64,000 nt of DNA from Burkholderiales bacterium (GTDB taxonomy: Bacteria; Pseudomonadota; Gammaproteobacteria; Burkholderiales; Burkholderiaceae_C). A model generated the notes under the pieces. It was not told where the DNA came from. It ran no database searches and saw nothing but the letters and a program-made list of their open reading frames with translations. Both the position numbers and the translations under genes were made by a program. Below are positions 1 to 64,000 of this stretch, in pieces. Location: assembly GCA_017307855.1 (NCBI GenBank), contig JAFKGD010000002.1, forward strand, positions 186,001 through 250,000, in the 5' to 3' direction. Within the stretch, counting starts at the first letter, position 1, and each line of letters begins with the position of its first letter.

Positions 1-2577
1 GACGAGCGCGCCTGGCCGCTCGTCGTGGCCAGCATGCTGATCATTGCGCTGGGCGTGGCCTGCGGCTGGCACTTCACCAACCGGCTGTTCCTGCGGCCGA
101 TCGCCGCGCTCCATGCCTTTGCCCGCCAGGCACAGCGCGGCGAGACTCCCCCGCCCTTGCGCCTGCCCAGGTCAGCGGCCCTGGAGCTGCACCGTACGGC
201 AGCGGTGCTCAACGAGGCGATGGAGCAGCTCGCCCGCAACCGGGACGCGCTGGAAGCCCGGCTGCAGCAGAGCAACGACACGCTGTTGATGCAGAAGCTC
301 TTCCTGCACACGCTGCGTGACGGCGTGGCGGCGGTGGACATGAAGGGCAACTTCCTGGTCTACAACGACGTGATCGCCAAGATCTTTCCGGGGCGCACGC
401 TGGTGCCCACCGAAGAGTGTCCCGGCGCCTACGGAGCGCACGACCCCGAGACGGGCGAACTCATCGACTACCGGGAGATGCCGGTCTACCGCGCCTGGCA
501 GGGAAAGCGCGGGCGCATGGACATCGAGATCCGCAACGCGCGCTTCCCGCGTGGGCGCATCTTCCGGCACCGCTACCAGCCGCTGGTTCACGATGGCCGG
601 ATCATCGGGGCCTCCATCGTGCTGAGCGACGTCGATGCCACGGCGCGGCTGGAACGCCGGCGCAAGGCCGACATGCAGACCATGCAGGTGCTGAACCGTC
701 GTCTGGAGGCGGCTGCTGCCGCCGCCACCATCGGCTACTGGGAACTCGACGCCGCTTCGGGCCAGCTCTGGTGGTCCCGGGATTGCTATCGAATCTTCGG
801 CATTCCCCAGGGCCAGGCCGTGAGCCTGCCGGATCTGGCCGATGCCGTCCATCCCGACGACAGGACGGTGTATGCCGGGCTGCAGGCCCGCATGTCCACG
901 CACGACGGGCCTTACGAAGCGCGGGTGCGTATATACACCCAGACCGGAGAGATCCGGTGGCTGCTGATCCAGGGCCGGCCGACGGCGACCGGCGGTGCAC
1001 AGGCCACGCACACCGGCATCTACAAGGATGTGACGGAGAGGCAGCTGCAGAGCGACCAGAACGACATGCTCATGCGCGCGGTGCAGAAGATCAACGATCT
1101 GGTGATGATCTTCCAGACTTCCGGCAACGACATCGCCGAGGCCCAGTGCCTCTTTGTCAACGATGCCATGCGCGCCGCGCTCGGCTCGCAGCCCAGCGTG
1201 GCGGTGCTCCAGCAGCGCCTCAGGCGTTCGGACGGCACGCGACAGGTCCAGATGGCTCTGGACCTCGGCAGCGCGCGCCGCTTCTCGGCTCAGCTGGTTC
1301 CGGCCGACTCGGTGTCGGCACGCTGGCTGGACGTCGAAATCAACCCGCTGCGCCACCCGTTCGCCGCCGACGACCTCTGCGTGTGGATCGTCATGGCGCG
1401 CGACGTGACCGAACAGCACCACTTCGAGCAGGCCAACCGGCGGCTGCTGCGCGACATGCAGCGCCTCAACGAGACGCTTGAATCCGAAGTGCGCGAGCGC
1501 ACGCTCGAGCTCGAACGCGAGAAGTCCTACTACAAGGCCCTGGCCGACAACATTCCGCAGTACCTGTGGCGGTACGAGGAGAGCCGGGGTCTGACCTACG
1601 TCAACCGGCGCTGGAGCGAGCTGATCGGCTCCCAGGATCCGCTGCGCGATTCGCTGTCCCTCGTGCGCAAGTACATGCATCCGGACGATCTGGCGGAAAT
1701 GCGCTCGCTGCTGAAGGTGCATGCCCGCACCCGCACGTCGTTCAAGGGAACGCACCGCTTCCTGCGCAACGGCGTCTACGACATGACCACGGCCTATGTG
1801 GCGGCCCCGATCCTGGACGCCCAGGGCAACGTCGAATCATGGGTGGGCCTGGACATCGACATCTCCGACCGCATAAAGGCCGAAGCCGAGTTGCGCGAGT
1901 CCAATGCCTTCCTGCAATCGTTCTGCTATTCCGTATCGCACGACCTGCGCTCGCCGCTGTCGCTCATCGACGGTTTCTCCAACCTGGCCATCCGGCAACT
2001 GCCGCCATCGGCCGGCAAGGCCGCCGCCCACGTGCGCCGTGTGAAGGAATCCGCATCGCACATGAGCGAGATCATCGAAGGCATGCTGTCGCTGGCCAAG
2101 CTCTCGCAGCAGGAACTGCGGCGCGAACCCGTCGACCTGAGCGCGCTGTGCGAAGCCATCAGCCAGCGCTACGCGGCCCGCTTCGCGGATCGCCACGTCA
2201 CCGTCCGGATCGCGCCCGGCATGCAGGCCAGCGCCGATCAGCGACTGGTGGCGATCGCACTCGACAACTTTTTCAGCAATTCCTGGAAGTTCACGGCCCA
2301 ACAGCAACAGGCCTGCATCGAAGTCGGGCAATCGCAAGAAAATGTATTCTTTATCCGTGACAATGGCGCCGGCTTTGATGCCGGACGGGCGACCCGACTC
2401 TTCGAGATGTTCGAGCGAATGCACGACAGCACCCATTTCGAAGGCACGGGCATCGGCCTGGCGATCGTGCATCGCATCGTCAATCGGCACGAAGGAAAAA
2501 TCTGGGTCGAGGCCCGCGAAGGACACGGTGCCACGTTCTTCTTCACCCTCGGTCCGGATCATCGAACTATTGCTTGA
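1..2577 (+). CDS. Multi-PAS hybrid-type sensor histidine kinase (5' end outside window)
   Basis: The frame is open to the left edge, so the N-terminus is missing. What remains starts in a hydrophobic transmembrane segment followed by a HAMP-like linker and coiled coil, then several PAS/PAC domains between about codons 95 and 640. It ends in a HisKA domain with the phospho-acceptor in SVSHDLRSPL (His at codon 647 counted from base 1) and a HATPase domain with an N-box (DNFFSNSWKFT), a G1 box (DNGAGFD) and a G2 box (GTGIGLAIV). The family autophosphorylates on His and passes phosphate to a response regulator. The partner is very probably the gene starting 9 bases after its stop. The signal sensed cannot be read from the sequence. 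Confidence 0.93.
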   Translation, partial: DERAWPLVVASMLIIALGVACGWHFTNRLFLRPIAALHAFARQAQRGETPPPLRLPRSAALELHRTAAVLNEAMEQLARNRDALEARLQQSNDTLLMQKLFLHTLRDGVAAVDMKGNFLVYNDVIAKIFPGRTLVPTEECPGAYGAHDPETGELIDYREMPVYRAWQGKRGRMDIEIRNARFPRGRIFRHRYQPLVHDGRIIGASIVLSDVDATARLERRRKADMQTMQVLNRRLEAAAAAATIGYWELDAASGQLWWSRDCYRIFGIPQGQAVSLPDLADAVHPDDRTVYAGLQARMSTHDGPYEARVRIYTQTGEIRWLLIQGRPTATGGAQATHTGIYKDVTERQLQSDQNDMLMRAVQKINDLVMIFQTSGNDIAEAQCLFVNDAMRAALGSQPSVAVLQQRLRRSDGTRQVQMALDLGSARRFSAQLVPADSVSARWLDVEINPLRHPFAADDLCVWIVMARDVTEQHHFEQANRRLLRDMQRLNETLESEVRERTLELEREKSYYKALADNIPQYLWRYEESRGLTYVNRRWSELIGSQDPLRDSLSLVRKYMHPDDLAEMRSLLKVHARTRTSFKGTHRFLRNGVYDMTTAYVAAPILDAQGNVESWVGLDIDISDRIKAEAELRESNAFLQSFCYSVSHDLRSPLSLIDGFSNLAIRQLPPSAGKAAAHVRRVKESASHMSEIIEGMLSLAKLSQQELRREPVDLSALCEAISQRYAARFADRHVTVRIAPGMQASADQRLVAIALDNFFSNSWKFTAQQQQACIEVGQSQENVFFIRDNGAGFDAGRATRLFEMFERMHDSTHFEGTGIGLAIVHRIVNRHEGKIWVEAREGHGATFFFTLGPDHRTIA

Positions 2578-2586
2578 GGACGTTTC

Positions 2587-3234
2587 ATGGGAGATGCCAA
2601 CGATTTCGCGGATTCGCAAGGGCCCGTTCCCGGCGAAACATATTGCGGCACCACTTACGCTGCGCGCTTGCTCGATGCGTCGGTCGGCACTGTCCAGCAG
2701 CTCGTCGAGCGCGGGGAATTGTCCGCATGGAAGACCAAGGGCGGGCATCGCCGGGTCTCGCTGTCCTCCATCGAACAGTACCTCAAGCGCACAGGCGGCA
2801 GCTCCCCGAGCGTGGCGGCCCCGGACAAGCCGCTGCGCGTTCTGATCGTCGAGGACGGCAAGGCCGAGCAGATCCTCTATCGCGAGAGCATCGAGGACTG
2901 GGGCCTGCCCATCGACGTCACCATCCTCGCCTCGCCGCTGGAGGCCATGCTGGACATCGGGACCCTGGAGCCCAAGGTCCTGGTCACCGACATCGACCTG
3001 CCAGTACTCAACGGACTGGAGATGGTGCGCACCATCCGCAACACCTCGAATTTCGACCAGATGCACGTGATCATCATCACCGGCCTGAGCGCAGAGGTGA
3101 TCGAGGAACGCGGCGGCATTCCGGAAGGCGCCTTCCTGCTGGGCAAGCCGATCGACTTTTCGTGGCTGCACGGTTTCCTGAGCGCCCTGACCAACGAACA
3201 GTGGATCAGCCGCCACAGCAACGGGGCGCGCTGA
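2587..3234 (+). CDS. Response regulator with N-terminal MerR/excisionase-like HTH and C-terminal receiver
   Basis: A 215-residue protein. Residues about 20-67 form a winged-helix/MerR-type DNA-binding module (AARLLDASVGTVQQLVERG, then KTKGGHRRV). Residues about 80-205 form a CheY-like receiver with the acidic pair E89/D90, the likely phospho-acceptor D135 in VTDIDLP, and the conserved Lys in the LGKP motif. The order is the reverse of ordinary response regulators, which carry the receiver first. The ATG at 2587 follows a GAGGA ribosome-binding site overlapping the kinase stop, so the two genes form one operon and presumably one phosphorelay. Confidence 0.9.
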   Translation: MGDANDFADSQGPVPGETYCGTTYAARLLDASVGTVQQLVERGELSAWKTKGGHRRVSLSSIEQYLKRTGGSSPSVAAPDKPLRVLIVEDGKAEQILYRESIEDWGLPIDVTILASPLEAMLDIGTLEPKVLVTDIDLPVLNGLEMVRTIRNTSNFDQMHVIIITGLSAEVIEERGGIPEGAFLLGKPIDFSWLHGFLSALTNEQWISRHSNGAR

Positions 3235-3250
3235 AGTCGCCTCCTGCCAT

Positions 3251-4213
3251 CTAGTCGTCCGACAGGAACTGCTCGCGGGCGTCTGATTCAGCACGCAGCC
3301 GGCCGACGCCCACACCGAGTTCGGCCCGCTCGTCCCACAGCTGGTCGAGCATGAAGTGGACGAAATTCTTCTGCGCCGGCATGAGCGCACGGCCACGCGG
3401 GCGGGTCAGGAGGATCGTGCGGGCCACGCGATCCTCGTCCCAACGGCGGCTGACCAGCCTTCCGTCGACCGGACAGAAGAGCGCCGGCAGCAGGGCCACC
3501 CCCAATCCTTCAGCCACCATGCTCAGGAGCGTGGAGGGCTGATCGACCTCGATGAATTTCTCGCCTTCGAGCCCCCATCGGTAGAGCGGCTCCATCATTT
3601 CTCGGAACACAGAGCCTTTGCGCAAAAGGATCAGCGTCTCCCCGCGCAGATCGCGCGGACCGATCTCGCGCCTGGCGGCCAGGCGATGCTGCGATGACCC
3701 CACCCATCGCAGCGGGTCGTGAAGCATCGGCATCCATCGGCAGGTCTCGTCCTCGAAGCCCTGGGTCTGGATCGCTACGTCACCCAGCCCCGCCCGGATC
3801 TCGTCGGCCAGCTGCCGATCCGGCAGATCGTGGATGTCGATCTTCACCTGCGGCCAGGCGACGCCGAAGTCGCGCACTGCGCGCGGGATCAGCCGCTGGG
3901 CAATCGACGGAATGCTCATGAGGCAGACAGTGCCCTCCTGCGCCTGTGACCACTGCCGCAAATGCGCCGTGAGGCGCGTGTGCTGTTCCACCACCGCGCG
4001 CGCGTTTTCGTAGAAGACCTTGCCCGCTGGCGTCAGCGAGAGCCGCCGCGTGGACCGGTCGATCAAGGTGAGCCCGGCCAGTTCTTCCAGCTTGGCGATC
4101 GCCTGGCTCAGCGCGGGCTGCCCCATGTGCAGCTTCTCGGCCGCACGGGCCATCGAGCCGATGTCGACCACCGTCGCAAAAGCGTGGAGGTGCTTGGGGT
4201 TGAAGAAGTTCAT
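3251..4213 (-). CDS. LysR-family transcriptional regulator
   Basis: A 320-residue LysR-type regulator. The N-terminal winged HTH (residues about 4-62: HLHAFATVVDIGSMARAAEKLHMGQPALSQAIAKLEE) is followed by a periplasmic-binding-protein-like effector domain. The start is set at the ATG at 4213 because homology begins there; the open frame continues upstream as non-coding shadow. It is divergent from the sulfatase-Bug-epimerase cluster with 98 bases between starts, the usual arrangement for a LysR protein controlling its neighbours. The effector is unknown; a substrate of the sulfatase cluster is a reasonable guess. Confidence 0.92.
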   Translation of the reverse strand: MNFFNPKHLHAFATVVDIGSMARAAEKLHMGQPALSQAIAKLEELAGLTLIDRSTRRLSLTPAGKVFYENARAVVEQHTRLTAHLRQWSQAQEGTVCLMSIPSIAQRLIPRAVRDFGVAWPQVKIDIHDLPDRQLADEIRAGLGDVAIQTQGFEDETCRWMPMLHDPLRWVGSSQHRLAARREIGPRDLRGETLILLRKGSVFREMMEPLYRWGLEGEKFIEVDQPSTLLSMVAEGLGVALLPALFCPVDGRLVSRRWDEDRVARTILLTRPRGRALMPAQKNFVHFMLDQLWDERAELGVGVGRLRAESDAREQFLSDD

Positions 4214-4221
4214 TTTCTCCG

Positions 4222-4240
4222 AATTATCCAACGGATTATT
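4222..4240. promoter_or_regulatory. Candidate LysR operator in divergent promoter region
   Basis: AATTATCC-AAC-GGATTATT is an inverted repeat with one mismatch, lying 9 bases upstream of the LysR start and about 70 bases upstream of the divergent sulfatase. A TTGACG -35-like hexamer at 4245-4250 faces the sulfatase. Position and symmetry fit a LysR autoregulatory and activation site; no experimental support. Confidence 0.4.
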
Positions 4241-4311
4241 CGATTTGACGCAATAACCACCCCTTTCTAGCATTCGCCGGATTGCCCCCATGGCCCGACC
4301 GACACTGACCC

Positions 4312-5823
4312 ATGAGAACCGTCTTCGTCCTCTTCGACTCCCTGAACCGCCGCACGCTCGGGAGCTACGGCGGCCAGGCGATAGCGACGCCGAACTTCGA
4401 TCGGCTTGCAGCCAGATCCGTGACCTTCGACAACCACTACGTCGGCAGCCTGCCGTGCATGCCTGCACGGCGCGACCTGCACACCGGCCGGCTGAACTTC
4501 CTGCACCGGGGATGGGGGCCGCTGGAGCCTTTCGATCATTCATTCGCCGCGCTGCTGCACAAGTCCGGCGTCTACTCACACCTGATCTCCGACCATTTCC
4601 ACTACTGGGCCGATGGCGGGGCGACCTATCACAACCGCTACGACACCTACGAATTCATCCGCGGCCAGGAAGGTGACCCGTGGAAGGCGATGGTGGAGCC
4701 GCCGTGGCAGCGCTTCGAGCAGACGTATCACGCCAAACAGTTCTCAAGGCAGCGGCGCAACAAGCTCTCGCGTCACATGATCAACCGGGAGCACATCCGC
4801 GACTATGCAGACTTCCCGTCGGTGCGCTGCTTCGACGCGGGCCTGGACTTCATCGGCACCAATGCCGGAGCCGATGGATGGCTGCTGCACCTGGAGACGT
4901 TCGATCCGCACGAGCCCTTCCACGCGCCAGAGCGCTTCCGTGAAGGCCTGCCGACCGGCTACCGGGGCCCCATCCTGGACTGGCCCGCCTATGCGCGCGT
5001 CAACGAGACATGGGAGGAATGCGAGGAGCTTCGTGCCAACTATGCAGCCATCGTGAAGCTGTGCGACCACGAGCTCGGCCGGCTGCTCGACGAATTCGAC
5101 AGCCGCGATATGTGGAAAGACACTGCGCTGGTCGTGACGACCGACCACGGCTTCCTGCTGGGCGAGCACGACTGGTGGGCCAAGAACATCATGCCCTGCT
5201 ACAACGAAGTAGCGCACATCCCGCTGTTCATCCATCACCCGGATTTCGCCGCCCTCGCCGGCCAGCGCCGCTCCCTGCTCACGCAGACGATGGACCTGAT
5301 GCCCACGCTGCTGGACATCTTCGGCGCACCCACGCCGGCAGAGGTCACGGGCAGCTCGCTCCTGCCCGCCCTGCGCGACCCGGCCCACGTCAACCGCGCG
5401 GCCAACATCTATGGTGTCTTCGGCAGCGCCGTCAACGTCACCGACGGACGCCATACCTGCTTCATCTATCCGCCGGACGTGCATGGCGGGAACCTGAACC
5501 AGTACACGTTGATGCCCATGCACATGAAGGAGCTGTTCTCGCTCGACGAGCTGCAGGACGCGCAGTGGATTCCCAGCGCCTCCTTCGCCAGGAACTCGCC
5601 CGTGATGCGCGTGCCGGCGACGCCCAAGTCACCGTTCTACAACCACCAGGGACCGGGCGTTCTCAAGGATGCCGAGAGCGCCCTCTACGACCTCCACACC
5701 GATCCCGGCCAGCTCGCGCCCATCCAGGATCGGCCGGTGCAGGAGCGCTTGCGCGAACTCGCGCGCGTGGAAATGCGGCGGCACGACGCCCCGCCCGAGT
5801 ATTTCGAGCGCCTCGCGCTCTGA
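4312..5823 (+). CDS. Sulfatase (alkaline phosphatase superfamily)
   Basis: A 503-residue sulfatase-family hydrolase. The N-terminal metal-binding strand (VFVLFDSLNRRTLGSYGG) and the CxPxR active-site signature (CMPARRDLHTGR, the Cys being the formylglycine precursor) are visible. Further in is the second metal motif (TTDHGFLLGEHDWWAKN). No signal peptide is evident, so a cytoplasmic site is likely. It is the first gene of a cluster with a Bug receptor and an aldose epimerase, suggesting breakdown of a sulfated organic or sugar compound. Phosphonate monoester hydrolases share the fold and are an alternative. Confidence 0.85.
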   Translation: MRTVFVLFDSLNRRTLGSYGGQAIATPNFDRLAARSVTFDNHYVGSLPCMPARRDLHTGRLNFLHRGWGPLEPFDHSFAALLHKSGVYSHLISDHFHYWADGGATYHNRYDTYEFIRGQEGDPWKAMVEPPWQRFEQTYHAKQFSRQRRNKLSRHMINREHIRDYADFPSVRCFDAGLDFIGTNAGADGWLLHLETFDPHEPFHAPERFREGLPTGYRGPILDWPAYARVNETWEECEELRANYAAIVKLCDHELGRLLDEFDSRDMWKDTALVVTTDHGFLLGEHDWWAKNIMPCYNEVAHIPLFIHHPDFAALAGQRRSLLTQTMDLMPTLLDIFGAPTPAEVTGSSLLPALRDPAHVNRAANIYGVFGSAVNVTDGRHTCFIYPPDVHGGNLNQYTLMPMHMKELFSLDELQDAQWIPSASFARNSPVMRVPATPKSPFYNHQGPGVLKDAESALYDLHTDPGQLAPIQDRPVQERLRELARVEMRRHDAPPEYFERLAL

Positions 5824-5849
5824 CCACAAGGCAAACAAGGAGACACAGC

Positions 5850-6809
5850 ATGAAGAGATGGATCTGGGGCGCAGCCCTCGCGCTGGCGCTCGCGCCGGCA
5901 TTCGCCCAGGACACGTTCCCGGGCAAGCCCGTGACGCTGGTCGTCGCCACGCCACCTGGCGGCGTGACCGACAAGGTCATGCGCGTGGTGGCCAAATCGT
6001 TGCAGGAGAAGTGGAACAACACGCCTGTGCTGGTCGACAACCGCCCTGGCGCGGCGGGCAACATCGCGTCGCAGCACGTGGCCAAGGCGGCTCCCGATGG
6101 CTACACGCTGCTGGTCTCGGCGGGACCGTTCGCCATCAACCCCGCCCTGTTCAGGACGCTTCCCTTCGATACCCAGAAGGACTTCACGCCCATCGGTCTC
6201 GTTGCGAGTTTTCCGAGCGTGCTGCTCGTCCATGAATCGTTCCCCGCGAAAACCTATGCCGAGTTCGTCGCCGTCGCGCGGGGCGCCGAACCCCTGAGCG
6301 TGGCCTCGCCCGGCAACGGGACGGCGCAGCATCTGGCGCTGGAACTGATGCGAAGCGCGAGCAGGTTGAACATCAATCACATTCCCTACAAGGGCGGCGC
6401 GCCGGCCATGAACGATCTGCTCGCCGGCCATGTGAAGGTGATGATGACCAACATGGGAGATGCGATGCCGCAACTCGGCTCGGGGCGCATTCGTCCTCTG
6501 GCGTTGACGGGCAGGAGCCGTTCGGCATCGCAGCCGAATGTGCCGACATTTTCCGAACTCGGCGTGATGGACTTCGAGGCCTCGGGCTGGATCGGCCTGC
6601 ACGCACCGGCCGCGACGTCGCCTGCCATCATCGCCAAGGTCAACCGCGACCTGGCCGCAGCCCTGGCCGACCCCGCCGTTCGCCAGACGCTGGCCTCCAT
6701 CGACGCGAGCGTGCGCACCACATCCGTGCCGGAGTTCCGTCAGTTCATGGACACCCAGTTCGCCAAGTGGAAAGAGGCTGTCGACCTCTCTGGCGCGAAG
6801 GTGGACTGA
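5850..6809 (+). CDS. Bug-type (TctC) periplasmic solute-binding receptor
   Basis: A 319-residue tripartite tricarboxylate transporter receptor-like protein. The start at 5850 follows an AAGGAG site and gives a clean signal peptide ending in AFAQ. The mature part shows family motifs: VTLVVATPPGGVTD, the Pro/Gly-rich VDNRPGAAGNIA, APDGYTLL, and the HIPYKGG segment. Bug proteins bind small organic anions in the periplasm; they are hugely expanded in Bordetella and relatives and are often orphaned from TctAB, as here. The ligand cannot be inferred beyond the sulfatase/epimerase context. Confidence 0.92.
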   Translation: MKRWIWGAALALALAPAFAQDTFPGKPVTLVVATPPGGVTDKVMRVVAKSLQEKWNNTPVLVDNRPGAAGNIASQHVAKAAPDGYTLLVSAGPFAINPALFRTLPFDTQKDFTPIGLVASFPSVLLVHESFPAKTYAEFVAVARGAEPLSVASPGNGTAQHLALELMRSASRLNINHIPYKGGAPAMNDLLAGHVKVMMTNMGDAMPQLGSGRIRPLALTGRSRSASQPNVPTFSELGVMDFEASGWIGLHAPAATSPAIIAKVNRDLAAALADPAVRQTLASIDASVRTTSVPEFRQFMDTQFAKWKEAVDLSGAKVD

Positions 6810-7709
6810 TTGCGGCTGGGCTGGGCACCTTCACTGCGGCTGGCAGCCGACGGCTACGAGGCGCACGTCTCGCCGATGGCTGGCGCGCGCGTGTCGCGGC
6901 TGGTCTGGCAGTCCCGCGGCGCGGCGCGCGACCTGATCGTTCCCACAGCCCCATCCGCAGCCGCGTTCGATCCGGATCACTGGCCCAAGTGTGGCGCGTT
7001 TCCCATGGTTCCCTACACCAACCGGTTGCTCGATGGCAGGGTCTGGTGGGCGGGTCGGTCATGGCAGACACGGGTGGCGCCGGGGCAAAAACATGGCGTG
7101 CACGGCTTTGGCCATCGCGTTCCCTGGCACGTCGAATCGCACACTTCGAGCCATGCCGCCCTGGTGCTGGAGCATGCGCAAGCGTCTCCCGAATGGCCGT
7201 GGCCCTTCGCCGCGCGTATCGAATACGGGCTCTCTGCCCAGGGACTGTCCGTGTCGATCAGCGTGAGGAACACTGCGGATGAGCCCGCACCTGCATCGAT
7301 CGGTTGGCACCCTTACTTCGCCAGTGGGTGGAGATCCGCTGCCGATCACCCGGCGCGGAGCATCCACGACCTCGGTGGCGACGGACTGGCTTATCCCCGC
7401 GATGCGGACCCGTCAGCTGCCCCGCCAGTGGCGCGCGACGGTGTGGCGCATACCTTCGTCTTCGAGAATGCACCCTCGCCCTGGAAGCTGCGCTCGGCCC
7501 ACGGTGAAGTCCTGACACTGGGCCATGACGGCCTGCACGTCGTGTATCACCAGCCGGCCTGCCGTGACTACGAATGCGTCGAGCCCATCACTGCGCTGCC
7601 GGGCACGATGACCCGCGCAGCAGAAGCAGCGGACGGCGGCATTTCTCTGAGTGCGGGCGGGATCCGCCACCTGCACTGCCGGCTGAGCGCATCCATCGAG
7701 GAAAACTGA
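6810..7709 (+). CDS. Aldose 1-epimerase family protein
   Basis: A 299-residue galactose-mutarotase-like protein. The key motif YTNRLLDGRVWWAG, the HGVHGFG motif with the catalytic-type His, and IGWHPYF are characteristic of aldose 1-epimerase/YeaD-like enzymes. The first possible start is TTG directly abutting the Bug-receptor stop, so translation is probably coupled. It would interconvert sugar anomers in the cytoplasm and completes the sulfatase-Bug cluster. It is the last chromosomal gene before the proposed ICE boundary. Confidence 0.85.
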   Translation: MRLGWAPSLRLAADGYEAHVSPMAGARVSRLVWQSRGAARDLIVPTAPSAAAFDPDHWPKCGAFPMVPYTNRLLDGRVWWAGRSWQTRVAPGQKHGVHGFGHRVPWHVESHTSSHAALVLEHAQASPEWPWPFAARIEYGLSAQGLSVSISVRNTADEPAPASIGWHPYFASGWRSAADHPARSIHDLGGDGLAYPRDADPSAAPPVARDGVAHTFVFENAPSPWKLRSAHGEVLTLGHDGLHVVYHQPACRDYECVEPITALPGTMTRAAEAADGGISLSAGGIRHLHCRLSASIEEN

Positions 7710-7758
7710 GCCGTGCGGGTAGGCCGCACACGATGACGCGCCAGATCGGAGGGAGATG

Positions 7759-7776
7759 TGGAGCGGGTGACGGGAA
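7759..7776 (-). other. attL: ICE left attachment site (3' end of tRNA-Gly)
   Basis: TGGAGCGGGTGACGGGAA is the reverse complement of TTCCCGTCACCCGCTCCA: the last T-loop bases, the T-stem 3' strand, the acceptor 3' strand and CCA of a tRNA-Gly whose 5' acceptor strand would be GCGGGTG. The rest of the tRNA is absent on this side, so this is a duplicated 3' end, not a gene. ICEclc-family elements integrate into the 18-bp 3' end of tRNA-Gly, so length, identity and position before the bisR/alpA cassette all fit. The whole tRNA-Gly should sit beyond the right window edge, next to the integrase gene. Confidence 0.68.
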
Positions 7777-8008
7777 CAGCACCCGGTCGCTAACTCGTTT
7801 ATTACGAACGTCTTTTCCGATCCAAGCGTCACGGAATGGACTCGATTGTGGACTCAAGTCTTCGGCCTGGTCAACGCAGGCCGTTGTGGGTGATCCAAAG
7901 CGAGCCAAGCACATCCACCAACAGCCAGAGCATCGGATTTCATTCCGAAGTCTATCTGTCCACTGGCACATCACGCCACAGGCCGCAACGGACAGGTGAG
8001 CTGCGTCC

Positions 8009-8917
8009 TCAAAGGACTGGCTCATCATCGACCGGCGCGGCCCCGTCTTTCACCCGCTCGATGAACCGCCTCATGGGCTCCGAGGGTTCGCCCCGGCGGC
8101 GCAGCAGGTAGGTAGAGAGCATCGGTGGGGTGCCGGCCAGGGGACGAATGGAGATGTCCGGGCGCTGTAGCGTCTGCCCCTGCGAGGCGATGGCGAAGCC
8201 GATGCCGTAGCCGGCGCCGACCAGGGTCAACATCACGCCGAGGCTGGTCACTTCATCGACCAGCTTGAGCGGCGTGCCTGCGTCCTGCAGCAGCGCTTGA
8301 ATCTGATGGCGGCAGCCCGATCCCGATTCGGGATGGCACAGAACCAGCGGAAACTTCAAGGCTTCGGGCAGCGGCACCTGCACGTGTGCCAGCAAGGGAT
8401 GGCGTGCGGGCACGATCACCGACAGCGGGTCGGTCCACACCGGCTCGGCGACGAGGCCATCATGCACCGCGTTTGACAACGCAAAGCCGATGTCCAGCAG
8501 ATCATCGTGCAGCATCTTGAGCTGCTGCGCGAACGGCAGCTCGAAGACGCGAATCTCCAGCTCGGGCTCCTCCTCACGGCTGCGTGCCAGCAGGGTGGCG
8601 ATGCGGGGCTGCGCCAGGCTGTCGCAGATGGCGATGCGCAGATGGCCCTGGTAGCCCTGTGCCGCCGCCTTGGCGCTCTTGACTGCCTGCTCCACGGTGG
8701 CCATCACGCGCCGGCATTCGCCGAGGAACACCTGGCCGGCCCAGGTCAGCCGCGTCAGGCGTGTGCTGCGGTCGAACAACTGCACGCCAAGCTGGCTTTC
8801 CAGGTCGCGCATCGCACGCGACACAGGCGACTGCTCGATGCCCAGACGCTCGGCTGCACGGGCCAGATGCAGTTCTTCCGCAACTGCGACGAAGTAACGC
8901 AGCAATCTGAAATCCAA
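8009..8917 (-). CDS. LysR-family regulator, ICE left end
   Basis: A LysR-type regulator of about 302 residues. The N-terminal HTH (DFRLLRYFVAVAEELHLARAAERL, then QSPVSRAMRDLE) is followed by a substrate-binding-like effector domain. The TTG at 8917 is preferred over an upstream GTG at 8923 because AGGAGG lies about 4-6 bases before the TTG but abuts the GTG. It is clearly paralogous to the LysR at 9822-10733, sharing AVAEELH, QSP.SR, PARHPLLAH and PLVLCHP. ICEclc uses a LysR activator (TciR) upstream of bisR; either paralogue is a candidate for that role, which is inference only. Confidence 0.88.
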   Translation of the reverse strand: MDFRLLRYFVAVAEELHLARAAERLGIEQSPVSRAMRDLESQLGVQLFDRSTRLTRLTWAGQVFLGECRRVMATVEQAVKSAKAAAQGYQGHLRIAICDSLAQPRIATLLARSREEEPELEIRVFELPFAQQLKMLHDDLLDIGFALSNAVHDGLVAEPVWTDPLSVIVPARHPLLAHVQVPLPEALKFPLVLCHPESGSGCRHQIQALLQDAGTPLKLVDEVTSLGVMLTLVGAGYGIGFAIASQGQTLQRPDISIRPLAGTPPMLSTYLLRRRGEPSEPMRRFIERVKDGAAPVDDEPVL

Positions 8918-8923
8918 GGCCAC

Positions 8924-9309
8924 CTCCTGTTTGTCTTCTTCTGGTTCGGCCTCTCGGACGCCAGCATCTACATCCGCATCCCGTCAGCACCTCCTTCGAT
9001 TGCATCGCGTCGAAGCACTCATGCCTGTCGGGAGCCCGTCGCCGACACGCGCGGAGCTGGCCGGCGCACACAGCCGGACACTGAATGCTGATGGCCATGT
9101 TTGCTGCTGCCATGCCAGGGCGGGCGGCCAAGCAATATGACGCAGGCGTTCCTGCGAACCAGGGCCGCGAAGACGATGCTGCGTCCGCAAGGCTGGTAAA
9201 TCAGCCGGTGTGCCGAGCACCGCGCGCAGGCGCTCACGCGTGTCGGAGTTCGCGATCGGTGCAGCCGACGACGACACGCCGGCGTCAGGGCGGGCGTGCC
9301 GATGCAGTT
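8924..9309. other. Non-coding/degenerate stretch between LysR and exbD remnant
   Basis: No frame here has a recognisable protein. The minus strand downstream of the exbD stop continues open in one frame, but the translation is Arg/Ala/Ser-rich without domain features. It most likely contains further decayed sequence from the locus that supplied exbD. Confidence 0.5.
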
Positions 9310-9592
9310 TCATGGGGGGGTCTTTCGGCTCACCCCGGTCGTGGCCTGGTCGGTCACGAAGCCCAGCTCCAACACCCCGGACTTCTGCGTAGCCGCCATC
9401 CCATGGGCGACGCGCTCGTAGATCCACCAGGCGGTCGCCGCGGATGAAGTCCTCGGGCTGCGGTTGACGCGGCGCGGAGGCCTGCAGCCGCTGCGCGAGC
9501 TGCTCGTCGCCCATGCGTTCGTCGTTCCAGAACACGCTGCCGTGGGTAGTGACGGACAGGTTCGCCACGTCGGGCTTGATCGGCTTCACTCC
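9310..9592 (-). pseudogene. exbD: exbD fragment, 5'-truncated and frameshifted
   Basis: The minus strand encodes, in one frame, KPDVANLSVTTHGSVFWNDE, DEQLAQRLQASAPRQPQPE and RGDRLV. After a shift near 9425 it continues in another frame with YERVAHGMAATQKSGVLELG and FVTDQ, ending at the TGA at 9310-9312. Together these match the periplasmic C-terminal half of ExbD/TolR biopolymer-transport proteins. The N-terminal cytoplasmic and transmembrane part is missing. It cannot make a working ExbD and is read as the scar of a lost TonB-energising locus. Confidence 0.72.
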
Positions 9593-9606
9593 ATTCAGAC
9601 ACAGAT

Positions 9607-9625
9607 GTTAATGAGAATTATTATT
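9607..9625. promoter_or_regulatory. Orphan Fur box
   Basis: GTTAATGAGAATTATTATT matches the 19-bp Fur consensus GATAATGATAATCATTATC at 15 of 19 positions, in an AT-rich pocket that stands out from the GC-rich surroundings. It lies just beyond the truncated end of the exbD fragment and about 200 bases upstream of a LysR gene. It was probably the iron-regulated promoter of the lost TonB/ExbD locus; whether it now acts on the LysR gene is unknown. Confidence 0.6.
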
Positions 9626-9821
9626 GATTGTCCGTGGTTTTGTGTGATATGGCAACACCGATGGAATAACCCGGCCTTGCCTGGACACTCGCCGCCTCGC
9701 CGGCGACTGAAGGCCGGATGGCTGCAACTGGAAGGCCTCTGTGACCGGCATCGCCACCGGGAAGCACTCATGCCGTTCCCTACGGCCAGAGGAATGGACT
9801 CCACTTTCTGGGGGGAAGTAC

Positions 9822-10733
9822 ATGAACTTACGCCATCTTCGCTGTTTCATCGCCGTGGCCGAGGAGTTGCACTTTGGCCGGGCGGCGCGGCGGCTGCATG
9901 TGGAGCAGTCGCCCCTGTCGCGCACGATCCGCCAACTGGAGGCGGACCTGGGCGTGACGCTGCTGGAGCGCACGCCGCGCGGGGTGCGCCTGACCCCGGC
10001 CGGGCAGGTGTTCCTGGAGGAGGCCCGGCGCGTGCTGCTGACCCTTGAGCAAGCCCAGACCAAGGCGCGGGCGGTGGCGGCGGGACACCGGGGCACCCTG
10101 CGTATCGCCTTGGCCGGCGGCGTCGGGCGGACCCGGCTGTCGGCACTGCTCGCGCTGTGCCGGGAGGAGGCGCCGGAAGTGGGCATCCGGCTGTTCGAGG
10201 CGCCGCTGTCGCAGGTGGTGGGCGGGCTGGGCAACGACCTGTACGACGCGGCCTTTGCGATGGCCGGCGAGATGGAGGCCGGGGTGATCGCCATGCCGGT
10301 GTGGCAAGACCCACTGGTGGTGGCCATACCCGCGAGGCACCCCTTGCTGGCGCACAAGCGGGTGCCGCTGGAAGAGGTGGTGGGCTACCCGCTGGTGCTG
10401 TGCCACCCGCAGGTGTGTGAGGAGTGCAGCCGGCAATGCGAGCGCCTGCTACGCCTGGTGGAGACACCGCCGATCGTGGCCGAGTACGTGACGACCCACT
10501 CGCTGATGCTGGCCCTGGTGGCGGCCGGCTATGGCGTGGGATTTTCCACCGCGGCGCACGCGGTGGCATGCCGGCAGGCGGACGTGATCGTCCGGCCGCT
10601 GGATGAAGACTCGGCGGCGTTGACGACCTACCTGCTACATGCCGAGGGCGCGATGTCGGAGCCGCTGCGCCACTTCATCGACCGTGCGCAGCGTGTCGGC
10701 CATATGCCGTTGGATGCGCAACGGCTCGCATGA
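9822..10733 (+). CDS. LysR-family regulator, ICE left end (paralogue)
   Basis: A 303-residue LysR-type regulator. The ATG at 9822 follows GGGGGAA and begins exactly where homology does (NLRHLRCFIAVAEELHFGRAARRL). The HTH (VEQSPLSRTIRQLE) precedes the effector domain. There is a Cys-rich patch (CHPQVCEECSRQCERLL) that the paralogue at 8009-8917 has only in part. It points toward the bisR-like gene 530 bases downstream, so it is the better-placed candidate for a TciR-like activator of the ICE regulatory cascade; this role is inference. Confidence 0.9.
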   Translation: MNLRHLRCFIAVAEELHFGRAARRLHVEQSPLSRTIRQLEADLGVTLLERTPRGVRLTPAGQVFLEEARRVLLTLEQAQTKARAVAAGHRGTLRIALAGGVGRTRLSALLALCREEAPEVGIRLFEAPLSQVVGGLGNDLYDAAFAMAGEMEAGVIAMPVWQDPLVVAIPARHPLLAHKRVPLEEVVGYPLVLCHPQVCEECSRQCERLLRLVETPPIVAEYVTTHSLMLALVAAGYGVGFSTAAHAVACRQADVIVRPLDEDSAALTTYLLHAEGAMSEPLRHFIDRAQRVGHMPLDAQRLA

Positions 10734-11264
10734 GGCTGCCTCAGGCAGGTTGACCGATTCCATTTTGGTCAAAGCGCCAGACCTGTTTTGCCACAGCGGG
10801 ATTCCATTGCAGCGGTGCACGGGCGCGCTGCACTCAGGCGTTGCTCGCGCTTGCAGTTGGCATCCTGCGATGAAATTCGCATGCCCATCGTGACGCGTCA
10901 CAGCGAAGACGCGCGGCGCAACAGTGCTTGCCGTATGCGCATCGGCTCTGGCGTGTTGAGCTGATCGCGCTTTACTGGGCCTTTTTCCCTGCAAAGACTT
11001 TGGCCTGGTTATCCGGGTCAAGCATGGCGCCCGCGAATGACGCTGGTGACAGCATGTTTCGCGGCTTGCGAATTGTGAGTGATGGCGCCCTGCGCGGCAA
11101 GGCGCACATCTCGCATCGGAACCGGCGGTATCACCGATGCCACGGTCTTCGCCGCTTCGCCACCTGCTCGTTTCGCCCGGAGATTCCTGGACAGCCACGC
11201 ACGCCGCCTGTACGGCGGGTGCGCGTGCTTGGACTCGGTGCGATGACGAATGGAGGCGCGCGAT
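10734..11264. other. Intergenic region upstream of bisR-like gene
   Basis: About 530 bases with no convincing gene on either strand. The open frames that cross it overlap the downstream gene and have no domain-like content. Base composition is a little lower in GC than the flanks. In ICEclc the promoter of bisR lies in the equivalent place and answers to a LysR regulator, so promoter and operator sequence is expected here, but I could not pick a defined site. Confidence 0.45.
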
Positions 11265-12026
11265 ATGCCGAAGTCGAGCAGCCTGGCCGATGGCGCCAAG
11301 ACCTACTACCGCCCGATCGAGGCGGCAATCCGCTGGAGCGGATTGCTGCGCTTCGAGCGGCGCATCCTGGCGATCTTGGGACAGCGGCCTCTGCCGGAGG
11401 CAACGGAGTTTCCGCGCTGGCCGATGCTGCGGTTGAACGCCGAAAGAATCTTCGATGCGCTGGCTCACGGCGAGATGCCGTATGGCAAGGAGGGCTTGGT
11501 GCGGGACACGCAGGGCCTGGCGATGGACGACCCGTCGCTGACGGTGCGGCACGTCGATCTGAAAGCCTGGATGGCGCACTACTACCCCGGCGAGAAACCG
11601 ACGTTTCTGTTCGATGAGATCGAGCGTGCGCTTCACCCGGCGATCAGCCTGGACACAGTGGGCGCATTGCTGGTCGAACGGGAAGCGATCAAGGCGCGGC
11701 TGGCGGAACACCTGGGCGTGCACGAGACGCTGCGCGCCGAGCATGAGGCGCTGCTGAAAACGCACGCCGCCTGCGCGGCCGACACGGAGCGTGCGAACAC
11801 GCTGGGGCCGCGCAGCGAATCGACCTACCTGAACATCGTTGGCGGGTTACTGACGCTGCTGCTGGGCAAGTCGCCCAGCGGCATGCCGTATTCCAGCTTC
11901 CTGACGCAGGAGGCCATCATCAGCGCGATGGTGGCGCACCACGGCAACGCGATGGGCATCACCGAGCGCACCCTGCAGGCCAAGTTCGCACTGGCTCGGC
12001 GCAATCTGCAGAGCACAACTTCCTGA
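11265..12026 (+). CDS. bisR: BisR-like ICE regulator
   Basis: A 253-residue protein of no recognised domain. The start at 11265 (MPKSSSLADGAKTYYRPIEA) follows GGAGG at 8 bases. Size and position directly upstream of alpA-parA match BisR of ICEclc, the intermediate activator that switches on the alpA promoter when transfer competence starts. The protein has two blocks: residues about 10-130 (RWSGLLRFERRIL, DDPSLTVRHVDLKAWM) and a C-terminal half ending in a predicted helical segment (ITERTLQAKFALARRNL). Identification rests on synteny and size; the sequence itself does not show a DNA-binding fold I can name. Confidence 0.62.
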   Translation: MPKSSSLADGAKTYYRPIEAAIRWSGLLRFERRILAILGQRPLPEATEFPRWPMLRLNAERIFDALAHGEMPYGKEGLVRDTQGLAMDDPSLTVRHVDLKAWMAHYYPGEKPTFLFDEIERALHPAISLDTVGALLVEREAIKARLAEHLGVHETLRAEHEALLKTHAACAADTERANTLGPRSESTYLNIVGGLLTLLLGKSPSGMPYSSFLTQEAIISAMVAHHGNAMGITERTLQAKFALARRNLQSTTS

Positions 12027-12036
12027 GCGATGCCAG

Positions 12037-12071
12037 ACCGTATCTGCGGTCGCGGAAACCGCATTTGCGGT
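12037..12071. promoter_or_regulatory. Tandem 14-bp palindromic operators upstream of alpA
   Basis: ACCGTATCTGCGGT at 12037-12050 and ACCGCATTTGCGGT at 12058-12071 are two copies of ACCGyA-n2-TGCGGT, the second a perfect palindrome. They are spaced 21 bp start to start, i.e. two helical turns on the same face. They lie alone in the gap between the bisR-like gene and alpA, 74 bases before the alpA start. In ICEclc this promoter is activated by BisR and then by BisDC, so one of these is the likely binder. Confidence 0.6.
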
Positions 12072-12144
12072 GTCTTTCTTCAACGCGGCGTTCTTAATTC
12101 GAGTCACGCCAATCAGCGCCACTGAGCGTTAAGGAGTGACCCTC

Positions 12145-12363
12145 ATGTCTTCGCAGACCACCGCCACGGCGGCACCGACCGAGCACCGCATCCTGCGCCG
12201 CGCCGAGGTCGAAGCCAAGACCGGCTTCAAGCGCGCGCACATCTACAGCCTGATGAAGGAAGGCAAGTTCCCCAAGGCGCTGCGCCTGGGCGTGCGCGCG
12301 GTGGGCTGGGACTCGGTGGAGATCGAACAGTGGATCGCCGACCGCCTCAAAGAACGCGCCTGA
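12145..12363 (+). CDS. alpA: AlpA-family transcriptional regulator
   Basis: A 72-residue small MerR-like HTH protein (ILRRAEVEAKTGFKRAHIYSLMKEGKFPKALRLG, then VGWDSVEIEQWIADRL), the usual length for AlpA. The ATG at 12145 has AAGGAG at 8 bases; a GTG 9 bases earlier is less well placed. AlpA proteins act as excisionase-like or transcriptional regulators in mobile elements. It opens the operon alpA-parA-shi-parB-DUF2857, which in ICEclc encodes the positive feedback loop committing cells to transfer. Confidence 0.88.
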   Translation: MSSQTTATAAPTEHRILRRAEVEAKTGFKRAHIYSLMKEGKFPKALRLGVRAVGWDSVEIEQWIADRLKERA

Positions 12364-12403
12364 CGCTTCTTCTCGGTTCATGCCATTCGACGAGGAGAAG
12401 CTC

Positions 12404-13270
12404 ATGCAGGTGGTGTCCATCATTTCGACCAAGGGCGGCGTGGGCAAGACCACGACGGCCGCCAACCTGGGCGGCTTCATCGCCGATGCCGGGCTGCGTG
12501 TGCTGCTGCTGGACCTGGACGTGCAGCCCACGCTGTCGAGCTACTTCACGCTGGACGTGCGCGCGCCCGCCGGCATCTACGAGATGCTGGCCTTCAACGA
12601 GCGGCGCATCGAGCAATTGGTGTCGCGCACCGCGATCGCGGGCCTGGACCTGGTGCTCTCCAACGACGACCGCGGCGAACTGAACACGCTGCTGCTGCAC
12701 GCTCCGGATGGGCGCCTGCGACTGCGCCATTTGCTTCCCGTCTTCCGCCCGCACTATGACTTGCTGTTGATCGACACGCAGGGCGCGCGCAGCGTGCTGC
12801 TGGAGATGGCGGTGCTGGCGTCCGACCTGGCGCTGTCGCCGGTGACGCCGGAAATCCTCGCGGCACGCGAGCTGCGACGCGGCACGCTGCAACTGATCGA
12901 GGACATCGCGCCGTATCGGCACCTGGGCATCGAACCGCCGCCGCTGCGCCTGCTCATCAACCGTGTGCATCCGGTGTCGTCGAACGCACGGCTGGTCCAG
13001 CAGGCGCTGCGACAGGTGTTCCAGGAACAGGCCGGCGTGCAGGTGCTGGACACCGACGTGCCGGCCATCGAAGCCTATCCGCGCGCTGCGACACGAGGAT
13101 TGCCGGTGCATCGGGTGGAGTACCGGCGGCCGGCTGGGCGCACGGCGCCCGCAGCGCTGGACACCATGCGCACGTTGGCCGGTGAGCTGTTCCCCGCGTG
13201 GCGGGAGCGCTTCGCGCTGGTCACCGGCCGGGCCGATGCGGGAGGGGCCAGCCATGGCGAGCGCACATGA
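12404..13270 (+). CDS. parA: ParA-family partition ATPase
   Basis: A 288-residue deviant-Walker ATPase. KGGVGKTTTAANLG near the N-terminus is the ParA Walker A signature with the extra Lys, and LLLIDTQGARS is the Walker B region. The ATG at 12404 (MQVVSIISTKGG) has GGAG 7 bases before it and is preferred over 12380. In this ICE family ParA works with the following small gene (shi) to slow division of transfer-competent cells and probably helps maintain the excised element. It overlaps the next start by 17 bases. Confidence 0.92.
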   Translation: MQVVSIISTKGGVGKTTTAANLGGFIADAGLRVLLLDLDVQPTLSSYFTLDVRAPAGIYEMLAFNERRIEQLVSRTAIAGLDLVLSNDDRGELNTLLLHAPDGRLRLRHLLPVFRPHYDLLLIDTQGARSVLLEMAVLASDLALSPVTPEILAARELRRGTLQLIEDIAPYRHLGIEPPPLRLLINRVHPVSSNARLVQQALRQVFQEQAGVQVLDTDVPAIEAYPRAATRGLPVHRVEYRRPAGRTAPAALDTMRTLAGELFPAWRERFALVTGRADAGGASHGERT

Positions 13271-13490
13271 ACTGGCGCGCGGCCGTGAACGGCTGCGCGC
13301 GCTGATCGAGTTCGCGCTGGGCGAAGGCTGGCGCGTGGTGCGCACGTCCGGCGGGCACCTGAAATTCACGAAACCAGGCTGCGCGTCGATCTACACCAGT
13401 TCGACTGCGAGCGACCACCGTGCCGACCGCAATGCCCGCGCGCAGCTTCGCCGCGCCGACAGGCAGGCGCAGGAGAACGGCCGTGGCTGA
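13254..13490 (+). CDS. Small HicA-like protein at the shi position
   Basis: A 78-residue protein between parA and parB, overlapping both. The segment EGWRVVRTSGGHLKFTKPG resembles the HicA/dsRBD-like fold with its Gly-His active motif. In ICEclc the gene here is shi, required with parA for growth inhibition of transfer-competent cells; a HicA-like toxin fold would fit such an effect. The fold call comes from a short motif only. No HicB-like antitoxin is visible, so either ParB/ParA or tight regulation would have to hold it in check. Confidence 0.65.
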   Translation: MASAHELARGRERLRALIEFALGEGWRVVRTSGGHLKFTKPGCASIYTSSTASDHRADRNARAQLRRADRQAQENGRG

Positions 13491-15141
13491 GCTGACGCCG
13501 CAGGACATGGCTGCCAAGCTGCTGGCCACCGGCTTCGAGCGCAGCGGCCCTTCGGCCGCGACCTTGAGTGACCCCATCGCCGACACGCCGATGGTGGTGA
13601 CGCTGGACCAGTTGCGGCCCTACGACCACGACCCGCGCGTGACGCGCAACCCGGCCTATGCGGAGATCAAGGCCTCCATCCGCGAACGCGGGCTGGACGC
13701 GCCCCCCGCGATCACGCGCAGGCCGGGCGAAGCGCACTACATCATTCGCAACGGCGGCAACACGCGGCTGGCGATCCTGCGCGAGTTGTGGAGCGAGACC
13801 AAGGAGGAACGCTTCTTCCGCATTGCGTGCCTGTTCCGCCCGTGGCCGGCGCGCGGCGAAATCGTGGCGCTGACCGGGCATCTGGCCGAGAACGAGCTGC
13901 GCGGCGGGCTGACCTTCATCGAGCGGGCCTTGGGCATCGAGAAGGCGCGCGAGTTCTACGAGCAGGAAAGCGGCCAGGCGCTGTCGCAGAGCGAACTCGC
14001 GCGGCGGCTGACTGCCGACGGCTATCCGGTGCCGCAGTCACACATCAGCCGCATGAACGATGCGGTGCGCTATCTGCTCCCGGCGATCCCGACGCTGTTG
14101 TACGGCGGATTGGGCCGGCATCAGGTGGACCGGCTCGCGGTGCTGCGCAAGGCGTGCGAGCGCACCTGGGAGCGGCGTGCGCTGAACCGCACCGTGGCCG
14201 TGGACTTCGCCACCTTGTTCCAAGACGTGCTGACGCAGTTCGACGCACGACCGGACGACTTCTCGCCGCAGCGGGTGCAGGACGAGCTGGTGGGCCAGAT
14301 GGCCGAGCTGCTGGAGGCGGACTATGACACCCTGGCGCTGGAGATCAACGACAGCGAAAGCCGCCAGCGTGCGCTGACCAGCGAACCGGCGGCGCCGACG
14401 CCACTGGCAGCGCCTGTCGTGCCTGCTGCTCCTCCCCCGCCGGTCTCCGCGCCTCGGCAGCCACCCGCCTCGTCTGCGCCGCGCGACACCACGCCGGCCG
14501 CGCCTCCAGCACCAGCAGCGACACCGCCTGCATCGCCCGAAGCGACGGAGGAGCAGCACGGGCAACGCGACGAGCGCCTGCAAGGGCACATCGTGACACC
14601 GGCACCGACCACCGAGCGCCTGCAGTCCATCCAGAGGATGGTCGCGGACCAGCTCGGCGACAAGCTGCCCGACTTCGAGGCCGACGCGCTGCGCGCGATC
14701 CCCGTGCAGGCTGGCGGGCTCTATCCCATCTCGGACGTCTGGTACGTCGAGCCGGGGCTGGACGTGCCGGATCGCCTGCGCGTGCACATCGCGCAGTTCG
14801 CGCGCGAGATCGCCGGGGAAGCGGCGGTAGCCGATCACATCGAGGCCATCGACGGCGGCATCGGCTTCGTCTGCGTGGCGCCGGCCGTGGGCCAGGCGAA
14901 GGCGCTGCCGGCGTTCCCGCGGGCAGTGCTGACCCTGCTGCATGCGCTGAGTGCGGCGCCGCCCTCCACGAACGGATTGGACCGCGCGCGGCTGGCCGAC
15001 GAGCTGGCGGCGCTGTTCCATGGCCACGGCGGCTCGGCCACACGCCTGAGCGATGCTGCGCTGGTGAAGCTGTTCCGTCTGCTGCGCCTGGCGCGCCGGC
15101 TGCTGGACCTGCAAGCCGGCGAAGCGGGCCAGGAAGCCTGA
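13483..15141 (+). CDS. PFGI-1-class ParB-family protein (BisD-like)
   Basis: A 552-residue ParB-type protein. The GTG at 13483 (AELTPQDMAAKLLATGF) has AGGAG 7 bases upstream and overlaps the previous stop. The ParB/Srx-like domain (LDQLRPYDHDPRVTRNPAYAE, RNGGNTRLAIL, GHLAENELR) spans residues about 40-150 and is followed by an HTH region (LSQSELARRLTADGYPVPQS). A Pro/Ala-rich linker (about 300-360) separates a C-terminal ICE-specific domain. In ICEclc the ParB-like protein of this operon is BisD, which with BisC forms the master activator of transfer genes; that role is assigned by synteny. Confidence 0.88.
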   Translation: MAELTPQDMAAKLLATGFERSGPSAATLSDPIADTPMVVTLDQLRPYDHDPRVTRNPAYAEIKASIRERGLDAPPAITRRPGEAHYIIRNGGNTRLAILRELWSETKEERFFRIACLFRPWPARGEIVALTGHLAENELRGGLTFIERALGIEKAREFYEQESGQALSQSELARRLTADGYPVPQSHISRMNDAVRYLLPAIPTLLYGGLGRHQVDRLAVLRKACERTWERRALNRTVAVDFATLFQDVLTQFDARPDDFSPQRVQDELVGQMAELLEADYDTLALEINDSESRQRALTSEPAAPTPLAAPVVPAAPPPPVSAPRQPPASSAPRDTTPAAPPAPAATPPASPEATEEQHGQRDERLQGHIVTPAPTTERLQSIQRMVADQLGDKLPDFEADALRAIPVQAGGLYPISDVWYVEPGLDVPDRLRVHIAQFAREIAGEAAVADHIEAIDGGIGFVCVAPAVGQAKALPAFPRAVLTLLHALSAAPPSTNGLDRARLADELAALFHGHGGSATRLSDAALVKLFRLLRLARRLLDLQAGEAGQEA

Positions 15142-15158
15142 GCGCAGGAGGCTCCCGC

Positions 15159-15719
15159 ATGTCGGCACCGCATCCGCTCAACCAGGCCGTGATCGCCCAG
15201 GCCCTGCATGACCTGCGCAACGGCCAGTTGCGCCGCTGCAAGGCCATGGGCTTCGGCGAGGAGGAGCTGGATGCGCTGAAGCACCCCGAACTCGTGAGCA
15301 TGCTGGTGAATGCCACGGTGTCGTGGTGTTCGGTGTCGGTGAACCGGGAGGTGTTGAAGCGGCTGCTGAGCCAGGTGCACGACGTGGAACGGGAGATCGC
15401 CACGGTGGATCGCATGCTGCGCCTGGGGGCGAGCACGGAGATGGTCAGCAAGTTCTACGGCCTCACGCATCAGGAAGTGGCGCTGCGCCGCGACATCCTC
15501 GGGCTGCCCAAGCGCAAGGGCCGGCATCCGGTGCTCGATGAGGCCCAGGACGTGGCCTTGTGGGAGCGCTGGAAGGCCGGTGTCGTCGAGCGCCATATCG
15601 CCCTGACCGACGACATGGAGATGCTGGCGCTGACCATGGACCTGGCCGAGGCCATGACCCTGCCCATGTCGGTGATCTGGTCGGCGACACGGAACTGGAT
15701 CGACCAGGGGCTGGTGTAG
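15159..15719 (+). CDS. DUF2857 protein (BisC-like)
   Basis: A 186-residue DUF2857 protein. A C-terminal part (TEMVSKFYGLTHQEVALRRDILGL) has the look of a helix-turn-helix, and the family is distantly related to the flagellar regulator FlhC. It follows parB by 17 bases and is followed by the replication gene after 2 bases, so it belongs to the alpA operon. In ICEclc the gene here encodes BisC, half of the BisDC activator. No FlhC-type zinc cysteine cluster is evident in this sequence. Confidence 0.82.
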   Translation: MSAPHPLNQAVIAQALHDLRNGQLRRCKAMGFGEEELDALKHPELVSMLVNATVSWCSVSVNREVLKRLLSQVHDVEREIATVDRMLRLGASTEMVSKFYGLTHQEVALRRDILGLPKRKGRHPVLDEAQDVALWERWKAGVVERHIALTDDMEMLALTMDLAEAMTLPMSVIWSATRNWIDQGLV

Positions 15720-15721
15720 CC

Positions 15722-16915
15722 ATGACCACGGGCAGCGCACCACGGCGCGATGGCCCGATTGCGCTGTCGGCGTTGTTCGACGAGGCGCTGCGGCACCTTG
15801 AGCCGAAGGAACCGGCGCCGAGCACGGCGCCGAGCCAGGACGGCTTTCTCTACAGCGGCAACCGGCACGAGAGCGTGCCGCGCGCGCTGTTCCTCGACCG
15901 ACGCCTGACGCCGCTGGAGCGCAACGCCTGGCAGGTGTTCCGCCTGCAGCTCAACGACGACGGCGTGACCGCCTTTCCCACCTACGACCAGCTCCGCCCC
16001 TATCTGGCGTCCATGCCCTGTGCGGCGCAAGCCTCGCACGAGACCGTGGCGCGCGCCTTGACGCTGCTGCGGCTGACGCGCTGGCTCAGCCTGGTGCGGC
16101 GTCGGCGCGATCCCAAGACCGGCCGTATCCAAGGCAACCTCTACGTGCTGCACGACGAACCGCTGTCGCCCTTCGAGGCGATGCAGCTCGATGCCGACTA
16201 CCTCGGCCTGGTCAGTCAGGCGCTGACCCATGCCGCCAAGGCGGTACAGATGGTGGGCATGAACACGCTCAAGGAGATTGCCGAAGACCCGCTGCTCAGC
16301 GGCCGCACGCTGCCGACCCGCTTGCAGGTGCTGGCGCAGCGCATGGCGCGGCATGGCTGGACGACGCCAGGTTATCCACAGGAGGGTGCGGACCACGAAT
16401 CCGAAGAAGGCCAGGAAGCCCTGCTTCGGAATGGCGCGCGCCCGTCTTCGGAATCCGAAGCAGGGCCGAAACCCGCGCCGGACGGCTCTCTTCGGATTCC
16501 GAAGGAGGACCGTACAGTACGTAATGATCGTATAAATGAAGTACGTACAGTACCGCGCGCGAGGGCCTTGCAGAACCTGCGGCTGCCCGAGCGTTTCCTG
16601 CGCTTGAAGGACGAGCAGCAGGCCGGCGCGCTGGTGGCGCTGCAGCAGGTGGACGAGGCGCAGAGGCAGGCCGTTCTCGACGAGTGGGCGGCACGCTGCC
16701 ACAACAGCGCGGTACGCAACCCGGCCGGCTACCTGTTTGGCATCATCCAGAAGGCGATCCGCGGGGAGTTCAAGGCCTGGGCCGGAGAAAGTGCATCGAC
16801 GCCGCCAGCGCCCCCGTCACCTGCGCCCTCGTCACCGCCAGCATCCCGTGCGGCTGACCCCGAGGTGGCACGTGCCTACCTGGCTCAGCTCCGAGAAGCC
16901 TTGCGTGATCGCTGA
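15722..16915 (+). CDS. STY4528-type ICE replication protein
   Basis: A 397-residue protein of the STY4528 family (pathogenicity-island/ICE replication-associated). The conserved core runs from SVPRALFLDRRLTPLERNAWQVFRL to ALTLLRLTRWLSLVRRRRDP, with a winged-helix-like segment. After residue about 215 comes a low-complexity linker (residues 219-280), then a C-terminal block (LRLPERFLRLKDEQQAGALVAL). The start at 15722 lies 2 bases after the DUF2857 stop. The linker coding DNA contains a DnaA-box match and repeated palindromes, so this gene probably carries the element's origin inside it. Confidence 0.82.
   Translation: MTTGSAPRRDGPIALSALFDEALRHLEPKEPAPSTAPSQDGFLYSGNRHESVPRALFLDRRLTPLERNAWQVFRLQLNDDGVTAFPTYDQLRPYLASMPCAAQASHETVARALTLLRLTRWLSLVRRRRDPKTGRIQGNLYVLHDEPLSPFEAMQLDADYLGLVSQALTHAAKAVQMVGMNTLKEIAEDPLLSGRTLPTRLQVLAQRMARHGWTTPGYPQEGADHESEEGQEALLRNGARPSSESEAGPKPAPDGSLRIPKEDRTVRNDRINEVRTVPRARALQNLRLPERFLRLKDEQQAGALVALQQVDEAQRQAVLDEWAARCHNSAVRNPAGYLFGIIQKAIRGEFKAWAGESASTPPAPPSPAPSSPPASRAADPEVARAYLAQLREALRDR
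16372..16553. other. Origin-like repeat cluster inside the replication gene
   Basis: TTATCCACA at 16372-16380 is a perfect DnaA box. It is followed by half-sites TCCGAAG (16400-16406) and CTTCGGA (16424-16430), then two perfect 15-bp palindromes: CTTCGGAATCCGAAG (16446-16460) and CTTCGGATTCCGAAG (16490-16504). A direct repeat CGTACAGTAC follows at 16511-16520 and 16544-16553, 33 bp apart (three turns), around an AT-rich segment. This combination in a replication gene's linker is typical of plasmid/ICE replication origins; it could instead be an autoregulatory site. Confidence 0.6.
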
Positions 16916-16921
16916 TGTTGA

Positions 16922-16960
16922 CTATCCCCAGGGGATAGCTGGAACAAACACCCTTCCGCC
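16922..16960. promoter_or_regulatory. Palindromic operator, copy 1 of 3 (extended module)
   Basis: CTATCCCCAGGGGATAG (16922-16938) is a perfect 17-bp palindrome starting 7 bases after the replication gene stop and 108 bases before the LOTUS gene start. The next 22 bases are also nearly identical to those after copy 2 (34 of 39 positions over the module, including CCTTCCGC), which suggests shared promoter elements. A perfect 8-bp stem with a 5-base loop lies at 16986-17006 in the leader. Confidence 0.7.
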
Positions 16961-17045
16961 GTGCTCGATTGCTGCCCGCCGAACGACAGGCGAAACTGTC
17001 GCCTGTGAATCAAACGAGGACAGCCACGCACGAGCCCGGCCAACG

Positions 17046-17906
17046 ATGGATATGACGACTTTCCCCGTCACAAACGCACTGCAACCACTACAGCGAGACG
17101 TTCAGCGCTTGCTGGGCAGATGCCTGTTGCGCCTTCAACAATACGAGCGCCTCATGAAAGCCATCGTGGCCCACCACGAGATTTCAGGCCCGGCGCATTC
17201 GCTGGAGGCCATTCGCGCAGCGCGGATTGAAGATGCCGCGACCAAGACCCTGGGCACGTTGATCGGACAACTGTTTGGTTCGTATGTCGTCACCGATGGA
17301 AATGGCGGCGAGGAACGCGACGACGATCTTCCCGGCGACGTGATCTCCTTTCGCACGCGCGTGCAACTGAGCCTGTCTGCGCAGGACTACGCCAAGACCC
17401 AGGCCGACCTCAAAGACCTGGTATCGCTGCGCAACACACTGGTGCACCACTTCATCGACCAGCACGATCTATGGACCGTGGACGGGTGCCGCGCTGCACA
17501 GGACGAACTCGGTTCCGCCTACACGCGCATCGATCAACACTTCGAGCAGTTGCGCGGCTGGGCCGAGCACATGGATCAGGCGCGGCGCCTGGCAGCGGAA
17601 TTCGTCCAGTCGGATGTGTTCCACGACCTGGTGGTCAATGGCATCGCGCCGGACGGCACGGTGGACTGGCCGGCCGCCGGCATCGTTCGTGCGCTACGCG
17701 AGGCCGCCGCGCAGTTGGCCGTCGAGGGCTGGACACCGATCGCCGCCGCTGGCCGCTGGATCGCGGACCGGCATCCCGAGCAGCTTCCAGCCAAGTACGG
17801 CTGCAGCAGTTGGCGGCAGGTGGTGCACGAGTGCCGCCTGTTCGAGCTTCGCTACCGTGAGGTGGAGGGGCAACGGGCCGCCTGGTACAGACCTCGCGAG
17901 GCATAG
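17046..17906 (+). CDS. OST-HTH/LOTUS-like domain protein
   Basis: A 286-residue protein. Residues about 1-195 are helical (LLRLQQYERLMKAIVAHHEI, SLRNTLVHHFIDQHDLW). The C-terminal about 75 residues (GWTPIAAAGRWIADRHPEQL, then YGCSSWRQVVHECRLFEL and an RAAWYRP end) look like an OST-HTH/LOTUS RNA-binding domain. Such domains bind RNA, including G-rich or structured RNA. It is monocistronic between two operator palindromes, so probably switched on with the transfer genes. The start has no strong ribosome-binding site. It might act on the structured leaders further along the ICE; that is speculation. Confidence 0.72.
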   Translation: MDMTTFPVTNALQPLQRDVQRLLGRCLLRLQQYERLMKAIVAHHEISGPAHSLEAIRAARIEDAATKTLGTLIGQLFGSYVVTDGNGGEERDDDLPGDVISFRTRVQLSLSAQDYAKTQADLKDLVSLRNTLVHHFIDQHDLWTVDGCRAAQDELGSAYTRIDQHFEQLRGWAEHMDQARRLAAEFVQSDVFHDLVVNGIAPDGTVDWPAAGIVRALREAAAQLAVEGWTPIAAAGRWIADRHPEQLPAKYGCSSWRQVVHECRLFELRYREVEGQRAAWYRPREA

Positions 17907-17956
17907 CCCCGCGACGCGGTCTCACCTCCGCGCGAGTCGCGAACGACTCCGCCGAG

Positions 17957-17995
17957 CTATCCCCAGGGGATAGCCGGCACACACAGCCTTCCGCG
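17957..17995. promoter_or_regulatory. Palindromic operator, copy 2 of 3 (extended module)
   Basis: CTATCCCCAGGGGATAG at 17957-17973, again perfect, followed by the same CxGGxACAxACAxCCTTCCGC block as copy 1. It sits 121 bases before the inrR-like gene. In ICEclc the inrR promoter is the classic bistable, BisDC-dependent promoter, so this module is a candidate BisDC-responsive promoter. Confidence 0.7.
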
Positions 17996-17998
17996 CAG

Positions 17999-18031
17999 AA
18001 CAAACCGGGCGCGCATGGGCTGCGGTTTGTT
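17999..18031 (+). promoter_or_regulatory. Leader hairpin upstream of inrR-like gene
   Basis: AACAAACCG (17999-18007) and CGGTTTGTT (18023-18031) form a perfect 9-bp stem with a 15-base loop in the presumed 5' leader. The octamer CAGCCTTCC occurs on both sides of it. There is no U-tract after the stem, so it is not a terminator; a role in translation control or RNA stability is possible. Confidence 0.4.
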
Positions 18032-18094
18032 GACTGACAGCCTTCCGGCCGATGCCGATGCTGGCGACTCGCCCCTTCACCGCGAGTCGCTCTC

Positions 18095-18883
18095 ATGGCC
18101 AACGAACGCACAGAACCCCTGCAACTGAATCTCGGATCGCTGCGCAGCGCGATGTCGCTGACGCTGCACACGCACCACGCTTCGCGCATCTGGCACGGCC
18201 GTGCGCCGACCGAGGGGCGCCCCGGCATCATCGGTCTCAACGGCTTCATCGGCGCCATGAACAAGATGAAGCGCGGCGCCGAGCAGGACGACCCGTACTC
18301 GGACTGGTGGATGTTGCGGATCGAGGACAAGCTCGCCGACACCAAGACCCGTCTGCAGACCCTGCGCGAACAGGTGGATCAGGCCTTGGCCGACGTGCCA
18401 GCGGCGCTGTCCCTGGGCGAGAACATGAACGTGCAGCCGGTGAAGCTGCCGCTGTTCGTGAACGCCCAGCTCGGTTTCATGGCGGTGTATCTGCTGGCCG
18501 ACTACGACGACCTGGCACGCAAGCTCATCCTGGCGCACCACACGGCGCTGATCGACCGCAGCACCTTGGAGCGCTGGCTCAATGATGGTGCGCACGCGCT
18601 GCGCAGCCTGTTCTCGCTGGCCCAGCAGTACCGCTACTCGGGCACGACGCGCGACGACTTCGCGGCGAAGAACGCGGCGGCGCGAGCGGCGCTGGAGAAG
18701 TTCGGCGAGTTGCCGCAGGACGTGCTGGAAGGCACGCGCCGCTCGCGCTTCGCGCCACCCATCGCGCGGCGGTCGAACAAGCCCGGCACGCCGCCTGCTG
18801 CGCCTGCCATCGTGCCCGATGCGCAGGCTCCCACGGGTGGCGCAGCCGATGGTGCCGCGGGCGATGAGGGTGCTGGCGCATGA
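18095..18883 (+). CDS. TIGR03761/PFL_4669-family ICE protein (InrR-like)
   Basis: A 262-residue protein of the PFL_4669 ICE family (SLTLHTHHASRIWHGRAPTE, GLNGFIGAMNKM, DDPYSDWWMLRIEDKL). The biochemical role is unknown. By position (first gene of a unit with DUF3158 and ssb) it corresponds to inrR of ICEclc, a factor needed for full expression of the integrase in transfer-competent cells. The C-terminus is an Ala/Pro-rich tail. The stop overlaps the next start (ATGA), so the three genes are translationally coupled. Confidence 0.85.
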   Translation: MANERTEPLQLNLGSLRSAMSLTLHTHHASRIWHGRAPTEGRPGIIGLNGFIGAMNKMKRGAEQDDPYSDWWMLRIEDKLADTKTRLQTLREQVDQALADVPAALSLGENMNVQPVKLPLFVNAQLGFMAVYLLADYDDLARKLILAHHTALIDRSTLERWLNDGAHALRSLFSLAQQYRYSGTTRDDFAAKNAAARAALEKFGELPQDVLEGTRRSRFAPPIARRSNKPGTPPAAPAIVPDAQAPTGGAADGAAGDEGAGA

Positions 18884-19428
18884 CAGCATCGCCCCCTATC
18901 AGCCACTCCACGCGCTTCGTGGCGCTGGAACAGGCGGACTTCCAGCGGCTGGAACACGCAGGCTACCTAAAAGGCCTTTTACAGCCTTTTAAGGGTAAGG
19001 GGAGTCTGGAGACCTGGGCCAGCCAGTGCGCAGCGCTGCGCGACGACGTGATTGGCCTGGCGCAGCGGCGCGTGCTGCCCCAGGCGCGCGCCTATCCATT
19101 CAGTCTGCTCGACGTGCAACTGGCCCAGCAGGCCACTGGCGCAGGGACGACCTTCCTGCGCTGGCGCAACCTCGACCGTTCCTCCATGGGCGTGGCGTTG
19201 TGGGAGGCCCTGCTGGCCAACCCCGCGACGCCGGCCTCGCTGATCGACGAGCTGTACGCGATCGAACTGCAGCGCATCGTGCTGAACATGCAGATCAGCC
19301 TGACCCACAGCATCGCCCGCCAAGCCCTGGAATGCGCCAACAAGGCCGCGCAGGCCGAAGCGGCTTACCTGCGGCGCGTCCACGGGCATACCGCGTCCGT
19401 TCCACCCACCACCAAGGAGTCTCCATGA
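18880..19428 (+). CDS. DUF3158 family ICE protein
   Basis: A 182-residue DUF3158 protein (HSTRFVALEQADFQRLEHAG, LKGLLQPFKGKGSLE, TTFLRWRNLDRSSMGV). It is always found between the PFL_4669-type gene and ssb in this ICE class and is presumably involved in ICE DNA processing; the function is unknown. Starts and stops overlap on both sides by ATGA, so it is part of the inrR-like/ssb operon. Confidence 0.85.
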   Translation: MTASPPISHSTRFVALEQADFQRLEHAGYLKGLLQPFKGKGSLETWASQCAALRDDVIGLAQRRVLPQARAYPFSLLDVQLAQQATGAGTTFLRWRNLDRSSMGVALWEALLANPATPASLIDELYAIELQRIVLNMQISLTHSIARQALECANKAAQAEAAYLRRVHGHTASVPPTTKESP

Positions 19429-19808
19429 GCACGCACTTCGTCGGCGAGGGCAACATCGGTTCTGCGCCGGACTACCGCGAATTTCCGAACGGCAACGACG
19501 AGCCACGCCGGCTGCTTCGCCTGAACGTCTACTTCGACAACCCGATCCCGAAGAAGGACGGCGAGTACGAAGATCGCGGCGGCTTCTGGGCGCCCGTGGA
19601 GCTGTGGCACCGCGACGCCGAGCACTGGAAGACGCTATACCAGAAAGGCATGCGGGTGCTGGTCGAGGGCCGCACCGTGCGCGACGAATGGGAGGACGCC
19701 GACGAGAACGAGCGCGTGACGTTCAAGGTCGAGGCGCGGCGCGTGGGCATCCTGCCGTACCGCATCGAGTCGGTGGCGCTCAGCACCAAGCCGGCCGGCG
19801 GACAGTAA
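19425..19808 (+). CDS. ssb: ICE single-stranded DNA-binding protein
   Basis: A 127-residue OB-fold protein (FVGEGNIGSAPDYREF, LRLNVYFDNPIPKKDG, GMRVLVEGRTVRDEWED). ATG 19425 has AAGGAG 5 bases upstream and overlaps the DUF3158 stop. It lacks the acidic C-terminal DDDIPF-type tail of housekeeping SSB and ends AGGQ. ICE SSBs coat transferred or rolling-circle DNA. It is the last gene of the inrR-like unit; the next unit starts with the third operator. Confidence 0.87.
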   Translation: MSTHFVGEGNIGSAPDYREFPNGNDEPRRLLRLNVYFDNPIPKKDGEYEDRGGFWAPVELWHRDAEHWKTLYQKGMRVLVEGRTVRDEWEDADENERVTFKVEARRVGILPYRIESVALSTKPAGGQ

Positions 19809-19875
19809 TTCGCCCATCGCCGTTCCCCCGAGGGCGACTGTAGCAACCGTCATACGCCCGCGATGCACCAGCGAG

Positions 19876-19892
19876 CTATCCCCAGGGGATAG
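19876..19892. promoter_or_regulatory. Palindromic operator, copy 3 of 3
   Basis: CTATCCCCAGGGGATAG, identical to copies 1 and 2, in the 294-base gap before topB. The downstream flank does not match the other two copies. The rest of this gap (19809-20102) shows no gene; AAGGAGG precedes the topB start. Confidence 0.68.
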
Positions 19893-20102
19893 CTCCAAGG
19901 TCGTCCACGGAGTTCCAGCCGCCCTCCCGAAACGACGCTCTTGCTGTGCCAGCTCCTACGATCTATGCACACCGCTGCGGCAACGAACCGCCTGCCGATC
20001 ACAAAGCGGTGTCTGCATCAATCGACTTCCTTGCTGCCGGCATCTCCTGGCCCCGCCAAGCTGACGCCCATCCGATGAACCGCACATTTCCAAGGAGGCT
20101 TC

Positions 20103-22118
20103 ATGCGCGTTTTCCTGTGCGAGAAGCCGTCCCAGGGCAAGGACATCGCCCGTGTGCTGGGTGCCGGTCAACGCGGCAACGGCTGCTACAGCGGCGCGGG
20201 TGTCGTCGTGACCTGGTGCATCGGTCATCTGGTGGAGGCGGTTCCGCCCGAAGGCTACGGCGAGCAATACAAGCGCTGGGCCATCGAGCAACTGCCCATT
20301 CTTCCTGAGCGTTGGCGTGTCGAGCCCAAGGCGGCGACCGCAGCGCAATTCAAGGTCGTGCAGCAGCTCGTCGCCAAGGCGGGCGAGCTGGTGATTGCGA
20401 CCGACGCCGACCGCGAGGGCGAGATGATCGCCCGCGAGATCATCGACCTATGCGGCTACCGCGGGCCGATTCAGCGCCTGTGGCTGTCGGCGCTCAACGA
20501 TGCGTCGATCCGCAAAGCGCTGGGTGCGCTCAAGCCGTCCGCCGAGACGCTGCCGCTGTATTTCTCCGCACTCGCCCGATCGCGCGCCGACTGGCTGATC
20601 GGGATGAACCTGAGCCGCTTGTTCACACTGCTGGGGCGCCAGGCCGGCTATACCGGCGTGCTGTCGGTGGGGCGCGTGCAGACGCCGACGCTGAAGTTGG
20701 TCGTCGATCGTGATCGCGAGATCGCGCGATTCGTCTGCGTACCGTTCTGGGCCATCGAGGTTGCGCTTTCGCATGCAGGCCAGTCCTTCGTCGCAAGCTG
20801 GACGCCGCCGCAAGGCAGCGCCGACGATGCGGGCCGCTGCCTGCAACAGCCGGTGGCGCAGCAGGCCGCCGAGCGCTTGCGGACGGCCGACTCCGCCCAG
20901 GTGCTGTCGGTAGAAACCGAGCGCGTGCGCGAAGGGCCGCCGCTGCCGTTCGACCTGGGCACGCTGCAGGAGGTGTGCTCCAAGCAGTTGGGCCTGGACG
21001 TGCAGGAGACGCTGGACATTGCCCAGGCGCTGTACGAGACGCACAAGGCGACAACGTATCCGCGCTCGGATTCGGGCTACCTGCCCGAGAGCATGCTGGC
21101 CGAGGTGCCGACCGTACTCGACAGCCTGGTCAAGACCGACCCCAGCTTGCGGCCGCTGATCGAGCGCCTGGATCGCCAACAGCGATCGCGTGCATGGAAC
21201 GACGGCAAGGTGTCGGCTCACCACGGCATCATCCCGACGCTGGAGCCCGCCAACCTGTCGGCCATGAACGAGAAGGAACTGGCCGTCTACCGGCTGATCC
21301 GCGCTCATTACCTCGCGCAGTTCCTCCCGCACCATGAGTTCGACCGGACGGTAGCGCAGTTCTCGTGCGGCAGTCAGTCGCTGGCGGCCGTGGGCAAGCA
21401 GATCGCCGTCACCGGCTGGCGCGAGGTGCTGGCGACGCCGGGGCCGGACGATGCCGATGGCGAGGATGCGCAGCGCAGCCAGGTGCTGCCCGCCCTGCAT
21501 GCGGGCTTGTCCTGCCCGGTCGGCAAGGTGGATCTCAAGGCGCTGAAGACGCTGCCGCCCAAGCCCTACACGCAGGGCGAGCTGATCAAGGCCATGAAGA
21601 CCGTCGCCAAGTTCGTGACCGACCCGCGGCTGAAACAGAAGCTGCGAGATACCACCGGCATCGGCACCGAGGCGACACGCGCCAACATCATCAACGGTCT
21701 GATCGGTCGCGGCTACCTGGTCAAGAAAGGCCGCGCCGTCCGCGCTTCCGACGCGGCATTCACGCTCATCGACGCGGTGCCCTCGGCCATCGCCGACCCC
21801 GGCACCACGGCGGTGTGGGAGCAGGCGCTGGACATGATCGAGGCCGGCCAGATGGCGCTGGACACCTTCATCGAGAAGCAGTCCGTGTGGGTCGGCCAGC
21901 TCGTGCAGCAGTACCGCGGCGCAACGCTCTCGCTCAAGCTGCCGCCGGCGCCGGCCTGCCCGCAGTGCGGCGCACCGATGCAGCAGCGCACGGGCAAGAG
22001 CGGCGCGTTCTGGTCCTGCTCGCGCTACCCGGACTGCAAGGGCACGTTGCCGATCGAGTCCCCGACGGGCCGGCGCAGCGCACCGCGCAAGCGGCGCGCT
22101 GCCTCCAAGGCGTCCTGA
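20103..22118 (+). CDS. topB: DNA topoisomerase III (ICE type)
   Basis: A 671-residue type IA topoisomerase. The Toprim domain has FLCEKPSQGKDIARVLGAG with the catalytic Glu, and ATDADREGEMIAREI with the metal-binding acidic triad. SVGRVQTPTLKLVVDRD is the family signature. The active-site Tyr is in THKATTYPRSDSGYLPE. The C-terminus has one four-Cys zinc finger (CPQCGAP, then WSCSRYPDCKG). Mobile-element TopB enzymes decatenate or process single-stranded transfer intermediates. Third operator palindrome upstream. Confidence 0.96.
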   Translation: MRVFLCEKPSQGKDIARVLGAGQRGNGCYSGAGVVVTWCIGHLVEAVPPEGYGEQYKRWAIEQLPILPERWRVEPKAATAAQFKVVQQLVAKAGELVIATDADREGEMIAREIIDLCGYRGPIQRLWLSALNDASIRKALGALKPSAETLPLYFSALARSRADWLIGMNLSRLFTLLGRQAGYTGVLSVGRVQTPTLKLVVDRDREIARFVCVPFWAIEVALSHAGQSFVASWTPPQGSADDAGRCLQQPVAQQAAERLRTADSAQVLSVETERVREGPPLPFDLGTLQEVCSKQLGLDVQETLDIAQALYETHKATTYPRSDSGYLPESMLAEVPTVLDSLVKTDPSLRPLIERLDRQQRSRAWNDGKVSAHHGIIPTLEPANLSAMNEKELAVYRLIRAHYLAQFLPHHEFDRTVAQFSCGSQSLAAVGKQIAVTGWREVLATPGPDDADGEDAQRSQVLPALHAGLSCPVGKVDLKALKTLPPKPYTQGELIKAMKTVAKFVTDPRLKQKLRDTTGIGTEATRANIINGLIGRGYLVKKGRAVRASDAAFTLIDAVPSAIADPGTTAVWEQALDMIEAGQMALDTFIEKQSVWVGQLVQQYRGATLSLKLPPAPACPQCGAPMQQRTGKSGAFWSCSRYPDCKGTLPIESPTGRRSAPRKRRAASKAS

Positions 22119-22897
22119 TCCTCGCTTCCCCCTGCCGCGCCGGCCACTTCACTGGCGGCGAGGCAAACGTCCCGCACCGCGCGGGACTCCAAAGCGCGCG
22201 TCTCCTTCTGCAACGGTGTGCGCGCCCCGTCTGCCCGCCATCGGGCGACGGGGCGAGAAGGTCATTGCTCCACGAATCGCGCCCGCCGCCATTCCCTTGA
22301 TCGGTGTGCCTTGCCTCGGTCATGAGGGGCTTCCTGACGCCTTGCCGCCGCGCGAGCCGTGAGGAGGCCCCTTGGGCCGAGGGTATTCCGTGCCGGTGCC
22401 CGCCGGCGGAACAACGGGCTCCCTTTGTGCGCGTATGCGTGCCAAAGGTTTCCGGCCCCAGCCACGAAACGGGCCGGGTGCGATTGCTGACGCAGCGAAC
22501 GGCTTTGACGACGGCCCGCGCTGACGCAGCCCACAGGTGGTTTTCCTTCCTCTCCAGCCGAAGGCCCGCGTGGCCTTCGGCGCCCTGGTCCTTGCCTTGT
22601 CACGTGACGCGGGCCTGCCCTAAAGCGGGCCGTCCGCGATTCGGTTTTCCCTGCGACGGCAGCCATGCTTCGCGCCCATCCTCACGCCATGCGTTGCTGA
22701 CAGTCGTCAGCGGCATGCCCCGGCAGTCCCGGTCTTCAAGACTGCAACGCGGTTCGCCGCGTTGACCGATCCAGTCCGCTTCGCATCGCCCACCGCGGAC
22801 GCTCGCCGGCCTGGCGACGATGCACTTTTCTCAACCACCCGAGGGGAACTCCATCCTCTACGGGATGCGTGCTCCTCGACCCACCAAGGAGCACGGC
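22119..22897. other. Long structured intergenic region after topB
   Basis: About 780 bases without a convincing gene. Open frames on both strands lack domain character and good starts. It contains strong inverted repeats: 22224-22254 (GCCCCGTC...GACGGGGC enclosing GCCCG-CCAT-CGGGC) and 22557-22581 (GCCGAAGGCC-n5-GGCCTTCGGC). Copy 1 of the three-hairpin element is at 22696-22764. No U-tract follows the first two hairpins. Confidence 0.55.
22696..22764 (+). ncRNA. Three-hairpin leader element, copy 1
   Basis: Hairpin A GCTGAC-AGTC-GTCAGC (22696-22711); linker CATGCCC; hairpin B GCAGTC-n11-GACTGC (22723-22745) with CTTCAA at the loop end; hairpin C CAACGCGG-TTCG-CCGCGTTG (22745-22764), an 8-bp stem with a UUCG tetraloop. 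The same order recurs at 24639 and 26158 with compensatory changes. It lies about 130 bases before the gene at 22898 and is inferred to be a cis-acting leader RNA. Confidence 0.6.
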
Positions 22898-23134
22898 ATG
22901 TCTGAACCTTCTGCATCTTCCTCTGCAACCGCAGTGCGCAGTGGTGCGCTGGCGCTGGCCTGGACCGGCAAGCGTTTGCCGCTACAGGTGCTGCGCAGCG
23001 CGGCCGGCCACTACATCGGCACGCAAGACGACGAAGGCCCGGTATCGCGGGAGTCCGTCGAGTATTTCCCGACCCACCTCGCAGCACAGCGCGCCCTGGG
23101 TACCCATGCCTGGACACAGCGCGCTCACCCCTGA
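22898..23134 (+). CDS. Small conserved-position ICE protein, unknown function
   Basis: A 78-residue protein of no recognised family. The ATG at 22898 follows AAGGAG at 7 bases. The central part (ALAWTGKRLPLQVLRSAAGHYIG, then SRESVEYFPTHLAAQRAL) looks globular; the first 15 residues are Ser/Ala-rich. It is preceded by copy 1 of the three-hairpin element and starts the series of small ICE genes each with its own leader. Confidence 0.65.
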   Translation: MSEPSASSSATAVRSGALALAWTGKRLPLQVLRSAAGHYIGTQDDEGPVSRESVEYFPTHLAAQRALGTHAWTQRAHP

Positions 23135-23159
23135 TTCCCACCCTTCAAGGAGTTCTCTC

Positions 23160-23552
23160 ATGAATCTGTCTTTACCCGAAGACGTGCTCGATCAGATGGC
23201 GCTGGAACAGGCGCACTTCGACGCTGCACCGCAGGCCTTCTTCGAGGCCTGGAAGCGCGGCGCGCAGATCGCCGGCCACGAGTGGTTCGGCGACGGCACA
23301 CGCGAAGGTCTGCAGCGTGCCACCACCAAGTGGGACCTGCGGCCCAACATGCTGATGCTCAACGACGCCCTGGGCGTGCTGAGCAGCGGTCAACGCATGT
23401 TCCTGTCCGCGATGGTGAGCTTCTACAACTCCCGCGAGGGCGGCGCGATGCTCAAGCGTTGCGGCTTCGAGGGGCTGTCCGACTTCGGCGGCCTCGATCT
23501 GGAACGGCGCCAGGTCATCGCTGACCTCACGCTGCACTACAACGGCTGGTGA
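23160..23552 (+). CDS. ICE hypothetical protein
   Basis: A 130-residue soluble, helical protein (QMALEQAHFDAAPQAFFEAWKR, SGQRMFLSAMVSFYNSREGG). ATG 23160 has AAGGAG at 8 bases. No domain recognised. It follows the 78-residue gene by 25 bases, so the two are probably co-transcribed; a terminator-like hairpin follows. Confidence 0.72.
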   Translation: MNLSLPEDVLDQMALEQAHFDAAPQAFFEAWKRGAQIAGHEWFGDGTREGLQRATTKWDLRPNMLMLNDALGVLSSGQRMFLSAMVSFYNSREGGAMLKRCGFEGLSDFGGLDLERRQVIADLTLHYNGW

Positions 23553-23593
23553 GCCGCGCCTGGCAACCCACCGTCCTTTCATCCCACCCCACG

Positions 23594-23636
23594 AGGGACA
23601 TGCGTCCCCGTTCGGGGCCATGTCCCTCCTTCCTTT
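23594..23636 (+). terminator. Hairpin terminator/attenuator
   Basis: AGGGACATG...CATGTCCCT is a perfect 9-bp stem enclosing an inner CCCC-GTTC-GGGG hairpin, followed by CCTTCCTTTC. It is 41 bases after the 23160-23552 stop. Just after it, a good ribosome-binding site (AGGAG) and ATG at 23650 begin an ORF of only 8 codons ending in TGA, possibly a leader peptide or a gene scar. Confidence 0.5.
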
Positions 23637-23747
23637 CGCAGGAGCGGCCATGTCCCGAATCACCATCTTCCACTGACCTGCACCGCCCGCCACCAGGGCG
23701 GCCCGACGCCGCGGCCGGCTGACCGGTTGCCACTTCATCCACTCGCT

Positions 23748-23772
23748 GGGGTTCAATCCCCGGCAGGGGATT
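23748..23772 (+). promoter_or_regulatory. Mutually exclusive hairpins before gene at 23803
   Basis: GGGGTTCAATCCCC (23748-23761) and AATCCCCGGCAGGGGATT (23755-23772) share the AATCCCC strand, so only one stem can form at a time. The second ends 30 bases before the next start. This is the geometry of an RNA switch, but one case alone is weak evidence. Confidence 0.35.
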
Positions 23773-23802
23773 GCCTCGGCCATCCTCTGCTGGAGGAATC
23801 CC

Positions 23803-24519
23803 ATGTCTCATTCCAAAAACCCCTTCGTCCGCGGCTACGATGGCCTGTCCGTGCAGCGGCTGCTGGCGATTTCCTACGACGACGACTGCCCGCTGAGCTA
23901 TCTGCCGCTGCACGTCTCGCAGTCGCACCTGCCGGACAGCCAGGTCGAGCGCCATGCCTGCGTCTTCTGCGACGACTTCGCGCTGATCACCGAGGGCCAG
24001 AACGTGCCGCCCGAGCTGGACGCGCAGTGCCCCAGCCACGGTATCGCCCGAAACCTCGTCTACGCCGTCATGGCCGAAGAAGCCGGCCAGCCGCTGCACG
24101 TCGGCGATACCTACTCCGAGGAAGCCGCGCGCGAGGTGGTACGCCGCCTGCGCTTCGAGACCGGGTTCTACAGCCGTGCTTGGGAAATCAGTTCGGCGCA
24201 TATCACCGAGGAGGCCGGCCGCTTCCTCGCCGAACTGGCGGACATCGCCACGCCGAGCGGTTTTTTGTTCGTGGCCTTCCGCATTCCCTACAGCCCGGCG
24301 GTCGGCGTGAAGCTGATCGCCACGCCCTGGACGGATGCGAACCTGCAGCATGTCGAGGGCATCACCGCCGAAGAGCTGCGGCAGGAGCACCGGGCCAAGG
24401 GCGTGCCGGAGTCCCTCGTGGAAGTGTTGCACCTGGCTGCGCTCGCCGACGTTCGCATGTTGGTGTTCGATGCCGACGCGCCCGTGCTGGACGGGCTGAC
24501 GCTCTACGACGACGAGTAA
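23803..24519 (+). CDS. ICE hypothetical protein with CxxC motif
   Basis: A 238-residue protein of unknown function (SHSKNPFVRGYDGLSVQRLL, ACVFCDDF). A single CxxC plus a nearby Cys (DAQCPSHG) could bind metal. The central region (EEAAREVVRRLRFETGFYSRAW) is probably the core fold. GGAGG precedes the ATG by 7 bases. It stands alone between two hairpins, with a good terminator directly after it. Confidence 0.72.
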   Translation: MSHSKNPFVRGYDGLSVQRLLAISYDDDCPLSYLPLHVSQSHLPDSQVERHACVFCDDFALITEGQNVPPELDAQCPSHGIARNLVYAVMAEEAGQPLHVGDTYSEEAAREVVRRLRFETGFYSRAWEISSAHITEEAGRFLAELADIATPSGFLFVAFRIPYSPAVGVKLIATPWTDANLQHVEGITAEELRQEHRAKGVPESLVEVLHLAALADVRMLVFDADAPVLDGLTLYDDE

Positions 24520-24533
24520 CCCGCAACCCATTC

Positions 24534-24561
24534 GAGCCCCCACGTCGGGGCTCTTCTTTTT
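24534..24561 (+). terminator. Rho-independent terminator
   Basis: GAGCCCC-CACGTC-GGGGCTC followed by TTCTTTTT, 14 bases after the stop of the 23803-24519 gene. Confidence 0.75.
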
Positions 24562-24638
24562 CGCGGAACGCGGTGCCGGCGCATTGCCGATTCCCAACGG
24601 ACGGTCGCCGCCATGTGCCGCACGCTGGCCGCATGTTC

Positions 24639-24706
24639 GCTGGCGTTGCCGGCAGCATGCCCAGGCAGTCGAGACCTTCAAGACTGCGGCGCGGTTCGCC
24701 GTGCTG
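24639..24706 (+). ncRNA. Three-hairpin leader element, copy 2
   Basis: Hairpin A GCTGGC-GTT-GCCGGC (24639-24653), linker CATGCCC, hairpin B GCAGTC-n11-GACTGC (24665-24687) with CTTCAA in the loop, hairpin C CGGCGCGG-TTCG-CCGTGCTG (24687-24706) with G-U pairs where copy 1 has Watson-Crick pairs. It lies about 100 bases upstream of the gene at 24810, after which a further stem (AAGGGAC...GTCCCTT) precedes the ribosome-binding site. Confidence 0.6.
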
Positions 24707-24809
24707 GTTGCTTCGTTCTCCGGGCGCACCCGCGTCCATCCACCTCACCCTCAAGGGACAGACCTCCCTTGCGGGCGGGAGTCCCTTGGTTGCCACAAGG
24801 AGTCTCCCC

Positions 24810-25607
24810 ATGGATACCCAAGCCATCCGCGCACAGATGCCGACGCTCGTTGTCGGTCATGTGCCTTCCAACGTCCGTTCGTTCAAATTCAACATCTTCG
24901 ACGGCCAGCCCAAGGTTTCGACGCTGGGCTTTCATATCGACCCGAAGCCTTTCGAGGGCAAGGTCATCGCCACCACCGACGAGGCCATCGTCGTCAAGAC
25001 GGGACGAGCCGAGTTCGCGGTGCTCGATCGCACGCTCGTGACCGAAGTGCCCGACGAGGGCGCCAAGGTGCAGGTCGAACCCTATGTCAGACGCCGCTTC
25101 GACGGTCAGCGGGCGGACACGCCCGAGGAGCAGACCGAGTTCACCGCCGACGGCCAGCCCTACACGGTGAAGCGGTTGGTGCTCGGGTCCGCACCGGCGA
25201 AGCTGCCGATTCCCAAGCCCCGCTGCCCCGAGCTGCAGGAACTGGTCGACCAACTGGAGCAGTTGCCCGCTCCCGACGGTTTCCGGCGCGTCACCCACAT
25301 GCTGGTGGATGCCGGCGCGCGGGACATCACCTGGGTCGATCCGCTGCCCGCCGACATCATCCGCACGCCGCCGGCCATCGGCTTCACCGTCGCCACGACG
25401 AAGTTCCAGGGTCGCGTCACCGTGCTGTATGAGCGTGGCCTCGACCTCTACGCGGTGGAGCTGCGCCGCGACGGCGAGCTGGTCGAACGGGTCGATGAGG
25501 TGTTCTTCGACACCCTCGGCGAGACGCTGGAACGGCTGATCGACGACGGGAGTTGGCGGCGCATCCGCGTGCAGTGCCTGTCGTGTCGTAAGGCTATCCG
25601 GCACTGA
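24810..25607 (+). CDS. ICE hypothetical protein
   Basis: A 265-residue protein without a recognised domain. The N-terminal half is beta-rich (RSFKFNIFDGQPKVSTLGFH, KVIATTDEAIVVKTGRAEFA), suggesting a nucleic-acid or small-molecule binding barrel. The C-terminus ends CLSCRKAIRH. ATG 24810 follows AAGGAG. It is preceded by copy 2 of the three-hairpin element and followed by a strong terminator. Confidence 0.72.
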   Translation: MDTQAIRAQMPTLVVGHVPSNVRSFKFNIFDGQPKVSTLGFHIDPKPFEGKVIATTDEAIVVKTGRAEFAVLDRTLVTEVPDEGAKVQVEPYVRRRFDGQRADTPEEQTEFTADGQPYTVKRLVLGSAPAKLPIPKPRCPELQELVDQLEQLPAPDGFRRVTHMLVDAGARDITWVDPLPADIIRTPPAIGFTVATTKFQGRVTVLYERGLDLYAVELRRDGELVERVDEVFFDTLGETLERLIDDGSWRRIRVQCLSCRKAIRH

Positions 25608-25617
25608 TCTCACAGCA

Positions 25618-25648
25618 GCTTCCCGCCCTCGCGGCGGGAAGCCTCTTT
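25618..25648 (+). terminator. Rho-independent terminator
   Basis: GCTTCCCGCC-n5-GGCGGGAAGC, a perfect 10-bp stem, followed by CTCTTTT. It is 10 bases after the preceding stop and 25 bases before the DUF3085 start, so it may also attenuate that gene. Confidence 0.7.
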
Positions 25649-25672
25649 TCCTGCCCCCTGGAGATCACACCC

Positions 25673-26038
25673 ATGACTGTTCGATTCAAAGGCACGGAGC
25701 TGCGGCCCGTGCTCGCCGAAGCGGTGGCGAATCAATGCCGCGTCATCCTGGTCAAGGATCAGGGCGTGTACTTCCTGGCCGAGTGCGGCGAGCGCCGACC
25801 CGATGGTCGCCAGAAGACCATCGCCTATGCCGCCGGTTGCAACCCGGATGTCGAGGCCTTCGACGACTGGTGGGAACTGGCGCGTGCCGAGTTCGGTGGC
25901 GACGACTTCGGCGAGTTCTTCGATCCGCAGGAGGGCGTGTTTGCGCGCATCCTGCGCAGCGAGGACGACCTCGACGTGTCCGCCACCGCGACACACCTGT
26001 CGCTGCAGGCGGTTCCTCCCACGCCCAGCGGTAACTGA
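25673..26038 (+). CDS. DUF3085 family ICE protein
   Basis: A 121-residue DUF3085 protein (TVRFKGTELRPVLAEAVANQ, VILVKDQGVYFLAECGERRP, IAYAAGCNPDVEAFDDWW). Function unknown; conserved in this ICE class and in related plasmids. CTGGAG precedes the ATG. It is flanked by terminator-like hairpins on both sides. Confidence 0.82.
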   Translation: MTVRFKGTELRPVLAEAVANQCRVILVKDQGVYFLAECGERRPDGRQKTIAYAAGCNPDVEAFDDWWELARAEFGGDDFGEFFDPQEGVFARILRSEDDLDVSATATHLSLQAVPPTPSGN

Positions 26039-26050
26039 CCGCCCATCCCT

Positions 26051-26080
26051 GGCCCCCGCTCCGGGGGCCTCTTTCTTCTC
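26051..26080 (+). terminator. Rho-independent terminator
   Basis: GGCCCCC-GCTCC-GGGGGCC followed by TCTTTCTTCT, 12 bases after the DUF3085 stop. Confidence 0.7.
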
Positions 26081-26157
26081 GGCAATGCGGACAGCCGCGA
26101 GTGCCGATTGCCGCTCGCCTGCGCGCCGTCCCGGCGCCACGCTTCCGGCCATGTTCC

Positions 26158-26228
26158 GCTGACGTCCGTCAGCGACATGCCCAGGCAGCCACGATCTTCA
26201 AGGCTGCGACGCGGTTCCGACCGCGTTG
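26158..26228 (+). ncRNA. Three-hairpin leader element, copy 3
   Basis: Hairpin A GCTGACG-TC-CGTCAGC (26158-26173), linker CATGCCC, hairpin B GCAGCC-n11-GGCTGC (26185-26207), hairpin C CGACGCGG-n6-CCGCGTTG (26207-26228). Relative to copies 1 and 2, hairpin B changed T to C on one strand and A to G on the other, keeping the pair. It lies 155 bases upstream of the DUF3577 gene. Comparative-genomics RNA motifs named for DUF3085 and DUF3577 exist to my recollection; identity with them is unchecked. Confidence 0.62.
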
Positions 26229-26382
26229 ATCACCCGAGTTCGCACCGGCATCCATGCGCGAACGGCCATCGGTTCTCGATGGCGATGCCACCAAGCTGTT
26301 CCATCAACCCACGCGGGGGTTCCACACCTTCCCCGCCTTGGGTCGGGTGTGTCTCCGCCTCATTGTTCCCAGGAGATTCACC

Positions 26383-26934
26383 ATGACCACTTCCAACGAA
26401 AAGTCCTACTTCGATCTGCACATCACCGGCCTCGGGTACCTCAATCGCATCCGCGAAGTGAAGCCCAAGAAAGGCGATGCGTTCCTGGCCTGCGACATCG
26501 CGGCTCTGAACGGTCCCAGCGATGACGTCTCGTATGTGCGTTTCGACACGCGCGTATCGGGATCGGAAGCGCAGCACCTGGTGCGCCGCTGCATTCAGGC
26601 GGTCGACGCCGAGAAGAAGGTGATGATCGGCTTCCGCATGGGCGACCTGTGGACCGACACCTTCACCTACTCCAAGGGCAAGCGTGCCGGCGAGCAGGGT
26701 GTGAGCCTCAAGGCCCGCCTGCTGTTCGTCAGTTGGATCAAGGTCGACGGCAAGCTCGTCTACAAGGCCGAGCCCAAGCCGACCGAGACCGACGAGCGGG
26801 ACCCGGAAGTCCCTGTGACGTCCGACGCGCCCGCTGCGCAGCAAGCCTCGGCACCGGAGCCTTCCGAGCCCGTCGCCGATGCTGCCGACGACGCAGCCGA
26901 TGCCCCCGCATTGGCCGTTGCCGAGTCGTTCTGA
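26383..26934 (+). CDS. DUF3577/STY4534-family ICE replication-associated protein
   Basis: A 183-residue protein of the STY4534/DUF3577 family (KSYFDLHITGLGYLNRIREV, KKGDAFLACDIAALNG, DVSYVRFDTRVSG). The first about 130 residues form an OB-like domain. The last about 55 are an acidic, Ala/Pro-rich tail reminiscent of SSB tails. ATG 26383 has AGGAG 8 bases upstream. Probably a single-strand DNA-binding factor in ICE replication or transfer; that is inferred from family naming and tail shape. Confidence 0.82.
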   Translation: MTTSNEKSYFDLHITGLGYLNRIREVKPKKGDAFLACDIAALNGPSDDVSYVRFDTRVSGSEAQHLVRRCIQAVDAEKKVMIGFRMGDLWTDTFTYSKGKRAGEQGVSLKARLLFVSWIKVDGKLVYKAEPKPTETDERDPEVPVTSDAPAAQQASAPEPSEPVADAADDAADAPALAVAESF

Positions 26935-26939
26935 TCCGC

Positions 26940-26970
26940 AAGGCCCCATCCCCGGGGCCTTGTCTTCTCT
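26940..26970 (+). terminator. Rho-independent terminator
   Basis: AAGGCCCC-n6-GGGGCCTT followed by GTCTTCTCTT, starting 5 bases after the DUF3577 stop. Confidence 0.65.
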
Positions 26971-26989
26971 TCGTCAGCAGGAGACCTTC

Positions 26990-27601
26990 ATGATCACCAT
27001 CCCCGGCCAACTGGCCATCAAGACCATCCACGGCAGGAACGGCGACTTCAACGTCGGCCGCCTGGCGACCTCGATCGGCGAGTTCGTCGTGAAGAACGCC
27101 GAACTCGATCAGTACCGCGAGGGCAAGTACGACGGTGATTTCGCCATCGTCGAGATTCGCCCCTCCACGTACAACGCCAACGGCCGCATGGTCATCGAGA
27201 TCCGCGCCCATCTGGGCGGGATGACGCTGTCCAACATCGACGCCCTGAGCCGCGACGAAGCCCGCCGGCTGAGTCCGCAGGAAGTCGATCCGATCGACGA
27301 GGAGGCGCAGGCGCCCGTGCCGGCAACGCCCCCGGCCAAGCCGAAGGCGAAGCCGCGCAGTCCGCGCGATCCCCTGGTCGATACCACGCCGTTCGGCAGC
27401 GAACCGGCTCCCGTGTCCGCTGCGGCCTCGGCCGAGGCAGACGACGCGGCGCTGTTCGGTGCCTTGTGGCCCCTGGGCGAGACCGTGAAGCTCGATGCGA
27501 CCGTGGATCGTCGTGTGCTGCGTCAGCAGCGCGACCGTCTCGACAAGCTGGGCTACGAGTTCGCTCCGCTGTCCCAGGACTGGCACCTCCAAGCTGCCTG
27601 A
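26990..27601 (+). CDS. DUF3275 family ICE protein
   Basis: A 203-residue DUF3275 protein (ITIPGQLAIKTIHGRNGDFN, VGRLATSIGEFVVKNAELDQ, GDFAIVEIRPSTY). The N-terminal 90 residues are the conserved beta-rich domain; a Pro/Lys/Ala-rich linker leads to a C-terminal block (LFGALWPLGETVKLDATVDR). Function unknown. AGGAG precedes ATG 26990. Also found beside DUF3577 in related ICEs. Confidence 0.82.
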   Translation: MITIPGQLAIKTIHGRNGDFNVGRLATSIGEFVVKNAELDQYREGKYDGDFAIVEIRPSTYNANGRMVIEIRAHLGGMTLSNIDALSRDEARRLSPQEVDPIDEEAQAPVPATPPAKPKAKPRSPRDPLVDTTPFGSEPAPVSAAASAEADDAALFGALWPLGETVKLDATVDRRVLRQQRDRLDKLGYEFAPLSQDWHLQAA

Positions 27602-27690
27602 TCCATCCGCCGCCTTGCGCGGCATTCCGCCACCCGCCGGGGTTCTCCCCCGACGGGGAGGGCTCCGGCCATTTCTTCAAGGAGACCTTC

Positions 27691-28056
27691 ATGGGCTGGA
27701 CCTTCGTACGTCAGACGCGCGATCGGTTGATCCGCGAGCTGATCGCTCCGCAGGCGTCCGAACACGCTTGCTGCGAAGTCATCGACCACACGCTGGACGG
27801 CGACGTTCTGTGGACCGTGGTTCGCGTCACCGCCAGGCAGGCGGGCGTCATGGGCCTCGTGGCCGGTGAGTCCGTCTGCTACATCGGCTGCCATCTGCTG
27901 GAAAGCTCGGGCGGCGATTGGGGCTACAAGTCCCTCGATGAGTCCGTGCATCCGTACTACTACTCGTGCCCGCTGCGCTATCTCGACATGGCGCCGGTGC
28001 AAAGCCCCGAGTGGCGCGAGCGGGTTCACCGCTTCCACGCGGGGCGCGCTGTCTAG
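27691..28056 (+). CDS. ICE hypothetical protein
   Basis: A 121-residue protein (MGWTFVRQTRDRLIRELIAP, CEVIDHTLDGDVLWTVVRVT, YIGCHLLESSGGDWGYKSLD). Related short proteins occur in ICEs and plasmids, often near DUF3275 genes. It is globular with several Cys/Trp; function not assignable. AAGGAG is 7 bases before ATG 27691. Confidence 0.72.
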   Translation: MGWTFVRQTRDRLIRELIAPQASEHACCEVIDHTLDGDVLWTVVRVTARQAGVMGLVAGESVCYIGCHLLESSGGDWGYKSLDESVHPYYYSCPLRYLDMAPVQSPEWRERVHRFHAGRAV

Positions 28057-28140
28057 CGGCACGCATCTTCCTTCACCCAACCGGGGCGAGCACGGCCCCG
28101 CGGGCTGTGGTTGCTCCTTCATTTCCAAGAGGACATCACC

Positions 28141-28791
28141 ATGCCTGCACCTTCTTCCGCGAAACCGCTGTACCGCATCGACGAATGCCCCGACCTCATG
28201 GCCGACGGTTGCGTCGGTGACGAGCAGGGCAATCTCGTCTTTCTCTCGATCTGGGCGCGCGACACCGCCGTTCAGGAGTTCCTCGCCCGCCTGACCCTCG
28301 GCCGGGATGAACAGGGACTGGATCAGTTCCACGTCATCACCGAGCAGGGCGCTTCCATCCCGGTCTTCGTCGGCAACGTCGAGAACCTGGAAAAGCGCAT
28401 CACCCGCGCCTATCGGCGAACGCTGTTCGGTTCGCTGACGAATGTGTGGCTGTTCGATCGTCGCTGCGTGAAGCCAGACAAGGCCAACGCCGGCGCGCTG
28501 GCGCTTCTGCCCAGGGATTCCGCTCACCGGCTCGACCGGCTGTGGACGCTGGTGCAGGACACCTGCCCGCTGCCACTGCTCGACCACTGGCGCGACACCG
28601 TGCTGGAGCTGTTGCAGACACGGCGGATGCTGACCGGTCTTCCCTTGGCCCTCGGGCCGCTGGAAGGCCATCGGCTGGCCCTCGATGTCCCGGCGCTGAC
28701 GAAGGCGTTGGGCGACCTGATCCGCAACGGCACCCTCGGCGCCACGCAGTACGAACTGGCCGCGAACGCACCGCTTCGGCGTGTGGCGTGA
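28141..28791 (+). CDS. ICE hypothetical protein
   Basis: A 216-residue protein of unknown function (DECPDLMADGCVGDEQGNLV, FVGNVENLEKRITRAYRRTL, LLQTRRMLTGLPLALGPLEG). It sits in the small-gene series before the methyltransferase. AAGAGGA precedes ATG 28141. No catalytic motif seen. Confidence 0.72.
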   Translation: MPAPSSAKPLYRIDECPDLMADGCVGDEQGNLVFLSIWARDTAVQEFLARLTLGRDEQGLDQFHVITEQGASIPVFVGNVENLEKRITRAYRRTLFGSLTNVWLFDRRCVKPDKANAGALALLPRDSAHRLDRLWTLVQDTCPLPLLDHWRDTVLELLQTRRMLTGLPLALGPLEGHRLALDVPALTKALGDLIRNGTLGATQYELAANAPLRRVA

Positions 28792-28856
28792 GCCATCCCC
28801 ACGGGCATGCGCGCCGCGCGTGCCCGCCTTCCCTCATCCATCATCAGGAGAAATCC

Positions 28857-29966
28857 ATGGCACTCATGTTTCCGCGCCTGGCGCGCAATTTCATCCGTAA
28901 CGGCTACTTCCCCACCGACGAGCCGACGCTGGAGCGGGCCTTGTCCGCACTGGCGCCGTCTCCCGGCTCCATGTCCATCCTCGATCCCTGCGCCGGCGAA
29001 GGCGTGGCGATTGCCGAAGCCGCCCACGCCCTCGGGCGCGAGCAGGTCCAGGCCTTCGCCGTCGAGTACGACGCTGAGCGTGCCCGCCACGCACGGCAAC
29101 TGGTCGATCGCTGCATCCACGGTGACCTGATGGACACACTGATCTCGCGCCAGTCCTTCGGGCTGCTGTGGCTGAACCCGCCGTATGGCGACCTGAGCAA
29201 GGACGTGAACGGCAACATCGGCTATCAGGGCCAGGGCCGTGCGCGGCTGGAAAAGCTGTTCTATCAGCGCGCGCTGCCGCTGCTGCAGTACGACGGCGTG
29301 CTGATCTTCATCGTGCCGTCCTACGTGCTCGACCCCGAGCTGGTCGGATGGCTGACGCGCCACTTCGCCGACCTACGCATCTACCGTGCGGTGGAAACGC
29401 AGTTCAAGCAGGTGGTGATCTTCGGCCGCAGGATTCGTCAGCGCGACCAGGCGTCGGAGTCGGTCAAGGCCGTGCGTGGTCTGCTGCTGCAGATCGGACA
29501 GGGCGACGCCGAAGCCGAGGAGCTGCCGCTCGAATGGCCGTTCCTGCCGTACACCGTCCCTGCCAGCCCGGCCGAGCCGGAGCACTTCTATCGCGTGACG
29601 ATGGAGCCCGAGCAGTTCGCCGATGAAGTCGGCCGGCTGCAAGGTCTCTGGCCGGCGCTCGATACGCACCTGGGCGCCGCGCAGCAATCGCTGCGTCCGC
29701 CCGCGCGGGCCTTGTCGCACTGGCATCTCGCCTTGGCCTTGGCCGCAGGCGCGATCTCTGGCGTAGTGAAGTCCAAGAGCGGGCGCGTGCTCGTCGTCAA
29801 AGGTGATACCCACAAGGAGAAGACCCTCCAGACGGAATACACCGAACGCGACGACGGCTCCGTGGCCGAGACGCGCATCCTCACCGACAAGTTCGTGCCG
29901 GTCATTCGTGCATGGGACTTGACGCTGGGCTCGCCTACGTGGGGCGAAGTGCTGACCATCCGCTGA
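28857..29966 (+). CDS. Putative DNA methyltransferase-like protein (DUF6094 type)
   Basis: A 369-residue protein with a class I SAM-dependent methyltransferase core. Motif I is SILDPCAGEGVAIAEAAHAL (residues about 40-59) and the amino-methyltransferase catalytic motif is NPPYGDLSKD (about 105). NPPY is typical of N6-adenine or N4-cytosine DNA methyltransferases. It has no partner endonuclease and occurs in this position across the ICE class, so protection of the element from host restriction is a reasonable inference. The second half (from about 230) is ICE-specific. Confidence 0.82.
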   Translation: MALMFPRLARNFIRNGYFPTDEPTLERALSALAPSPGSMSILDPCAGEGVAIAEAAHALGREQVQAFAVEYDAERARHARQLVDRCIHGDLMDTLISRQSFGLLWLNPPYGDLSKDVNGNIGYQGQGRARLEKLFYQRALPLLQYDGVLIFIVPSYVLDPELVGWLTRHFADLRIYRAVETQFKQVVIFGRRIRQRDQASESVKAVRGLLLQIGQGDAEAEELPLEWPFLPYTVPASPAEPEHFYRVTMEPEQFADEVGRLQGLWPALDTHLGAAQQSLRPPARALSHWHLALALAAGAISGVVKSKSGRVLVVKGDTHKEKTLQTEYTERDDGSVAETRILTDKFVPVIRAWDLTLGSPTWGEVLTIR

Positions 29967-30067
29967 TCGCTGTTCCCTGACGGTTCGCCGTCGCTTTCAT
30001 CCACCCACCGGGGTCACGTTGCCCCGATGGGGTGCCGTGGCCCCTTCTTCCAGAAGGAGAAACCACC

Positions 30068-30373
30068 ATGGCACTCGCAGTCCTCAACCTCGCGTCACAA
30101 GCACGCTTTTCGCCAGGGCAGGTGGTCATGACCGCCGGCGTCGACGAGCTGGTCCGACAGGGCCGGCTCAACCCCTCGCCGTACCTGCGCCGCCATCTTC
30201 ATGGCGATTGGGGCGACCTGGACGACAGCGATCGACGGCAGAACGACGCCGCGCTGAAGTCCGGTGAGGATCGTCTGTTCTCGTCCTACCAGGTCACGCG
30301 CGACCTGAAGCTCTGGATCATCACCGAATGGGATCGCAGCGTCACCACACTGCTGTTGCCCAGCGAATACTGA
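30068..30373 (+). CDS. Small ICE protein, unknown function
   Basis: A 101-residue protein (FSPGQVVMTAGVDELVRQGR, NPSPYLRRHLHGDWGDLDDS, LFSSYQVTRDLKLWIITEWD). This family is common on plasmids and ICEs and often mislabelled in relatives; no activity is known. AAGGAG precedes ATG 30068. Confidence 0.78.
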   Translation: MALAVLNLASQARFSPGQVVMTAGVDELVRQGRLNPSPYLRRHLHGDWGDLDDSDRRQNDAALKSGEDRLFSSYQVTRDLKLWIITEWDRSVTTLLLPSEY

Positions 30374-30472
30374 TCCGCATCCAGCGGCCTCGCGCCGCTT
30401 CTTTCTTCCCGCCCAGGGGCATGTCACCGCCCCGTGGGGGAGGTGCATGCCCCATTGCTTTGGAGCATCACC

Positions 30473-32746
30473 ATGTCCCTCGATCTCGAAACCGTTCCCG
30501 AAACCGCTGTGCAGGGCTACCTGCTCGAAGCGGCCGCTTCACCCCTCACGCTCAGCCTGCAGGACTTCGTGTCCGAGTTCGGCGACGAGCTGCTCGACTC
30601 GCTCAACCGCGCCAATCCTCCGGTCTACACCGGCCAGGTGCGGGGGCATCGGCAACTGATCCTCGCCACGCTCAAGCGCAAGCTGTTCCCGGCGCAAGCC
30701 GATGTGGTCCATGCCGTCACCGAGCTACTGGTAGACCGCGGCGAACGCGCCGCGATCGTCAATGGCGAGATGGGTTGCGGCAAGACGACCGTCGGCATCG
30801 CCACGGCCGCCGTGCTCAACGCCGAGGGCTACCGCCGCACCCTGGTGCTCTCGCCACCCCACTTGGTCTACAAGTGGCGGCGCGAAATCCAGGAGACGGT
30901 GGCCGGTGCCAAGGTCTGGGTGCTCAATGGCCCGGACACGCTGGTCAAGCTGCTGAAACTGCGCGAGCAGTTGGGCGTGCCGGCCCAGGGCCAGGAGTTC
31001 TTCGTCCTGGGCCGCGTGCGGATGCGGATGGGGTTCCACTGGAAGCCTGTCTTCGTTCGGCGGCGCACGCCTCACGGCGACGTGGGGGCCTGCCCGGATT
31101 GCGGGCATGTCATCACCGACCTCGACGGCGAGCCGATCAACCCGGTCGCGCTCGAAGCCGAGGAGTCCCGCCGCAAGTGCAGCCACTGCCGTGCACCGCT
31201 GTGGTCGTTGATCCGTCCCAGAGGCCTGTCCGCCAGCGACCAGTCCTCGACCGTGCTCAAGGCACTGAAGCGCATTCCAACCATTGGCGAAGTCACCGCG
31301 CAGAAGCTGATGCAGAAGTTCGGTGACGCCTTCCTCGCGTCGATGCTCGGGGACAACATCCACGAGTTCATCAACCTGATGGATGGCAACGGCGAGCTGG
31401 TCTTCTCGGACCGGCAAGCCCACCGGATGGAACGCGCGATGGCCAACATGGAGTTCGGCTTCGGCGAGGGCGGCTACCAGCCGTCCGAGTTCATCAAGAG
31501 GCAGCTTCCCCAAGGCACGTTCGACCTGCTCATCGCCGACGAGGCGCACGAGTACAAGAACGGCGGCTCCGCACAGGGCCAGGCCATGGGGGTGTTGGCG
31601 GCCAAGGCGCGCAAGACGCTATTGCTCACCGGCACGCTGATGGGCGGCTACGGCGACGACCTGTTCCACCTGCTGTTCCGCGCCCTGCCGGGGCGGATGA
31701 TCGAAGACGGCTACCGGCCGACGAAGAGCGGCAGCATGACCTCGGCCGCGATGGCGTTCATGCGCGATCACGGTGTCTTGAAGGACATCTACTCCGAGAG
31801 CACCGGCACGGCGCACAAGACGGCCAAGGGCACCAAGGTATCGGTGCGCACGGTCAAGGCGCCGGGTTTCGGTCCCAAGGGCGTACTGCGTTGCGTCCTG
31901 CCGTTCACGGTCTTCCTCAAGTTGAAGGACATCGGTGGCAACGTGCTGCCGCCCTACGACGAGGAGTTCCGCGAAGTCGCGATGGACACGGCGCAAGCCG
32001 CGGCCTACCGCGATCTGGCGGGTCGCCTGACCCAGGAGCTGAAGCAGGCCCTGGCGAAGCGCGACACGACGCTGCTCGGTGTGGTCCTCAACGTGCTGCT
32101 GGCCTGGCCGGACTGCTGCTTCCGGTCGGAAACCGTGGTGCATCCGCGCACGCGCAACACCTTGGCGTTCGTACCGGCTCAGTTCAACGAGCTGGAGGTG
32201 ATGCCCAAGGAGCGCGAGCTGATCGAGATCTGCAAGCAAGAGAAGGCGGAAGGTCGCAAGACCCTGGTCTATTCGGTCTACACCGGCACGCGCGATACCA
32301 CGTCGCGTTTGAAGGTGCTGCTGGAGCAGGAAGGCTTCAAGGTTGCGGTACTGCGCGCGAGCGTGGATGCCTCCCGCCGCGAGGACTGGATCGCCGAGCA
32401 GTTGGACCGTGGCATCGACGTGCTCATCACCAATCCCGAGCTGGTGAAAACCGGCCTGGACCTGCTGGAGTTCCCGACCATCGTGTTCCTCCAGTCCGGC
32501 TACAACGTGTATTCGCTGCAGCAGGCCGCCCGGCGCTCATGGCGCATCGGCCAGAAGCAGCCGGTGCGCGTGATCTACCTGGGCTATGCCAACTCCTCGC
32601 AGATGACCTGCCTGGGGTTGATGGCCAGGAAGATCATGGTCTCGCAAAGCACGTCGGGAGACGTACCCGAGTCGGGCCTGGATGTTCTGAACCAGGATGG
32701 TGATTCCGTCGAGGTCGCACTGGCCCGGCAGCTTGTCACGGTCTGA
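30473..32746 (+). CDS. SNF2/DEAH-type helicase of the ICE core
   Basis: A 757-residue superfamily 2 helicase. Walker A is NGEMGCGKTTVGIA (residues about 98-111) and the DEAH box is LLIADEAHEYKNGG (about 352). A conserved C-terminal helicase domain carries LITNPELVKTGLDL and the arginine-finger motif QAARRSWRIGQKQPVRVIY. Between the two lobes is a four-Cys zinc ribbon (CPDCGHVITD, CSHCRAPLW) near residues 207-241 and an HhH-like stretch. Its place in ICE biology is unknown; remodelling of ICE DNA is inferred. A strong terminator ends this transcription unit. Confidence 0.87.
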   Translation: MSLDLETVPETAVQGYLLEAAASPLTLSLQDFVSEFGDELLDSLNRANPPVYTGQVRGHRQLILATLKRKLFPAQADVVHAVTELLVDRGERAAIVNGEMGCGKTTVGIATAAVLNAEGYRRTLVLSPPHLVYKWRREIQETVAGAKVWVLNGPDTLVKLLKLREQLGVPAQGQEFFVLGRVRMRMGFHWKPVFVRRRTPHGDVGACPDCGHVITDLDGEPINPVALEAEESRRKCSHCRAPLWSLIRPRGLSASDQSSTVLKALKRIPTIGEVTAQKLMQKFGDAFLASMLGDNIHEFINLMDGNGELVFSDRQAHRMERAMANMEFGFGEGGYQPSEFIKRQLPQGTFDLLIADEAHEYKNGGSAQGQAMGVLAAKARKTLLLTGTLMGGYGDDLFHLLFRALPGRMIEDGYRPTKSGSMTSAAMAFMRDHGVLKDIYSESTGTAHKTAKGTKVSVRTVKAPGFGPKGVLRCVLPFTVFLKLKDIGGNVLPPYDEEFREVAMDTAQAAAYRDLAGRLTQELKQALAKRDTTLLGVVLNVLLAWPDCCFRSETVVHPRTRNTLAFVPAQFNELEVMPKERELIEICKQEKAEGRKTLVYSVYTGTRDTTSRLKVLLEQEGFKVAVLRASVDASRREDWIAEQLDRGIDVLITNPELVKTGLDLLEFPTIVFLQSGYNVYSLQQAARRSWRIGQKQPVRVIYLGYANSSQMTCLGLMARKIMVSQSTSGDVPESGLDVLNQDGDSVEVALARQLVTV

Positions 32747-32793
32747 TCCATGTGCCCATGCCGGTGGCCCCTCGGGGTCGCCGGCTTCTTTCC

Positions 32794-32818
32794 ACGGCCC
32801 TTCGGGGCCGTTTTTCTT
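32794..32818 (+). terminator. Rho-independent terminator
   Basis: ACGGCCC-TTCG-GGGCCGT followed by TTTTCTT: a 7-bp GC stem with UUCG tetraloop and T-run, 47 bases after the helicase stop. It separates the helicase unit from the conjugation genes. Confidence 0.85.
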
Positions 32819-32944
32819 GGGCGTATGACAGTCCATGGCGCTGCCCAGCCATGTATTCGGGCGGGCGTCAGTGCGTTTTGTTTGCTGCCCGCAGGCCAAG
32901 CGGCGGCGATGGTGAGCGCTCCGTGTTCCAGGGAAGCGCCCTCC

Positions 32945-33514
32945 ATGCAACCATCCATCCGCGCTGTTCACCGCCTGGCCCTCGCCGCTGGCTTGCTGGC
33001 CGGCAGCCTGTTGGCCGCCGGCTGCGCCACGACCGCCGCGTCGTCTGCGCCAGCGGTGCCGGCCGCATCGCCAACCGCCGTCGCGCCGGAGCCGGGTTTC
33101 GTTCCGGTGGCCCGCTACGGCCGCTACACCCTGGTCGAGCTGGTGCCGGAACCTGCGCAGCGTGATCTCTTGCAGCAGGCGGTGGAGGTCTCGATTCCGC
33201 CCATGCTCGATGCCAGCGTGGGCGATGCCATGCGCCATGTGCTCCTGCGCTCGGGCTACCGGCTCTGCGATGCGGTCGAAGCCGCCACGCTCTACGCGCT
33301 GCCGCTGCCTGCCGCACACCTGCGCCTGGGCCCGCTGATGCTGCGCGATGCCTTGCTGACCCTTGCCGGCCCCGCCTGGGAGCTGTCGGTCGATGACTTG
33401 ACCCGCCAGGTCTGCTTCAGCCGGCACGGTGCTCCCACCTTCCTTTCCGCCAACCCGCCCGGCACCGCCACGCCCGTGCCGGACGCCGACCGGCCCGAGG
33501 AGCTGCAGCCATGA
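32945..33514 (+). CDS. PilL-like ICE lipoprotein
   Basis: A 189-residue predicted lipoprotein. The start at 32945 gives a signal peptide with lipobox LAAGC, so the mature protein is anchored from Cys about 23. The body (FVPVARYGRYTLVELVPEPA, DAMRHVLLRSGYRLCD, LTLAGPAWELSVDDLTRQVC) resembles the PilL/secretin-associated domain of the PFGI-1-class lipoprotein that starts the conjugation cluster. It probably acts in the mating-pair or pilus apparatus. The stop overlaps the next start. Confidence 0.8.
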   Translation: MQPSIRAVHRLALAAGLLAGSLLAAGCATTAASSAPAVPAASPTAVAPEPGFVPVARYGRYTLVELVPEPAQRDLLQQAVEVSIPPMLDASVGDAMRHVLLRSGYRLCDAVEAATLYALPLPAAHLRLGPLMLRDALLTLAGPAWELSVDDLTRQVCFSRHGAPTFLSANPPGTATPVPDADRPEELQP

Positions 33515-34158
33515 CCTTTCCCCAAGCGCCATCCGAGCGCAATTCCCGCACGCGCTGGCTCAAGGTCGCCGCGGCCTTCTGGCTGCTGCTCATCAGTGCC
33601 GTGGCACTCATCAACAGCGTCGGCCTGTCGCGGCTCACCGAACAGACCCAGAGCAGCGCACAGGATGCGCAGGTCAACGCGCTGGGCCTGCGCGTGGCCG
33701 ATCTCGAACGACAGGCCGATGCGGACAAGCGCCGGCCGGTGCCGATCAGCCAGGCAGAATTCGCCACCGCGCGGCAGGCGCTGGACGAGCGGATGGCGCG
33801 CCTCGAAGAGGCCGACGAGACGAGGGCCCTGGCCGTCGACCTGCAGACGCTGCAGGCGCGCGTGAACGGAATCGAGACCCGCCTGGAGAGGACCCGGCAG
33901 GTGGCATCCGCCGCTCGCCCGCGCGCTCCGGTTGCGACGAAGCCCAAGGTGCCGGAGCCGCCGTTCCGGGTGCTCGGCGTGGAGCTGCGTGGAGGCGAGC
34001 GCTTTCTGTCGATCACCTCCACCGCCGCGGCCTCGCTTGCGGGCGCCCGGCTGCTGCGCGAGGGCGATGCCGAGGGCGGCTGGCAACTGCAGTCCATCGA
34101 GGCGCAGGCGGGCGTGTTCCAGGTGAACGGCCAGACGCAGCGCGTCGCGGTGCCGTAG
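33511..34158 (+). CDS. ICE inner-membrane protein with coiled coil
   Basis: A 215-residue protein with one N-terminal transmembrane segment (VAAAFWLLLISAVALINSVG, residues about 19-38). A long periplasmic coiled coil follows (residues about 45-135, LRVADLERQADADKRR), then a small C-terminal beta domain (FRVLGVELRGGERFLSI). A PFGI-1-class conjugation gene of unknown role, co-translated with the lipoprotein gene (ATGA overlap). Confidence 0.78.
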   Translation: MTFPQAPSERNSRTRWLKVAAAFWLLLISAVALINSVGLSRLTEQTQSSAQDAQVNALGLRVADLERQADADKRRPVPISQAEFATARQALDERMARLEEADETRALAVDLQTLQARVNGIETRLERTRQVASAARPRAPVATKPKVPEPPFRVLGVELRGGERFLSITSTAAASLAGARLLREGDAEGGWQLQSIEAQAGVFQVNGQTQRVAVP

Positions 34159-34167
34159 GAGGTCGCC

Positions 34168-34887
34168 ATGATCCTGCGGTCGTTGCTCGCTGCCGTCGTC
34201 CTGTTCGCCGCTTTCGGCGCATCCGCCCAGCCGGCCCCGGTGACGAACTCGCGCATGGTGCCCGCCCAGGTGCAGCCGGGCACTGATGCCGCGCTCGACG
34301 AGAGGCAGGCGCGGGAATGGGGGCTTCAGCCCGAGGAGTGGGCGCGTTACCGGCAACTGATGCAGGGGCCGCTCGGGGTCTATTCGCCCCTGCTCGATCC
34401 GCTCACGGCGCTGGGCATCGAGGCCCGCAGCGAGGAGGAGCGCAGGCGCTACGCCGAGTTGCAGGTGCAGGCCGAGGCCCGGCGCGTCGGCAAGACGCTG
34501 GCCTACCAGCGGGCCTACGACGCGGCGTGGCAGCGCCTGTTTCCCGGCCAGCCGCGCGTGAGCCTGCCCGGCGCCAAGGCGCAGGGTGCCGGCAACACCG
34601 GCTCCGGGCGCCTGGCGGTCTTCGTCAAGGCCGACTGCGCACCGTGCGCGCAGCGCGTGCGGCAGTTGCAGGCGGCCGGCACGGCCTTCGATCTCTACAT
34701 GGTCGGCAGCCGTCAGGACGACGCGCGCATCCGGCAGTGGGCCACCCAGGCGGGCATCGACCCGGCCAGGGTGCGCGCCCGCACCATCACGCTCAACCAC
34801 GATGCCGGGCGCTGGCTGTCGCTCGGCCTGCCCGGCGAGCTGCCGGCCGTGGTGCGCGAGGTGAACGGCCAATGGCAGCGGCAATAG
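34168..34887 (+). CDS. TIGR03759-family ICE protein
   Basis: A 239-residue exported protein with a signal peptide cleaved near ASAQ. LDERQAREWGLQPEEWARYR and LQGPLGVYSPLLDPLTALGI-like segments are family signatures. The C-terminal half has a thioredoxin-like strand with CAPC (VFVKADCAPCAQRVRQLQ), suggesting a disulphide-handling or disulphide-stabilised fold. It is part of the mating-pair gene cluster. Confidence 0.83.
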   Translation: MILRSLLAAVVLFAAFGASAQPAPVTNSRMVPAQVQPGTDAALDERQAREWGLQPEEWARYRQLMQGPLGVYSPLLDPLTALGIEARSEEERRRYAELQVQAEARRVGKTLAYQRAYDAAWQRLFPGQPRVSLPGAKAQGAGNTGSGRLAVFVKADCAPCAQRVRQLQAAGTAFDLYMVGSRQDDARIRQWATQAGIDPARVRARTITLNHDAGRWLSLGLPGELPAVVREVNGQWQRQ

Positions 34888-35492
34888 GCACTACGGGCCG
34901 GGAGCGTCGGCCATCCCGCGTCACCATCCGCTGCGCCTGCGCCGTGCTGCTGCTCGCCACCGGCACCGCGGCCTTCGCAACGCCGGCGCGGGAAGTGCCG
35001 CCGCCGGCCTATCAACTGGCGGCGCATCGTGCAGACGTGCCGGCGGCGGTGCTGTACGCGGTGGCCTTGCAGGAGAGCGGCGCCATGCTGCGCGGGCGCC
35101 TGATCCCCTGGCCGTGGACGCTCAACGTCGCCGGCTCGCCACAGCGCTATGCCACCCGCGCCGAGGCCTGCGCGGGGCTGCACCGTGCGCTCGCCCACAC
35201 GCCGGCCAATCGCATCGATGCCGGCCTCGGCCAGGTCAATCTCGGCTACCACACGCATCGCTACACGCAGCCCTGCGAGCTGCTGGACCCGTACCGCAAC
35301 CTCGCCATCGCTACGGAAATCCTGCGCGAACAGCACACGCCGGGCGAGGACTGGCTGCTTGCCATCGGCCGCTACCACCGGCCCGCCGGCGGGGCACCCG
35401 CGGCGCGCTACCGGCGCAGTGTGCACCGGCACCTGACCCGCGTGCTCGACCCCGGCGTTCCCGTTCCAACCCTCCAGGCCACCACGCCATGA
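34872..35492 (+). CDS. Lytic transglycosylase (VirB1-like)
   Basis: A 206-residue exported SLT-domain enzyme. It has a hydrophobic signal (AVLLLATGTAAFA), then PAAVLYAVALQESGAMLRGR with the catalytic Glu, and GLGQVNLGYHTHRYTQ, which is the second SLT motif. It would open the peptidoglycan for the conjugation apparatus. The start at 34872 overlaps the preceding gene by 16 bases. Confidence 0.85.
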   Translation: MAAAIGTTGRERRPSRVTIRCACAVLLLATGTAAFATPAREVPPPAYQLAAHRADVPAAVLYAVALQESGAMLRGRLIPWPWTLNVAGSPQRYATRAEACAGLHRALAHTPANRIDAGLGQVNLGYHTHRYTQPCELLDPYRNLAIATEILREQHTPGEDWLLAIGRYHRPAGGAPAARYRRSVHRHLTRVLDPGVPVPTLQATTP

Positions 35493-36022
35493 ACCACATC
35501 GTCCACATCGCCGCCATCGGGCTGCTGTCCACGACCACCGTCTTCGCCCAGACCGCCTCCGCGCCCCTGATCGTCGTCGAAGACCGTGGCGGCGACTCCG
35601 CGCTGCCGTACTACCGGCCGCTGAATCCCCAGCCGGATCAGGCCGCACCGCCGGCCCCGATGCCAGTCCCTCGCGTGGGTAACGCAGCCGACGCCGAAGC
35701 CGCCATGCTGCCGGTGCGCTCGGCGCAACTGTCGCCGGGCGAGGTGCAGCGCCGCGTCATCCGGGCGCCGGGCCTGACGGCGCTGTTCCTGATCGGCGAC
35801 GACGAGCGGTCGCGCGCCTGGCTGCGGCAGCGGCAGGCCGCGCTGCGCGAGCTGGGCGCCGTGGGCCTGGTGGTCAACGTGGAATCGGCGGCGGCACTCG
35901 CAGAGCTGCGCCGCCTGGCGCCCGGCCTGACCCTCTCGCCGGCCTCCGGCGACGACCTGGCCCAGCGCCTGGGCCTGCGCCACTACCCGGTGCTCATCAC
36001 GGCCACCGGTGTCGAGCAGTAG
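35489..36022 (+). CDS. TIGR03765-family ICE protein
   Basis: A 177-residue exported protein with a signal peptide ending TTTVFAQ. PLIVVEDRGGDSALPYYRPL and VRSAQLSPGEVQRRVIRAPG are family features. It is always just before traD in this ICE class; its role in transfer is unknown. The start overlaps the transglycosylase stop. Confidence 0.83.
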   Translation: MNHIVHIAAIGLLSTTTVFAQTASAPLIVVEDRGGDSALPYYRPLNPQPDQAAPPAPMPVPRVGNAADAEAAMLPVRSAQLSPGEVQRRVIRAPGLTALFLIGDDERSRAWLRQRQAALRELGAVGLVVNVESAAALAELRRLAPGLTLSPASGDDLAQRLGLRHYPVLITATGVEQ

Positions 36023-36030
36023 GTGCGCAA

Positions 36031-38187
36031 ATGGCCCAACCGCATGCGGTCGAGGTGCTGCTGCGGCCAGCGGTGGAGCTTCATACCGTGGCGGTCTGCA
36101 CCGGCGCCGCGATTCTGTGCCTGGTGGCACCGTGGTCGCTTGCGCTGAACCCGCTGCTCGGCCTGGGCTCGGCGCTGGCCTTCCTGACCTTCGGCGCGAT
36201 TCTTCTGCGCGATGCCTGGGCGATCCTGCGCTATCGCCGCAACATCCGCCGCCTGCCGCGCTACGTGATGACAAGTCGCGACGTGCCGGTGAGTCAGCAA
36301 CGGCTGTTCGTCGGCCGGGGCTTTCGCTGGGAGCAGCGGCACACGCACCGGCTGATGCAGACCTACCGGCCGGAGTTCCGCCGCTATGTCGAGCCGACGG
36401 CGACCTACCGGGCCGCCCGGCGGCTGGAGGAGCGGCTTGAGTTCGCGCCGTTTCCCGTCTCGACGCTGGCGCGCGCGCTGGCCTGGGACAGCCCGCTCAA
36501 CCCGGCGCGGCCGCTGCCGCCGGTCGGCGGACTGCCGCGCCTGCATGGCATCGAGCCGCACGAGGTCGACGTCACCCTGCCGCTGGGCGAGCGTGTCGGC
36601 CACACCCTGGTGCTGGGCACCACGCGCGTGGGCAAGACGCGGCTGGCCGAGCTGTTCATCACGCAAGACATCCGCCGCAAGGTCCGCGGCGAGCACGAGG
36701 TGGTGATCGTCTTCGACCCCAAGGGCGATGCCGATCTGTTGAAGCGCATGTACGTCGAGGCCAAGCGCGCCGGGCGCGAAGGCGAGTTCTACGTCTTCCA
36801 TCTGGGCTGGCCGGACATCTCGGCGCGCTACAACGCCGTGGGCCGGTTCGGGCGGATCTCCGAGGTGGCCACGCGCATCGCCGGGCAGCTCTCGGGCGAA
36901 GGCAACAGCGCCGCGTTCCGCGAATTCGCCTGGCGCTTCGTCAACATCATCGCGCGCGCCCTGGTCGAGCTGGGGCAGCGGCCGGACTACCTGCTGATCC
37001 AGCGCCACGTCATCAACATCGACGCGCTGTTCATCGAGTACGCCCAGCACTACTTCGCCAGGAACGAGCCGAAGGCCTGGGAGGTCATCGTCCAGCTCGA
37101 AGCGAAGCTGAACGACAAGAACATCCCGCGCAACATGATCGGGCGCGAGAAGCGCGTAGTGGCCCTCGAACAGTACCTCTCCCAAGTGCGCGTCTATGAC
37201 CCGGTGCTCGATGGCCTGCGCAGCGCCGTGCGCTACGACCGGACGTACTTCGACAAGATCGTCGCTTCGCTGCTGCCGCTGCTGGAGAAGCTCACCACCG
37301 GCAAGATCGCGCAACTGCTCGCACCGAACTATTCCGACCTGTCCGACCCGCGGCCGATCTTCGACTGGATGCAGGTCATCCGCAAACGCGCGGTGGTCTA
37401 CGTGGGGCTGGATGCGCTGTCCGACGCCGAGGTCGCGGCGGCGGTGGGCAACTCGATGTTCAGCGATCTGGTCTCGGTCGCCGGCCACATCTACAAGTTC
37501 GGCATCGACGACGGGCTGCCCGGCGCCGCGGCGGGCGCCAAGATTCCGATCAACGTCCACGCCGACGAATTCAATGAACTCATGGGCGACGAGTTCATCC
37601 CGATGGTCAACAAGGGCGGCGGTGCCGGCGTGCAGGTGACGGCCTACACGCAGACCTTGAGCGACATCGAGGCGCGCATCGGCAACCGCGCCAAGGCCGG
37701 CCAGGTGGTCGGGAACTTCAACAATCTGTTCATGCTGCGCGTGCGCGAGACCGCCACCGCCGAGCTGCTGACGCGACAACTGCCCAAGGTCGAGGTTTAC
37801 GCCACGGCACTGATGAGCGGCGCCACCGACAGCTCCGACCCGCACGGCAATACCGCGTTCACGTCCAACACCCAGGACCGCATCAGCAGCAACAGCGTGC
37901 CGCTGATCGAGCCCGCGCATGTGGTGGCGCTGCCCAAGGGCCAGTGCTTCGCGCTGATCGAGGGCGGCAACCTCTGGAAAGTCCGCATGCCGCTGCCGGC
38001 ACCCGATCCCGACGAAGCCATGCCGAAGGATCTGCAGGAGCTGGCCGGCTACATGCGGCAGCACTACGTCGAGGCAGGAGACTGGTGGGAGAACCAAGGC
38101 ATCCCCGGCCTGCAGGACAAGGCGCTGCCCGACGACCTGCTGGACGACTTCAGGCAGATGGCCGCCGCTGAAGAGGCCGAAGCATGA
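36031..38187 (+). CDS. traD: Type IV coupling protein TraD (TIGR03743 type)
   Basis: A 718-residue VirD4-like ATPase. Two N-terminal transmembrane segments (residues about 20-65) precede the ATPase domain. Walker A is LGTTRVGKTRLAELF (about 190) and the Walker B strand is NVHADEFNELMGDEF (about 509). It links the relaxosome to the type IV secretion channel at the inner membrane. It overlaps the next gene by ATGA. A 741-codon open frame on the opposite strand is a compositional shadow. Confidence 0.94.
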   Translation: MAQPHAVEVLLRPAVELHTVAVCTGAAILCLVAPWSLALNPLLGLGSALAFLTFGAILLRDAWAILRYRRNIRRLPRYVMTSRDVPVSQQRLFVGRGFRWEQRHTHRLMQTYRPEFRRYVEPTATYRAARRLEERLEFAPFPVSTLARALAWDSPLNPARPLPPVGGLPRLHGIEPHEVDVTLPLGERVGHTLVLGTTRVGKTRLAELFITQDIRRKVRGEHEVVIVFDPKGDADLLKRMYVEAKRAGREGEFYVFHLGWPDISARYNAVGRFGRISEVATRIAGQLSGEGNSAAFREFAWRFVNIIARALVELGQRPDYLLIQRHVINIDALFIEYAQHYFARNEPKAWEVIVQLEAKLNDKNIPRNMIGREKRVVALEQYLSQVRVYDPVLDGLRSAVRYDRTYFDKIVASLLPLLEKLTTGKIAQLLAPNYSDLSDPRPIFDWMQVIRKRAVVYVGLDALSDAEVAAAVGNSMFSDLVSVAGHIYKFGIDDGLPGAAAGAKIPINVHADEFNELMGDEFIPMVNKGGGAGVQVTAYTQTLSDIEARIGNRAKAGQVVGNFNNLFMLRVRETATAELLTRQLPKVEVYATALMSGATDSSDPHGNTAFTSNTQDRISSNSVPLIEPAHVVALPKGQCFALIEGGNLWKVRMPLPAPDPDEAMPKDLQELAGYMRQHYVEAGDWWENQGIPGLQDKALPDDLLDDFRQMAAAEEAEA

Positions 38188-38933
38188 GCGATCCGGCCGT
38201 CGCGGCACAGCGCCAGCAGCAACGACAGCAAGGCCTGATCGCCGGCCTGGTCACGCTGCCGTTCCGCTTCTTCGGCGTGCTGTGCGGCGCGCTGCTGCTG
38301 TGCATCCTGATCGAATGCGTCGGCATGCACTTCTTCTGGCCCGAGCATGGCTGGCGCCACGCGCAGGGCATGCTGCACTACGAGCTGGACCAGCTCTCCA
38401 CGCATTTCACGCGCAGCGCGCTGGTGCAGGAGCCGGGGCGCACCGCGCACCAGCTGGTCGAGCAGGGCTACGACTGGCTGTTCGTGAAAAGCGGTCTGCT
38501 GGACTGGATACGCGACGCCTCGGCGCAGGCCAGCGCCGGCAGCCATCGCCCGACCAAAGACTTCCGTTACTACATCGGCCTGGTCTACGTGAGCATGGAG
38601 AGCTACCTGATCGCCTCGGCCTACACGACGTTGGTCTTCCTCGTTCGGCTGCTGGTGCTGTGCCTGACCCTGCCACTGTTCCTGATGGCCGCCTTCGTCG
38701 GGCTGGTGGACGGTCTGGTGCGCCGTGACATCCGCCGCTTCGGCGCGGGGCGTGAATCGGGGTTCATCTATCACCGCGCCAGGGCCAGCCTGATCCCGCT
38801 GGCCGTGCTGCCGTGGGTGACTTACCTGGCACTGCCGGTCAGCGTGAACCCGCTGCTGATCCTGTTGCCCAGTGCCGCGCTGCTCGGCGTGGCGGTGTGC
38901 ATTGCGGCGGCGACGTTCAAGAAGTACCTGTAA
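38184..38933 (+). CDS. TIGR03747-family ICE membrane protein
   Basis: A 249-residue polytopic membrane protein. Transmembrane segments lie near residues 12-45 (GLVTLPFRFFGVLCGALLLC), 130-170 (YTTLVFLVRLLVLCLTLPLF) and 200-240 (LAVLPWVTYLALPVSVNPLL). The conserved core includes REPGRTA-like and RDIRRFGAGRESGFIYHRA. It is paired with TraD in this ICE family. In relatives, cargo genes commonly follow directly, as here. Confidence 0.87.
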   Translation: MSDPAVAAQRQQQRQQGLIAGLVTLPFRFFGVLCGALLLCILIECVGMHFFWPEHGWRHAQGMLHYELDQLSTHFTRSALVQEPGRTAHQLVEQGYDWLFVKSGLLDWIRDASAQASAGSHRPTKDFRYYIGLVYVSMESYLIASAYTTLVFLVRLLVLCLTLPLFLMAAFVGLVDGLVRRDIRRFGAGRESGFIYHRARASLIPLAVLPWVTYLALPVSVNPLLILLPSAALLGVAVCIAAATFKKYL

Positions 38934-38943
38934 GAACGCGCAA

Positions 38944-38990
38944 ATGGCGCATAAGAGTCACCTCCTTGCGGTCGTGGCCGTGATCGCTTT
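38944..38990 (+). pseudogene. Start of next ICE gene, cut by the defence island
   Basis: Ten bases after the TIGR03747 stop, an ATG begins MAHKSHLLAVVAVIAF, which reads like the first half of a signal peptide. It ends in unrelated sequence exactly where the convergent ImmA/IrrE gene stops. In PFGI-1-class ICEs the next gene is usually a short exported RAQPRD-type protein, so this is probably its severed 5' end. An intact copy may lie on the far side of the island. Confidence 0.45.
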
Positions 38991-39860
38991 TCAGCGGCGC
39001 CTGCTTCGCCCCGGCCATGGCAGTTCTCCCGTCAATTCTGCCAAGCCTCCATCGTCTTCGACACGTGCGCCGAAGCGGTTCACCTCAACCTCCGGCAAAT
39101 CGTCGCTGTCGAACCATAGCAAGGAGATGGTGGTATCGGTGCGCTGGTAATGTCTTGAAAGTTCCCAGAGGTCAAGGCCCTTTTCCCAGTTGTCGAACCA
39201 GACGTCCTGTGAAACTTCCCCCGTCTCAGTAGCGCTATTCCCTGAAGAGCGGATTCGGTGAGCCACGGAGCCTGCTGGAATGACCGACCTGGGAGGTATC
39301 CAGGCCCCTGCTTGCCGCAAGGCCGTTGAGCGTGCGGCATACCGCACCGCACCGCGCTCCATGGTGACGAATGCGCACGGCATATCGCTAAGACTGGCAA
39401 ACCTTGACGCCGCTGCAGGGAATGATGTGCCGAACAAGTCGGCCATGTGTTGGATGAGATCCAGGGAGGGCTCTTCCTTGGGAACAGCGGAGAGCCATTG
39501 CTGATAGGGCATCAGCAGTTCAGCGGCAAACGTGTCGCAGGCGATCTCGTTCGGATGTCGCTTTGCATAGGACCATGACGGCACCTCGTCGTGACTTGAT
39601 TCCAAGCCAAGCACGATATGAGCTATTTCGTGGCAGACAGTGAAGCGCTGGCGCTCTTCGGTTTCCAGTGAATTCACAGTGATGATGTGCTTTCCGTTCG
39701 GCTTGGTAACGGTATAGCCAGACTCCCCCTCGTCAAGCTCATCCTTCTTGACCTTGGCGTTAGCCGCGGTCACATACGGGGACAGGTCTTCTCGGATGTT
39801 CGAAACATCGACTCTCGCGGCAAACGCGCGCGCTCTCTGCCTGACATCCGCCTCGTCCAT
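38991..39860 (-). CDS. ImmA/IrrE-family metallopeptidase
   Basis: A 289-residue protein. The N-terminal half is a zinc-peptidase domain with HEIAH at residues 77-81 and a downstream helix typical of ImmA/IrrE (NEIACDTFAAELLMP). ImmA/IrrE proteases cleave XRE-type repressors, and the XRE gene directly upstream (2-base gap) is the likely substrate. The C-terminal about 110 residues are a separate beta-rich domain that may sense a signal. GC content is lower than the ICE backbone. Together they could switch the adjacent defence genes or act as a phage-triggered pair. Confidence 0.85.
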   Translation of the reverse strand: MDEADVRQRARAFAARVDVSNIREDLSPYVTAANAKVKKDELDEGESGYTVTKPNGKHIITVNSLETEERQRFTVCHEIAHIVLGLESSHDEVPSWSYAKRHPNEIACDTFAAELLMPYQQWLSAVPKEEPSLDLIQHMADLFGTSFPAAASRFASLSDMPCAFVTMERGAVRYAARSTALRQAGAWIPPRSVIPAGSVAHRIRSSGNSATETGEVSQDVWFDNWEKGLDLWELSRHYQRTDTTISLLWFDSDDLPEVEVNRFGARVEDDGGLAELTGELPWPGRSRRR

Positions 39861-39862
39861 GT

Positions 39863-40252
39863 TCAGTCGTCCTCGTCGTCGTCGAAGGCCTTCTTGATTC
39901 GGGCGATGAGCGTCGCGGGGTCAGGCCTCGCATTTCCCCGATGCCTGACTCCAGCCGCGGCCGAAAAAACATCGATGCTGATCGAGGGATCTTGTAGCAC
40001 GAATTCAACAAGGCTTGGATCAGCGTCTGCGTGGTCAACCAGCCACATCACGAGTGCGGCATCTCTTTCTCCCGGCTTGAGAACCTTCAACAGCTTCTCA
40101 ACCAAGTCTTGGGATGGGTTTGTCTTCTCGCCTGTTTCGAGGCGGTGGACATAAGCATGATCAACTGACGATAGCTGGCCGATCTCACGCAGGGAAAGGG
40201 TTCTGCGTTCGCGTAGCGTCTTGAGGGCGACGCCTAGGCCTGTTTGCGGCAT
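39863..40252 (-). CDS. XRE-family transcriptional regulator
   Basis: A 129-residue protein. Residues about 5-62 form an XRE/Cro HTH (GVALKTLRERRTLSLREIGQ, LSSVDHAYVHRLETGEK). The rest is an acidic helical tail ending FDDDEDD. The ATG at 40252 is the first residue of the homology. It is expressed ahead of the ImmA/IrrE gene and divergently from the CBASS operon, whose promoter must lie in the shared 287-base gap, so it may repress CBASS. Confidence 0.83.
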   Translation of the reverse strand: MPQTGLGVALKTLRERRTLSLREIGQLSSVDHAYVHRLETGEKTNPSQDLVEKLLKVLKPGERDAALVMWLVDHADADPSLVEFVLQDPSISIDVFSAAAGVRHRGNARPDPATLIARIKKAFDDDEDD

Positions 40253-40375
40253 GAGTTCTGATCCTTGCGGTTGCGGGAAGAAGGGCCAAGCCCTCTGTTG
40301 CCCCTCCACGTCCGGTTGATGTTCAGAGGTGCACGCCGCACGCAAGTTGCACCGGCACACGCGCTCTGATACATT

Positions 40376-40393
40376 GTTGTCCAGCCAGACAAC
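40376..40393. promoter_or_regulatory. Candidate XRE operator
   Basis: GTTGTC-CAGCCA-GACAAC is a perfect inverted repeat in the gap between the divergent XRE and CBASS units. The same half-site bases occur in GTTGACAAC at 40481-40489, whose TTGACA could be a -35 box for the CBASS operon. No good -10 at standard spacing was found. CCCAG-n7-CTGGG at 40490-40506 is a further symmetric element. Confidence 0.4.
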
Positions 40394-40539
40394 GGATGCA
40401 GGTTTTACGCCTGCTCCAGGTTGGATTGGCTTGGCCTTCCTGTTGTCTGCGTGAGCAACGAATTGTGCTACAGCGGGCGGCCGTTGACAACCCAGTCGAG
40501 CGGCTGGGTCTTCGATAGTTCCACTGTAGGAGAGCCATC

Positions 40540-40764
40540 ATGGCAGGCAAGAATCAGCATGTTGTTCCTCATCAGGACGGTTGGGCCGTCAAGGGAGCCG
40601 GCAATCAGCGGGCGACCTCCGTGCACGACACGCAGCAACAGGCCATTGACGCAGCGAGGGGTATCGCACGCAACCAGCAGTCCGAACTCGTCATCCATCG
40701 TCCGGATGGACGTATCCGTGACAAGGACAGCCACGGCAACGACCCCTTCCCGCCGAAGGGTTGA
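40540..40764 (+). CDS. DUF2188 protein, first gene of the CBASS operon
   Basis: A 74-residue DUF2188 protein (HVVPHQDGWAVKGAGNQRAT, QQAIDAARGIARNQQSELVI, HRPDGRIRDKDSHGNDPFPP), a small beta-alpha-beta fold of unknown role. GGAGAG precedes the ATG. It ends 6 bases before capV, so it is probably co-expressed with CBASS. It is not a standard CBASS component and could be an accessory, an immunity factor or a passenger. Confidence 0.82.
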   Translation: MAGKNQHVVPHQDGWAVKGAGNQRATSVHDTQQQAIDAARGIARNQQSELVIHRPDGRIRDKDSHGNDPFPPKG

Positions 40765-40770
40765 AGCGCC

Positions 40771-41772
40771 ATGACGGGCATCCCTACCTACCATGTGCTC
40801 GCCCTGTCAGGGGGCGGTTATCGCGGCCTGTACACCGCCACGGTTCTCGCCGAACTCGAAACCGCGCTGGGCCGTCCGATCGCTTCGCACTTTGATCTGA
40901 TTTGCGGCACATCGGCAGGAGGGATGCTGGCTTTGGGGCTGGCTGCGGAAATTCCGGCCCACGAACTCAAGGCACTGTTTGAAGAACAGGGCAGCCGCAT
41001 CTTTGGTTGCCGCAGCCTTCCACGGCAGCTTCTTGGATTCTGGTTGACCGCAAAGCATGACTCAGCGGGATTGAAAGAAGTGCTGACCGAGCGCTTCCAA
41101 GGGACCACGATAGGCGACCTGAAACATCGTGTTCTCGTGCCGGCAGTCAACTACTCGACGGGGCGTGGGCAGTTCTTCAAGACACCGCACCATCCGTCCT
41201 TTGAGCTGGATCACCGCATGAAGGTCGTTGATGTGGCGTTGGCGACAGCCGCCGCGCCCGTCTACTTTCCTCTGGCGCGCAACGACCGCGGTGTCTTCGC
41301 GGACGGGGGGCTGGTGGGCAACGCCCCGGGCCTGTTCGGGTTGCACGAAGTCAAGACGTTCCTGGCGCCGAAACAGGATGCGCTGGTTCGGGTCCTCGCC
41401 ATCGGCACGATGACCATCGGTGCGACCGTTCGCGGCGGCGCCAGCCTCGACCGCGGATTCGGCAAGTGGCGCGGGGGACTCTTCGACCTCGTGATCTCCG
41501 CCCAGGAGTCGTCGGTGGACTACATGCTGCGGCAGGCGTTGGGCAACAACTACTTCCAGATCGACGACAAGGCGACGCCGGATCAAAGCAAGGACGTGAA
41601 GGCGCTGGATAGGGTTTCCATTGGCGCCACGAATACGCTCAAGGATCGCGGCAACCACGCGGCGCAGCGTGCGCTCGGCGATCCTCTTTTCCAACCGTTT
41701 CGAGCGCACCAGGCCGGCGCTCCCATCTTCTATCACGGCCCCAACAAGAATGTTCCGGAGGCCGCATGCTGA
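40771..41772 (+). CDS. capV: Patatin-like phospholipase CapV (CBASS effector)
   Basis: A 333-residue patatin-family phospholipase. The oxyanion-hole motif GGGYRG is at residues 14-19, the nucleophile elbow GTSAG at 46-50 (Ser48), and the catalytic dyad Asp in DGG at 178-180. In CBASS this enzyme is switched on by a cyclic dinucleotide, degrades membrane phospholipids and stops the infected cell. The next gene encodes the nucleotide synthase and overlaps by 7 bases. The family prototype responds to 3'3'-cGAMP, which the neighbouring DncV-like enzyme would make. Confidence 0.93.
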
Positions 41773-42908
41773 ACTTGAGCCCGCTCTTCTTCACAACCCT
41801 TGATGACGAATCCTGCATGCACGACGAGCTGGATTTGACGCCTGAGCAGCGCGCCTGGATCGCCAGCGCACGCACTGACGTCAGGGACTGCCTGCGCACA
41901 GGCATCCCCCGCGTGCTTAGGGCAAGCGGATACACGGAAGACGTGCCACAGCCGCGCTTCTTCACGCAAGGGTCGTGGGCATACAAGACGCTGAACTCCC
42001 CAGCACAACGCCCTCAGCAGGCGGATGTCGATGATGGCTGCTATCTGCCAGTGAGTTTCGTCTCGCAGACGAAGCGTCCCAGCACTGCGGCGACGGTGTT
42101 CTTTGCCGCTGCGGAAGAAGCATTGAAGCCGCTGGTTGAGGAAAAGCGGTGGAAGCTTGTCACCGACAAGCCGACGTGCATCCGCATCGTCATTGCTGCG
42201 TATGCCCACATTGACATCCCGCTGTACGCGATCCCCGATCAAGAATTTGTCAATTTGGCAGAGGCCTCGATGAGGCGCTATGGGTATGACTCACTGATGG
42301 ACGCTGTGATCAAAGCGGAGCGGGACGCTTGGACGGCATTGCCTCGCGAGAAGGTGCTCCTCGCCCATCGGGAATGCAACTGGATGCCCTCCGACCCCAG
42401 GCCCGTGAAGGAATGGTTCCTGGGCGAGGTGGAAGCCAAGGGGGAGCAGTTCCGGCGTGTGGTTCGTTACCTGAAAGCCTTCCGCGATTGGAAGTGGTCC
42501 AGCGGAGGACCTGCCTCGATCCTGTTGATGGCCGCCGCGGCCCCACTCTTTGAGAAACGCGATAGGCGCGACGACCTCGCTCTGCTGGATGTCGTCGCGG
42601 CACTGCCAGCCCGGTTGCGTGGAGGAGTGAACAACCCCGTGGAAGAGTCCGAATCGCTCACGGAGCGACTTGGCCAAGCGGGTGTCGAAGATGCGGCCAA
42701 AGCATTCGAAGAGTTTGAGAAGGTGCTTCGCGGAGCAACCGGCGCCGGCAGTCCTTCACAGGCCTGCATCTGGATGCGAGGCGAGTTCGGCCCGCGTTTT
42801 CCGAACGAGCCAGATCGGGTCAAGGTGGTGTCCGTTGCCGCCACCATTGCCGCGGCTCCCGCCACTGCTGGTCCTAGCGAACTCATCGGACGAACGAAAG
42901 CTGGATGA
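41766..42908 (+). CDS. DncV-like CD-NTase (CBASS cyclase)
   Basis: A 380-residue nucleotidyltransferase. [13 protein letters not shown] carries the GS motif (residues 69-70), DVDDG (87-91) the two metal-binding acidic residues, and D150 in AHIDIPL the third. The QGSxxYKTLN...D-DDGxYxP pattern is that of the DncV/clade A enzymes that make 3'3'-cGAMP. It senses phage infection and activates CapV. Cap2, which follows with an ATGA overlap, conjugates its C-terminus (ending GRTKAG) to targets to prime it. Confidence 0.93.
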
Positions 42909-44536
42909 GCAGCGCCGCAGCGGTCGCAGACGTGATCGAGGCCTTCAAGCAGCGAGGCTTCGAGTTTGTCGGCAAGACGGATGACGGCTGGTTCAGGCTG
43001 CACGGGCGGTTGACACCGCCCCAAGCGGACAAGGGTTGCCCGTGCGAAGTCCAGCTCGACCCCACGTTCTTCGACTTGCCTCGCATCCGGCTGCTGGAAA
43101 TCCCTCCTGAGCTGCCCGCAGCGGTTCCTCATCTTGGCGCAGATGGCGGGCTTTGCTATCTCGCCAAGGGCACCGTCGTTCTGGACATCTACGATCCTGT
43201 CGGACAGTCGCTGGCGTGCCTGCAACGCGCGGCCGTCGTGTTCGGGCAGATCATGCAGGGGGAGATGATCGAAGACCTCGCGGAAGAGTTCTTCGCCTAT
43301 TGGCACGGCTGGCATTGTTTCGTGGACATGCAAGGCGAGGATCTAGGGCGACAGAACTGCATAGTCGCGCAGGCCAATGGGTACCCCTTGTGGTTCATCA
43401 CCGACAACGAAGATCGAACAACTGAGAAGCTGAAGTCGCTCGGCTACCAAGTCACCGATAGAACGGTGCTGACTTACCGGGTAAAGACTGGTGCTCAACC
43501 GCGCCCTCTGACTAGCAATTGGCCTCCTGAAACAGTCGGGGATATCCTGGCGTGGCAGAGCACTCTTGACCCCCGGTGCCGGCGCAAGATTCACGAGCGT
43601 ATCAAGGAGGGGGAGAGGAAGAAGGCCAACGGAGTTCTGATCGTCATCGAGTCTCCGCTGATGACCTATGGCTTTGCGGTTCTCTACGACCGCCAAAGTC
43701 CTGTCCAAAAGAGCAAGCTCGTAGATCGCAGGGATTCGAGCTATGGGTTGAAGGTGATGCCCATTTCGGTGGTCAGAATTGACGATCGGTATCTTGCCCA
43801 GCGGAACATGCCGAACTCAAAGACGCTTGCAGGGAAGAACATCGCCGTCGTTGGATGCGGCACGATTGGCGGCTATCTGTCGGATATGCTCGTCAAGGCT
43901 GGGGCGGGGACATGCGGCGGAAAACTCACGTTGGTGGATTTCGACTGCCTTCTCCCGCAAAACATCGGGCGTCATCGCCTGGGATTTCCGGACCTGTTGT
44001 CTAACAAAGCCGAGGCTATGGCGAAGGAACTCAGGCGCTTGACGCCAGGCGCCGAGATTCGTGCGCTGCCCGTGGATGTCAGGCAGGCCCAATTGGGAGA
44101 GCTGGACCTGCTCATAGATGCCACCGGGGAAGAATCCCTCGGGCATTGGCTGTGCGGCCACTATCCGCCTCCGACTCCCATGCTTTCGGTGTGGATCGAG
44201 GGGCCGGGAACGGCTGTCCGTGCGCTCCTGAGGACGAAAGCATCTAATGCGTGCTATCGATGTCTTTGGCATAGCAACAGAAGAGGCGAGCTCCGTTCTA
44301 CCATTGATCCTCTTCCTGCCATTTTGGCGGGGCATGGATGTGAGGGCTTGTACGTGCCATTCCCCGCTTCGGTGTCGGTGCACGCTGCCAGCCTGGGCGC
44401 TGAGATGACCCTTGATTGGGTCAACGGCGTCTATTCCCCCGCGTTGCGAACCAGGTTGATCGACCGCGCCCAGCAGCTTGCCACACCCGATTGCGATCCG
44501 CTGCGGGATCGGGAATGTCCCTTATGCAGTTCATGA
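42905..44536 (+). CDS. cap2: Cap2, E2-E1 fusion (CBASS ubiquitin-like transferase)
   Basis: A 543-residue protein. The N-terminal E2-like domain (residues about 1-160) has the candidate catalytic Cys84 in [10 protein letters not shown]. The C-terminal E1-like ThiF domain has a nucleotide-binding [13 protein letters not shown] near residue 317, the [13 protein letters not shown] helix, and a Cys pair NACYRCLW (Cys450/Cys453) near the adenylation-domain active cysteine. The C-terminus ends CPLCSS. Cap2 links the CD-NTase C-terminus to cellular targets, raising cGAMP synthesis. Confidence 0.92.
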
Positions 44537-45000
44537 GTTCTTGGGCGGCCGACGACAACAGAACGCTGCTGCATTTCTCGAAGTCCACGCTGGAGACCTT
44601 CTATCAGCATGTCCAGGCCAGTGATTCTGACTGCGAAGCTGGCGGGCTGCTACTCGGTTCGGTCCATGGAACTCACATGCTCATTGAGCATGCAACGGTT
44701 CCCACGGCATGGGACAAACGGTTTCGCTACCTGTTCGAGAGAATGCCATTCGGCCACGAAGCCATTGCACTGGCTCGATGGACGGCGAGCCAGGGAACCA
44801 TCCGCTATTTGGGCGAATGGCACACCCATCCGGAAGACAACCCCAACCCGTCTGGCCTCGATAGATCGGAATGGAACCGTCTGTCGGCCAAGCGTCGGGA
44901 TAAGCGACCAACGCTCGCTGTCATTGTTGGACGAAGTGCCATGTATATTGAGTTGGTGCCAAGTTCGGGCCAAGGATCAGTATTTTCCCCTGTGGAATAG
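44533..45000 (+). CDS. cap3: Cap3, JAB/JAMM isopeptidase (CBASS)
   Basis: A 155-residue JAB-family metalloprotease. E35 in CEAGGLLLG, H97-T-H99 in GEWHTHPEDN, then S107 and D110 in PSGLD complete the JAMM zinc motif. It reverses the conjugation made by Cap2 and tunes the system. The start at 44533 is an ATGA overlap with cap2; earlier in-frame ATGs exist but would extend into cap2. It is the last gene of the CBASS operon and converges with brxL, with no clear terminator in the 116-base gap. Confidence 0.92.
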   Translation: MSSWAADDNRTLLHFSKSTLETFYQHVQASDSDCEAGGLLLGSVHGTHMLIEHATVPTAWDKRFRYLFERMPFGHEAIALARWTASQGTIRYLGEWHTHPEDNPNPSGLDRSEWNRLSAKRRDKRPTLAVIVGRSAMYIELVPSSGQGSVFSPVE

Positions 45001-45116
45001 CGACACAACAAACCAATGTCGTCCCAGCGTGCCGCGATCGGGCTCGCGGGCAACGCAGTCGCTGGGCCTCCGGCAGCTTCAATCGTTGTAGACAAGCTCA
45101 CCACAGGCCCCAAATC

Positions 45117-47219
45117 TCATGCTCGAAAGATATCCACCTTGGTTTCAAGGCACTTGCGCAGACTCAGATCGTTTGCACCAACCTCGAACCATCCCCCTGG
45201 CTTCTGGTAAAAATCCAGTCCACGGCCAATCTTGATGATCCATCCGTTATCCAGTCTGATTTCGCGGTCATGGATGTTCGGGTTGAGCTTCACCTCTAGC
45301 TCGACATCTAACTCCAGCAGACTTTGCTTCAGCTCATCGAGCTTTTCGGCGATGTCGGCCAACTGGGTCTTGTCGTCGTAGCCGGTGATTAGGCTGATCT
45401 TCTTCACGGTGCCAGCCTTCAGTACCGTCTCGCAGAAGCGCACGAAGTTCTGAATCTGGTGCTGTAGCCGGATGTACGGGTCTTCGATGACGACGGACTT
45501 CGCGCCTTGCAGGTAGGGGCCGAGGATCGACTCATAGCTGTACCCGGTATCGCCATAGAGGATGGTGAAGTGCTGTTCCTTGAGCTCGACCGATGACGGA
45601 GCAACCACCGTTGGTGCCGGAGCAGGCTGTACCGGCGCCACTGGAGGTTCCACTGCTGCAGCAGGCGCCGGCTGGGCGACGGGCTGCACTTCGACTGCCT
45701 CAGCAGGCTGGCCATCCGCCTGGCTCAAACGACGACGAGCCGGTTCTTGCGTCGCGGGCGCATCCTTCGACTCCGGGCAGAAGACCACCACTTCCTCACC
45801 GCTGGCCTTGAAGTAGGACAGGTTGATGCGCGCAAACTCGTCATCCGGCTTGCGCTTGTTCATCTGCTCTTTGACACGACGGCGGCATTCCGTCGCATAG
45901 GCCACGTATTCCTCGAACTCTTCGTCGGTCGGTGGCCCATTCGGATGCAAGACCTTCAAGAAAGCGCAGACGGTTTTCTTGATGCCTTTCTCGTCACGCC
46001 CCTCAATCGACTTACCGAGCCGGATGCGCTTGCTAACTTCTTCGTAGCGGTTCGTGTGCTTGAACTGGTAGTGGAAGGCCTCGGCCAGGTAATCGGTGAT
46101 GAATCCGTAATTACTGGTCAGGAACTCGCTGCTGTTCTTGGGCATTTCCCAGCCCGGGATGTACGCGGCGAAGCGGTCCATCACGGCCAGGTCGAGCTCT
46201 GGTGGCAAGGGCTGAAACAGGTCGTGCTCGTTGGAATTGACCACCTGCTGCACAGACACATCGATGTTGCCGACAAAACTCAGGCTGGCATCGGCGATGA
46301 CTTCGGCCCCGCGCGAAAAACGTCCGTTAGCCATGAAGTCTTTCATGATCTGGATGGTGTCCGGGTCTTTGACCTTGATACCGCCAACTTCGTCAAAGGC
46401 CACCGTGTCCCAAAAGCCGACCAGGCCCACCTTGCGACGCGCGTTGTTATAGAACAGTGTGGCCTTGGTCGCCTGGCCACCCGAGATCAGCGTGGCGTAG
46501 GGCGAAAACTCGCTGAAGAAGTAGGATTTGCCGGTGCCGCGCGGGCCCAGCTCGATGTAGTTGAAGTTGGGCTCCACCAGAGCGGCCAGCCTGGCGATGA
46601 AATGCATCTGAACGCGCTTCGAGAGCTTGTTGGGCTCCAGACCCACAGAGCGCAGAACCGCCGCGATCCACTCATCTCGGGTGAAGGCTGCCCGGCCTTC
46701 TGCATAGCGGTCAAAGTCGAAACGGGTCAGTTGGATCGGGCGCAGGTCCTCGATGGAAAACGCGTAGTCGTCCTCATCGATGTCGTTGTGCGCCAGGGTG
46801 ACTTCGGCCCAAATTCCGCCTTCCAGCAGTCTGTCGTTGTCACGGTAGAACTTCTCGCCGATGGCGATGCGTTGCGAGTTGAAGTTCTCCAGCGATGCCC
46901 AGTGGCGCTTTTCCTTTTCGACGTAACGGACATGGACCTTGTCGATGAAGCGATGCTTGCCCTTGGTGGCCACCTTGGACTGAGCGGCATTGGCTTCGTC
47001 GGGGCGAACGTAGTTCTCCTGCAAGGAGGACAGCACCGCCTCCATGCCGGCATCCATCTCCGCCTGGTCGTTGCTGGCGCAATACTTGGCGAGCAGGAAC
47101 TCCAGGACGAACGTCGGGACGTTAGTGCCTTTTTTGATCCGATGCAGCAAGTCCTTGCGAAGAACTTTGCCGTCGAACGTGGCGTTTAGTTTTTGGTCGA
47201 GTTCGTCCATAGGGCTCAC
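45117..47219 (-). CDS. brxL: BrxL-type AAA+ protein with MIT_C-like C-terminal domain
   Basis: A 700-residue BREX protein. The N-terminal region (DELDQKLNATFDGKVLRKDL) and the AAA+ core (Walker A GPRGTGKS at 225-232, then TVAFDEVGGI) match BrxL. After a Pro/Ala-rich linker (about 490-550) the last about 150 residues (SYESILGPYLQGAKSVVIED, PYIRLQHQIQNFVRFCE, IHDREIRLDNGWIIKIGRG) closely resemble the phospholipase-D-like MIT_C domain of human MITD1, not the Lon-like domain of many BrxL proteins. The GTG start overlaps the pglZ stop; an ATG 9 bases in is the alternative. Confidence 0.9.
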   Translation of the reverse strand: MSPMDELDQKLNATFDGKVLRKDLLHRIKKGTNVPTFVLEFLLAKYCASNDQAEMDAGMEAVLSSLQENYVRPDEANAAQSKVATKGKHRFIDKVHVRYVEKEKRHWASLENFNSQRIAIGEKFYRDNDRLLEGGIWAEVTLAHNDIDEDDYAFSIEDLRPIQLTRFDFDRYAEGRAAFTRDEWIAAVLRSVGLEPNKLSKRVQMHFIARLAALVEPNFNYIELGPRGTGKSYFFSEFSPYATLISGGQATKATLFYNNARRKVGLVGFWDTVAFDEVGGIKVKDPDTIQIMKDFMANGRFSRGAEVIADASLSFVGNIDVSVQQVVNSNEHDLFQPLPPELDLAVMDRFAAYIPGWEMPKNSSEFLTSNYGFITDYLAEAFHYQFKHTNRYEEVSKRIRLGKSIEGRDEKGIKKTVCAFLKVLHPNGPPTDEEFEEYVAYATECRRRVKEQMNKRKPDDEFARINLSYFKASGEEVVVFCPESKDAPATQEPARRRLSQADGQPAEAVEVQPVAQPAPAAAVEPPVAPVQPAPAPTVVAPSSVELKEQHFTILYGDTGYSYESILGPYLQGAKSVVIEDPYIRLQHQIQNFVRFCETVLKAGTVKKISLITGYDDKTQLADIAEKLDELKQSLLELDVELEVKLNPNIHDREIRLDNGWIIKIGRGLDFYQKPGGWFEVGANDLSLRKCLETKVDIFRA

Positions 47220-49744
47220 TCCGTATAGTCGGTTTCAAGCGCCAGATTGCTGTAGGCCGCCAGGGTTGTCGGGTTAAGCGCCTTGACCGAGAACTTGCCT
47301 CTGAACTCATCATCCATCCGCAGCGCAATCTGTTTGCGCTGGCCTGGCATCAGGGTCACGGTCCTGGTCGCGGGGTTAACATCCCCGCCTGGGCGCGGCT
47401 CTCCCACCACATTGCCCTTGCTGTCTTGCGCTTCCAGCAAGATCTCCACGCTCATGTCTTGCGAGAACATGTCGTCGGCCACCAGTATCACTTCGATGAC
47501 CGGCAATCGCGTAGTTATTCGTTTGGCGCCGTTCTTGTAGCTCAACTCCACCACCACCTTGCGCAGTTCCGCATGGGCGGCGGTATCCAGCCGGGCGACC
47601 AACACAGGGACGACGGCCTCTGCCAGGGAGGCCCCGCCGTGGAAATACAGATGCCCCGAGCGATAGGGGGCCATGCTGCGCGGTAGCGCCACTTGAGTGA
47701 AATCGCCCCGAATGCCGACCTTCTCTGCACTGACGACCAGGCTGTGACCATCTGCCGTGCCATCGCCCAACATCATCCGATCGTGTGCTGTCACGGGCCA
47801 CGCGCCATGAGGCTTGACGCACACATCGCCAGCTTCTGCTTGCGCGTTCAGGAAGAAGCCGTGGTCGGTGACGATGACCGCCTCTTTGAAGCCCATGCCA
47901 CGCAGCTTATGCAGTGCCACGCGGATCAGCTTCAGCGTGCCAGGGATCAGCCCTAGCGTTGTCTCGGGGTTGCTTTCCAGTTGGCTGTCGATTTCCGTGG
48001 AGCGCAGCACCAGCAGGTCGACGGTTTCGGCAATCTTCGGTTTACCGCGAACAAAATCGTTGAGCGGCATTTCCGCGAAGCGATCTCCATACCGCTTGGC
48101 CAGCACATTCATGCGCTGCGGGACGTTGCTCACCGGCGCACCCGCCAGCTTGGGCACCAGTGAATCGTTCTCCAGCGACAGGGTCAGCCCCGTGCGGGCG
48201 CCAGGCAGCAAGCTCGCCATGCCCACCAGCGTGATGGTCGGCAGCTGCGCGTAGGCCGCTTGCAGCTCGACCGGCCCGTCCTCGGCCAGCAGCTTTTCCA
48301 GCGCAACGCCCAACTCATAGCGAAGGGCATCCACCATCAGGTAGGCCACCTTACGGCCGCTTTCCTTGAGCCGATCCGCCACCAGCCGATCAAATGCATC
48401 GGCGTTGGCCAGGCGCCCGGTGGGCGGCCATCCCGTAGTCTCGACGTGCTTCACAAACACGCCCTGAACCTTCTCTGCCAACCGGCGATAGCGCGCCCGT
48501 GCTTGGCTGATCACTTCATGCATCAAGCCATGTGGGTCAAGGAAGTCACCCGCCGCTTGCTCAAACTCGCGCTGCAGACGATCTGCTTCACGCAGGCTGC
48601 CCAGGTAGAAGTCGATCAGATCCGCTTGCGAGCGGGCGTGATCAGGCAGCTGGCGTTCAAAATCGTCACAGGCCTCGACCAGGCTCAAGCCAGACCGCAC
48701 CAACTCCCACTGCGCCTGGCTTTCTCCTTTACCGAGCCACACAGAACTCTTATGGCGGGTCAGCACACGGCGCGTGGCATCGGTGTCGCCGGTGACGATT
48801 CCCTTGATCGCTGTGCGCAGGAAAGTACGCTCTTCGAAGGGGAAGGTGTCGCGCTCGCCCAGGTCTTCAATCGCGCCACATAGATCGGTCAGATTGAGTT
48901 CAGCCTCGATGGCCTCGGCACGTTCGATGTATGCCGCGCGTGATTTGGGGTCACTGCGCAGACGGTCGCACACATCCTCGACAATGGGTCTGGCTTCCAT
49001 CGGTGCGTGCGGCACGCCCTTCAATGTGTCTGGCAGTGCCACCGGCAAATCGAACACGAACTCGCTGAACAGCACGTAGCGCCACAGTTCATCCGCCAAG
49101 GCAGACCACGTCTTGCCGCGCGTCTTCACGCTCAGGCCCAAGGTAGCGCGGAGGAAATCGCGCGCCTCTTGCACCCAGCCTTCCTGCCCCTTGAGTGCTT
49201 CGGATTGACTGGTAGTGGGTGCCAGCAGTGCGGCCAGAATCTCGCGCCCCGATTCCACCCGCAAAGTGGCTCGCAACTGCGGCCAGCTCACGCCGCCGCC
49301 AATGGCATCGATCACCGCGAAGGTCGGCCCAGAGGGAGAAGTCGCAAACACCTGCCGAATCTCAGTGGCGTGATCCGGCCTCGCACGTAGGCACAGGCTC
49401 AAGTATTCATCGCCATCATCTTGCGGGAACACCGCGCCGCATTCTGCGTACAGGGCGAATGGATCAGCTTGCTTCTGCTCGTCGGTTTCCGGGCGTTTGG
49501 TCGGCACATAGATCAATACACCTTCCAGCGGCGCCTTGGGCTGACCCACATCGCGCAGTGCCTGCAACGCTGCCTCACGGCTTTCGATGCTGCTTTCAGA
49601 CGCATCCACCACCCGCACCTTGTCGGCCGCCAAGTCGAAACACTGCTCGCGGTAGCGCCTGTCAGCGTCGTAGACCACCAAGGCGCCTGCCTGTTTCAGG
49701 CGCGGCCGCAGCACGCTTTCTCGAATGAATTCCGCAATCGTCAT
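47216..49744 (-). CDS. pglZ: PglZ-family BREX protein
   Basis: An 842-residue protein with the alkaline-phosphatase-like PglZ domain. VAYLMVDALRYELGVALEKL carries the metal-binding Asp and VIVTDHGFFLN the second metal site. The N-terminus (VLRPRLKQAGALVVYDADRR) is typical of BREX-1 PglZ. PglZ is essential for phage restriction in studied BREX systems and for host methylation. The true start is the ATG at 49744, which overlaps the DUF262 gene stop (ATGA); the open frame extends 27 codons further without homology. Confidence 0.94.
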   Translation of the reverse strand: MTIAEFIRESVLRPRLKQAGALVVYDADRRYREQCFDLAADKVRVVDASESSIESREAALQALRDVGQPKAPLEGVLIYVPTKRPETDEQKQADPFALYAECGAVFPQDDGDEYLSLCLRARPDHATEIRQVFATSPSGPTFAVIDAIGGGVSWPQLRATLRVESGREILAALLAPTTSQSEALKGQEGWVQEARDFLRATLGLSVKTRGKTWSALADELWRYVLFSEFVFDLPVALPDTLKGVPHAPMEARPIVEDVCDRLRSDPKSRAAYIERAEAIEAELNLTDLCGAIEDLGERDTFPFEERTFLRTAIKGIVTGDTDATRRVLTRHKSSVWLGKGESQAQWELVRSGLSLVEACDDFERQLPDHARSQADLIDFYLGSLREADRLQREFEQAAGDFLDPHGLMHEVISQARARYRRLAEKVQGVFVKHVETTGWPPTGRLANADAFDRLVADRLKESGRKVAYLMVDALRYELGVALEKLLAEDGPVELQAAYAQLPTITLVGMASLLPGARTGLTLSLENDSLVPKLAGAPVSNVPQRMNVLAKRYGDRFAEMPLNDFVRGKPKIAETVDLLVLRSTEIDSQLESNPETTLGLIPGTLKLIRVALHKLRGMGFKEAVIVTDHGFFLNAQAEAGDVCVKPHGAWPVTAHDRMMLGDGTADGHSLVVSAEKVGIRGDFTQVALPRSMAPYRSGHLYFHGGASLAEAVVPVLVARLDTAAHAELRKVVVELSYKNGAKRITTRLPVIEVILVADDMFSQDMSVEILLEAQDSKGNVVGEPRPGGDVNPATRTVTLMPGQRKQIALRMDDEFRGKFSVKALNPTTLAAYSNLALETDYTE

Positions 49745-51549
49745 TTGTCCTCCCGCAGGCTCAGGATGGACATCACCTCCTTGAGCATCTTGTCTGTTCG
49801 CGCCGTAATGGCGGCCTCGTTCCAATCATCTCGGCTGGCCAAGTCGACATTCAGGTACAAGCCGTTGCGGTAGCCAATGAAATCACCCTGGTCGTTCTTG
49901 CGATCACGCTTCTTCAAGAATTCCATCGTGCCGAGCTTGGAGTTGTAGCCACTCAGGGTCAGGTTGCCGAGCTGGTGAGCACAGCGCTCGCGAATGGCAG
50001 CCGCAGTGCCTTTCTGATCCCCTTCAAGCATGGTCACCCAGCCCGGTCCCAAGTTCTCGGTCTTCGGCAGGATGTGTTCAACAGTGAATACGGGGCGATC
50101 ATTGGCATCGTGCGCCCACAGGTCGCGCTTGTTTTCCCGGGTTTGGTGCGCCTCTTCCAGCTTGCACAGCATGAACCGCGTGGCCTCGTAATTTTCGAGG
50201 TACACGTCGCCCTTGAGGCGGGACTCGCAAACATCTTGTGGGGCTGCCCGTCCCAGCAACCAATTACTGCTCTGCTGGATGAAGCCGTCCAGCGCCGTGA
50301 TCTCGCCACTGCGAATCTGCGTCAGCAGGTGGCTGACCAGTTCCATGAACATCGGGTCGAGTTCACGGGTCGGCGGCATATCGGTGAGGTTCCGCCAAAA
50401 GAACCACTTGGTGAGCAAAGCGGCCAAGCGGCTCAATGCGTCGCCCTCATTCCACTTCTGGCTCTGCGCGACCTGGCTGGCCCACAACAAGAATGCGTAA
50501 GCCGGCGCGGCTCCTAGGCGCTGCAGGTCTTGCAAGGCCGCTGCGGCAGCGTCGCCCCATTCCGCGCGCGCCACGGCGGGGTTGAGCAGTGCCGAGTAGG
50601 TTTTGCCCTTGGCTTGCAGCGCGCCGAACAGCCAGACCGGGCGCTTGCGCAGCAGGGTGTCGTAGATGGTGATCAGGTTCGAGCGCGTGGCGCGGGTGCA
50701 GCCTTTGACCTCGACCCGCTTGAGGTACTTGAACATGTTGTACAGCTGACGCAGAAAGCGCTCCTGCACCGCCGGGTCGGGCAACAGGTCGATCAGGTCT
50801 TTCCACTCGTCAAACGCTCGGTCAATGCCGTAGTCCGGGCGCTTGTCCAACTCGGCCAGCAGGTTGTTCTTGATGATGTCGATGGCCGAGAGCGGGATGC
50901 CCCGGTTGTTGATCGACTCGAACAACATGAATGCGTCGGAATGGCTACGCACCTCGATCTTGACCAGCATGGCCGCTTTGAGCTTTTCCAGCAGGGCCAG
51001 TGCGCTGTCCTGGCTCAGCCCTTCCAGTCGCTCACAGAAGTAGCGGTAGGCGCGCGCAATGCGGCGGTTTCCGAAATTGCTCAAGCCCTTCGGCGCTTTC
51101 ACCTGCTTGGGAAACAGATCACTCAGCACCTTCTGGAAATCTGTCTTGTTCTGCGCTTGCTCGCTGGGCTCCAGACGCCACTGGCCAGAAGTGCGGACGA
51201 AGATGCGGCTTTCCAGGTTGTCCAGCTCCACCAGCAGACGGCGATCCGGATTCGGAATGGCATTCAGCTTGTCGTAGAACGCACAGAACAACAGGCTGAT
51301 GGTGGTAAACCGCTGCTGGCCGTCGATCAGCTCAAGTCGGCCACCGGCCATGCCATCTTGCTGGGTGTTCACGCAGATGATGGAGCCCAGAAAGTGCCCA
51401 CTGGGCGACTCCTCCAGGTCGTTGAACAGCGCGTCCCAGTTCTTGCCGCCCCATACATACTCGCGTTGGTACTTGGGAATGAAGAACGACGTGGTCCCAT
51501 CGGGGCTGAAGTAGAAGCTGACCGGCAGCGCTTTGACATCCTGAATCAT
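49741..51549 (-). CDS. DUF262/DUF1524 nuclease (GmrSD/BrxU-like)
   Basis: A 602-residue protein. The N-terminal DUF262 domain has IPKYQREYVWG and the DGQQR motif at 76-80, which binds or hydrolyses nucleotide in GmrS-type proteins. The C-terminal DUF1524 HNH-like part has FTVEHILPKTENLG and GNLTLSGYNSKLGT. GmrSD enzymes cut phage DNA with modified cytosines. A gene of this kind (brxU) lies between pglX and pglZ in the Escherichia fergusonii BREX locus; position and ATGA couplings here are the same. A second, complementary restriction activity is the likely role. Confidence 0.86.
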   Translation of the reverse strand: MIQDVKALPVSFYFSPDGTTSFFIPKYQREYVWGGKNWDALFNDLEESPSGHFLGSIICVNTQQDGMAGGRLELIDGQQRFTTISLLFCAFYDKLNAIPNPDRRLLVELDNLESRIFVRTSGQWRLEPSEQAQNKTDFQKVLSDLFPKQVKAPKGLSNFGNRRIARAYRYFCERLEGLSQDSALALLEKLKAAMLVKIEVRSHSDAFMLFESINNRGIPLSAIDIIKNNLLAELDKRPDYGIDRAFDEWKDLIDLLPDPAVQERFLRQLYNMFKYLKRVEVKGCTRATRSNLITIYDTLLRKRPVWLFGALQAKGKTYSALLNPAVARAEWGDAAAAALQDLQRLGAAPAYAFLLWASQVAQSQKWNEGDALSRLAALLTKWFFWRNLTDMPPTRELDPMFMELVSHLLTQIRSGEITALDGFIQQSSNWLLGRAAPQDVCESRLKGDVYLENYEATRFMLCKLEEAHQTRENKRDLWAHDANDRPVFTVEHILPKTENLGPGWVTMLEGDQKGTAAAIRERCAHQLGNLTLSGYNSKLGTMEFLKKRDRKNDQGDFIGYRNGLYLNVDLASRDDWNEAAITARTDKMLKEVMSILSLREDK

Positions 51550-53492
51550 TCATCGCCTCCGGTCTTCTTTCTGCCGCGCGTCTTCTTCGGCGCTGCCTCG
51601 GGCTCGATGTACAAATCCTCCAGACCATGCGCGATCGCAAGCGACTTGTCCGTCTTGCACTTCTCGCGCACCCGGTCGGGCCAGTAGTTCATGGCCAGGT
51701 GCGCCCAGTCGTAGTCGCCTTTCTTGAGCTTCTCCCAGGTGTCCTTGAGCACCTTCTGCCAGGGTTTGTGGCGGAATAGCGGCCACAGCGGCGCGGCGCT
51801 GATCTGCACGCCGTCGTCGTGGTTGGGTTTGTAGGTGGGTGCGAGCTTGAGCAAAGTGTCGCGCAGCTCAATCAGCTCCAGCTCGAAGGCTTGCAGTGCT
51901 TCGAACTGCTTTTCGTCGTCGCGGGTGCGGGCTGAACCCTTGTTGCGCAGCGCCGTCACATCGGCGCCGACTTGTTGGAGCTTGGGTTCGACGAAGTCGT
52001 TGATCGCCGTATACAGCGTCTGGCTGGTAAGGCTGGGGTAATAGACCCACAGAGTGTAGCTGCCAGACGTGGTGGACAACGGCCAGTAGATAGGCGCTTT
52101 GCGGCGGCTCTTGGAGTAGCGCTGCAGATGGAAGGGGAAGAAGTCGCGTTGGAGCCAGCGACGCACGTCTTCCGGCACCGCGACATCCACGCGAGCCAAC
52201 ACCTCCTCCACCAGACGCGCGAGGTCATGGGGATGGCCTTGGTCGTCCACCAGGATGCCTTCGTGCACATGGAAGGGCGCGGCCCCGTCCGGCAGCATGC
52301 CTGGGCTCTTGGCAGGAAGTGGGTCAAATGGATCTGGCTCAGGAGGCGCAGATCTCTCAAGTGTCGCTAAGCGCAAGTCAAATCGACCAAAGCCGACACC
52401 TACGCACCACGACAGGAGATTTCCTTGGTCAGATGTGTTGTCACCCGATTCTTCTTCAAGATCGTCAGCGTCCGCTTCCTCGTCTGCCTCGATTGAGGAG
52501 TCAAGGCTAGATTCTTCTTTGTTCCCAAGCTTGATGGCGTTTTGGTCGTCTTCGCTGATTTCATAAAGTTCGAATGCGATTGCATCGATCTTCTCCTGAA
52601 TTCCTTCAAGCTCGCTTTCTAGGGCTGAGATTGAAAATTCTCCCACTCGGCCTCGAAGCAACGCAGGCAACAAAAATGCGTGAGAAATTTCGTTGACGGT
52701 ATCCAGTGTCCTCTTTATCGATATTGCTCTTTTTGCAGGTTCATCCAACGCGGATGCACACTGAGGGAAGTTCTTTGGAACCGGCGTCTTGCAAAGCGTC
52801 CCATTGTCAAATTGTGGATGGCCGAACCTTCCAAGCATGCACTTGACCAAGAAATCGAAAGCTGACGAGGAATAAAGACCTGCAATCCGGAAAAGATCCT
52901 CTCGTCGACCATAGATCCCACTCCCTCTAACGCTAATAATTGCCCCCTCTGGCATAGGCATAACAGCGAGCCGATGAAGTCGCCGAGGATAAGTGAGGCC
53001 AGCTTGAAAAAAGTGATTCTTGGCGGACTCATTCAGCATCCAAATGTTGGATCGAACGCCACCCGCTGTATTCAAATTATGCCAATACTTAATACCATTC
53101 CCGAACCAGTCCACTAGCAGCGGTATGTCCGCGTAGAACGGTGAAAATTCGCCTCCTTTCGGATACAGTACCCAATATCGCTCCGAATTGATTTCGTCGG
53201 CGCGCGACGCCACTCTTGATGATTCAATTTCCCAATAGGTTCTGACAAACCGAAAATCATCCGCCGTTGCAAGCCCCTGTTTAACGGTGCGACCATCTCC
53301 CTCGTATATTGGAAGCTTTGAAAATAGCGCTCGAATCTTGTCACTGACCCAGTAGGCAAACGGGCTACCCGGTATCTGTTTGAAAGATTCTGGATCAACG
53401 TCGAAAACCTTCTTGTCATCGACATTGGCGATGGCATTAAGCAATGCGCTACGTTTGTCCTGCGCCTCAATCAGGCGAATAAAGATCGTCAT
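51546..53492 (-). CDS. pglX: PglX C-terminal half (target-recognition part), separate frame
   Basis: A 648-residue product matching the second half of BREX PglX (VDPESFKQIPGSPFAYWVSD, GDGRTVKQGLATADDFRFVR). It starts at an ATG overlapping the stop of the upstream half as TAATG. It lacks methyltransferase motifs and carries the region that recognises the DNA site. The first about 400 codons (52300-53490) are markedly lower in GC than the rest of the operon. It could be made by reinitiation, or it is the product of a frameshift in a once single pglX. Confidence 0.85.
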   Translation of the reverse strand: MTIFIRLIEAQDKRSALLNAIANVDDKKVFDVDPESFKQIPGSPFAYWVSDKIRALFSKLPIYEGDGRTVKQGLATADDFRFVRTYWEIESSRVASRADEINSERYWVLYPKGGEFSPFYADIPLLVDWFGNGIKYWHNLNTAGGVRSNIWMLNESAKNHFFQAGLTYPRRLHRLAVMPMPEGAIISVRGSGIYGRREDLFRIAGLYSSSAFDFLVKCMLGRFGHPQFDNGTLCKTPVPKNFPQCASALDEPAKRAISIKRTLDTVNEISHAFLLPALLRGRVGEFSISALESELEGIQEKIDAIAFELYEISEDDQNAIKLGNKEESSLDSSIEADEEADADDLEEESGDNTSDQGNLLSWCVGVGFGRFDLRLATLERSAPPEPDPFDPLPAKSPGMLPDGAAPFHVHEGILVDDQGHPHDLARLVEEVLARVDVAVPEDVRRWLQRDFFPFHLQRYSKSRRKAPIYWPLSTTSGSYTLWVYYPSLTSQTLYTAINDFVEPKLQQVGADVTALRNKGSARTRDDEKQFEALQAFELELIELRDTLLKLAPTYKPNHDDGVQISAAPLWPLFRHKPWQKVLKDTWEKLKKGDYDWAHLAMNYWPDRVREKCKTDKSLAIAHGLEDLYIEPEAAPKKTRGRKKTGGDE

Positions 53493-55381
53493 TATTGTTT
53501 CTCCAGAACATATGCAGCAGCTTCTACCATTGCATCATCCATTACGCCCATGCCTAAGTCGGCAAGCACAATTGGATTTGCCGCATCGAGAACAGTGCTT
53601 TCTCTCCATTTCTTGAAACTAGAAAGGAAGAAACAGGTGCGTGACGTAATTGCGCCGAGCATGCCGTTTGATCTAAGCAGGTCCAATCCGCGCTCAACAA
53701 AAACCGCTAGCAAGTCATTCTTCGACTTCGCGTAACTCTTGTTTATTAATTCTTTGACGCCCAGGCTGACTGCCCCGAAGGGGGGGTTCATCACCACCAC
53801 ATCGAACACTTCTCTGCATAGATCGATAAGCCGCAATCCTTGCAGGGCATCCTGTGCAAAAAGACGTCCTTGGTAAGTCGATTTGGCAGCCTGGGCAAAT
53901 TCGGTGAGTGCCTCACGCAGCCTTGCCTCTGCTTGCTGCCAGTTCTCCTGCTCCTGTTGGGCAAACAAGCCAGTACCCTTGCCGACATAAATCTGACGAA
54001 TCAAATGTGGCAACTCGCGCTCGACCTGAAGCAGCACTCCTAGCTCCGGCAGGCCCTTGAGCAGTTGCAGGGTCTTCTCGAACAGCTCGGCATCGCGTTG
54101 ATCAAGGTTGGCAGCAAACTGCTGGCGCAACTCACGCTCTGACGGCGGCGCAATGGCGGCGACCACATGACCGTGGCCAATCAGTGGGCGGTCCTTGGCC
54201 TTCACGCCGGCATCGTGCCAGGCACGCTGCGCCCGTAGCCACAGCGCCAACGAGGCGATTTGCGCGGCACGTGGGTCGATGTCCACGCCATAAATGTTGT
54301 GCTCGATGACCAGGCGCGGGACGTCGCGCAGAAATGCCGCCTCGTCCTCGTAGGTCTGGCTCAGCGGCTTGAGTGCAGCCTGGAGCTGGGTCGAGACATC
54401 CAGTGAGCCAGGGCCGTGTTCTTTCTCCCAGGTCCAGGCCTCGCGGTAGATCTCGGCGAACAGATCGAAGGCATACAGGCCGAAGTGCATGGAGCCGCAG
54501 GCCGGGTCCAGCAGCTTGAGCGTGCGCGGGTCGCGCAGCTTGGTGGCTGCTTGAGGCGTTTCGTCCGGCTTCACCAGCAGGTACTGGCAGCGATCCCGCA
54601 GGCCGGTAGCCCCGCCGGTCGCGTTGAACCAGAGACGCCCCAGGGTGTTGTCCACCAAGAACTCGACCACGTAGCGCGGGGTGAAGAACTGGTTGCGCAC
54701 GGCCAATTCGCGGCTGTTGCGCGGTGCCTGCGACGCATCGCGCATGGCCTTGCGCTCTTCCTTGGAGTTGAAGTACTGGTAGATCCAGCCGATGGTTTCG
54801 TCCTCGCTCCACAGCGGGGCGATGTCGGCATCGTTGATCAGATTCAGCACTTGCAGCAGCGCCGCCTCGCGCGGGAACAGGCGGCCCTGGGGCGAGTAGC
54901 GGTCGAACAGGCCCGGCAGGTCTTGGGCGAGCTCATCAAACACGCTGAACAGGTACACGCGGTAGGCATCGCCGGTTTCGCCCAAGCCGGTGCCGGCCAA
55001 GCGCGCATAGAGCTGAAAGCCCTTGGCCTGAAAGCCGTTGCCCACCGACTCGACCAGCAGTCCACGTGCCTCCGCCATACGCAGCGCCGCCAGTCGGTTG
55101 AGCACAGTGAAGGCCTGCTCACGCACGATGCGATCCAGCCCCTGCGTGGCGTTCATGTCGCCACTGGCGGTGTAGTGCGCGAGGGTATCGCGCAGGATGC
55201 GGGCAGTTTCGCGCTGGGCATCGTTGATATGGCGCAGGCTGACCAGCTCCGCCACGGTGCCCGCGTTCGGGTCCATGCCGTAGTCGTTCTGCAGCTGGCG
55301 GGTGAACTCCTCTTCCAGCACCCGGCGCGCGTCGTTGACGAAGCGCTGCAGGCGGTTTCTTGTTGTTTGGTCGAATGCCAT
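53492..55381 (-). CDS. pglX: PglX N-terminal half (adenine methyltransferase part), separate frame
   Basis: A 629-residue product with the SAM motif LKLLDPACGSMHFGLYAFDL and the catalytic motif VVMNPPFGAVSLG typical of N6-adenine methyltransferases. It begins like full-length PglX (AFDQTTRNRLQRFVNDARRV). It ends EAAAYVLEKQ and stop, where intact PglX proteins run on; the next frame continues the homology at once. In BREX, PglX methylates host sites to mark self. The start at 55381 is 10 bases after the helicase stop; upstream in-frame codons are not homologous. Confidence 0.87.
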   Translation of the reverse strand: MAFDQTTRNRLQRFVNDARRVLEEEFTRQLQNDYGMDPNAGTVAELVSLRHINDAQRETARILRDTLAHYTASGDMNATQGLDRIVREQAFTVLNRLAALRMAEARGLLVESVGNGFQAKGFQLYARLAGTGLGETGDAYRVYLFSVFDELAQDLPGLFDRYSPQGRLFPREAALLQVLNLINDADIAPLWSEDETIGWIYQYFNSKEERKAMRDASQAPRNSRELAVRNQFFTPRYVVEFLVDNTLGRLWFNATGGATGLRDRCQYLLVKPDETPQAATKLRDPRTLKLLDPACGSMHFGLYAFDLFAEIYREAWTWEKEHGPGSLDVSTQLQAALKPLSQTYEDEAAFLRDVPRLVIEHNIYGVDIDPRAAQIASLALWLRAQRAWHDAGVKAKDRPLIGHGHVVAAIAPPSERELRQQFAANLDQRDAELFEKTLQLLKGLPELGVLLQVERELPHLIRQIYVGKGTGLFAQQEQENWQQAEARLREALTEFAQAAKSTYQGRLFAQDALQGLRLIDLCREVFDVVVMNPPFGAVSLGVKELINKSYAKSKNDLLAVFVERGLDLLRSNGMLGAITSRTCFFLSSFKKWRESTVLDAANPIVLADLGMGVMDDAMVEAAAYVLEKQ

Positions 55382-55391
55382 CAATCGATTC

Positions 55392-58112
55392 CTATTGTTC
55401 TGTGCCTGCTTGCAGTGAACCGGGCGCTTGCCAATCCTGGCCAAAGTGAGCGCGCAGGCTCTCGATGGCGGGCGGCAAAGCGCCGTCGCAGGTCACGCCC
55501 AGGTAGGTGGCCGCACGCGTGGTGCCCACGTACAGGTATTTGTCGAAGAGCGCTGGATGTAGTGCGGCGAGTTGGTCAATGCCCACGAAGAACACCGCTT
55601 CGAACTCCAGGCCTTTGATGTGTTGGATGTCGAACACGCGCACGTTGCTTTCCTGGCCCACCGCCTGACCCTCGCGGCAGGCAATGACCTGGATGTTGTG
55701 TTCGGACAGGGCTTCGTTCAGCGCCTCAGCCACTGGCGCCACATCGTCTTCGGCATTCACAAAGATGGCGGTGGACGGCAGCTGGCCGACGAAACGCTCA
55801 ATCTCTCGGATGCGATCTGCCAGCCAACTGACAACGATTGCTGTGTCCGTTGCGTGCTCCAGGAGCGCGGGCGCTACGCCGCCACTGTCCACATGGGCGG
55901 GCAAGCTGACATTCTGCTCGGTGCCGCCGACAGCGCGGATCATGGCGCGAGCCAGCTCGTTCAGTTGCTTGCTCTGCCGGTAGGAGACGGTGATCTCCTT
56001 GATGTCGAAGTCGGCAAAGACCCACTTCATTTCATCGGCGGAGCGGGCACCCCAGGTGGTCAGGCGCTGGTTGAAATCGCCGCAAGCAAAGAACGAGCGC
56101 AGCCGTGGATGCGCCAGGGCGGCCATGCAGGCAAGCTGGATAGGCGAAAAGTCGGTCGCTTCATCCACCAAAACCTGGTTGCGGTAGTGCCCCAGGATGG
56201 GCTGGAGTGCCGACCAAGCGGGGCTGTCGATATCGCGCTGCACGTTGGGCCGGCTGATCAAGTCGCCTGCGGCGCGCAGGATGGCGAGCAGCACAATGTC
56301 CAGTTCGAGCGGATGGATATCGCGGGCTTCGAAGCCTTCGTTGCGATACCAGTTCCCGGCTTGCTGGCGATCTCGCCGGAACGCGCGGTAGCGCTTCGGA
56401 ATGCCGTCGAGATAGCGCTTGACCGGGTTCACGAAGCGGCGCGCGTTGGTCTGCACCAGCAGACTCGCACCCACCTCCGCGCGATCGGTTTCCGTCAGGC
56501 CGCGATCGGCCAGCCACTCGATGATTTTGCCGTTACGCGACGTCTTGCTGACCGCACGCTTTGAGGCTGCAGATCGGGCTTGGGCTCGCACCGCTTGCAT
56601 GTAAGCGGTGAGAGCGGCGGCACGACCGGTGCGCGGTGCTGTGGTGTCTTCTTCCTCATCAGCATCAAGCTCGTCTTGTTCGTCGGCATCGATGGTCTGG
56701 GCTTGCTGCAGGCCGTCGATGAAGCGCGCCAACTCATCAAGGAGCGCCCGATTGCGATTGAGCTGGAGGTTGAGCGCTGCTTTGATCTTGCCGTCAGAGG
56801 CATCTTTCAGGCTGGCGACGAGCGCCTGCACCTTGGGAAGCTCTGCGGCCAATGATCCGAACGTGGCGGCCAGGGCACCATCACCCGCCCGAACCAAGAT
56901 GTCTTGCAGACGTGCGCCGAGGCTCTCGACCTCGGGCGACTTGGCATCATGGAGCAGAGCCGCTGCTTCATGCAGCTCCTGCACGTAGGCGTTGCGTTGC
57001 CATGCATCGAAATCGTCGAACCATTGAATGGGACGATCGAGTGCTGCTTCGCTCAGGCTTGGCAAGCTGTCTTTCAGGACAAAGGTGCCGCCGCCCGACG
57101 CGGTTCTGAGGACGCCAAAAGCGTTCCTGGCCAACTCTCGGCGGTAGTCCTGCCAGGTTCTAATGCGCAGATCAGAAGCAGGAACACCTTCGCGTGCGAA
57201 AGCTTCTTTGAGGTACTGCTTGAGCAACTCAGTGGGCGTGAACATCAGCCAACTGTTCACGTGGGCGATACCTTGAGCTGCACTTACGGTCTCGACCAGC
57301 CGTTGTTCGCTTTCTTCCAAGAACGCGGTGTCGAGCTTTTGGCCCAGGCGGCGGATTAGGGTCGTGGTTTTGCCAGTACCCGGAGGACCCAGGATCAGCA
57401 AGCGTTTGTCGAGGGGAAGACGGAAAATCTCGTCCTGGTATTGATCGAGAACGGGCTGATCGCGCAGCCCCATCTTGGTGATGACGCTGCGGCGCACGCC
57501 ATCGACGATGTTGGCCTTGACGGTCTCTTCGGCCAGCAATTGGCCCAAGATATCTTCGGTGACTTCTGCACCAGCGACCTCGGTCAGCAACGCCCGCAGC
57601 GACTCGATGGTGAGTGGGCCGAAGTGTTCAGCCTCAACCACGGTATCGCGCGAATCCCAGCCATCAGCCATTGCGGCGGGTCTGAGTTGGGCGCGCTCCA
57701 ACACCTCAACAACGGTTCCGTTGGGCAGTGTGAATTCGGCCCCGATCGCCAAGGAGGCCAGGCGCCCGACTGGGGCGCGATAGCTGGCGAGATTGGGGAA
57801 GCCTGAGACCGGCGTGGTTCGGCAGATGTAGTAGGTGCGCTCCTCGCCTTCCTCGTCCACCACGACAACACGGGCAATCGCCGGCTCGGCTGCCAATACC
57901 TGATAGCTCTCTCGGTTTGCCTGGCTGATCTGATCCAGTTTCTGAATGGCCGAACTGGACGTCATCGTATTGATGCTCGCCAGGGCATCAGAGCCCAGCG
58001 TTCGTCCTTCGTGAAGCTTGCTCTTGGCAGCCGCAGCGATGCTGTCGAGCTGGGTGAGCGCCTCGCCAGCGACATGCTCGATGTGTTGCCTGGATTCAGT
58101 TGTCAGCTCCAT
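55392..58112 (-). CDS. UvrD-like superfamily 1 helicase within the BREX operon
   Basis: A 906-residue helicase. Walker A GPPGTGKTT is at 242-250; Walker B/DEATDF is in QVLVDEATDFSPIQLACMAA; the C-terminal motifs include VFDIQHIKGLEFEAVFFVGI and LYVGTTRAATYL. Residues about 80-145 (YRAPVGRLASLAIGAEFTLP, then NGTVVEVLE) resemble the C-terminal domain of GreA/GreB transcript-cleavage factors, as found in some UvrD/HelD-like helicases; this is tentative. It lies between brxC and pglX with gaps of 2 and 10 bases, so it is co-expressed. It is not a standard type 1 BREX gene. Confidence 0.87.
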   Translation of the reverse strand: MELTTESRQHIEHVAGEALTQLDSIAAAAKSKLHEGRTLGSDALASINTMTSSSAIQKLDQISQANRESYQVLAAEPAIARVVVVDEEGEERTYYICRTTPVSGFPNLASYRAPVGRLASLAIGAEFTLPNGTVVEVLERAQLRPAAMADGWDSRDTVVEAEHFGPLTIESLRALLTEVAGAEVTEDILGQLLAEETVKANIVDGVRRSVITKMGLRDQPVLDQYQDEIFRLPLDKRLLILGPPGTGKTTTLIRRLGQKLDTAFLEESEQRLVETVSAAQGIAHVNSWLMFTPTELLKQYLKEAFAREGVPASDLRIRTWQDYRRELARNAFGVLRTASGGGTFVLKDSLPSLSEAALDRPIQWFDDFDAWQRNAYVQELHEAAALLHDAKSPEVESLGARLQDILVRAGDGALAATFGSLAAELPKVQALVASLKDASDGKIKAALNLQLNRNRALLDELARFIDGLQQAQTIDADEQDELDADEEEDTTAPRTGRAAALTAYMQAVRAQARSAASKRAVSKTSRNGKIIEWLADRGLTETDRAEVGASLLVQTNARRFVNPVKRYLDGIPKRYRAFRRDRQQAGNWYRNEGFEARDIHPLELDIVLLAILRAAGDLISRPNVQRDIDSPAWSALQPILGHYRNQVLVDEATDFSPIQLACMAALAHPRLRSFFACGDFNQRLTTWGARSADEMKWVFADFDIKEITVSYRQSKQLNELARAMIRAVGGTEQNVSLPAHVDSGGVAPALLEHATDTAIVVSWLADRIREIERFVGQLPSTAIFVNAEDDVAPVAEALNEALSEHNIQVIACREGQAVGQESNVRVFDIQHIKGLEFEAVFFVGIDQLAALHPALFDKYLYVGTTRAATYLGVTCDGALPPAIESLRAHFGQDWQAPGSLQAGTEQ

Positions 58113-58114
58113 CG

Positions 58115-61100
58115 TCAGCTCCCGCCCGTTCCTGGCTGGTCGCCGACGACAAACGACACCTCGATCTCGGCGTAGAGACCGAGCTGCGCTTTGATCTCGT
58201 GGAGCTGCTGAATCAACGAGTCGATGTCTGCGGCAGACGTCATCTTCACAGGCACCGCGATCGACCTAGTCAGCTTGGCTGGCCCTTTCTCGCCGGTCTT
58301 GGCACGCTCTTCCTCCATGCGCTGGCGCAGCCGTTCCTGACCTTGGCGCTGGATGGAGCGCTTGAGGTCTTCTATGGTGCTGTTGATGTCGTAGTCGCGA
58401 GCCAGGAGCTTCTTGAGTCCGGCTAGGTCCTGGGTGGCTGCCAGGGCGAGCCCGTCCAGTCGGTTCACGGCGTTGCCGCGCTCTTCCTGGGTGAGTTCTT
58501 CCCATTCGGGAATACGCTGCAAGTCCTCAACCCCTTCTTTCAGGCGCAGCTTTTGCTGATCAGACAGGGTGATGACCGCATCGCGCACGCGGCCCTTCAG
58601 GTGGGTGAGCTGCGAGTTGAAGTCGGCAGTGTGTTTGTAGAAGTCCTCTTTACCCAGGCGCTCTGCTAACGTCCCCAGGTCCTCACTCAATTCGCGGCGC
58701 AGCTCACCTGGCACACCGGTGTCCGGCAATGCCTCGATGTCACGGCGATGGGCTTGAAGATCCCGCAGGGTGATATCCAGCCCATTTTCGAGCACGCGCT
58801 TCACTTCAAGCGCCCATTTGAGGTTGTCGTAAATGGCGGAGGTTTCGGCACCCAGGCGCTGAGGGGCGTCCGAAGCATCGGTGAACAGGACGTCGGCAAT
58901 GTCCTGGTTCAAAGTGCGGATGCAGTCACTGCCCGCCAGCCCGAGGCCGCTGAGTTTCTCGGCCAATGATCCATAGTCGTGCTGGAAGCGCGGGAAGTGC
59001 TTCGCCGCCGCCTTGCTGATCTCCTGCTCCAGCGGAATGACCATGTCGCCCACCAGATCGGTGAGTCGCTCTGCGGCGCGACCGAGCGTTTCGATAGACG
59101 GGCGCTCGTCGCGCAGGGCGACACCGATCTGCTTGAAGGAGTTGTTGGTCTTCAGCGCATCGATTGCCTGCTGTCCTGCGGCCGTAACTTCACGCCCGGA
59201 GACCTTGAGCTTGATTTCACCCGCCATGAGCATGGCGGCCACGATGTAGCGCGTCGTGTCTGGCGACCAGCCAAACGGATCGCTGTTGAAATCGTCGAGT
59301 AGGCGCTTGCCGTCAACCGTGCCGCGCTTGTCGATGTAGTCGCGGATGCTGATCATCGCTTTGTGGTCGCTCTTGAACGACGCGCGGCCCGCCACGGTTT
59401 GCACGAGGCCAAGCGGGTCAAGGCTGCTGCTGATAGCAGCGGGGTTAGCGACCTTCAGGAATTTCTCGGCGGTGTCGGTGCCGGCGCGTACCGGTGCTTC
59501 GACATAGCGGTCGAAAACCTGGTCGGCCACATCGGAGAGCAGCTTCTTGGCCGCTTCCAGCAAGTCGGCATCCAGCGCCGATACCGCAGTGGCTTGGCCA
59601 CGGAAGACAAACGAGCCGGCCTGCAGGGTTTGCTTGATCTTGCTCTGCAGTTGGGTCGCGAGCTTGGCGGCGCGGTCGAGCTGACCAGTGCAGTAATCCT
59701 TGACCTCTTGGTCGGGCTCGTTACGGTGCAGTTCGGCAATGCGCTGGCAGCGATAGATTTCGTTTGCCAGATCGTCGAGTTCGGAATTGGCGCGAGCCAA
59801 TAGCCCGATGACGTTCCGGCCCGCGCGGCTGCGGGAGTCATCCAGCATCCGGTTCTTGGCTGTGTCGTAGTCGCTGGCGGGTACCAACTCGACGACAGTT
59901 TGAATGGTGCTCTGATCGCCGGCCAGGCTGGTGATAGCGCTGCCGGCCTGGACCTTCAGGCCCGTTGCGACCGCCATCGTGCCGTGGAGGCTGACGCGGG
60001 GCAGCGGATCGAAGGACTCGCGCAGCGCATCGTTGAAGATGCGTTTCACGTCCACGGTGCGCAGTGCAATGGCACCGCGCTCCTGCTCGATATCCCGCAG
60101 CTTTTCGCTGAGGAAGACCAGGCTGCCGTCCTTCTCTCCGAGCGGCACATGCACGTCGCCCAGCATTTCTTCAACGGCTTTCTTTACCGTGTCGAGCTGC
60201 GATGGCGCCGTGACGGAGGGATGCATCAGGCTGACGACGTTCTGCACCGACACCGGCAGGTTGCCCAGGATCTGCAGCACTGCAACGGACTTCGCGATGT
60301 CCTGATGGAGCTGCGAATCCGGAAAGCGAATCTGGACCTTGCCAACCGCCTGGTGGATGGACGTGAAGGCACGGCGGATATCCTTCTCCAGCTCGTCGTA
60401 GAGCGTGACGGTGGTGGCAAGCCAACCCACGGGCTGATCGGCCATCGCCTTAGAGCCGCCTTCACCTTTCAGGACGTCCTGGATCACCTTGATCGCAGAG
60501 CGCAGGCCGATGCCGCCGGTGGACTTGGCCAGGGCGCCGAGCAAGTGCAGCAGGATGTCGAAGTGAGCAGGCAGGAACGGGTAGAGATTGGTGAAACTCT
60601 CTTTGCTGAAGTCCGCGTCGTAATACTTGGCGTCCTGCAGCTTGGTGTTGTGCCGTAGGGCCTGACCATGGGCATCGAACAGCTTGCCCAGCTCAGTCTC
60701 ACCAGCCGGTGATTTGCCGAGCAGGCGGCGATAGCAGATCTCTTTGATGTCGCTCGATTCGAGGTCGATCTGGATCGGGAAGCGGTCTTTCAGCTTGTAG
60801 AGCTTGTCGGAGTTCAGTGCGGCGCGCGGGTCGTCTTCAGTCAGCGTCTGCTGCGCCGTGGAGATGATCCAGGCCTTGCCGTCGCCCAGCCGCTTGAGGT
60901 TCTTGGCCAGACCGTCGAGGTTGAGGATCAGGTTGTCGCGCGAGGCCACGTACTGGCCAACTTCGTCGACGATGAAGATGATGTTCTGTTTGCCGCTCTT
61001 CTCGCGGACGATATCGATCATCTCCTGCACGCGCTGGTCTTCGAACTGGAAGAAGCCCTCGGTGCTGGACGAGAAGGACTTGGCTTCCGGGAAGAGCGCC

Positions 61101-61756
61101 GGATACATCTCGTGAGCGATCTTCGGAATCAACCCGTCGATGGCCAGGGGGTTGTTCTGCACACGCGCCCAGGTGGCACCGGGCAGCGCCTGGGCGATGT
61201 GCTCATGCAACTCGGGCGTGCGACCGTCTTTCTCGACCATGCGCTCGAAGGCGGCAACCTTGAGGTTGCGCGAGTAACCGGCCCACTGGAGTACCTTGAA
61301 ATAGAGGACGGTGGAAACGTCTTCCATCGTGGCTCCGGCGAGCATTTCGCTCGCAAGGTCCAACATGACCACGGCAGCCGGGAACCGTTGTGCGACGGTG
61401 CTGAGCAGGGCCTTGGTTTGCGGCTTGTGCAGGCGGTCCTGCAGGTACTTGATGAACGGCGTACCGTCGATGGTGCGTTGGTCGTCGAAGGCTAGGCCGA
61501 GGTACTTGGTGAACGAGCTCTTGCCGGAGCCGTAGAAGCCTGAGACCCAAACGCCGACCTCGTTCTCGCCACCGGACTCCATCGCCAGCTGCATGCGGTC
61601 GAGGAGCTTGCGAAACTGCTCCTCAATGCTCTCGGTGACCACGTACTCGGAGATCTCAGCCTTGAGGCGACCTTCTTGCGAGGCGCCATAGGTGATGACC
61701 TTCTCGATGGTCCGGTAGATGTCCTTGCTTGGGTCGAAGAGCGAGCGGATGGTCAT
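58115..61756 (-). CDS. brxC: BrxC, BREX ATPase (DUF499)
   Basis: A 1213-residue ATPase. The ATG at 61756 (MTIRSLFDPSKDIYRTIEKV) starts the homology; the open frame runs 68 codons further upstream in shadow of brxB. Walker A GFYGSGKS is at 73-80 and IIFIVDEVGQYVA is the Walker B region. Several coiled coils follow in the last third. BrxC is required for both methylation and phage exclusion in studied BREX systems. It is separated from brxB by 28 bases. Confidence 0.94.
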   Translation of the reverse strand: MTIRSLFDPSKDIYRTIEKVITYGASQEGRLKAEISEYVVTESIEEQFRKLLDRMQLAMESGGENEVGVWVSGFYGSGKSSFTKYLGLAFDDQRTIDGTPFIKYLQDRLHKPQTKALLSTVAQRFPAAVVMLDLASEMLAGATMEDVSTVLYFKVLQWAGYSRNLKVAAFERMVEKDGRTPELHEHIAQALPGATWARVQNNPLAIDGLIPKIAHEMYPALFPEAKSFSSSTEGFFQFEDQRVQEMIDIVREKSGKQNIIFIVDEVGQYVASRDNLILNLDGLAKNLKRLGDGKAWIISTAQQTLTEDDPRAALNSDKLYKLKDRFPIQIDLESSDIKEICYRRLLGKSPAGETELGKLFDAHGQALRHNTKLQDAKYYDADFSKESFTNLYPFLPAHFDILLHLLGALAKSTGGIGLRSAIKVIQDVLKGEGGSKAMADQPVGWLATTVTLYDELEKDIRRAFTSIHQAVGKVQIRFPDSQLHQDIAKSVAVLQILGNLPVSVQNVVSLMHPSVTAPSQLDTVKKAVEEMLGDVHVPLGEKDGSLVFLSEKLRDIEQERGAIALRTVDVKRIFNDALRESFDPLPRVSLHGTMAVATGLKVQAGSAITSLAGDQSTIQTVVELVPASDYDTAKNRMLDDSRSRAGRNVIGLLARANSELDDLANEIYRCQRIAELHRNEPDQEVKDYCTGQLDRAAKLATQLQSKIKQTLQAGSFVFRGQATAVSALDADLLEAAKKLLSDVADQVFDRYVEAPVRAGTDTAEKFLKVANPAAISSSLDPLGLVQTVAGRASFKSDHKAMISIRDYIDKRGTVDGKRLLDDFNSDPFGWSPDTTRYIVAAMLMAGEIKLKVSGREVTAAGQQAIDALKTNNSFKQIGVALRDERPSIETLGRAAERLTDLVGDMVIPLEQEISKAAAKHFPRFQHDYGSLAEKLSGLGLAGSDCIRTLNQDIADVLFTDASDAPQRLGAETSAIYDNLKWALEVKRVLENGLDITLRDLQAHRRDIEALPDTGVPGELRRELSEDLGTLAERLGKEDFYKHTADFNSQLTHLKGRVRDAVITLSDQQKLRLKEGVEDLQRIPEWEELTQEERGNAVNRLDGLALAATQDLAGLKKLLARDYDINSTIEDLKRSIQRQGQERLRQRMEEERAKTGEKGPAKLTRSIAVPVKMTSAADIDSLIQQLHEIKAQLGLYAEIEVSFVVGDQPGTGGS

Positions 61757-61784
61757 AGATTTGTCCCAGGGTTCTTTTGTCTGA

Positions 61785-62360
61785 TCAGCCGCCGACGTGG
61801 ACGGAGCGGTAGTTGCCGTCTTCCGGGTAGAAGCCGAGAAACTTGAGGCGCGTCTTGCCGGTTCGCACGCCGGGGTACAGAAAAATCGTCGGCACGTGAA
61901 ATTTGCCTTGGAGTTGGCTCTCGATGGCGCCGATGCGCAGAAACGGATGCAGCGCCTCAAGGTCCGTCACCAAAAGCAACGCGTTCTGCTGGCCTTCGAG
62001 CGGCTGAAGGGCCTCCTCCAACCGCTTCAGCAGGCCGTTATCCGCCGTCAGGATGTCTGCCAGAGCCTTGTTCGTACGCGGCCAATCCAGTGGAGCAGAC
62101 TTGTCCTCCATCACGCAGAGCGACCAGAATGGGTCGTCTTTGAGCAAGGTCCAGATCTGTTCGGCAATGGAGAACGTGTGCACGTCCCAGCCTTCCTGGT
62201 GGAGCTTGGCCACCCAGGCAGGCGTTTGCCGCTTGACCTCGAGGATCTGCTCTGGAGGAAAGACGAGGTAGTAAATCGGCTCGAAGCTCGCATGACCGAG
62301 CTCACGCCCGTGCCGGATGCGCTCGCGCAATTCGTCGAAATCAGCTTTGAGTGAGGACAT
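61785..62360 (-). CDS. brxB: BrxB (DUF1788)
   Basis: A 191-residue DUF1788 protein (FEPIYYLVFPPEQILEVKRQ, VTDLEALHPFLRIGAIESQL, FLYPGVRTGKTRLKFLGFYP). The family is present in BREX types 1, 5 and 6 and is needed for activity, with unknown biochemistry. It overlaps the brxA end by 20 bases. Confidence 0.93.
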   Translation of the reverse strand: MSSLKADFDELRERIRHGRELGHASFEPIYYLVFPPEQILEVKRQTPAWVAKLHQEGWDVHTFSIAEQIWTLLKDDPFWSLCVMEDKSAPLDWPRTNKALADILTADNGLLKRLEEALQPLEGQQNALLLVTDLEALHPFLRIGAIESQLQGKFHVPTIFLYPGVRTGKTRLKFLGFYPEDGNYRSVHVGG

Positions 62361-63135
62361 CGCAGAGCGCCTCCATGTCTTGTTGTTTCCAACTGATTCG
62401 AATCACATCACCCGCCGCCTGGACGATGAGTAATCCTTTCAGCGAAAGCCGCTTGATCTCTTCCAGCACGTCTTCACGCGCCAGGCCAAACAGATGCCAG
62501 TCTTCGTGCGTCAGCAGAGCGTTGTCACCGACGCCGGAAGAGTGCAGCTCGTAGGCAAGGTAAGCGGCCACTGATGGTGAGATGCGGAACGGCAGAATGC
62601 GACGGCTCGAACGCAATCCTCGTTCAAGCATTCCGTAGTCGGCACAACATCCGGTCAGATAGGCGGAGACACGCCGAACCGTAGTTTCGGACCAGTGCTT
62701 GACCGTCTTGCCATCGTCAATGCCCCGCTCGACAAAGGTGCGAGCGTCGTCATTGGTGACATGCGTGTAACCACCGGCATACCGCGTCCAGTACACGTGT
62801 CGCACGAAGTCGCCGAGAATCGGGTTCGCTCGGCTCGTAAACACGAGCATGAGCTGCGTCAGGTCAGCGGTTGAAATCGTTGCGGACAGTCGCTTGAGGT
62901 GTGCGGCTGGTGCGCCACCGGCCACCAAGTAGCGCGGAGCAAAGCATTCGACGACGATGTTGCGAAGCCGGCGTGCGGTGACGGTGGGGAATCGCCCCGA
63001 TTCCAGCGCGGCCTGATGTAACTGGTTCGCCGACATGCCGGGCGACCACAGGTCGAGCAGCGTCTTGGTCTCATTGACGAGTCCAAGGCCTGCTTGTAAC
63101 TGTGTCGTATAGGGCTTGTTGTCGGCCACGATCAA
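62341..63135 (-). CDS. brxA: BrxA (DUF1819)
   Basis: A 264-residue DUF1819 protein, related to the small helical nucleic-acid-binding BrxA. It is somewhat longer than the usual about 200. Recognisable parts are TKTLLDLWSPGMSANQLHQA, ANPILGDFVRHVYWTRYAGG and YLAYELHSSGVGDNALLTHE. The C-terminal region (LAREDVLEEIKRLSLKGLLI) is winged-helix-like. Its start overlaps the brxE stop as ATGA. Confidence 0.9.
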   Translation of the reverse strand: MIVADNKPYTTQLQAGLGLVNETKTLLDLWSPGMSANQLHQAALESGRFPTVTARRLRNIVVECFAPRYLVAGGAPAAHLKRLSATISTADLTQLMLVFTSRANPILGDFVRHVYWTRYAGGYTHVTNDDARTFVERGIDDGKTVKHWSETTVRRVSAYLTGCCADYGMLERGLRSSRRILPFRISPSVAAYLAYELHSSGVGDNALLTHEDWHLFGLAREDVLEEIKRLSLKGLLIVQAAGDVIRISWKQQDMEALCDVLTQS

Positions 63136-63632
63136 CCCACCAGATACGGATACGTTTTGGCGTTCTGCTTGAACGCCGACAGGTAGGCTGCCGCAATGGC
63201 CTTCAGGGTGTCAGTGGAATCGATATCCTTGATGCTGCCGACTGCTGTAGGTCCCACACCAGGCGTGCCGCTCGTCGCGGCCAAGCGCTTCAACGCATCC
63301 ATTGCAGCCTCTTTGCTTTGTGCAACCTGGCTGGCGAGTTCCTCGCCCCCACCGCCTTGCACCATCGCGTGCAGGTCTTGTTCGATCTCTTCCGGCAAAC
63401 GGAATAGGTGGTAGCTGCCGACGCTCAAATGCTCATCGTGCAATCGTCTAGCTGCCTCCAGCACACCGTGGTACTGAGCGAGCCGGGAAGTTTTGGAGAA
63501 GACAGGCTCCAGGAAGAGCCTGCTTGACGCTTCATAAAACGCCGTTGGCCACCAAGCGCATTGAGCACGCTCACCAAGGAAGCCGACGATCAACCTCATT
63601 TGCAGCAATGTCGATAGGTAGGATTCCTTCAT
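63132..63632 (-). CDS. brxE: BrxE-family protein
   Basis: A 166-residue protein (MRLIVGFLGERAQCAWWPTA, FYEASSRLFLEPVFSKTSRL, GSYHLFRLPEEIEQDLHAMV). These segments match the BrxE family, which in the original BREX classification marks type 6 loci and has no known activity. The ATG at 63632 (MKESYLSTLLQMR) has GAGATGAG just upstream and is preferred over an upstream codon. It is the first structural gene of the operon, 62 bases after the WYL regulator stop. Confidence 0.83.
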   Translation of the reverse strand: MKESYLSTLLQMRLIVGFLGERAQCAWWPTAFYEASSRLFLEPVFSKTSRLAQYHGVLEAARRLHDEHLSVGSYHLFRLPEEIEQDLHAMVQGGGGEELASQVAQSKEAAMDALKRLAATSGTPGVGPTAVGSIKDIDSTDTLKAIAAAYLSAFKQNAKTYPYLVG

Positions 63633-63694
63633 CTCATCTCTCTTTGTTCGTTGGTTCTGCCGGCGCGATCGACGCAAGCAGAGGTATCCGTTGT

Positions 63695-64000
63695 TCAGTC
63701 AAATTCCGCCCCTGCGCCAGCGGTATCGGGTGCCGAATACCCTGGAGCCAACACGGCATTGCGCACCCCATAGATGGCGAGATGATCCTTCAACCAGAGC
63801 CGGTACTCATGGCCGCGCAGGCTGTGGTCGGGGGAGCAGTCCACACTCCACTTGCGCAGGATGTATCCGGCCGTGGCGGCACGCAGCTTCATCCGCAGCA
63901 CGCCGTCGCGCATGCTGTAGTCCATTTCCGTGATCTCCGGCCGGGGTTGATCCGGATGCGGAACCAACTCCAGCTCGACGATTCGGGTCCACTGAATGTC
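63695..64000 (-). CDS. WYL-domain regulator, C-terminal end (BrxR/CapW-like; 5' part outside window)
   Basis: The frame is open to the right edge. The visible 101 residues (TRIVELELVPHPDQPRPEIT, EMDYSMRDGVLRMKLRAATA, GYILRKWSVDCSPDH) match the C-terminal domain of WYL-type dimeric repressors of the BrxR/CapW group, which bind upstream of and control BREX and CBASS operons. It is co-oriented with and directly precedes brxE. The N-terminal winged helix must be beyond the window. Confidence 0.75.
   Translation of the reverse strand, partial: DIQWTRIVELELVPHPDQPRPEITEMDYSMRDGVLRMKLRAATAGYILRKWSVDCSPDHSLRGHEYRLWLKDHLAIYGVRNAVLAPGYSAPDTAGAGAEFD

Follow-up and report, generated by a model that had tools for sequence, protein, structure and literature searches.

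Operon content and gene spacing

A BREX operon that carries brxE together with brxL, a pglX in two open reading frames and two inserted genes raises the question of whether it is a one-off hybrid with a broken methyltransferase gene or a coherent system. In the window, the whole 64-kb stretch of DNA analyzed here, sequence and profile searches confirmed, gene by gene and in position, the order WYL-brxE-brxA-brxB-brxC-helicase-pglX-DUF262-pglZ-brxL proposed in the first-pass annotation, with all operon genes on the minus strand.

The 3' part of a WYL regulator gene (63695-64000; WYL PF13280) stands upstream, its full span of 63695-64609 crossing the window edge and being complete in locus L003. 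The top PDB match of its protein is 7qfz (8.4e-84), annotated there just as 'WYL domain-containing protein', and homology to the solved BrxR (7t8k, a chain of that name; 1e-22) identifies it at the sequence level as BrxR-like. It is followed by brxE (63132-63632), whose identity withstood the profile check, scoring 178 bits against the BrxE_fam model NF033447 (cut-off 40); the AF2 model of BrxE has a pLDDT of 89.8 and gave no convincing match in the PDB. Next come brxA (62341-63135; PF08849, 95 bits; PDLC02445, 450 bits), brxB (61785-62360; PF08747, 39.6 bits; PDLC02465, 382 bits) and brxC (58115-61756; NF033441, 852 bits, cut-off 400). Beyond the helicase, the two pglX reading frames and the DUF262 gene, the operon closes with pglZ (47216-49744; PF08665) and brxL (45117-47219; PF20442, PF13337), the latter encoding a C-terminal HKD/PLD-like domain (PF16565) and supported in its identity by 473 bits against TIGR02688 (cut-off 329).

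With start codons refined from the sequence (brxE ATG 63632, brxC ATG 61756, pglXN ATG 55381, pglZ ATG 49744), adjacent genes share 1-20 nt or stand 2-28 nt apart, in agreement with the tight coupling of 30 bases or fewer initially described, with the exception of the 62-nt gap between the WYL gene and brxE.

Relationship to typed BREX systems

Typing was performed with NCBIfam and PADLOC models, and the assignments are model-based in this sense. Type 6 systems have the gene order brxE-A-B-C-pglX-pglZ. The locus shares with them a brxE-family gene and a PglZ whose top typed model is BREX_PglZ_6, but BrxE (37.9 bits, cut-off 80, despite passing the family model), PglZ (172 bits, cut-off 400) and both PglX halves (268 and 167 bits, cut-off 900) all fall under the BREX-6 cut-offs, brxL is present, and neither brxD nor brxHI was found. 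The reported absence of these two genes held among the PADLOC matches listed (E<=0.01) for the ten operon proteins, with at most 25 listed for GmrSD and for pglXN, the scope for BrxD being the operon only, while the BrxHI/HII model PDLC02500, which matches 12 of 14 control genomes, found nothing in the whole genome at 1e-10.

With type 1, the locus shares brxA, brxB, brxC, pglX, pglZ and brxL, a PglX nearest the BREX-1 model, its top-scoring typed model, and a BrxR-like WYL regulator with a GmrSD/BrxU-like gene, as in described systems. It differs in the presence of brxE and in a PglZ below the type A and type B cut-offs (89 of 270 bits and 59 of 400 bits), no typed PglZ cut-off being reached. 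PglX also differs, consisting here of two proteins with the recognition domain in the second open reading frame, whereas an excerpt of PMC12707154 describes this domain in type 1 as built into the methyltransferase protein itself. Of the 2913 BrxL-bearing type 1 taxa counted in an excerpt of PMC12839542, 1030 have a BrxL-HKD fusion.

The proposal of an unclassified variant stands in that the locus fits neither definition, but the picture of an odd type 1/type 6 mixture does not. In a locus set comprising the best 80 of 230 BrxC relatives and 7 others, which is not a random sample, brxE is present in all 77 loci, and brxL in all 53, whose flanks extend far enough to show the gene. Instead of a one-off hybrid, brxE-brxA-brxB-brxC-pglX-pglZ-brxL is the fixed composition of a lineage. 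BrxE-A-B-C-PglX-PglZ-BrxL also occurs on both haloarchaeal plasmids examined, out of four with a BrxE-family match. The lineage is rare in the Pseudomonadota genomes sampled, because BrxE was found in 1 of 398, the window's own.

A recurrent two-gene PglX

The first pglX gene, pglXN (53492-55381), encodes the N-terminal domain and the methyltransferase domain with its NPPF motif, matching positions 1-658 of the 1332 in PDLC02527. The second, pglXC (51546-53492), encodes the target-recognition domain, a spacer and the C-terminal domain, matching positions 666-1311 of the same model and scoring 882 bits with PDLC02532. At the junction (53490-53494), stop codon and ATG share 1 nt. The description of pglX as split was correct as to the two open reading frames, but a broken gene particular to this genome is contradicted by the recurrence of the architecture: of the 76 loci in which both halves are present, the split form occurs in 37, including the window and the doubtful calls L027, L054 and L060, and the fused form in 39.

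Two reading frames could alternatively reflect a gene decayed or switched off by frameshift or nonsense mutation, leaving a system inactive or awaiting reversion or gene transfer, and phase variation is stated to be common in pglX in an excerpt of PMC11341690. Several observations argue against this. The junction column of the window, at the end of the methyltransferase domain, is common to 34 of 35 other aligned split rows, L024 being left out of the alignment and the lone exception, L027, being partly recovered. Among the 36 split junctions besides the window, 28 are start/stop overlaps, 23 of them ATGA (4 nt) and 5 by 1 nt, and the search of these 36 for in-frame slippery heptamers, which covers heptamers and not repeat tracts, returned none. 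The clean overlaps occur in alpha-, beta- and gammaproteobacterial records, all 28 belonging to Pseudomonadota wherever the record title gives a host; split rows with titles from outside this phylum are limited to L054, L060 and L082, which are doubtful or have a gene between the halves. Other genes lie between the halves in L016, L028 and L082, again at odds with decay, and the split junction of L019 holds an IS-like open reading frame. Between the window and L055, a close relative in Dyella ginsengisoli LA-4, omega is as low as 0.066 for pglXN and 0.082 for pglXC, placing both halves under purifying selection as estimated from sequence. Decay or phase-off is accordingly quite improbable to us, and the split is probably not damage. 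Programmed frameshifting was also considered for pglX and is disfavoured by the junction column, by omega and by 4-nt or 1-nt overlaps lacking a slippery heptamer.

The position of the split was compared with a solved single-chain protein. pglXN aligns to BrxX of PDB 9ewz up to residue 607 and pglXC from residue 618, mapping the junction to 607-618, ahead of the hinge (638-675) that joins two jaws according to an excerpt of PMC11842806. Split and fused states change at least 19 times on the BrxC tree versus 7 times on the pglXC tree.

Type IIB BcgI has a separate S subunit. Here too, judging by domain content and omega, catalytic and recognition parts are placed on separate, constrained genes in the manner of M and S subunits. 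The best reading, and one we consider probable, is that pglXN and pglXC encode an M/S-like PglX of two polypeptides with an exchangeable specificity cassette. It would differ from Type I HsdM/HsdS in that no HsdR is present, that the M/S assembly is putative here, and that a single recognition domain is combined with a BREX-specific C-terminal domain. The literature searches turned up no conserved two-gene PglX; the nearest report, in an excerpt of PMC9716671, concerns two truncated pglX genes, taken there as an interruption.

Replacement of the specificity segment

Sliding identity of the window against 16 loci with BrxC at least 94% identical (L055 left out), together with nucleotide profiles, delimits a hypervariable segment at approximately 52300-53800 on the same strand. 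Median identity per 50-residue step is 88-100% over pglXN 1-500, 12-52% over pglXC 1-350 and 80-98% beyond 450. The exchanged segment extends from about residue 525 of pglXN to about residue 370-440 of pglXC, with the split junction inside it, and the unit is larger than the pglXC gene alone, beginning inside pglXN and stopping short of the pglXC tail.

The comparison of L008 with L036 illustrates the replacement, with nucleotide identities of 99-100% across brxE, brxA, brxB, brxC and the greater part of the helicase that fall to 51-62% over the first half of pglXC; directly downstream they are back at 98-100%, and in the guest slot at 99-100%. L008 and L063 show a similar pattern. Rapid point-mutational evolution could in principle produce such divergence, since pglXC omega exceeds brxC omega in most tested pairs and recognition domains evolve quickly in many systems. 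Yet dS jumps as well, from 0.006 in brxC and 0.016 in the helicase to 0.57 in pglXN and 0.87 in pglXC for L008 versus L036, near-identity resumes at once downstream, and in some pairs, such as L086/L008 and L033/L058, C-halves 71-82% identical sit on backbones whose BrxC identity is just 58-68%, leaving point mutation a very improbable explanation. Read from these sequence comparisons, the specificity segment has been replaced between otherwise near-identical operons.

Replacement is shared by fused PglX. Where BrxC is at least 94% identical, the 22 fused pairs have a median pglXC identity of 43% and the 57 split pairs one of 64%. Because the segment of fused PglX is exchanged too, splitting is not required for swapping and gives no sign of speeding it. 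That fused PglX is equally common (39 of 76) and also swapped counts against the two-subunit reading, as does the extent of the exchanged unit, which does not coincide with the pglXC gene.

Guest genes beside and inside pglX

Genes of at least 150 aa inserted into the operon were located across the locus set; their 44 clusters were characterized through chosen representatives only, scanned against Pfam or PADLOC. Such guests are absent from four junctions away from pglX (0 of 81, 0 of 84, 0 of 85 and 0 of 57 loci) and present at the junctions beside or inside it (16 of 81, 3 of 75 and 33 of 69). In the window, the helicase and the DUF262 gene are guests of this kind, both optional passengers.

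The DUF262 gene (49741-51549), in the pglX/pglZ slot, encodes GmrSD_N (PF03235, 131 bits, cut-off 33.2) and GmrSD_C (PF07510, 64 bits, cut-off 23), the domain pair of GmrSD/BrxU-type type IV enzymes, and its product is predicted to cleave modified DNA. Relatives at least 60% identical occur in 8 of 69 loci. As with BrxU guests in BREX, a protein with both domains is encoded within the operon, but its gene lies here between pglX and pglZ, whereas the transcript order of the described plasmid system is given as ABCUX in an excerpt of PMC12707154.

The helicase (55392-58112; PF13538, UvrD_C_2) occupies the brxC/pglX slot, and a 12-sequence alignment that includes two partial sequences revealed the conserved stretches Walker A, DEA, YRQS, KGLEFE and TTRA. 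The first-pass annotation suggested that it may stand in for BrxHI, as a core component of an unclassified BREX variant. Its location 2 nt after brxC within the operon, its identical slot in 12 of 12 relatives carrying it, and its occurrence across part of the lineage, with 5 changes of presence on the BrxC tree, are compatible with a core role. The gene is, however, missing from 69 of 81 relatives. Copies 82-87% identical reside in SNF2-DUF4391-helicase-methyltransferase-endonuclease operons of Aeromonas, Raoultella and E. coli, and the annotated flanks of copies on three plasmids, from Rhizobium, Vibrio and Sphingomonas, contain no BREX genes. The protein matches SF1 UvrD/HelD-type models, its 19 PADLOC matches include neither BrxHI nor BrxHII, and BrxL is present, whereas BrxHI and BrxHII are described as SF2 helicases of systems without BrxL in an excerpt of PMC12839542. 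A core helicase is therefore hardly credible, and distribution, SF1 family and the presence of BrxL lead us to reject replacement of BrxHI.

The SNF2 operons bearing the helicase resemble type III restriction and are unrelated to BREX. In an E. coli megablast, the helicase region was the sole match, in 8 of 5426 genomes, and in a draw of relatives the gene was found in 1 of 60 genomes, the window's own.

The protein might instead be a HelD-like motor that binds RNA polymerase and acts as a stand-alone effector or helper in defence operons, such as one that stalls transcription of phage DNA or clears it. Among curated families, HelR (48.8 bits and 34.1 bits) and HelD (36.6 bits) come nearest, with UvrD (33.1 bits) next, although these scores lie under the curated cut-offs (1100 and 750 for HelR, 419 for HelD), UvrD trails by little, and GajB heads the PADLOC list. 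The best PDB match (2.4e-5) is 6wvk, listed as 'DNA helicase IV / DNA helicase', which we take to be a HelD-RNA polymerase entry.

An N-terminal stretch (80-132) resembles GreA/GreB (PF01272, E 0.024), with a Gre profile-profile probability of 67%. The helicase ranks fourth for PF01272 in the genome, behind three genes over the cut-off, presumably GreA, GreB and Rnk. With a three-sequence Gre profile, homologs L018 and L008 outscored each of 500 shuffled versions of the window protein, but the unshuffled protein did not separate from these. Every Gre-like score lies under curated cut-offs, Pfam scans of three homologs contained no Gre match, no Gre factor came up when the N-terminal alignment was used for a PDB profile search, and the AF2 model of the helicase is unusable (pLDDT 44). 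The Gre-like N-terminus is suggestive only, and a HelD-like role seems unlikely, though less so than a core one. Such a protein would share with the HelD/HelR RNA polymerase recycling motors its nearest curated families and possibly a Gre-like N-terminal part, but differ in scoring below their cut-offs and in occurring in several kinds of defence operon.

Proposed mechanism

The M/S-like reading suggests the following model. pglXN, carrying the N-terminal domain and an N6-adenine methyltransferase, and pglXC would be made as two translationally coupled proteins, and these M-like and S-like subunits most likely build the same clamp for which BrxX, as a single chain, relies on its flexible hinge. 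The assembled PglX would mark host sites and, with BrxB, BrxC and PglZ, sense unmarked ones; phage restriction would fall to PglZ and to BrxL with its HKD/PLD-like tail. The segment that starts at the end of the methyltransferase domain and runs through the recognition domain is replaced, for which homologous recombination between conserved flanking sequences would be the simplest means, and with its replacement the recognised site could change in an otherwise constant operon. Genes flanking or inside pglX, among them the SF1 helicase and GmrSD, would be interchangeable second-line guests.

The full combination is held tentatively, at slightly less than an even chance: a two-subunit M+S PglX, split at the boundary of methyltransferase and recognition domain, would have arisen in a BrxE+BrxL lineage and, independently, in some classical type 1 systems; cassette exchange between nearly identical operons would change which site is protected; and the flanks of pglX, together with the split junction, would serve as docking slots close to the specificity module, in which second-line defences (OLD-TOPRIM, reverse transcriptase, Schlafen/ABC modules, GmrSD and HelD-like motors) come and go.

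Significance

In excerpts of PMC12707154 and PMC11341690, the BREX methyltransferases studied so far bind their sites, while in vitro methylation could not be shown. A naturally split PglX would bear on this open problem, allowing the reading and marking parts of BREX to be expressed, purified and recombined separately. L008, L036 and L063, near-identical from brxE into the helicase and differing in pglX, are natural test sets for the encoding of specificity and the pace of its turnover. The distribution of guests would further provide a rule for finding cargo defence genes in these operons, which are to be sought adjoining pglX rather than at other core junctions.

Composition and typing of the BREX lineage

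The BREX operon of the window lies on the minus strand and comprises, from right to left, a BrxR-like WYL gene that extends past the window end, brxE, brxA, brxB, brxC, an SF1 helicase gene, pglXN, pglXC, a GmrSD gene, pglZ and brxL, bearing out the gene order of the first-pass annotation. BrxE is firmly identified by profile search, with 178 bits against NF033447 (NCBIfam cut-off 40) and a weak PADLOC match (E 0.00019); the confidently predicted structure of this protein (63132-63632) is largely helical and resembles no solved structure convincingly. The reported lack of brxD and brxHI also holds, as the PADLOC matches listed for the ten operon proteins, up to 25 each for GmrSD and pglXN, include no BrxD or BrxHI, and the BrxHI/HII model finds no match at 1e-10 anywhere in the genome, the same model being positive in 12 of 14 control genomes.

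Relatives were sought by scanning a five-sequence BrxC alignment against genome contigs, and the best 80 of 230 were kept. Adding two plasmid loci (L016, L017) and five viral contigs (L005, L008, L098, L100, L101) gave 87 loci besides the window, with L102 and L103 (contigs shared with L008 and L005), L099 (a near-copy of L043) and L104-L117 (distant, L106 being a contig-end fragment) left out. The search recovered a lineage with the core brxE-brxA-brxB-brxC-pglX-pglZ-brxL, in which every locus with enough flank carries both marker genes: brxE in all 77 that extend 2.3 kb or more upstream of brxC, and brxL in all 53 that have pglZ complete and 900 nt or more past it. The mixture of type 1 (brxL) and type 6 (brxE) markers seen earlier is thus real, but it is no odd hybrid: brxE with brxL is the stable composition of the lineage, against the exclusivity of BrxE to type 6 stated in PMC12839542. 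Recorded hosts include Proteobacteria, Chloroflexi, Planctomycetes, Firmicutes, Cyanobacteria and Bacteroidota. Among haloarchaeal plasmids, four have a BrxE-family match, and the two examined both carry BrxE-A-B-C-PglX-PglZ-BrxL as well. A Halobaculum plasmid (L156) has two annotated pglX genes, at 12199-15873 before brxE and 21806-25504 after brxC. Each of the 22 PglZ proteins scanned from the lineage has a match to the type 6 model, and the best single E-value comes from this model; the window PglZ scores 172 bits against its cut-off of 400, and no typed PglZ model exceeds its cut-off for this protein.

Neighbouring defence genes flank the operon on both sides. CBASS genes (a DncV-like cyclase and an E1-E2 protein; 41766-44536, plus strand) adjoin it convergently with brxL, separated by one 160-aa ORF without matches. 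On the other side, the surrounding locus L003 carries a complete JetABCD (Wadjet) operon at 7706-14441 (plus strand; about 64706-71441 in window numbering), oriented divergently to the BrxR-like gene. JetC is also present, 96-100% identical, on the L019, L020 and L055 loci, so Wadjet, WYL and BREX may move as one larger block. ORFs past Wadjet (L003 15168-18183) resemble integrative conjugative element genes by eye, which suggests that the defence island sits within such an element.

Guest genes and the SF1 helicase

Guests were defined as ORFs, on whichever strand, of 150 aa or more lying between two consecutive core genes from brxE to brxL. They occupy the brxC/pglXN (16/81), pglXN/pglXC (3/75) and pglXC/pglZ (33/69) junctions, with none at brxE/brxA (0/81), brxA/brxB (0/84), brxB/brxC (0/85) or pglZ/brxL (0/57); shorter ORFs do appear in brxB/brxC (L052) and pglZ/brxL (L087). 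Guest types among the representatives scanned include GmrSD, a GmrSD_N-only family, PADLOC HEC-01 and HEC-07 types, PDC-M16A/B, PDC-M45B with a dual-OB protein, and Fic.

The helicase is carried by 12 of 81 relatives with brxC and pglXN both in view, always between these two genes; L073 adds a 13th copy, located where its contig ends. Copies 82-87% identical lie in operons of Aeromonas media, E. coli and Raoultella planticola arranged as SNF2-DUF4391-helicase-methyltransferase with a final DEAD or type III endonuclease gene, apart from small differences among them, and no BREX genes occur in the annotated flanks of the helicase on Rhizobium, Vibrio and Sphingomonas plasmids. The helicase is an SF1 protein that scores highest against the curated HelR and HelD families, with UvrD close behind, whereas BrxHI and BrxHII are SF2 according to PMC12839542. 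The helicase is therefore a mobile guest and not a core BREX component, and the proposal that it stands in for BrxHI is abandoned. The SNF2-DUF4391-SF1 helicase-methyltransferase operon recurs at L010, L011 and L012, the SNF2 protein of L011 having HKD+Snf2 as its top PADLOC match. A Gre-like stretch is possible in the helicase N-terminus. A UvrD-like protein of 957 aa (L143 1598-4468), adjoining a split pglX outside the lineage, has a similar SPVGRL stretch near its N-terminus and matches the window helicase weakly (25% over 259 residues).

Division of pglX into two genes

The split of pglX noted earlier is confirmed as two ORFs, pglXN (NTD and methyltransferase domain) and pglXC (target-recognition domain, spacer and C-terminal domain), and it recurs: counting the window, 76 loci show both halves of pglX, 37 of them split and 39 fused. 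In a 74-row alignment (L068 and L024 left out), the break column matches that of the window in 34 of 35 other split rows, the exception being the partly recovered L027. Outside the window, 36 split junctions were examined: the two genes share 4 nt (ATGA) in 23 of them and 1 nt in five, and none of the 36 holds an in-frame slippery heptamer. Genes intervene in four: an OLD-TOPRIM gene (L028), a UvrD-like and DUF2290 pair (L016), a 134-aa PIN gene (L082) and a 136-aa ORF resembling a PIN/VapC toxin by eye (L026, which enters the guest count solely via a minus-strand ORF). An IS-like ORF, resembling a transposase by eye, lies in L019, and L027, L054 and L060 are ambiguous. Clean overlaps belong to Pseudomonadota in every record naming a host; the only split rows recorded elsewhere (L054, L060, L082) are not clean.

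Aligned to BrxX (PDB 9ewz), pglXN extends to residue 607 and pglXC begins at 618. Given the limits in PMC11842806 for E. coli BrxX (methyltransferase domain 211-650, hinge 638-675, then recognition and C-terminal domains), the break falls where the methyltransferase domain ends, about 20-30 residues ahead of the hinge. Both halves are constrained: Nei-Gojobori omega between the window and Dyella ginsengisoli LA-4 (L055) is 0.066 for pglXN and 0.082 for pglXC, and across five other split-split pairs, some with high dS, 0.034-0.132 and 0.125-0.295, respectively.

Splits also occur outside the lineage. Of 398 Pseudomonadota genomes scanned with the BREX-1 PglX model, 11 had a match over cut-off, seven being whole, two split (G359, G182) and two interrupted by contig ends (G226, G219). 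In both split cases the halves lie about 3 kb apart, with the break at model positions 637-647; a reverse-transcriptase-domain gene (L143 6252-9278, 1009 aa) intervenes in G359; in G182 this place is taken by Schlafen-AlbA, ABC-type ATPase and weakly DUF4435-like genes. In both genomes the N-half runs on for 26-36 model positions past its end in the window (611), suggesting an independent origin of these splits. A second, partly overlapping draw of 369 genomes yielded four whole PglX in three genomes and an ambiguous case (G501) with stops between its pieces.

Exchange of the specificity segment

Identity to the window was profiled in 50-residue steps across 16 loci whose BrxC is 94% or more identical to that of the window (nine split, seven fused; L055 left out). 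Median identity is 88-100% over pglXN 1-500, drops at 526-575 to 64% (split) and 44% (fused), remains at 12-52% over pglXC 1-350 and recovers to 80-98% past residue 450, while sampled steps of brxC and pglZ give 90-100% and 92-98%. The replaced unit is thus a segment that does not coincide exactly with the pglXC gene. Viral-contig locus L008 is 99-100% identical to L036 in nucleotides over brxE, brxA, brxB, brxC and most of the helicase, and identity returns to this level in the guest slot, but it is 51-62% in the first half of pglXC; the rise in dS (brxC 0.006, helicase 0.016, pglXN 0.57, pglXC 0.87) agrees with this drop. L008 and L063 show a similar pattern, with the guest slot replaced as well. 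The converse is seen in L033/L058 (C-half 80% identical, BrxC 68%) and L086/L008 (82% and 58%).

On quick trees, the minimum number of split/fused changes is 19 for BrxC, 10 for pglXN and seven for pglXC; since the junction is internal to the specificity segment, the split or fused state tends to move along with that segment. Both states are represented on two contigs titled Alcanivorax sp. S71-1-4, whose two operons of this kind are L018 (fused) and L029 (split). Fused forms show at least as much swapping as split ones: where BrxC is at least 94% identical, pglXC has a median identity of 43% across 22 fused pairs and of 64% across 57 split pairs, so splitting is not required for swapping. We infer that PglX-N and PglX-C would most likely assemble as the two BrxX jaws do, would methylate and would change in specificity. 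The operon belongs to a real and coherent lineage of BREX that none of the six type definitions covers; its PglX is recurrently encoded by two genes, and its specificity segment is exchangeable.
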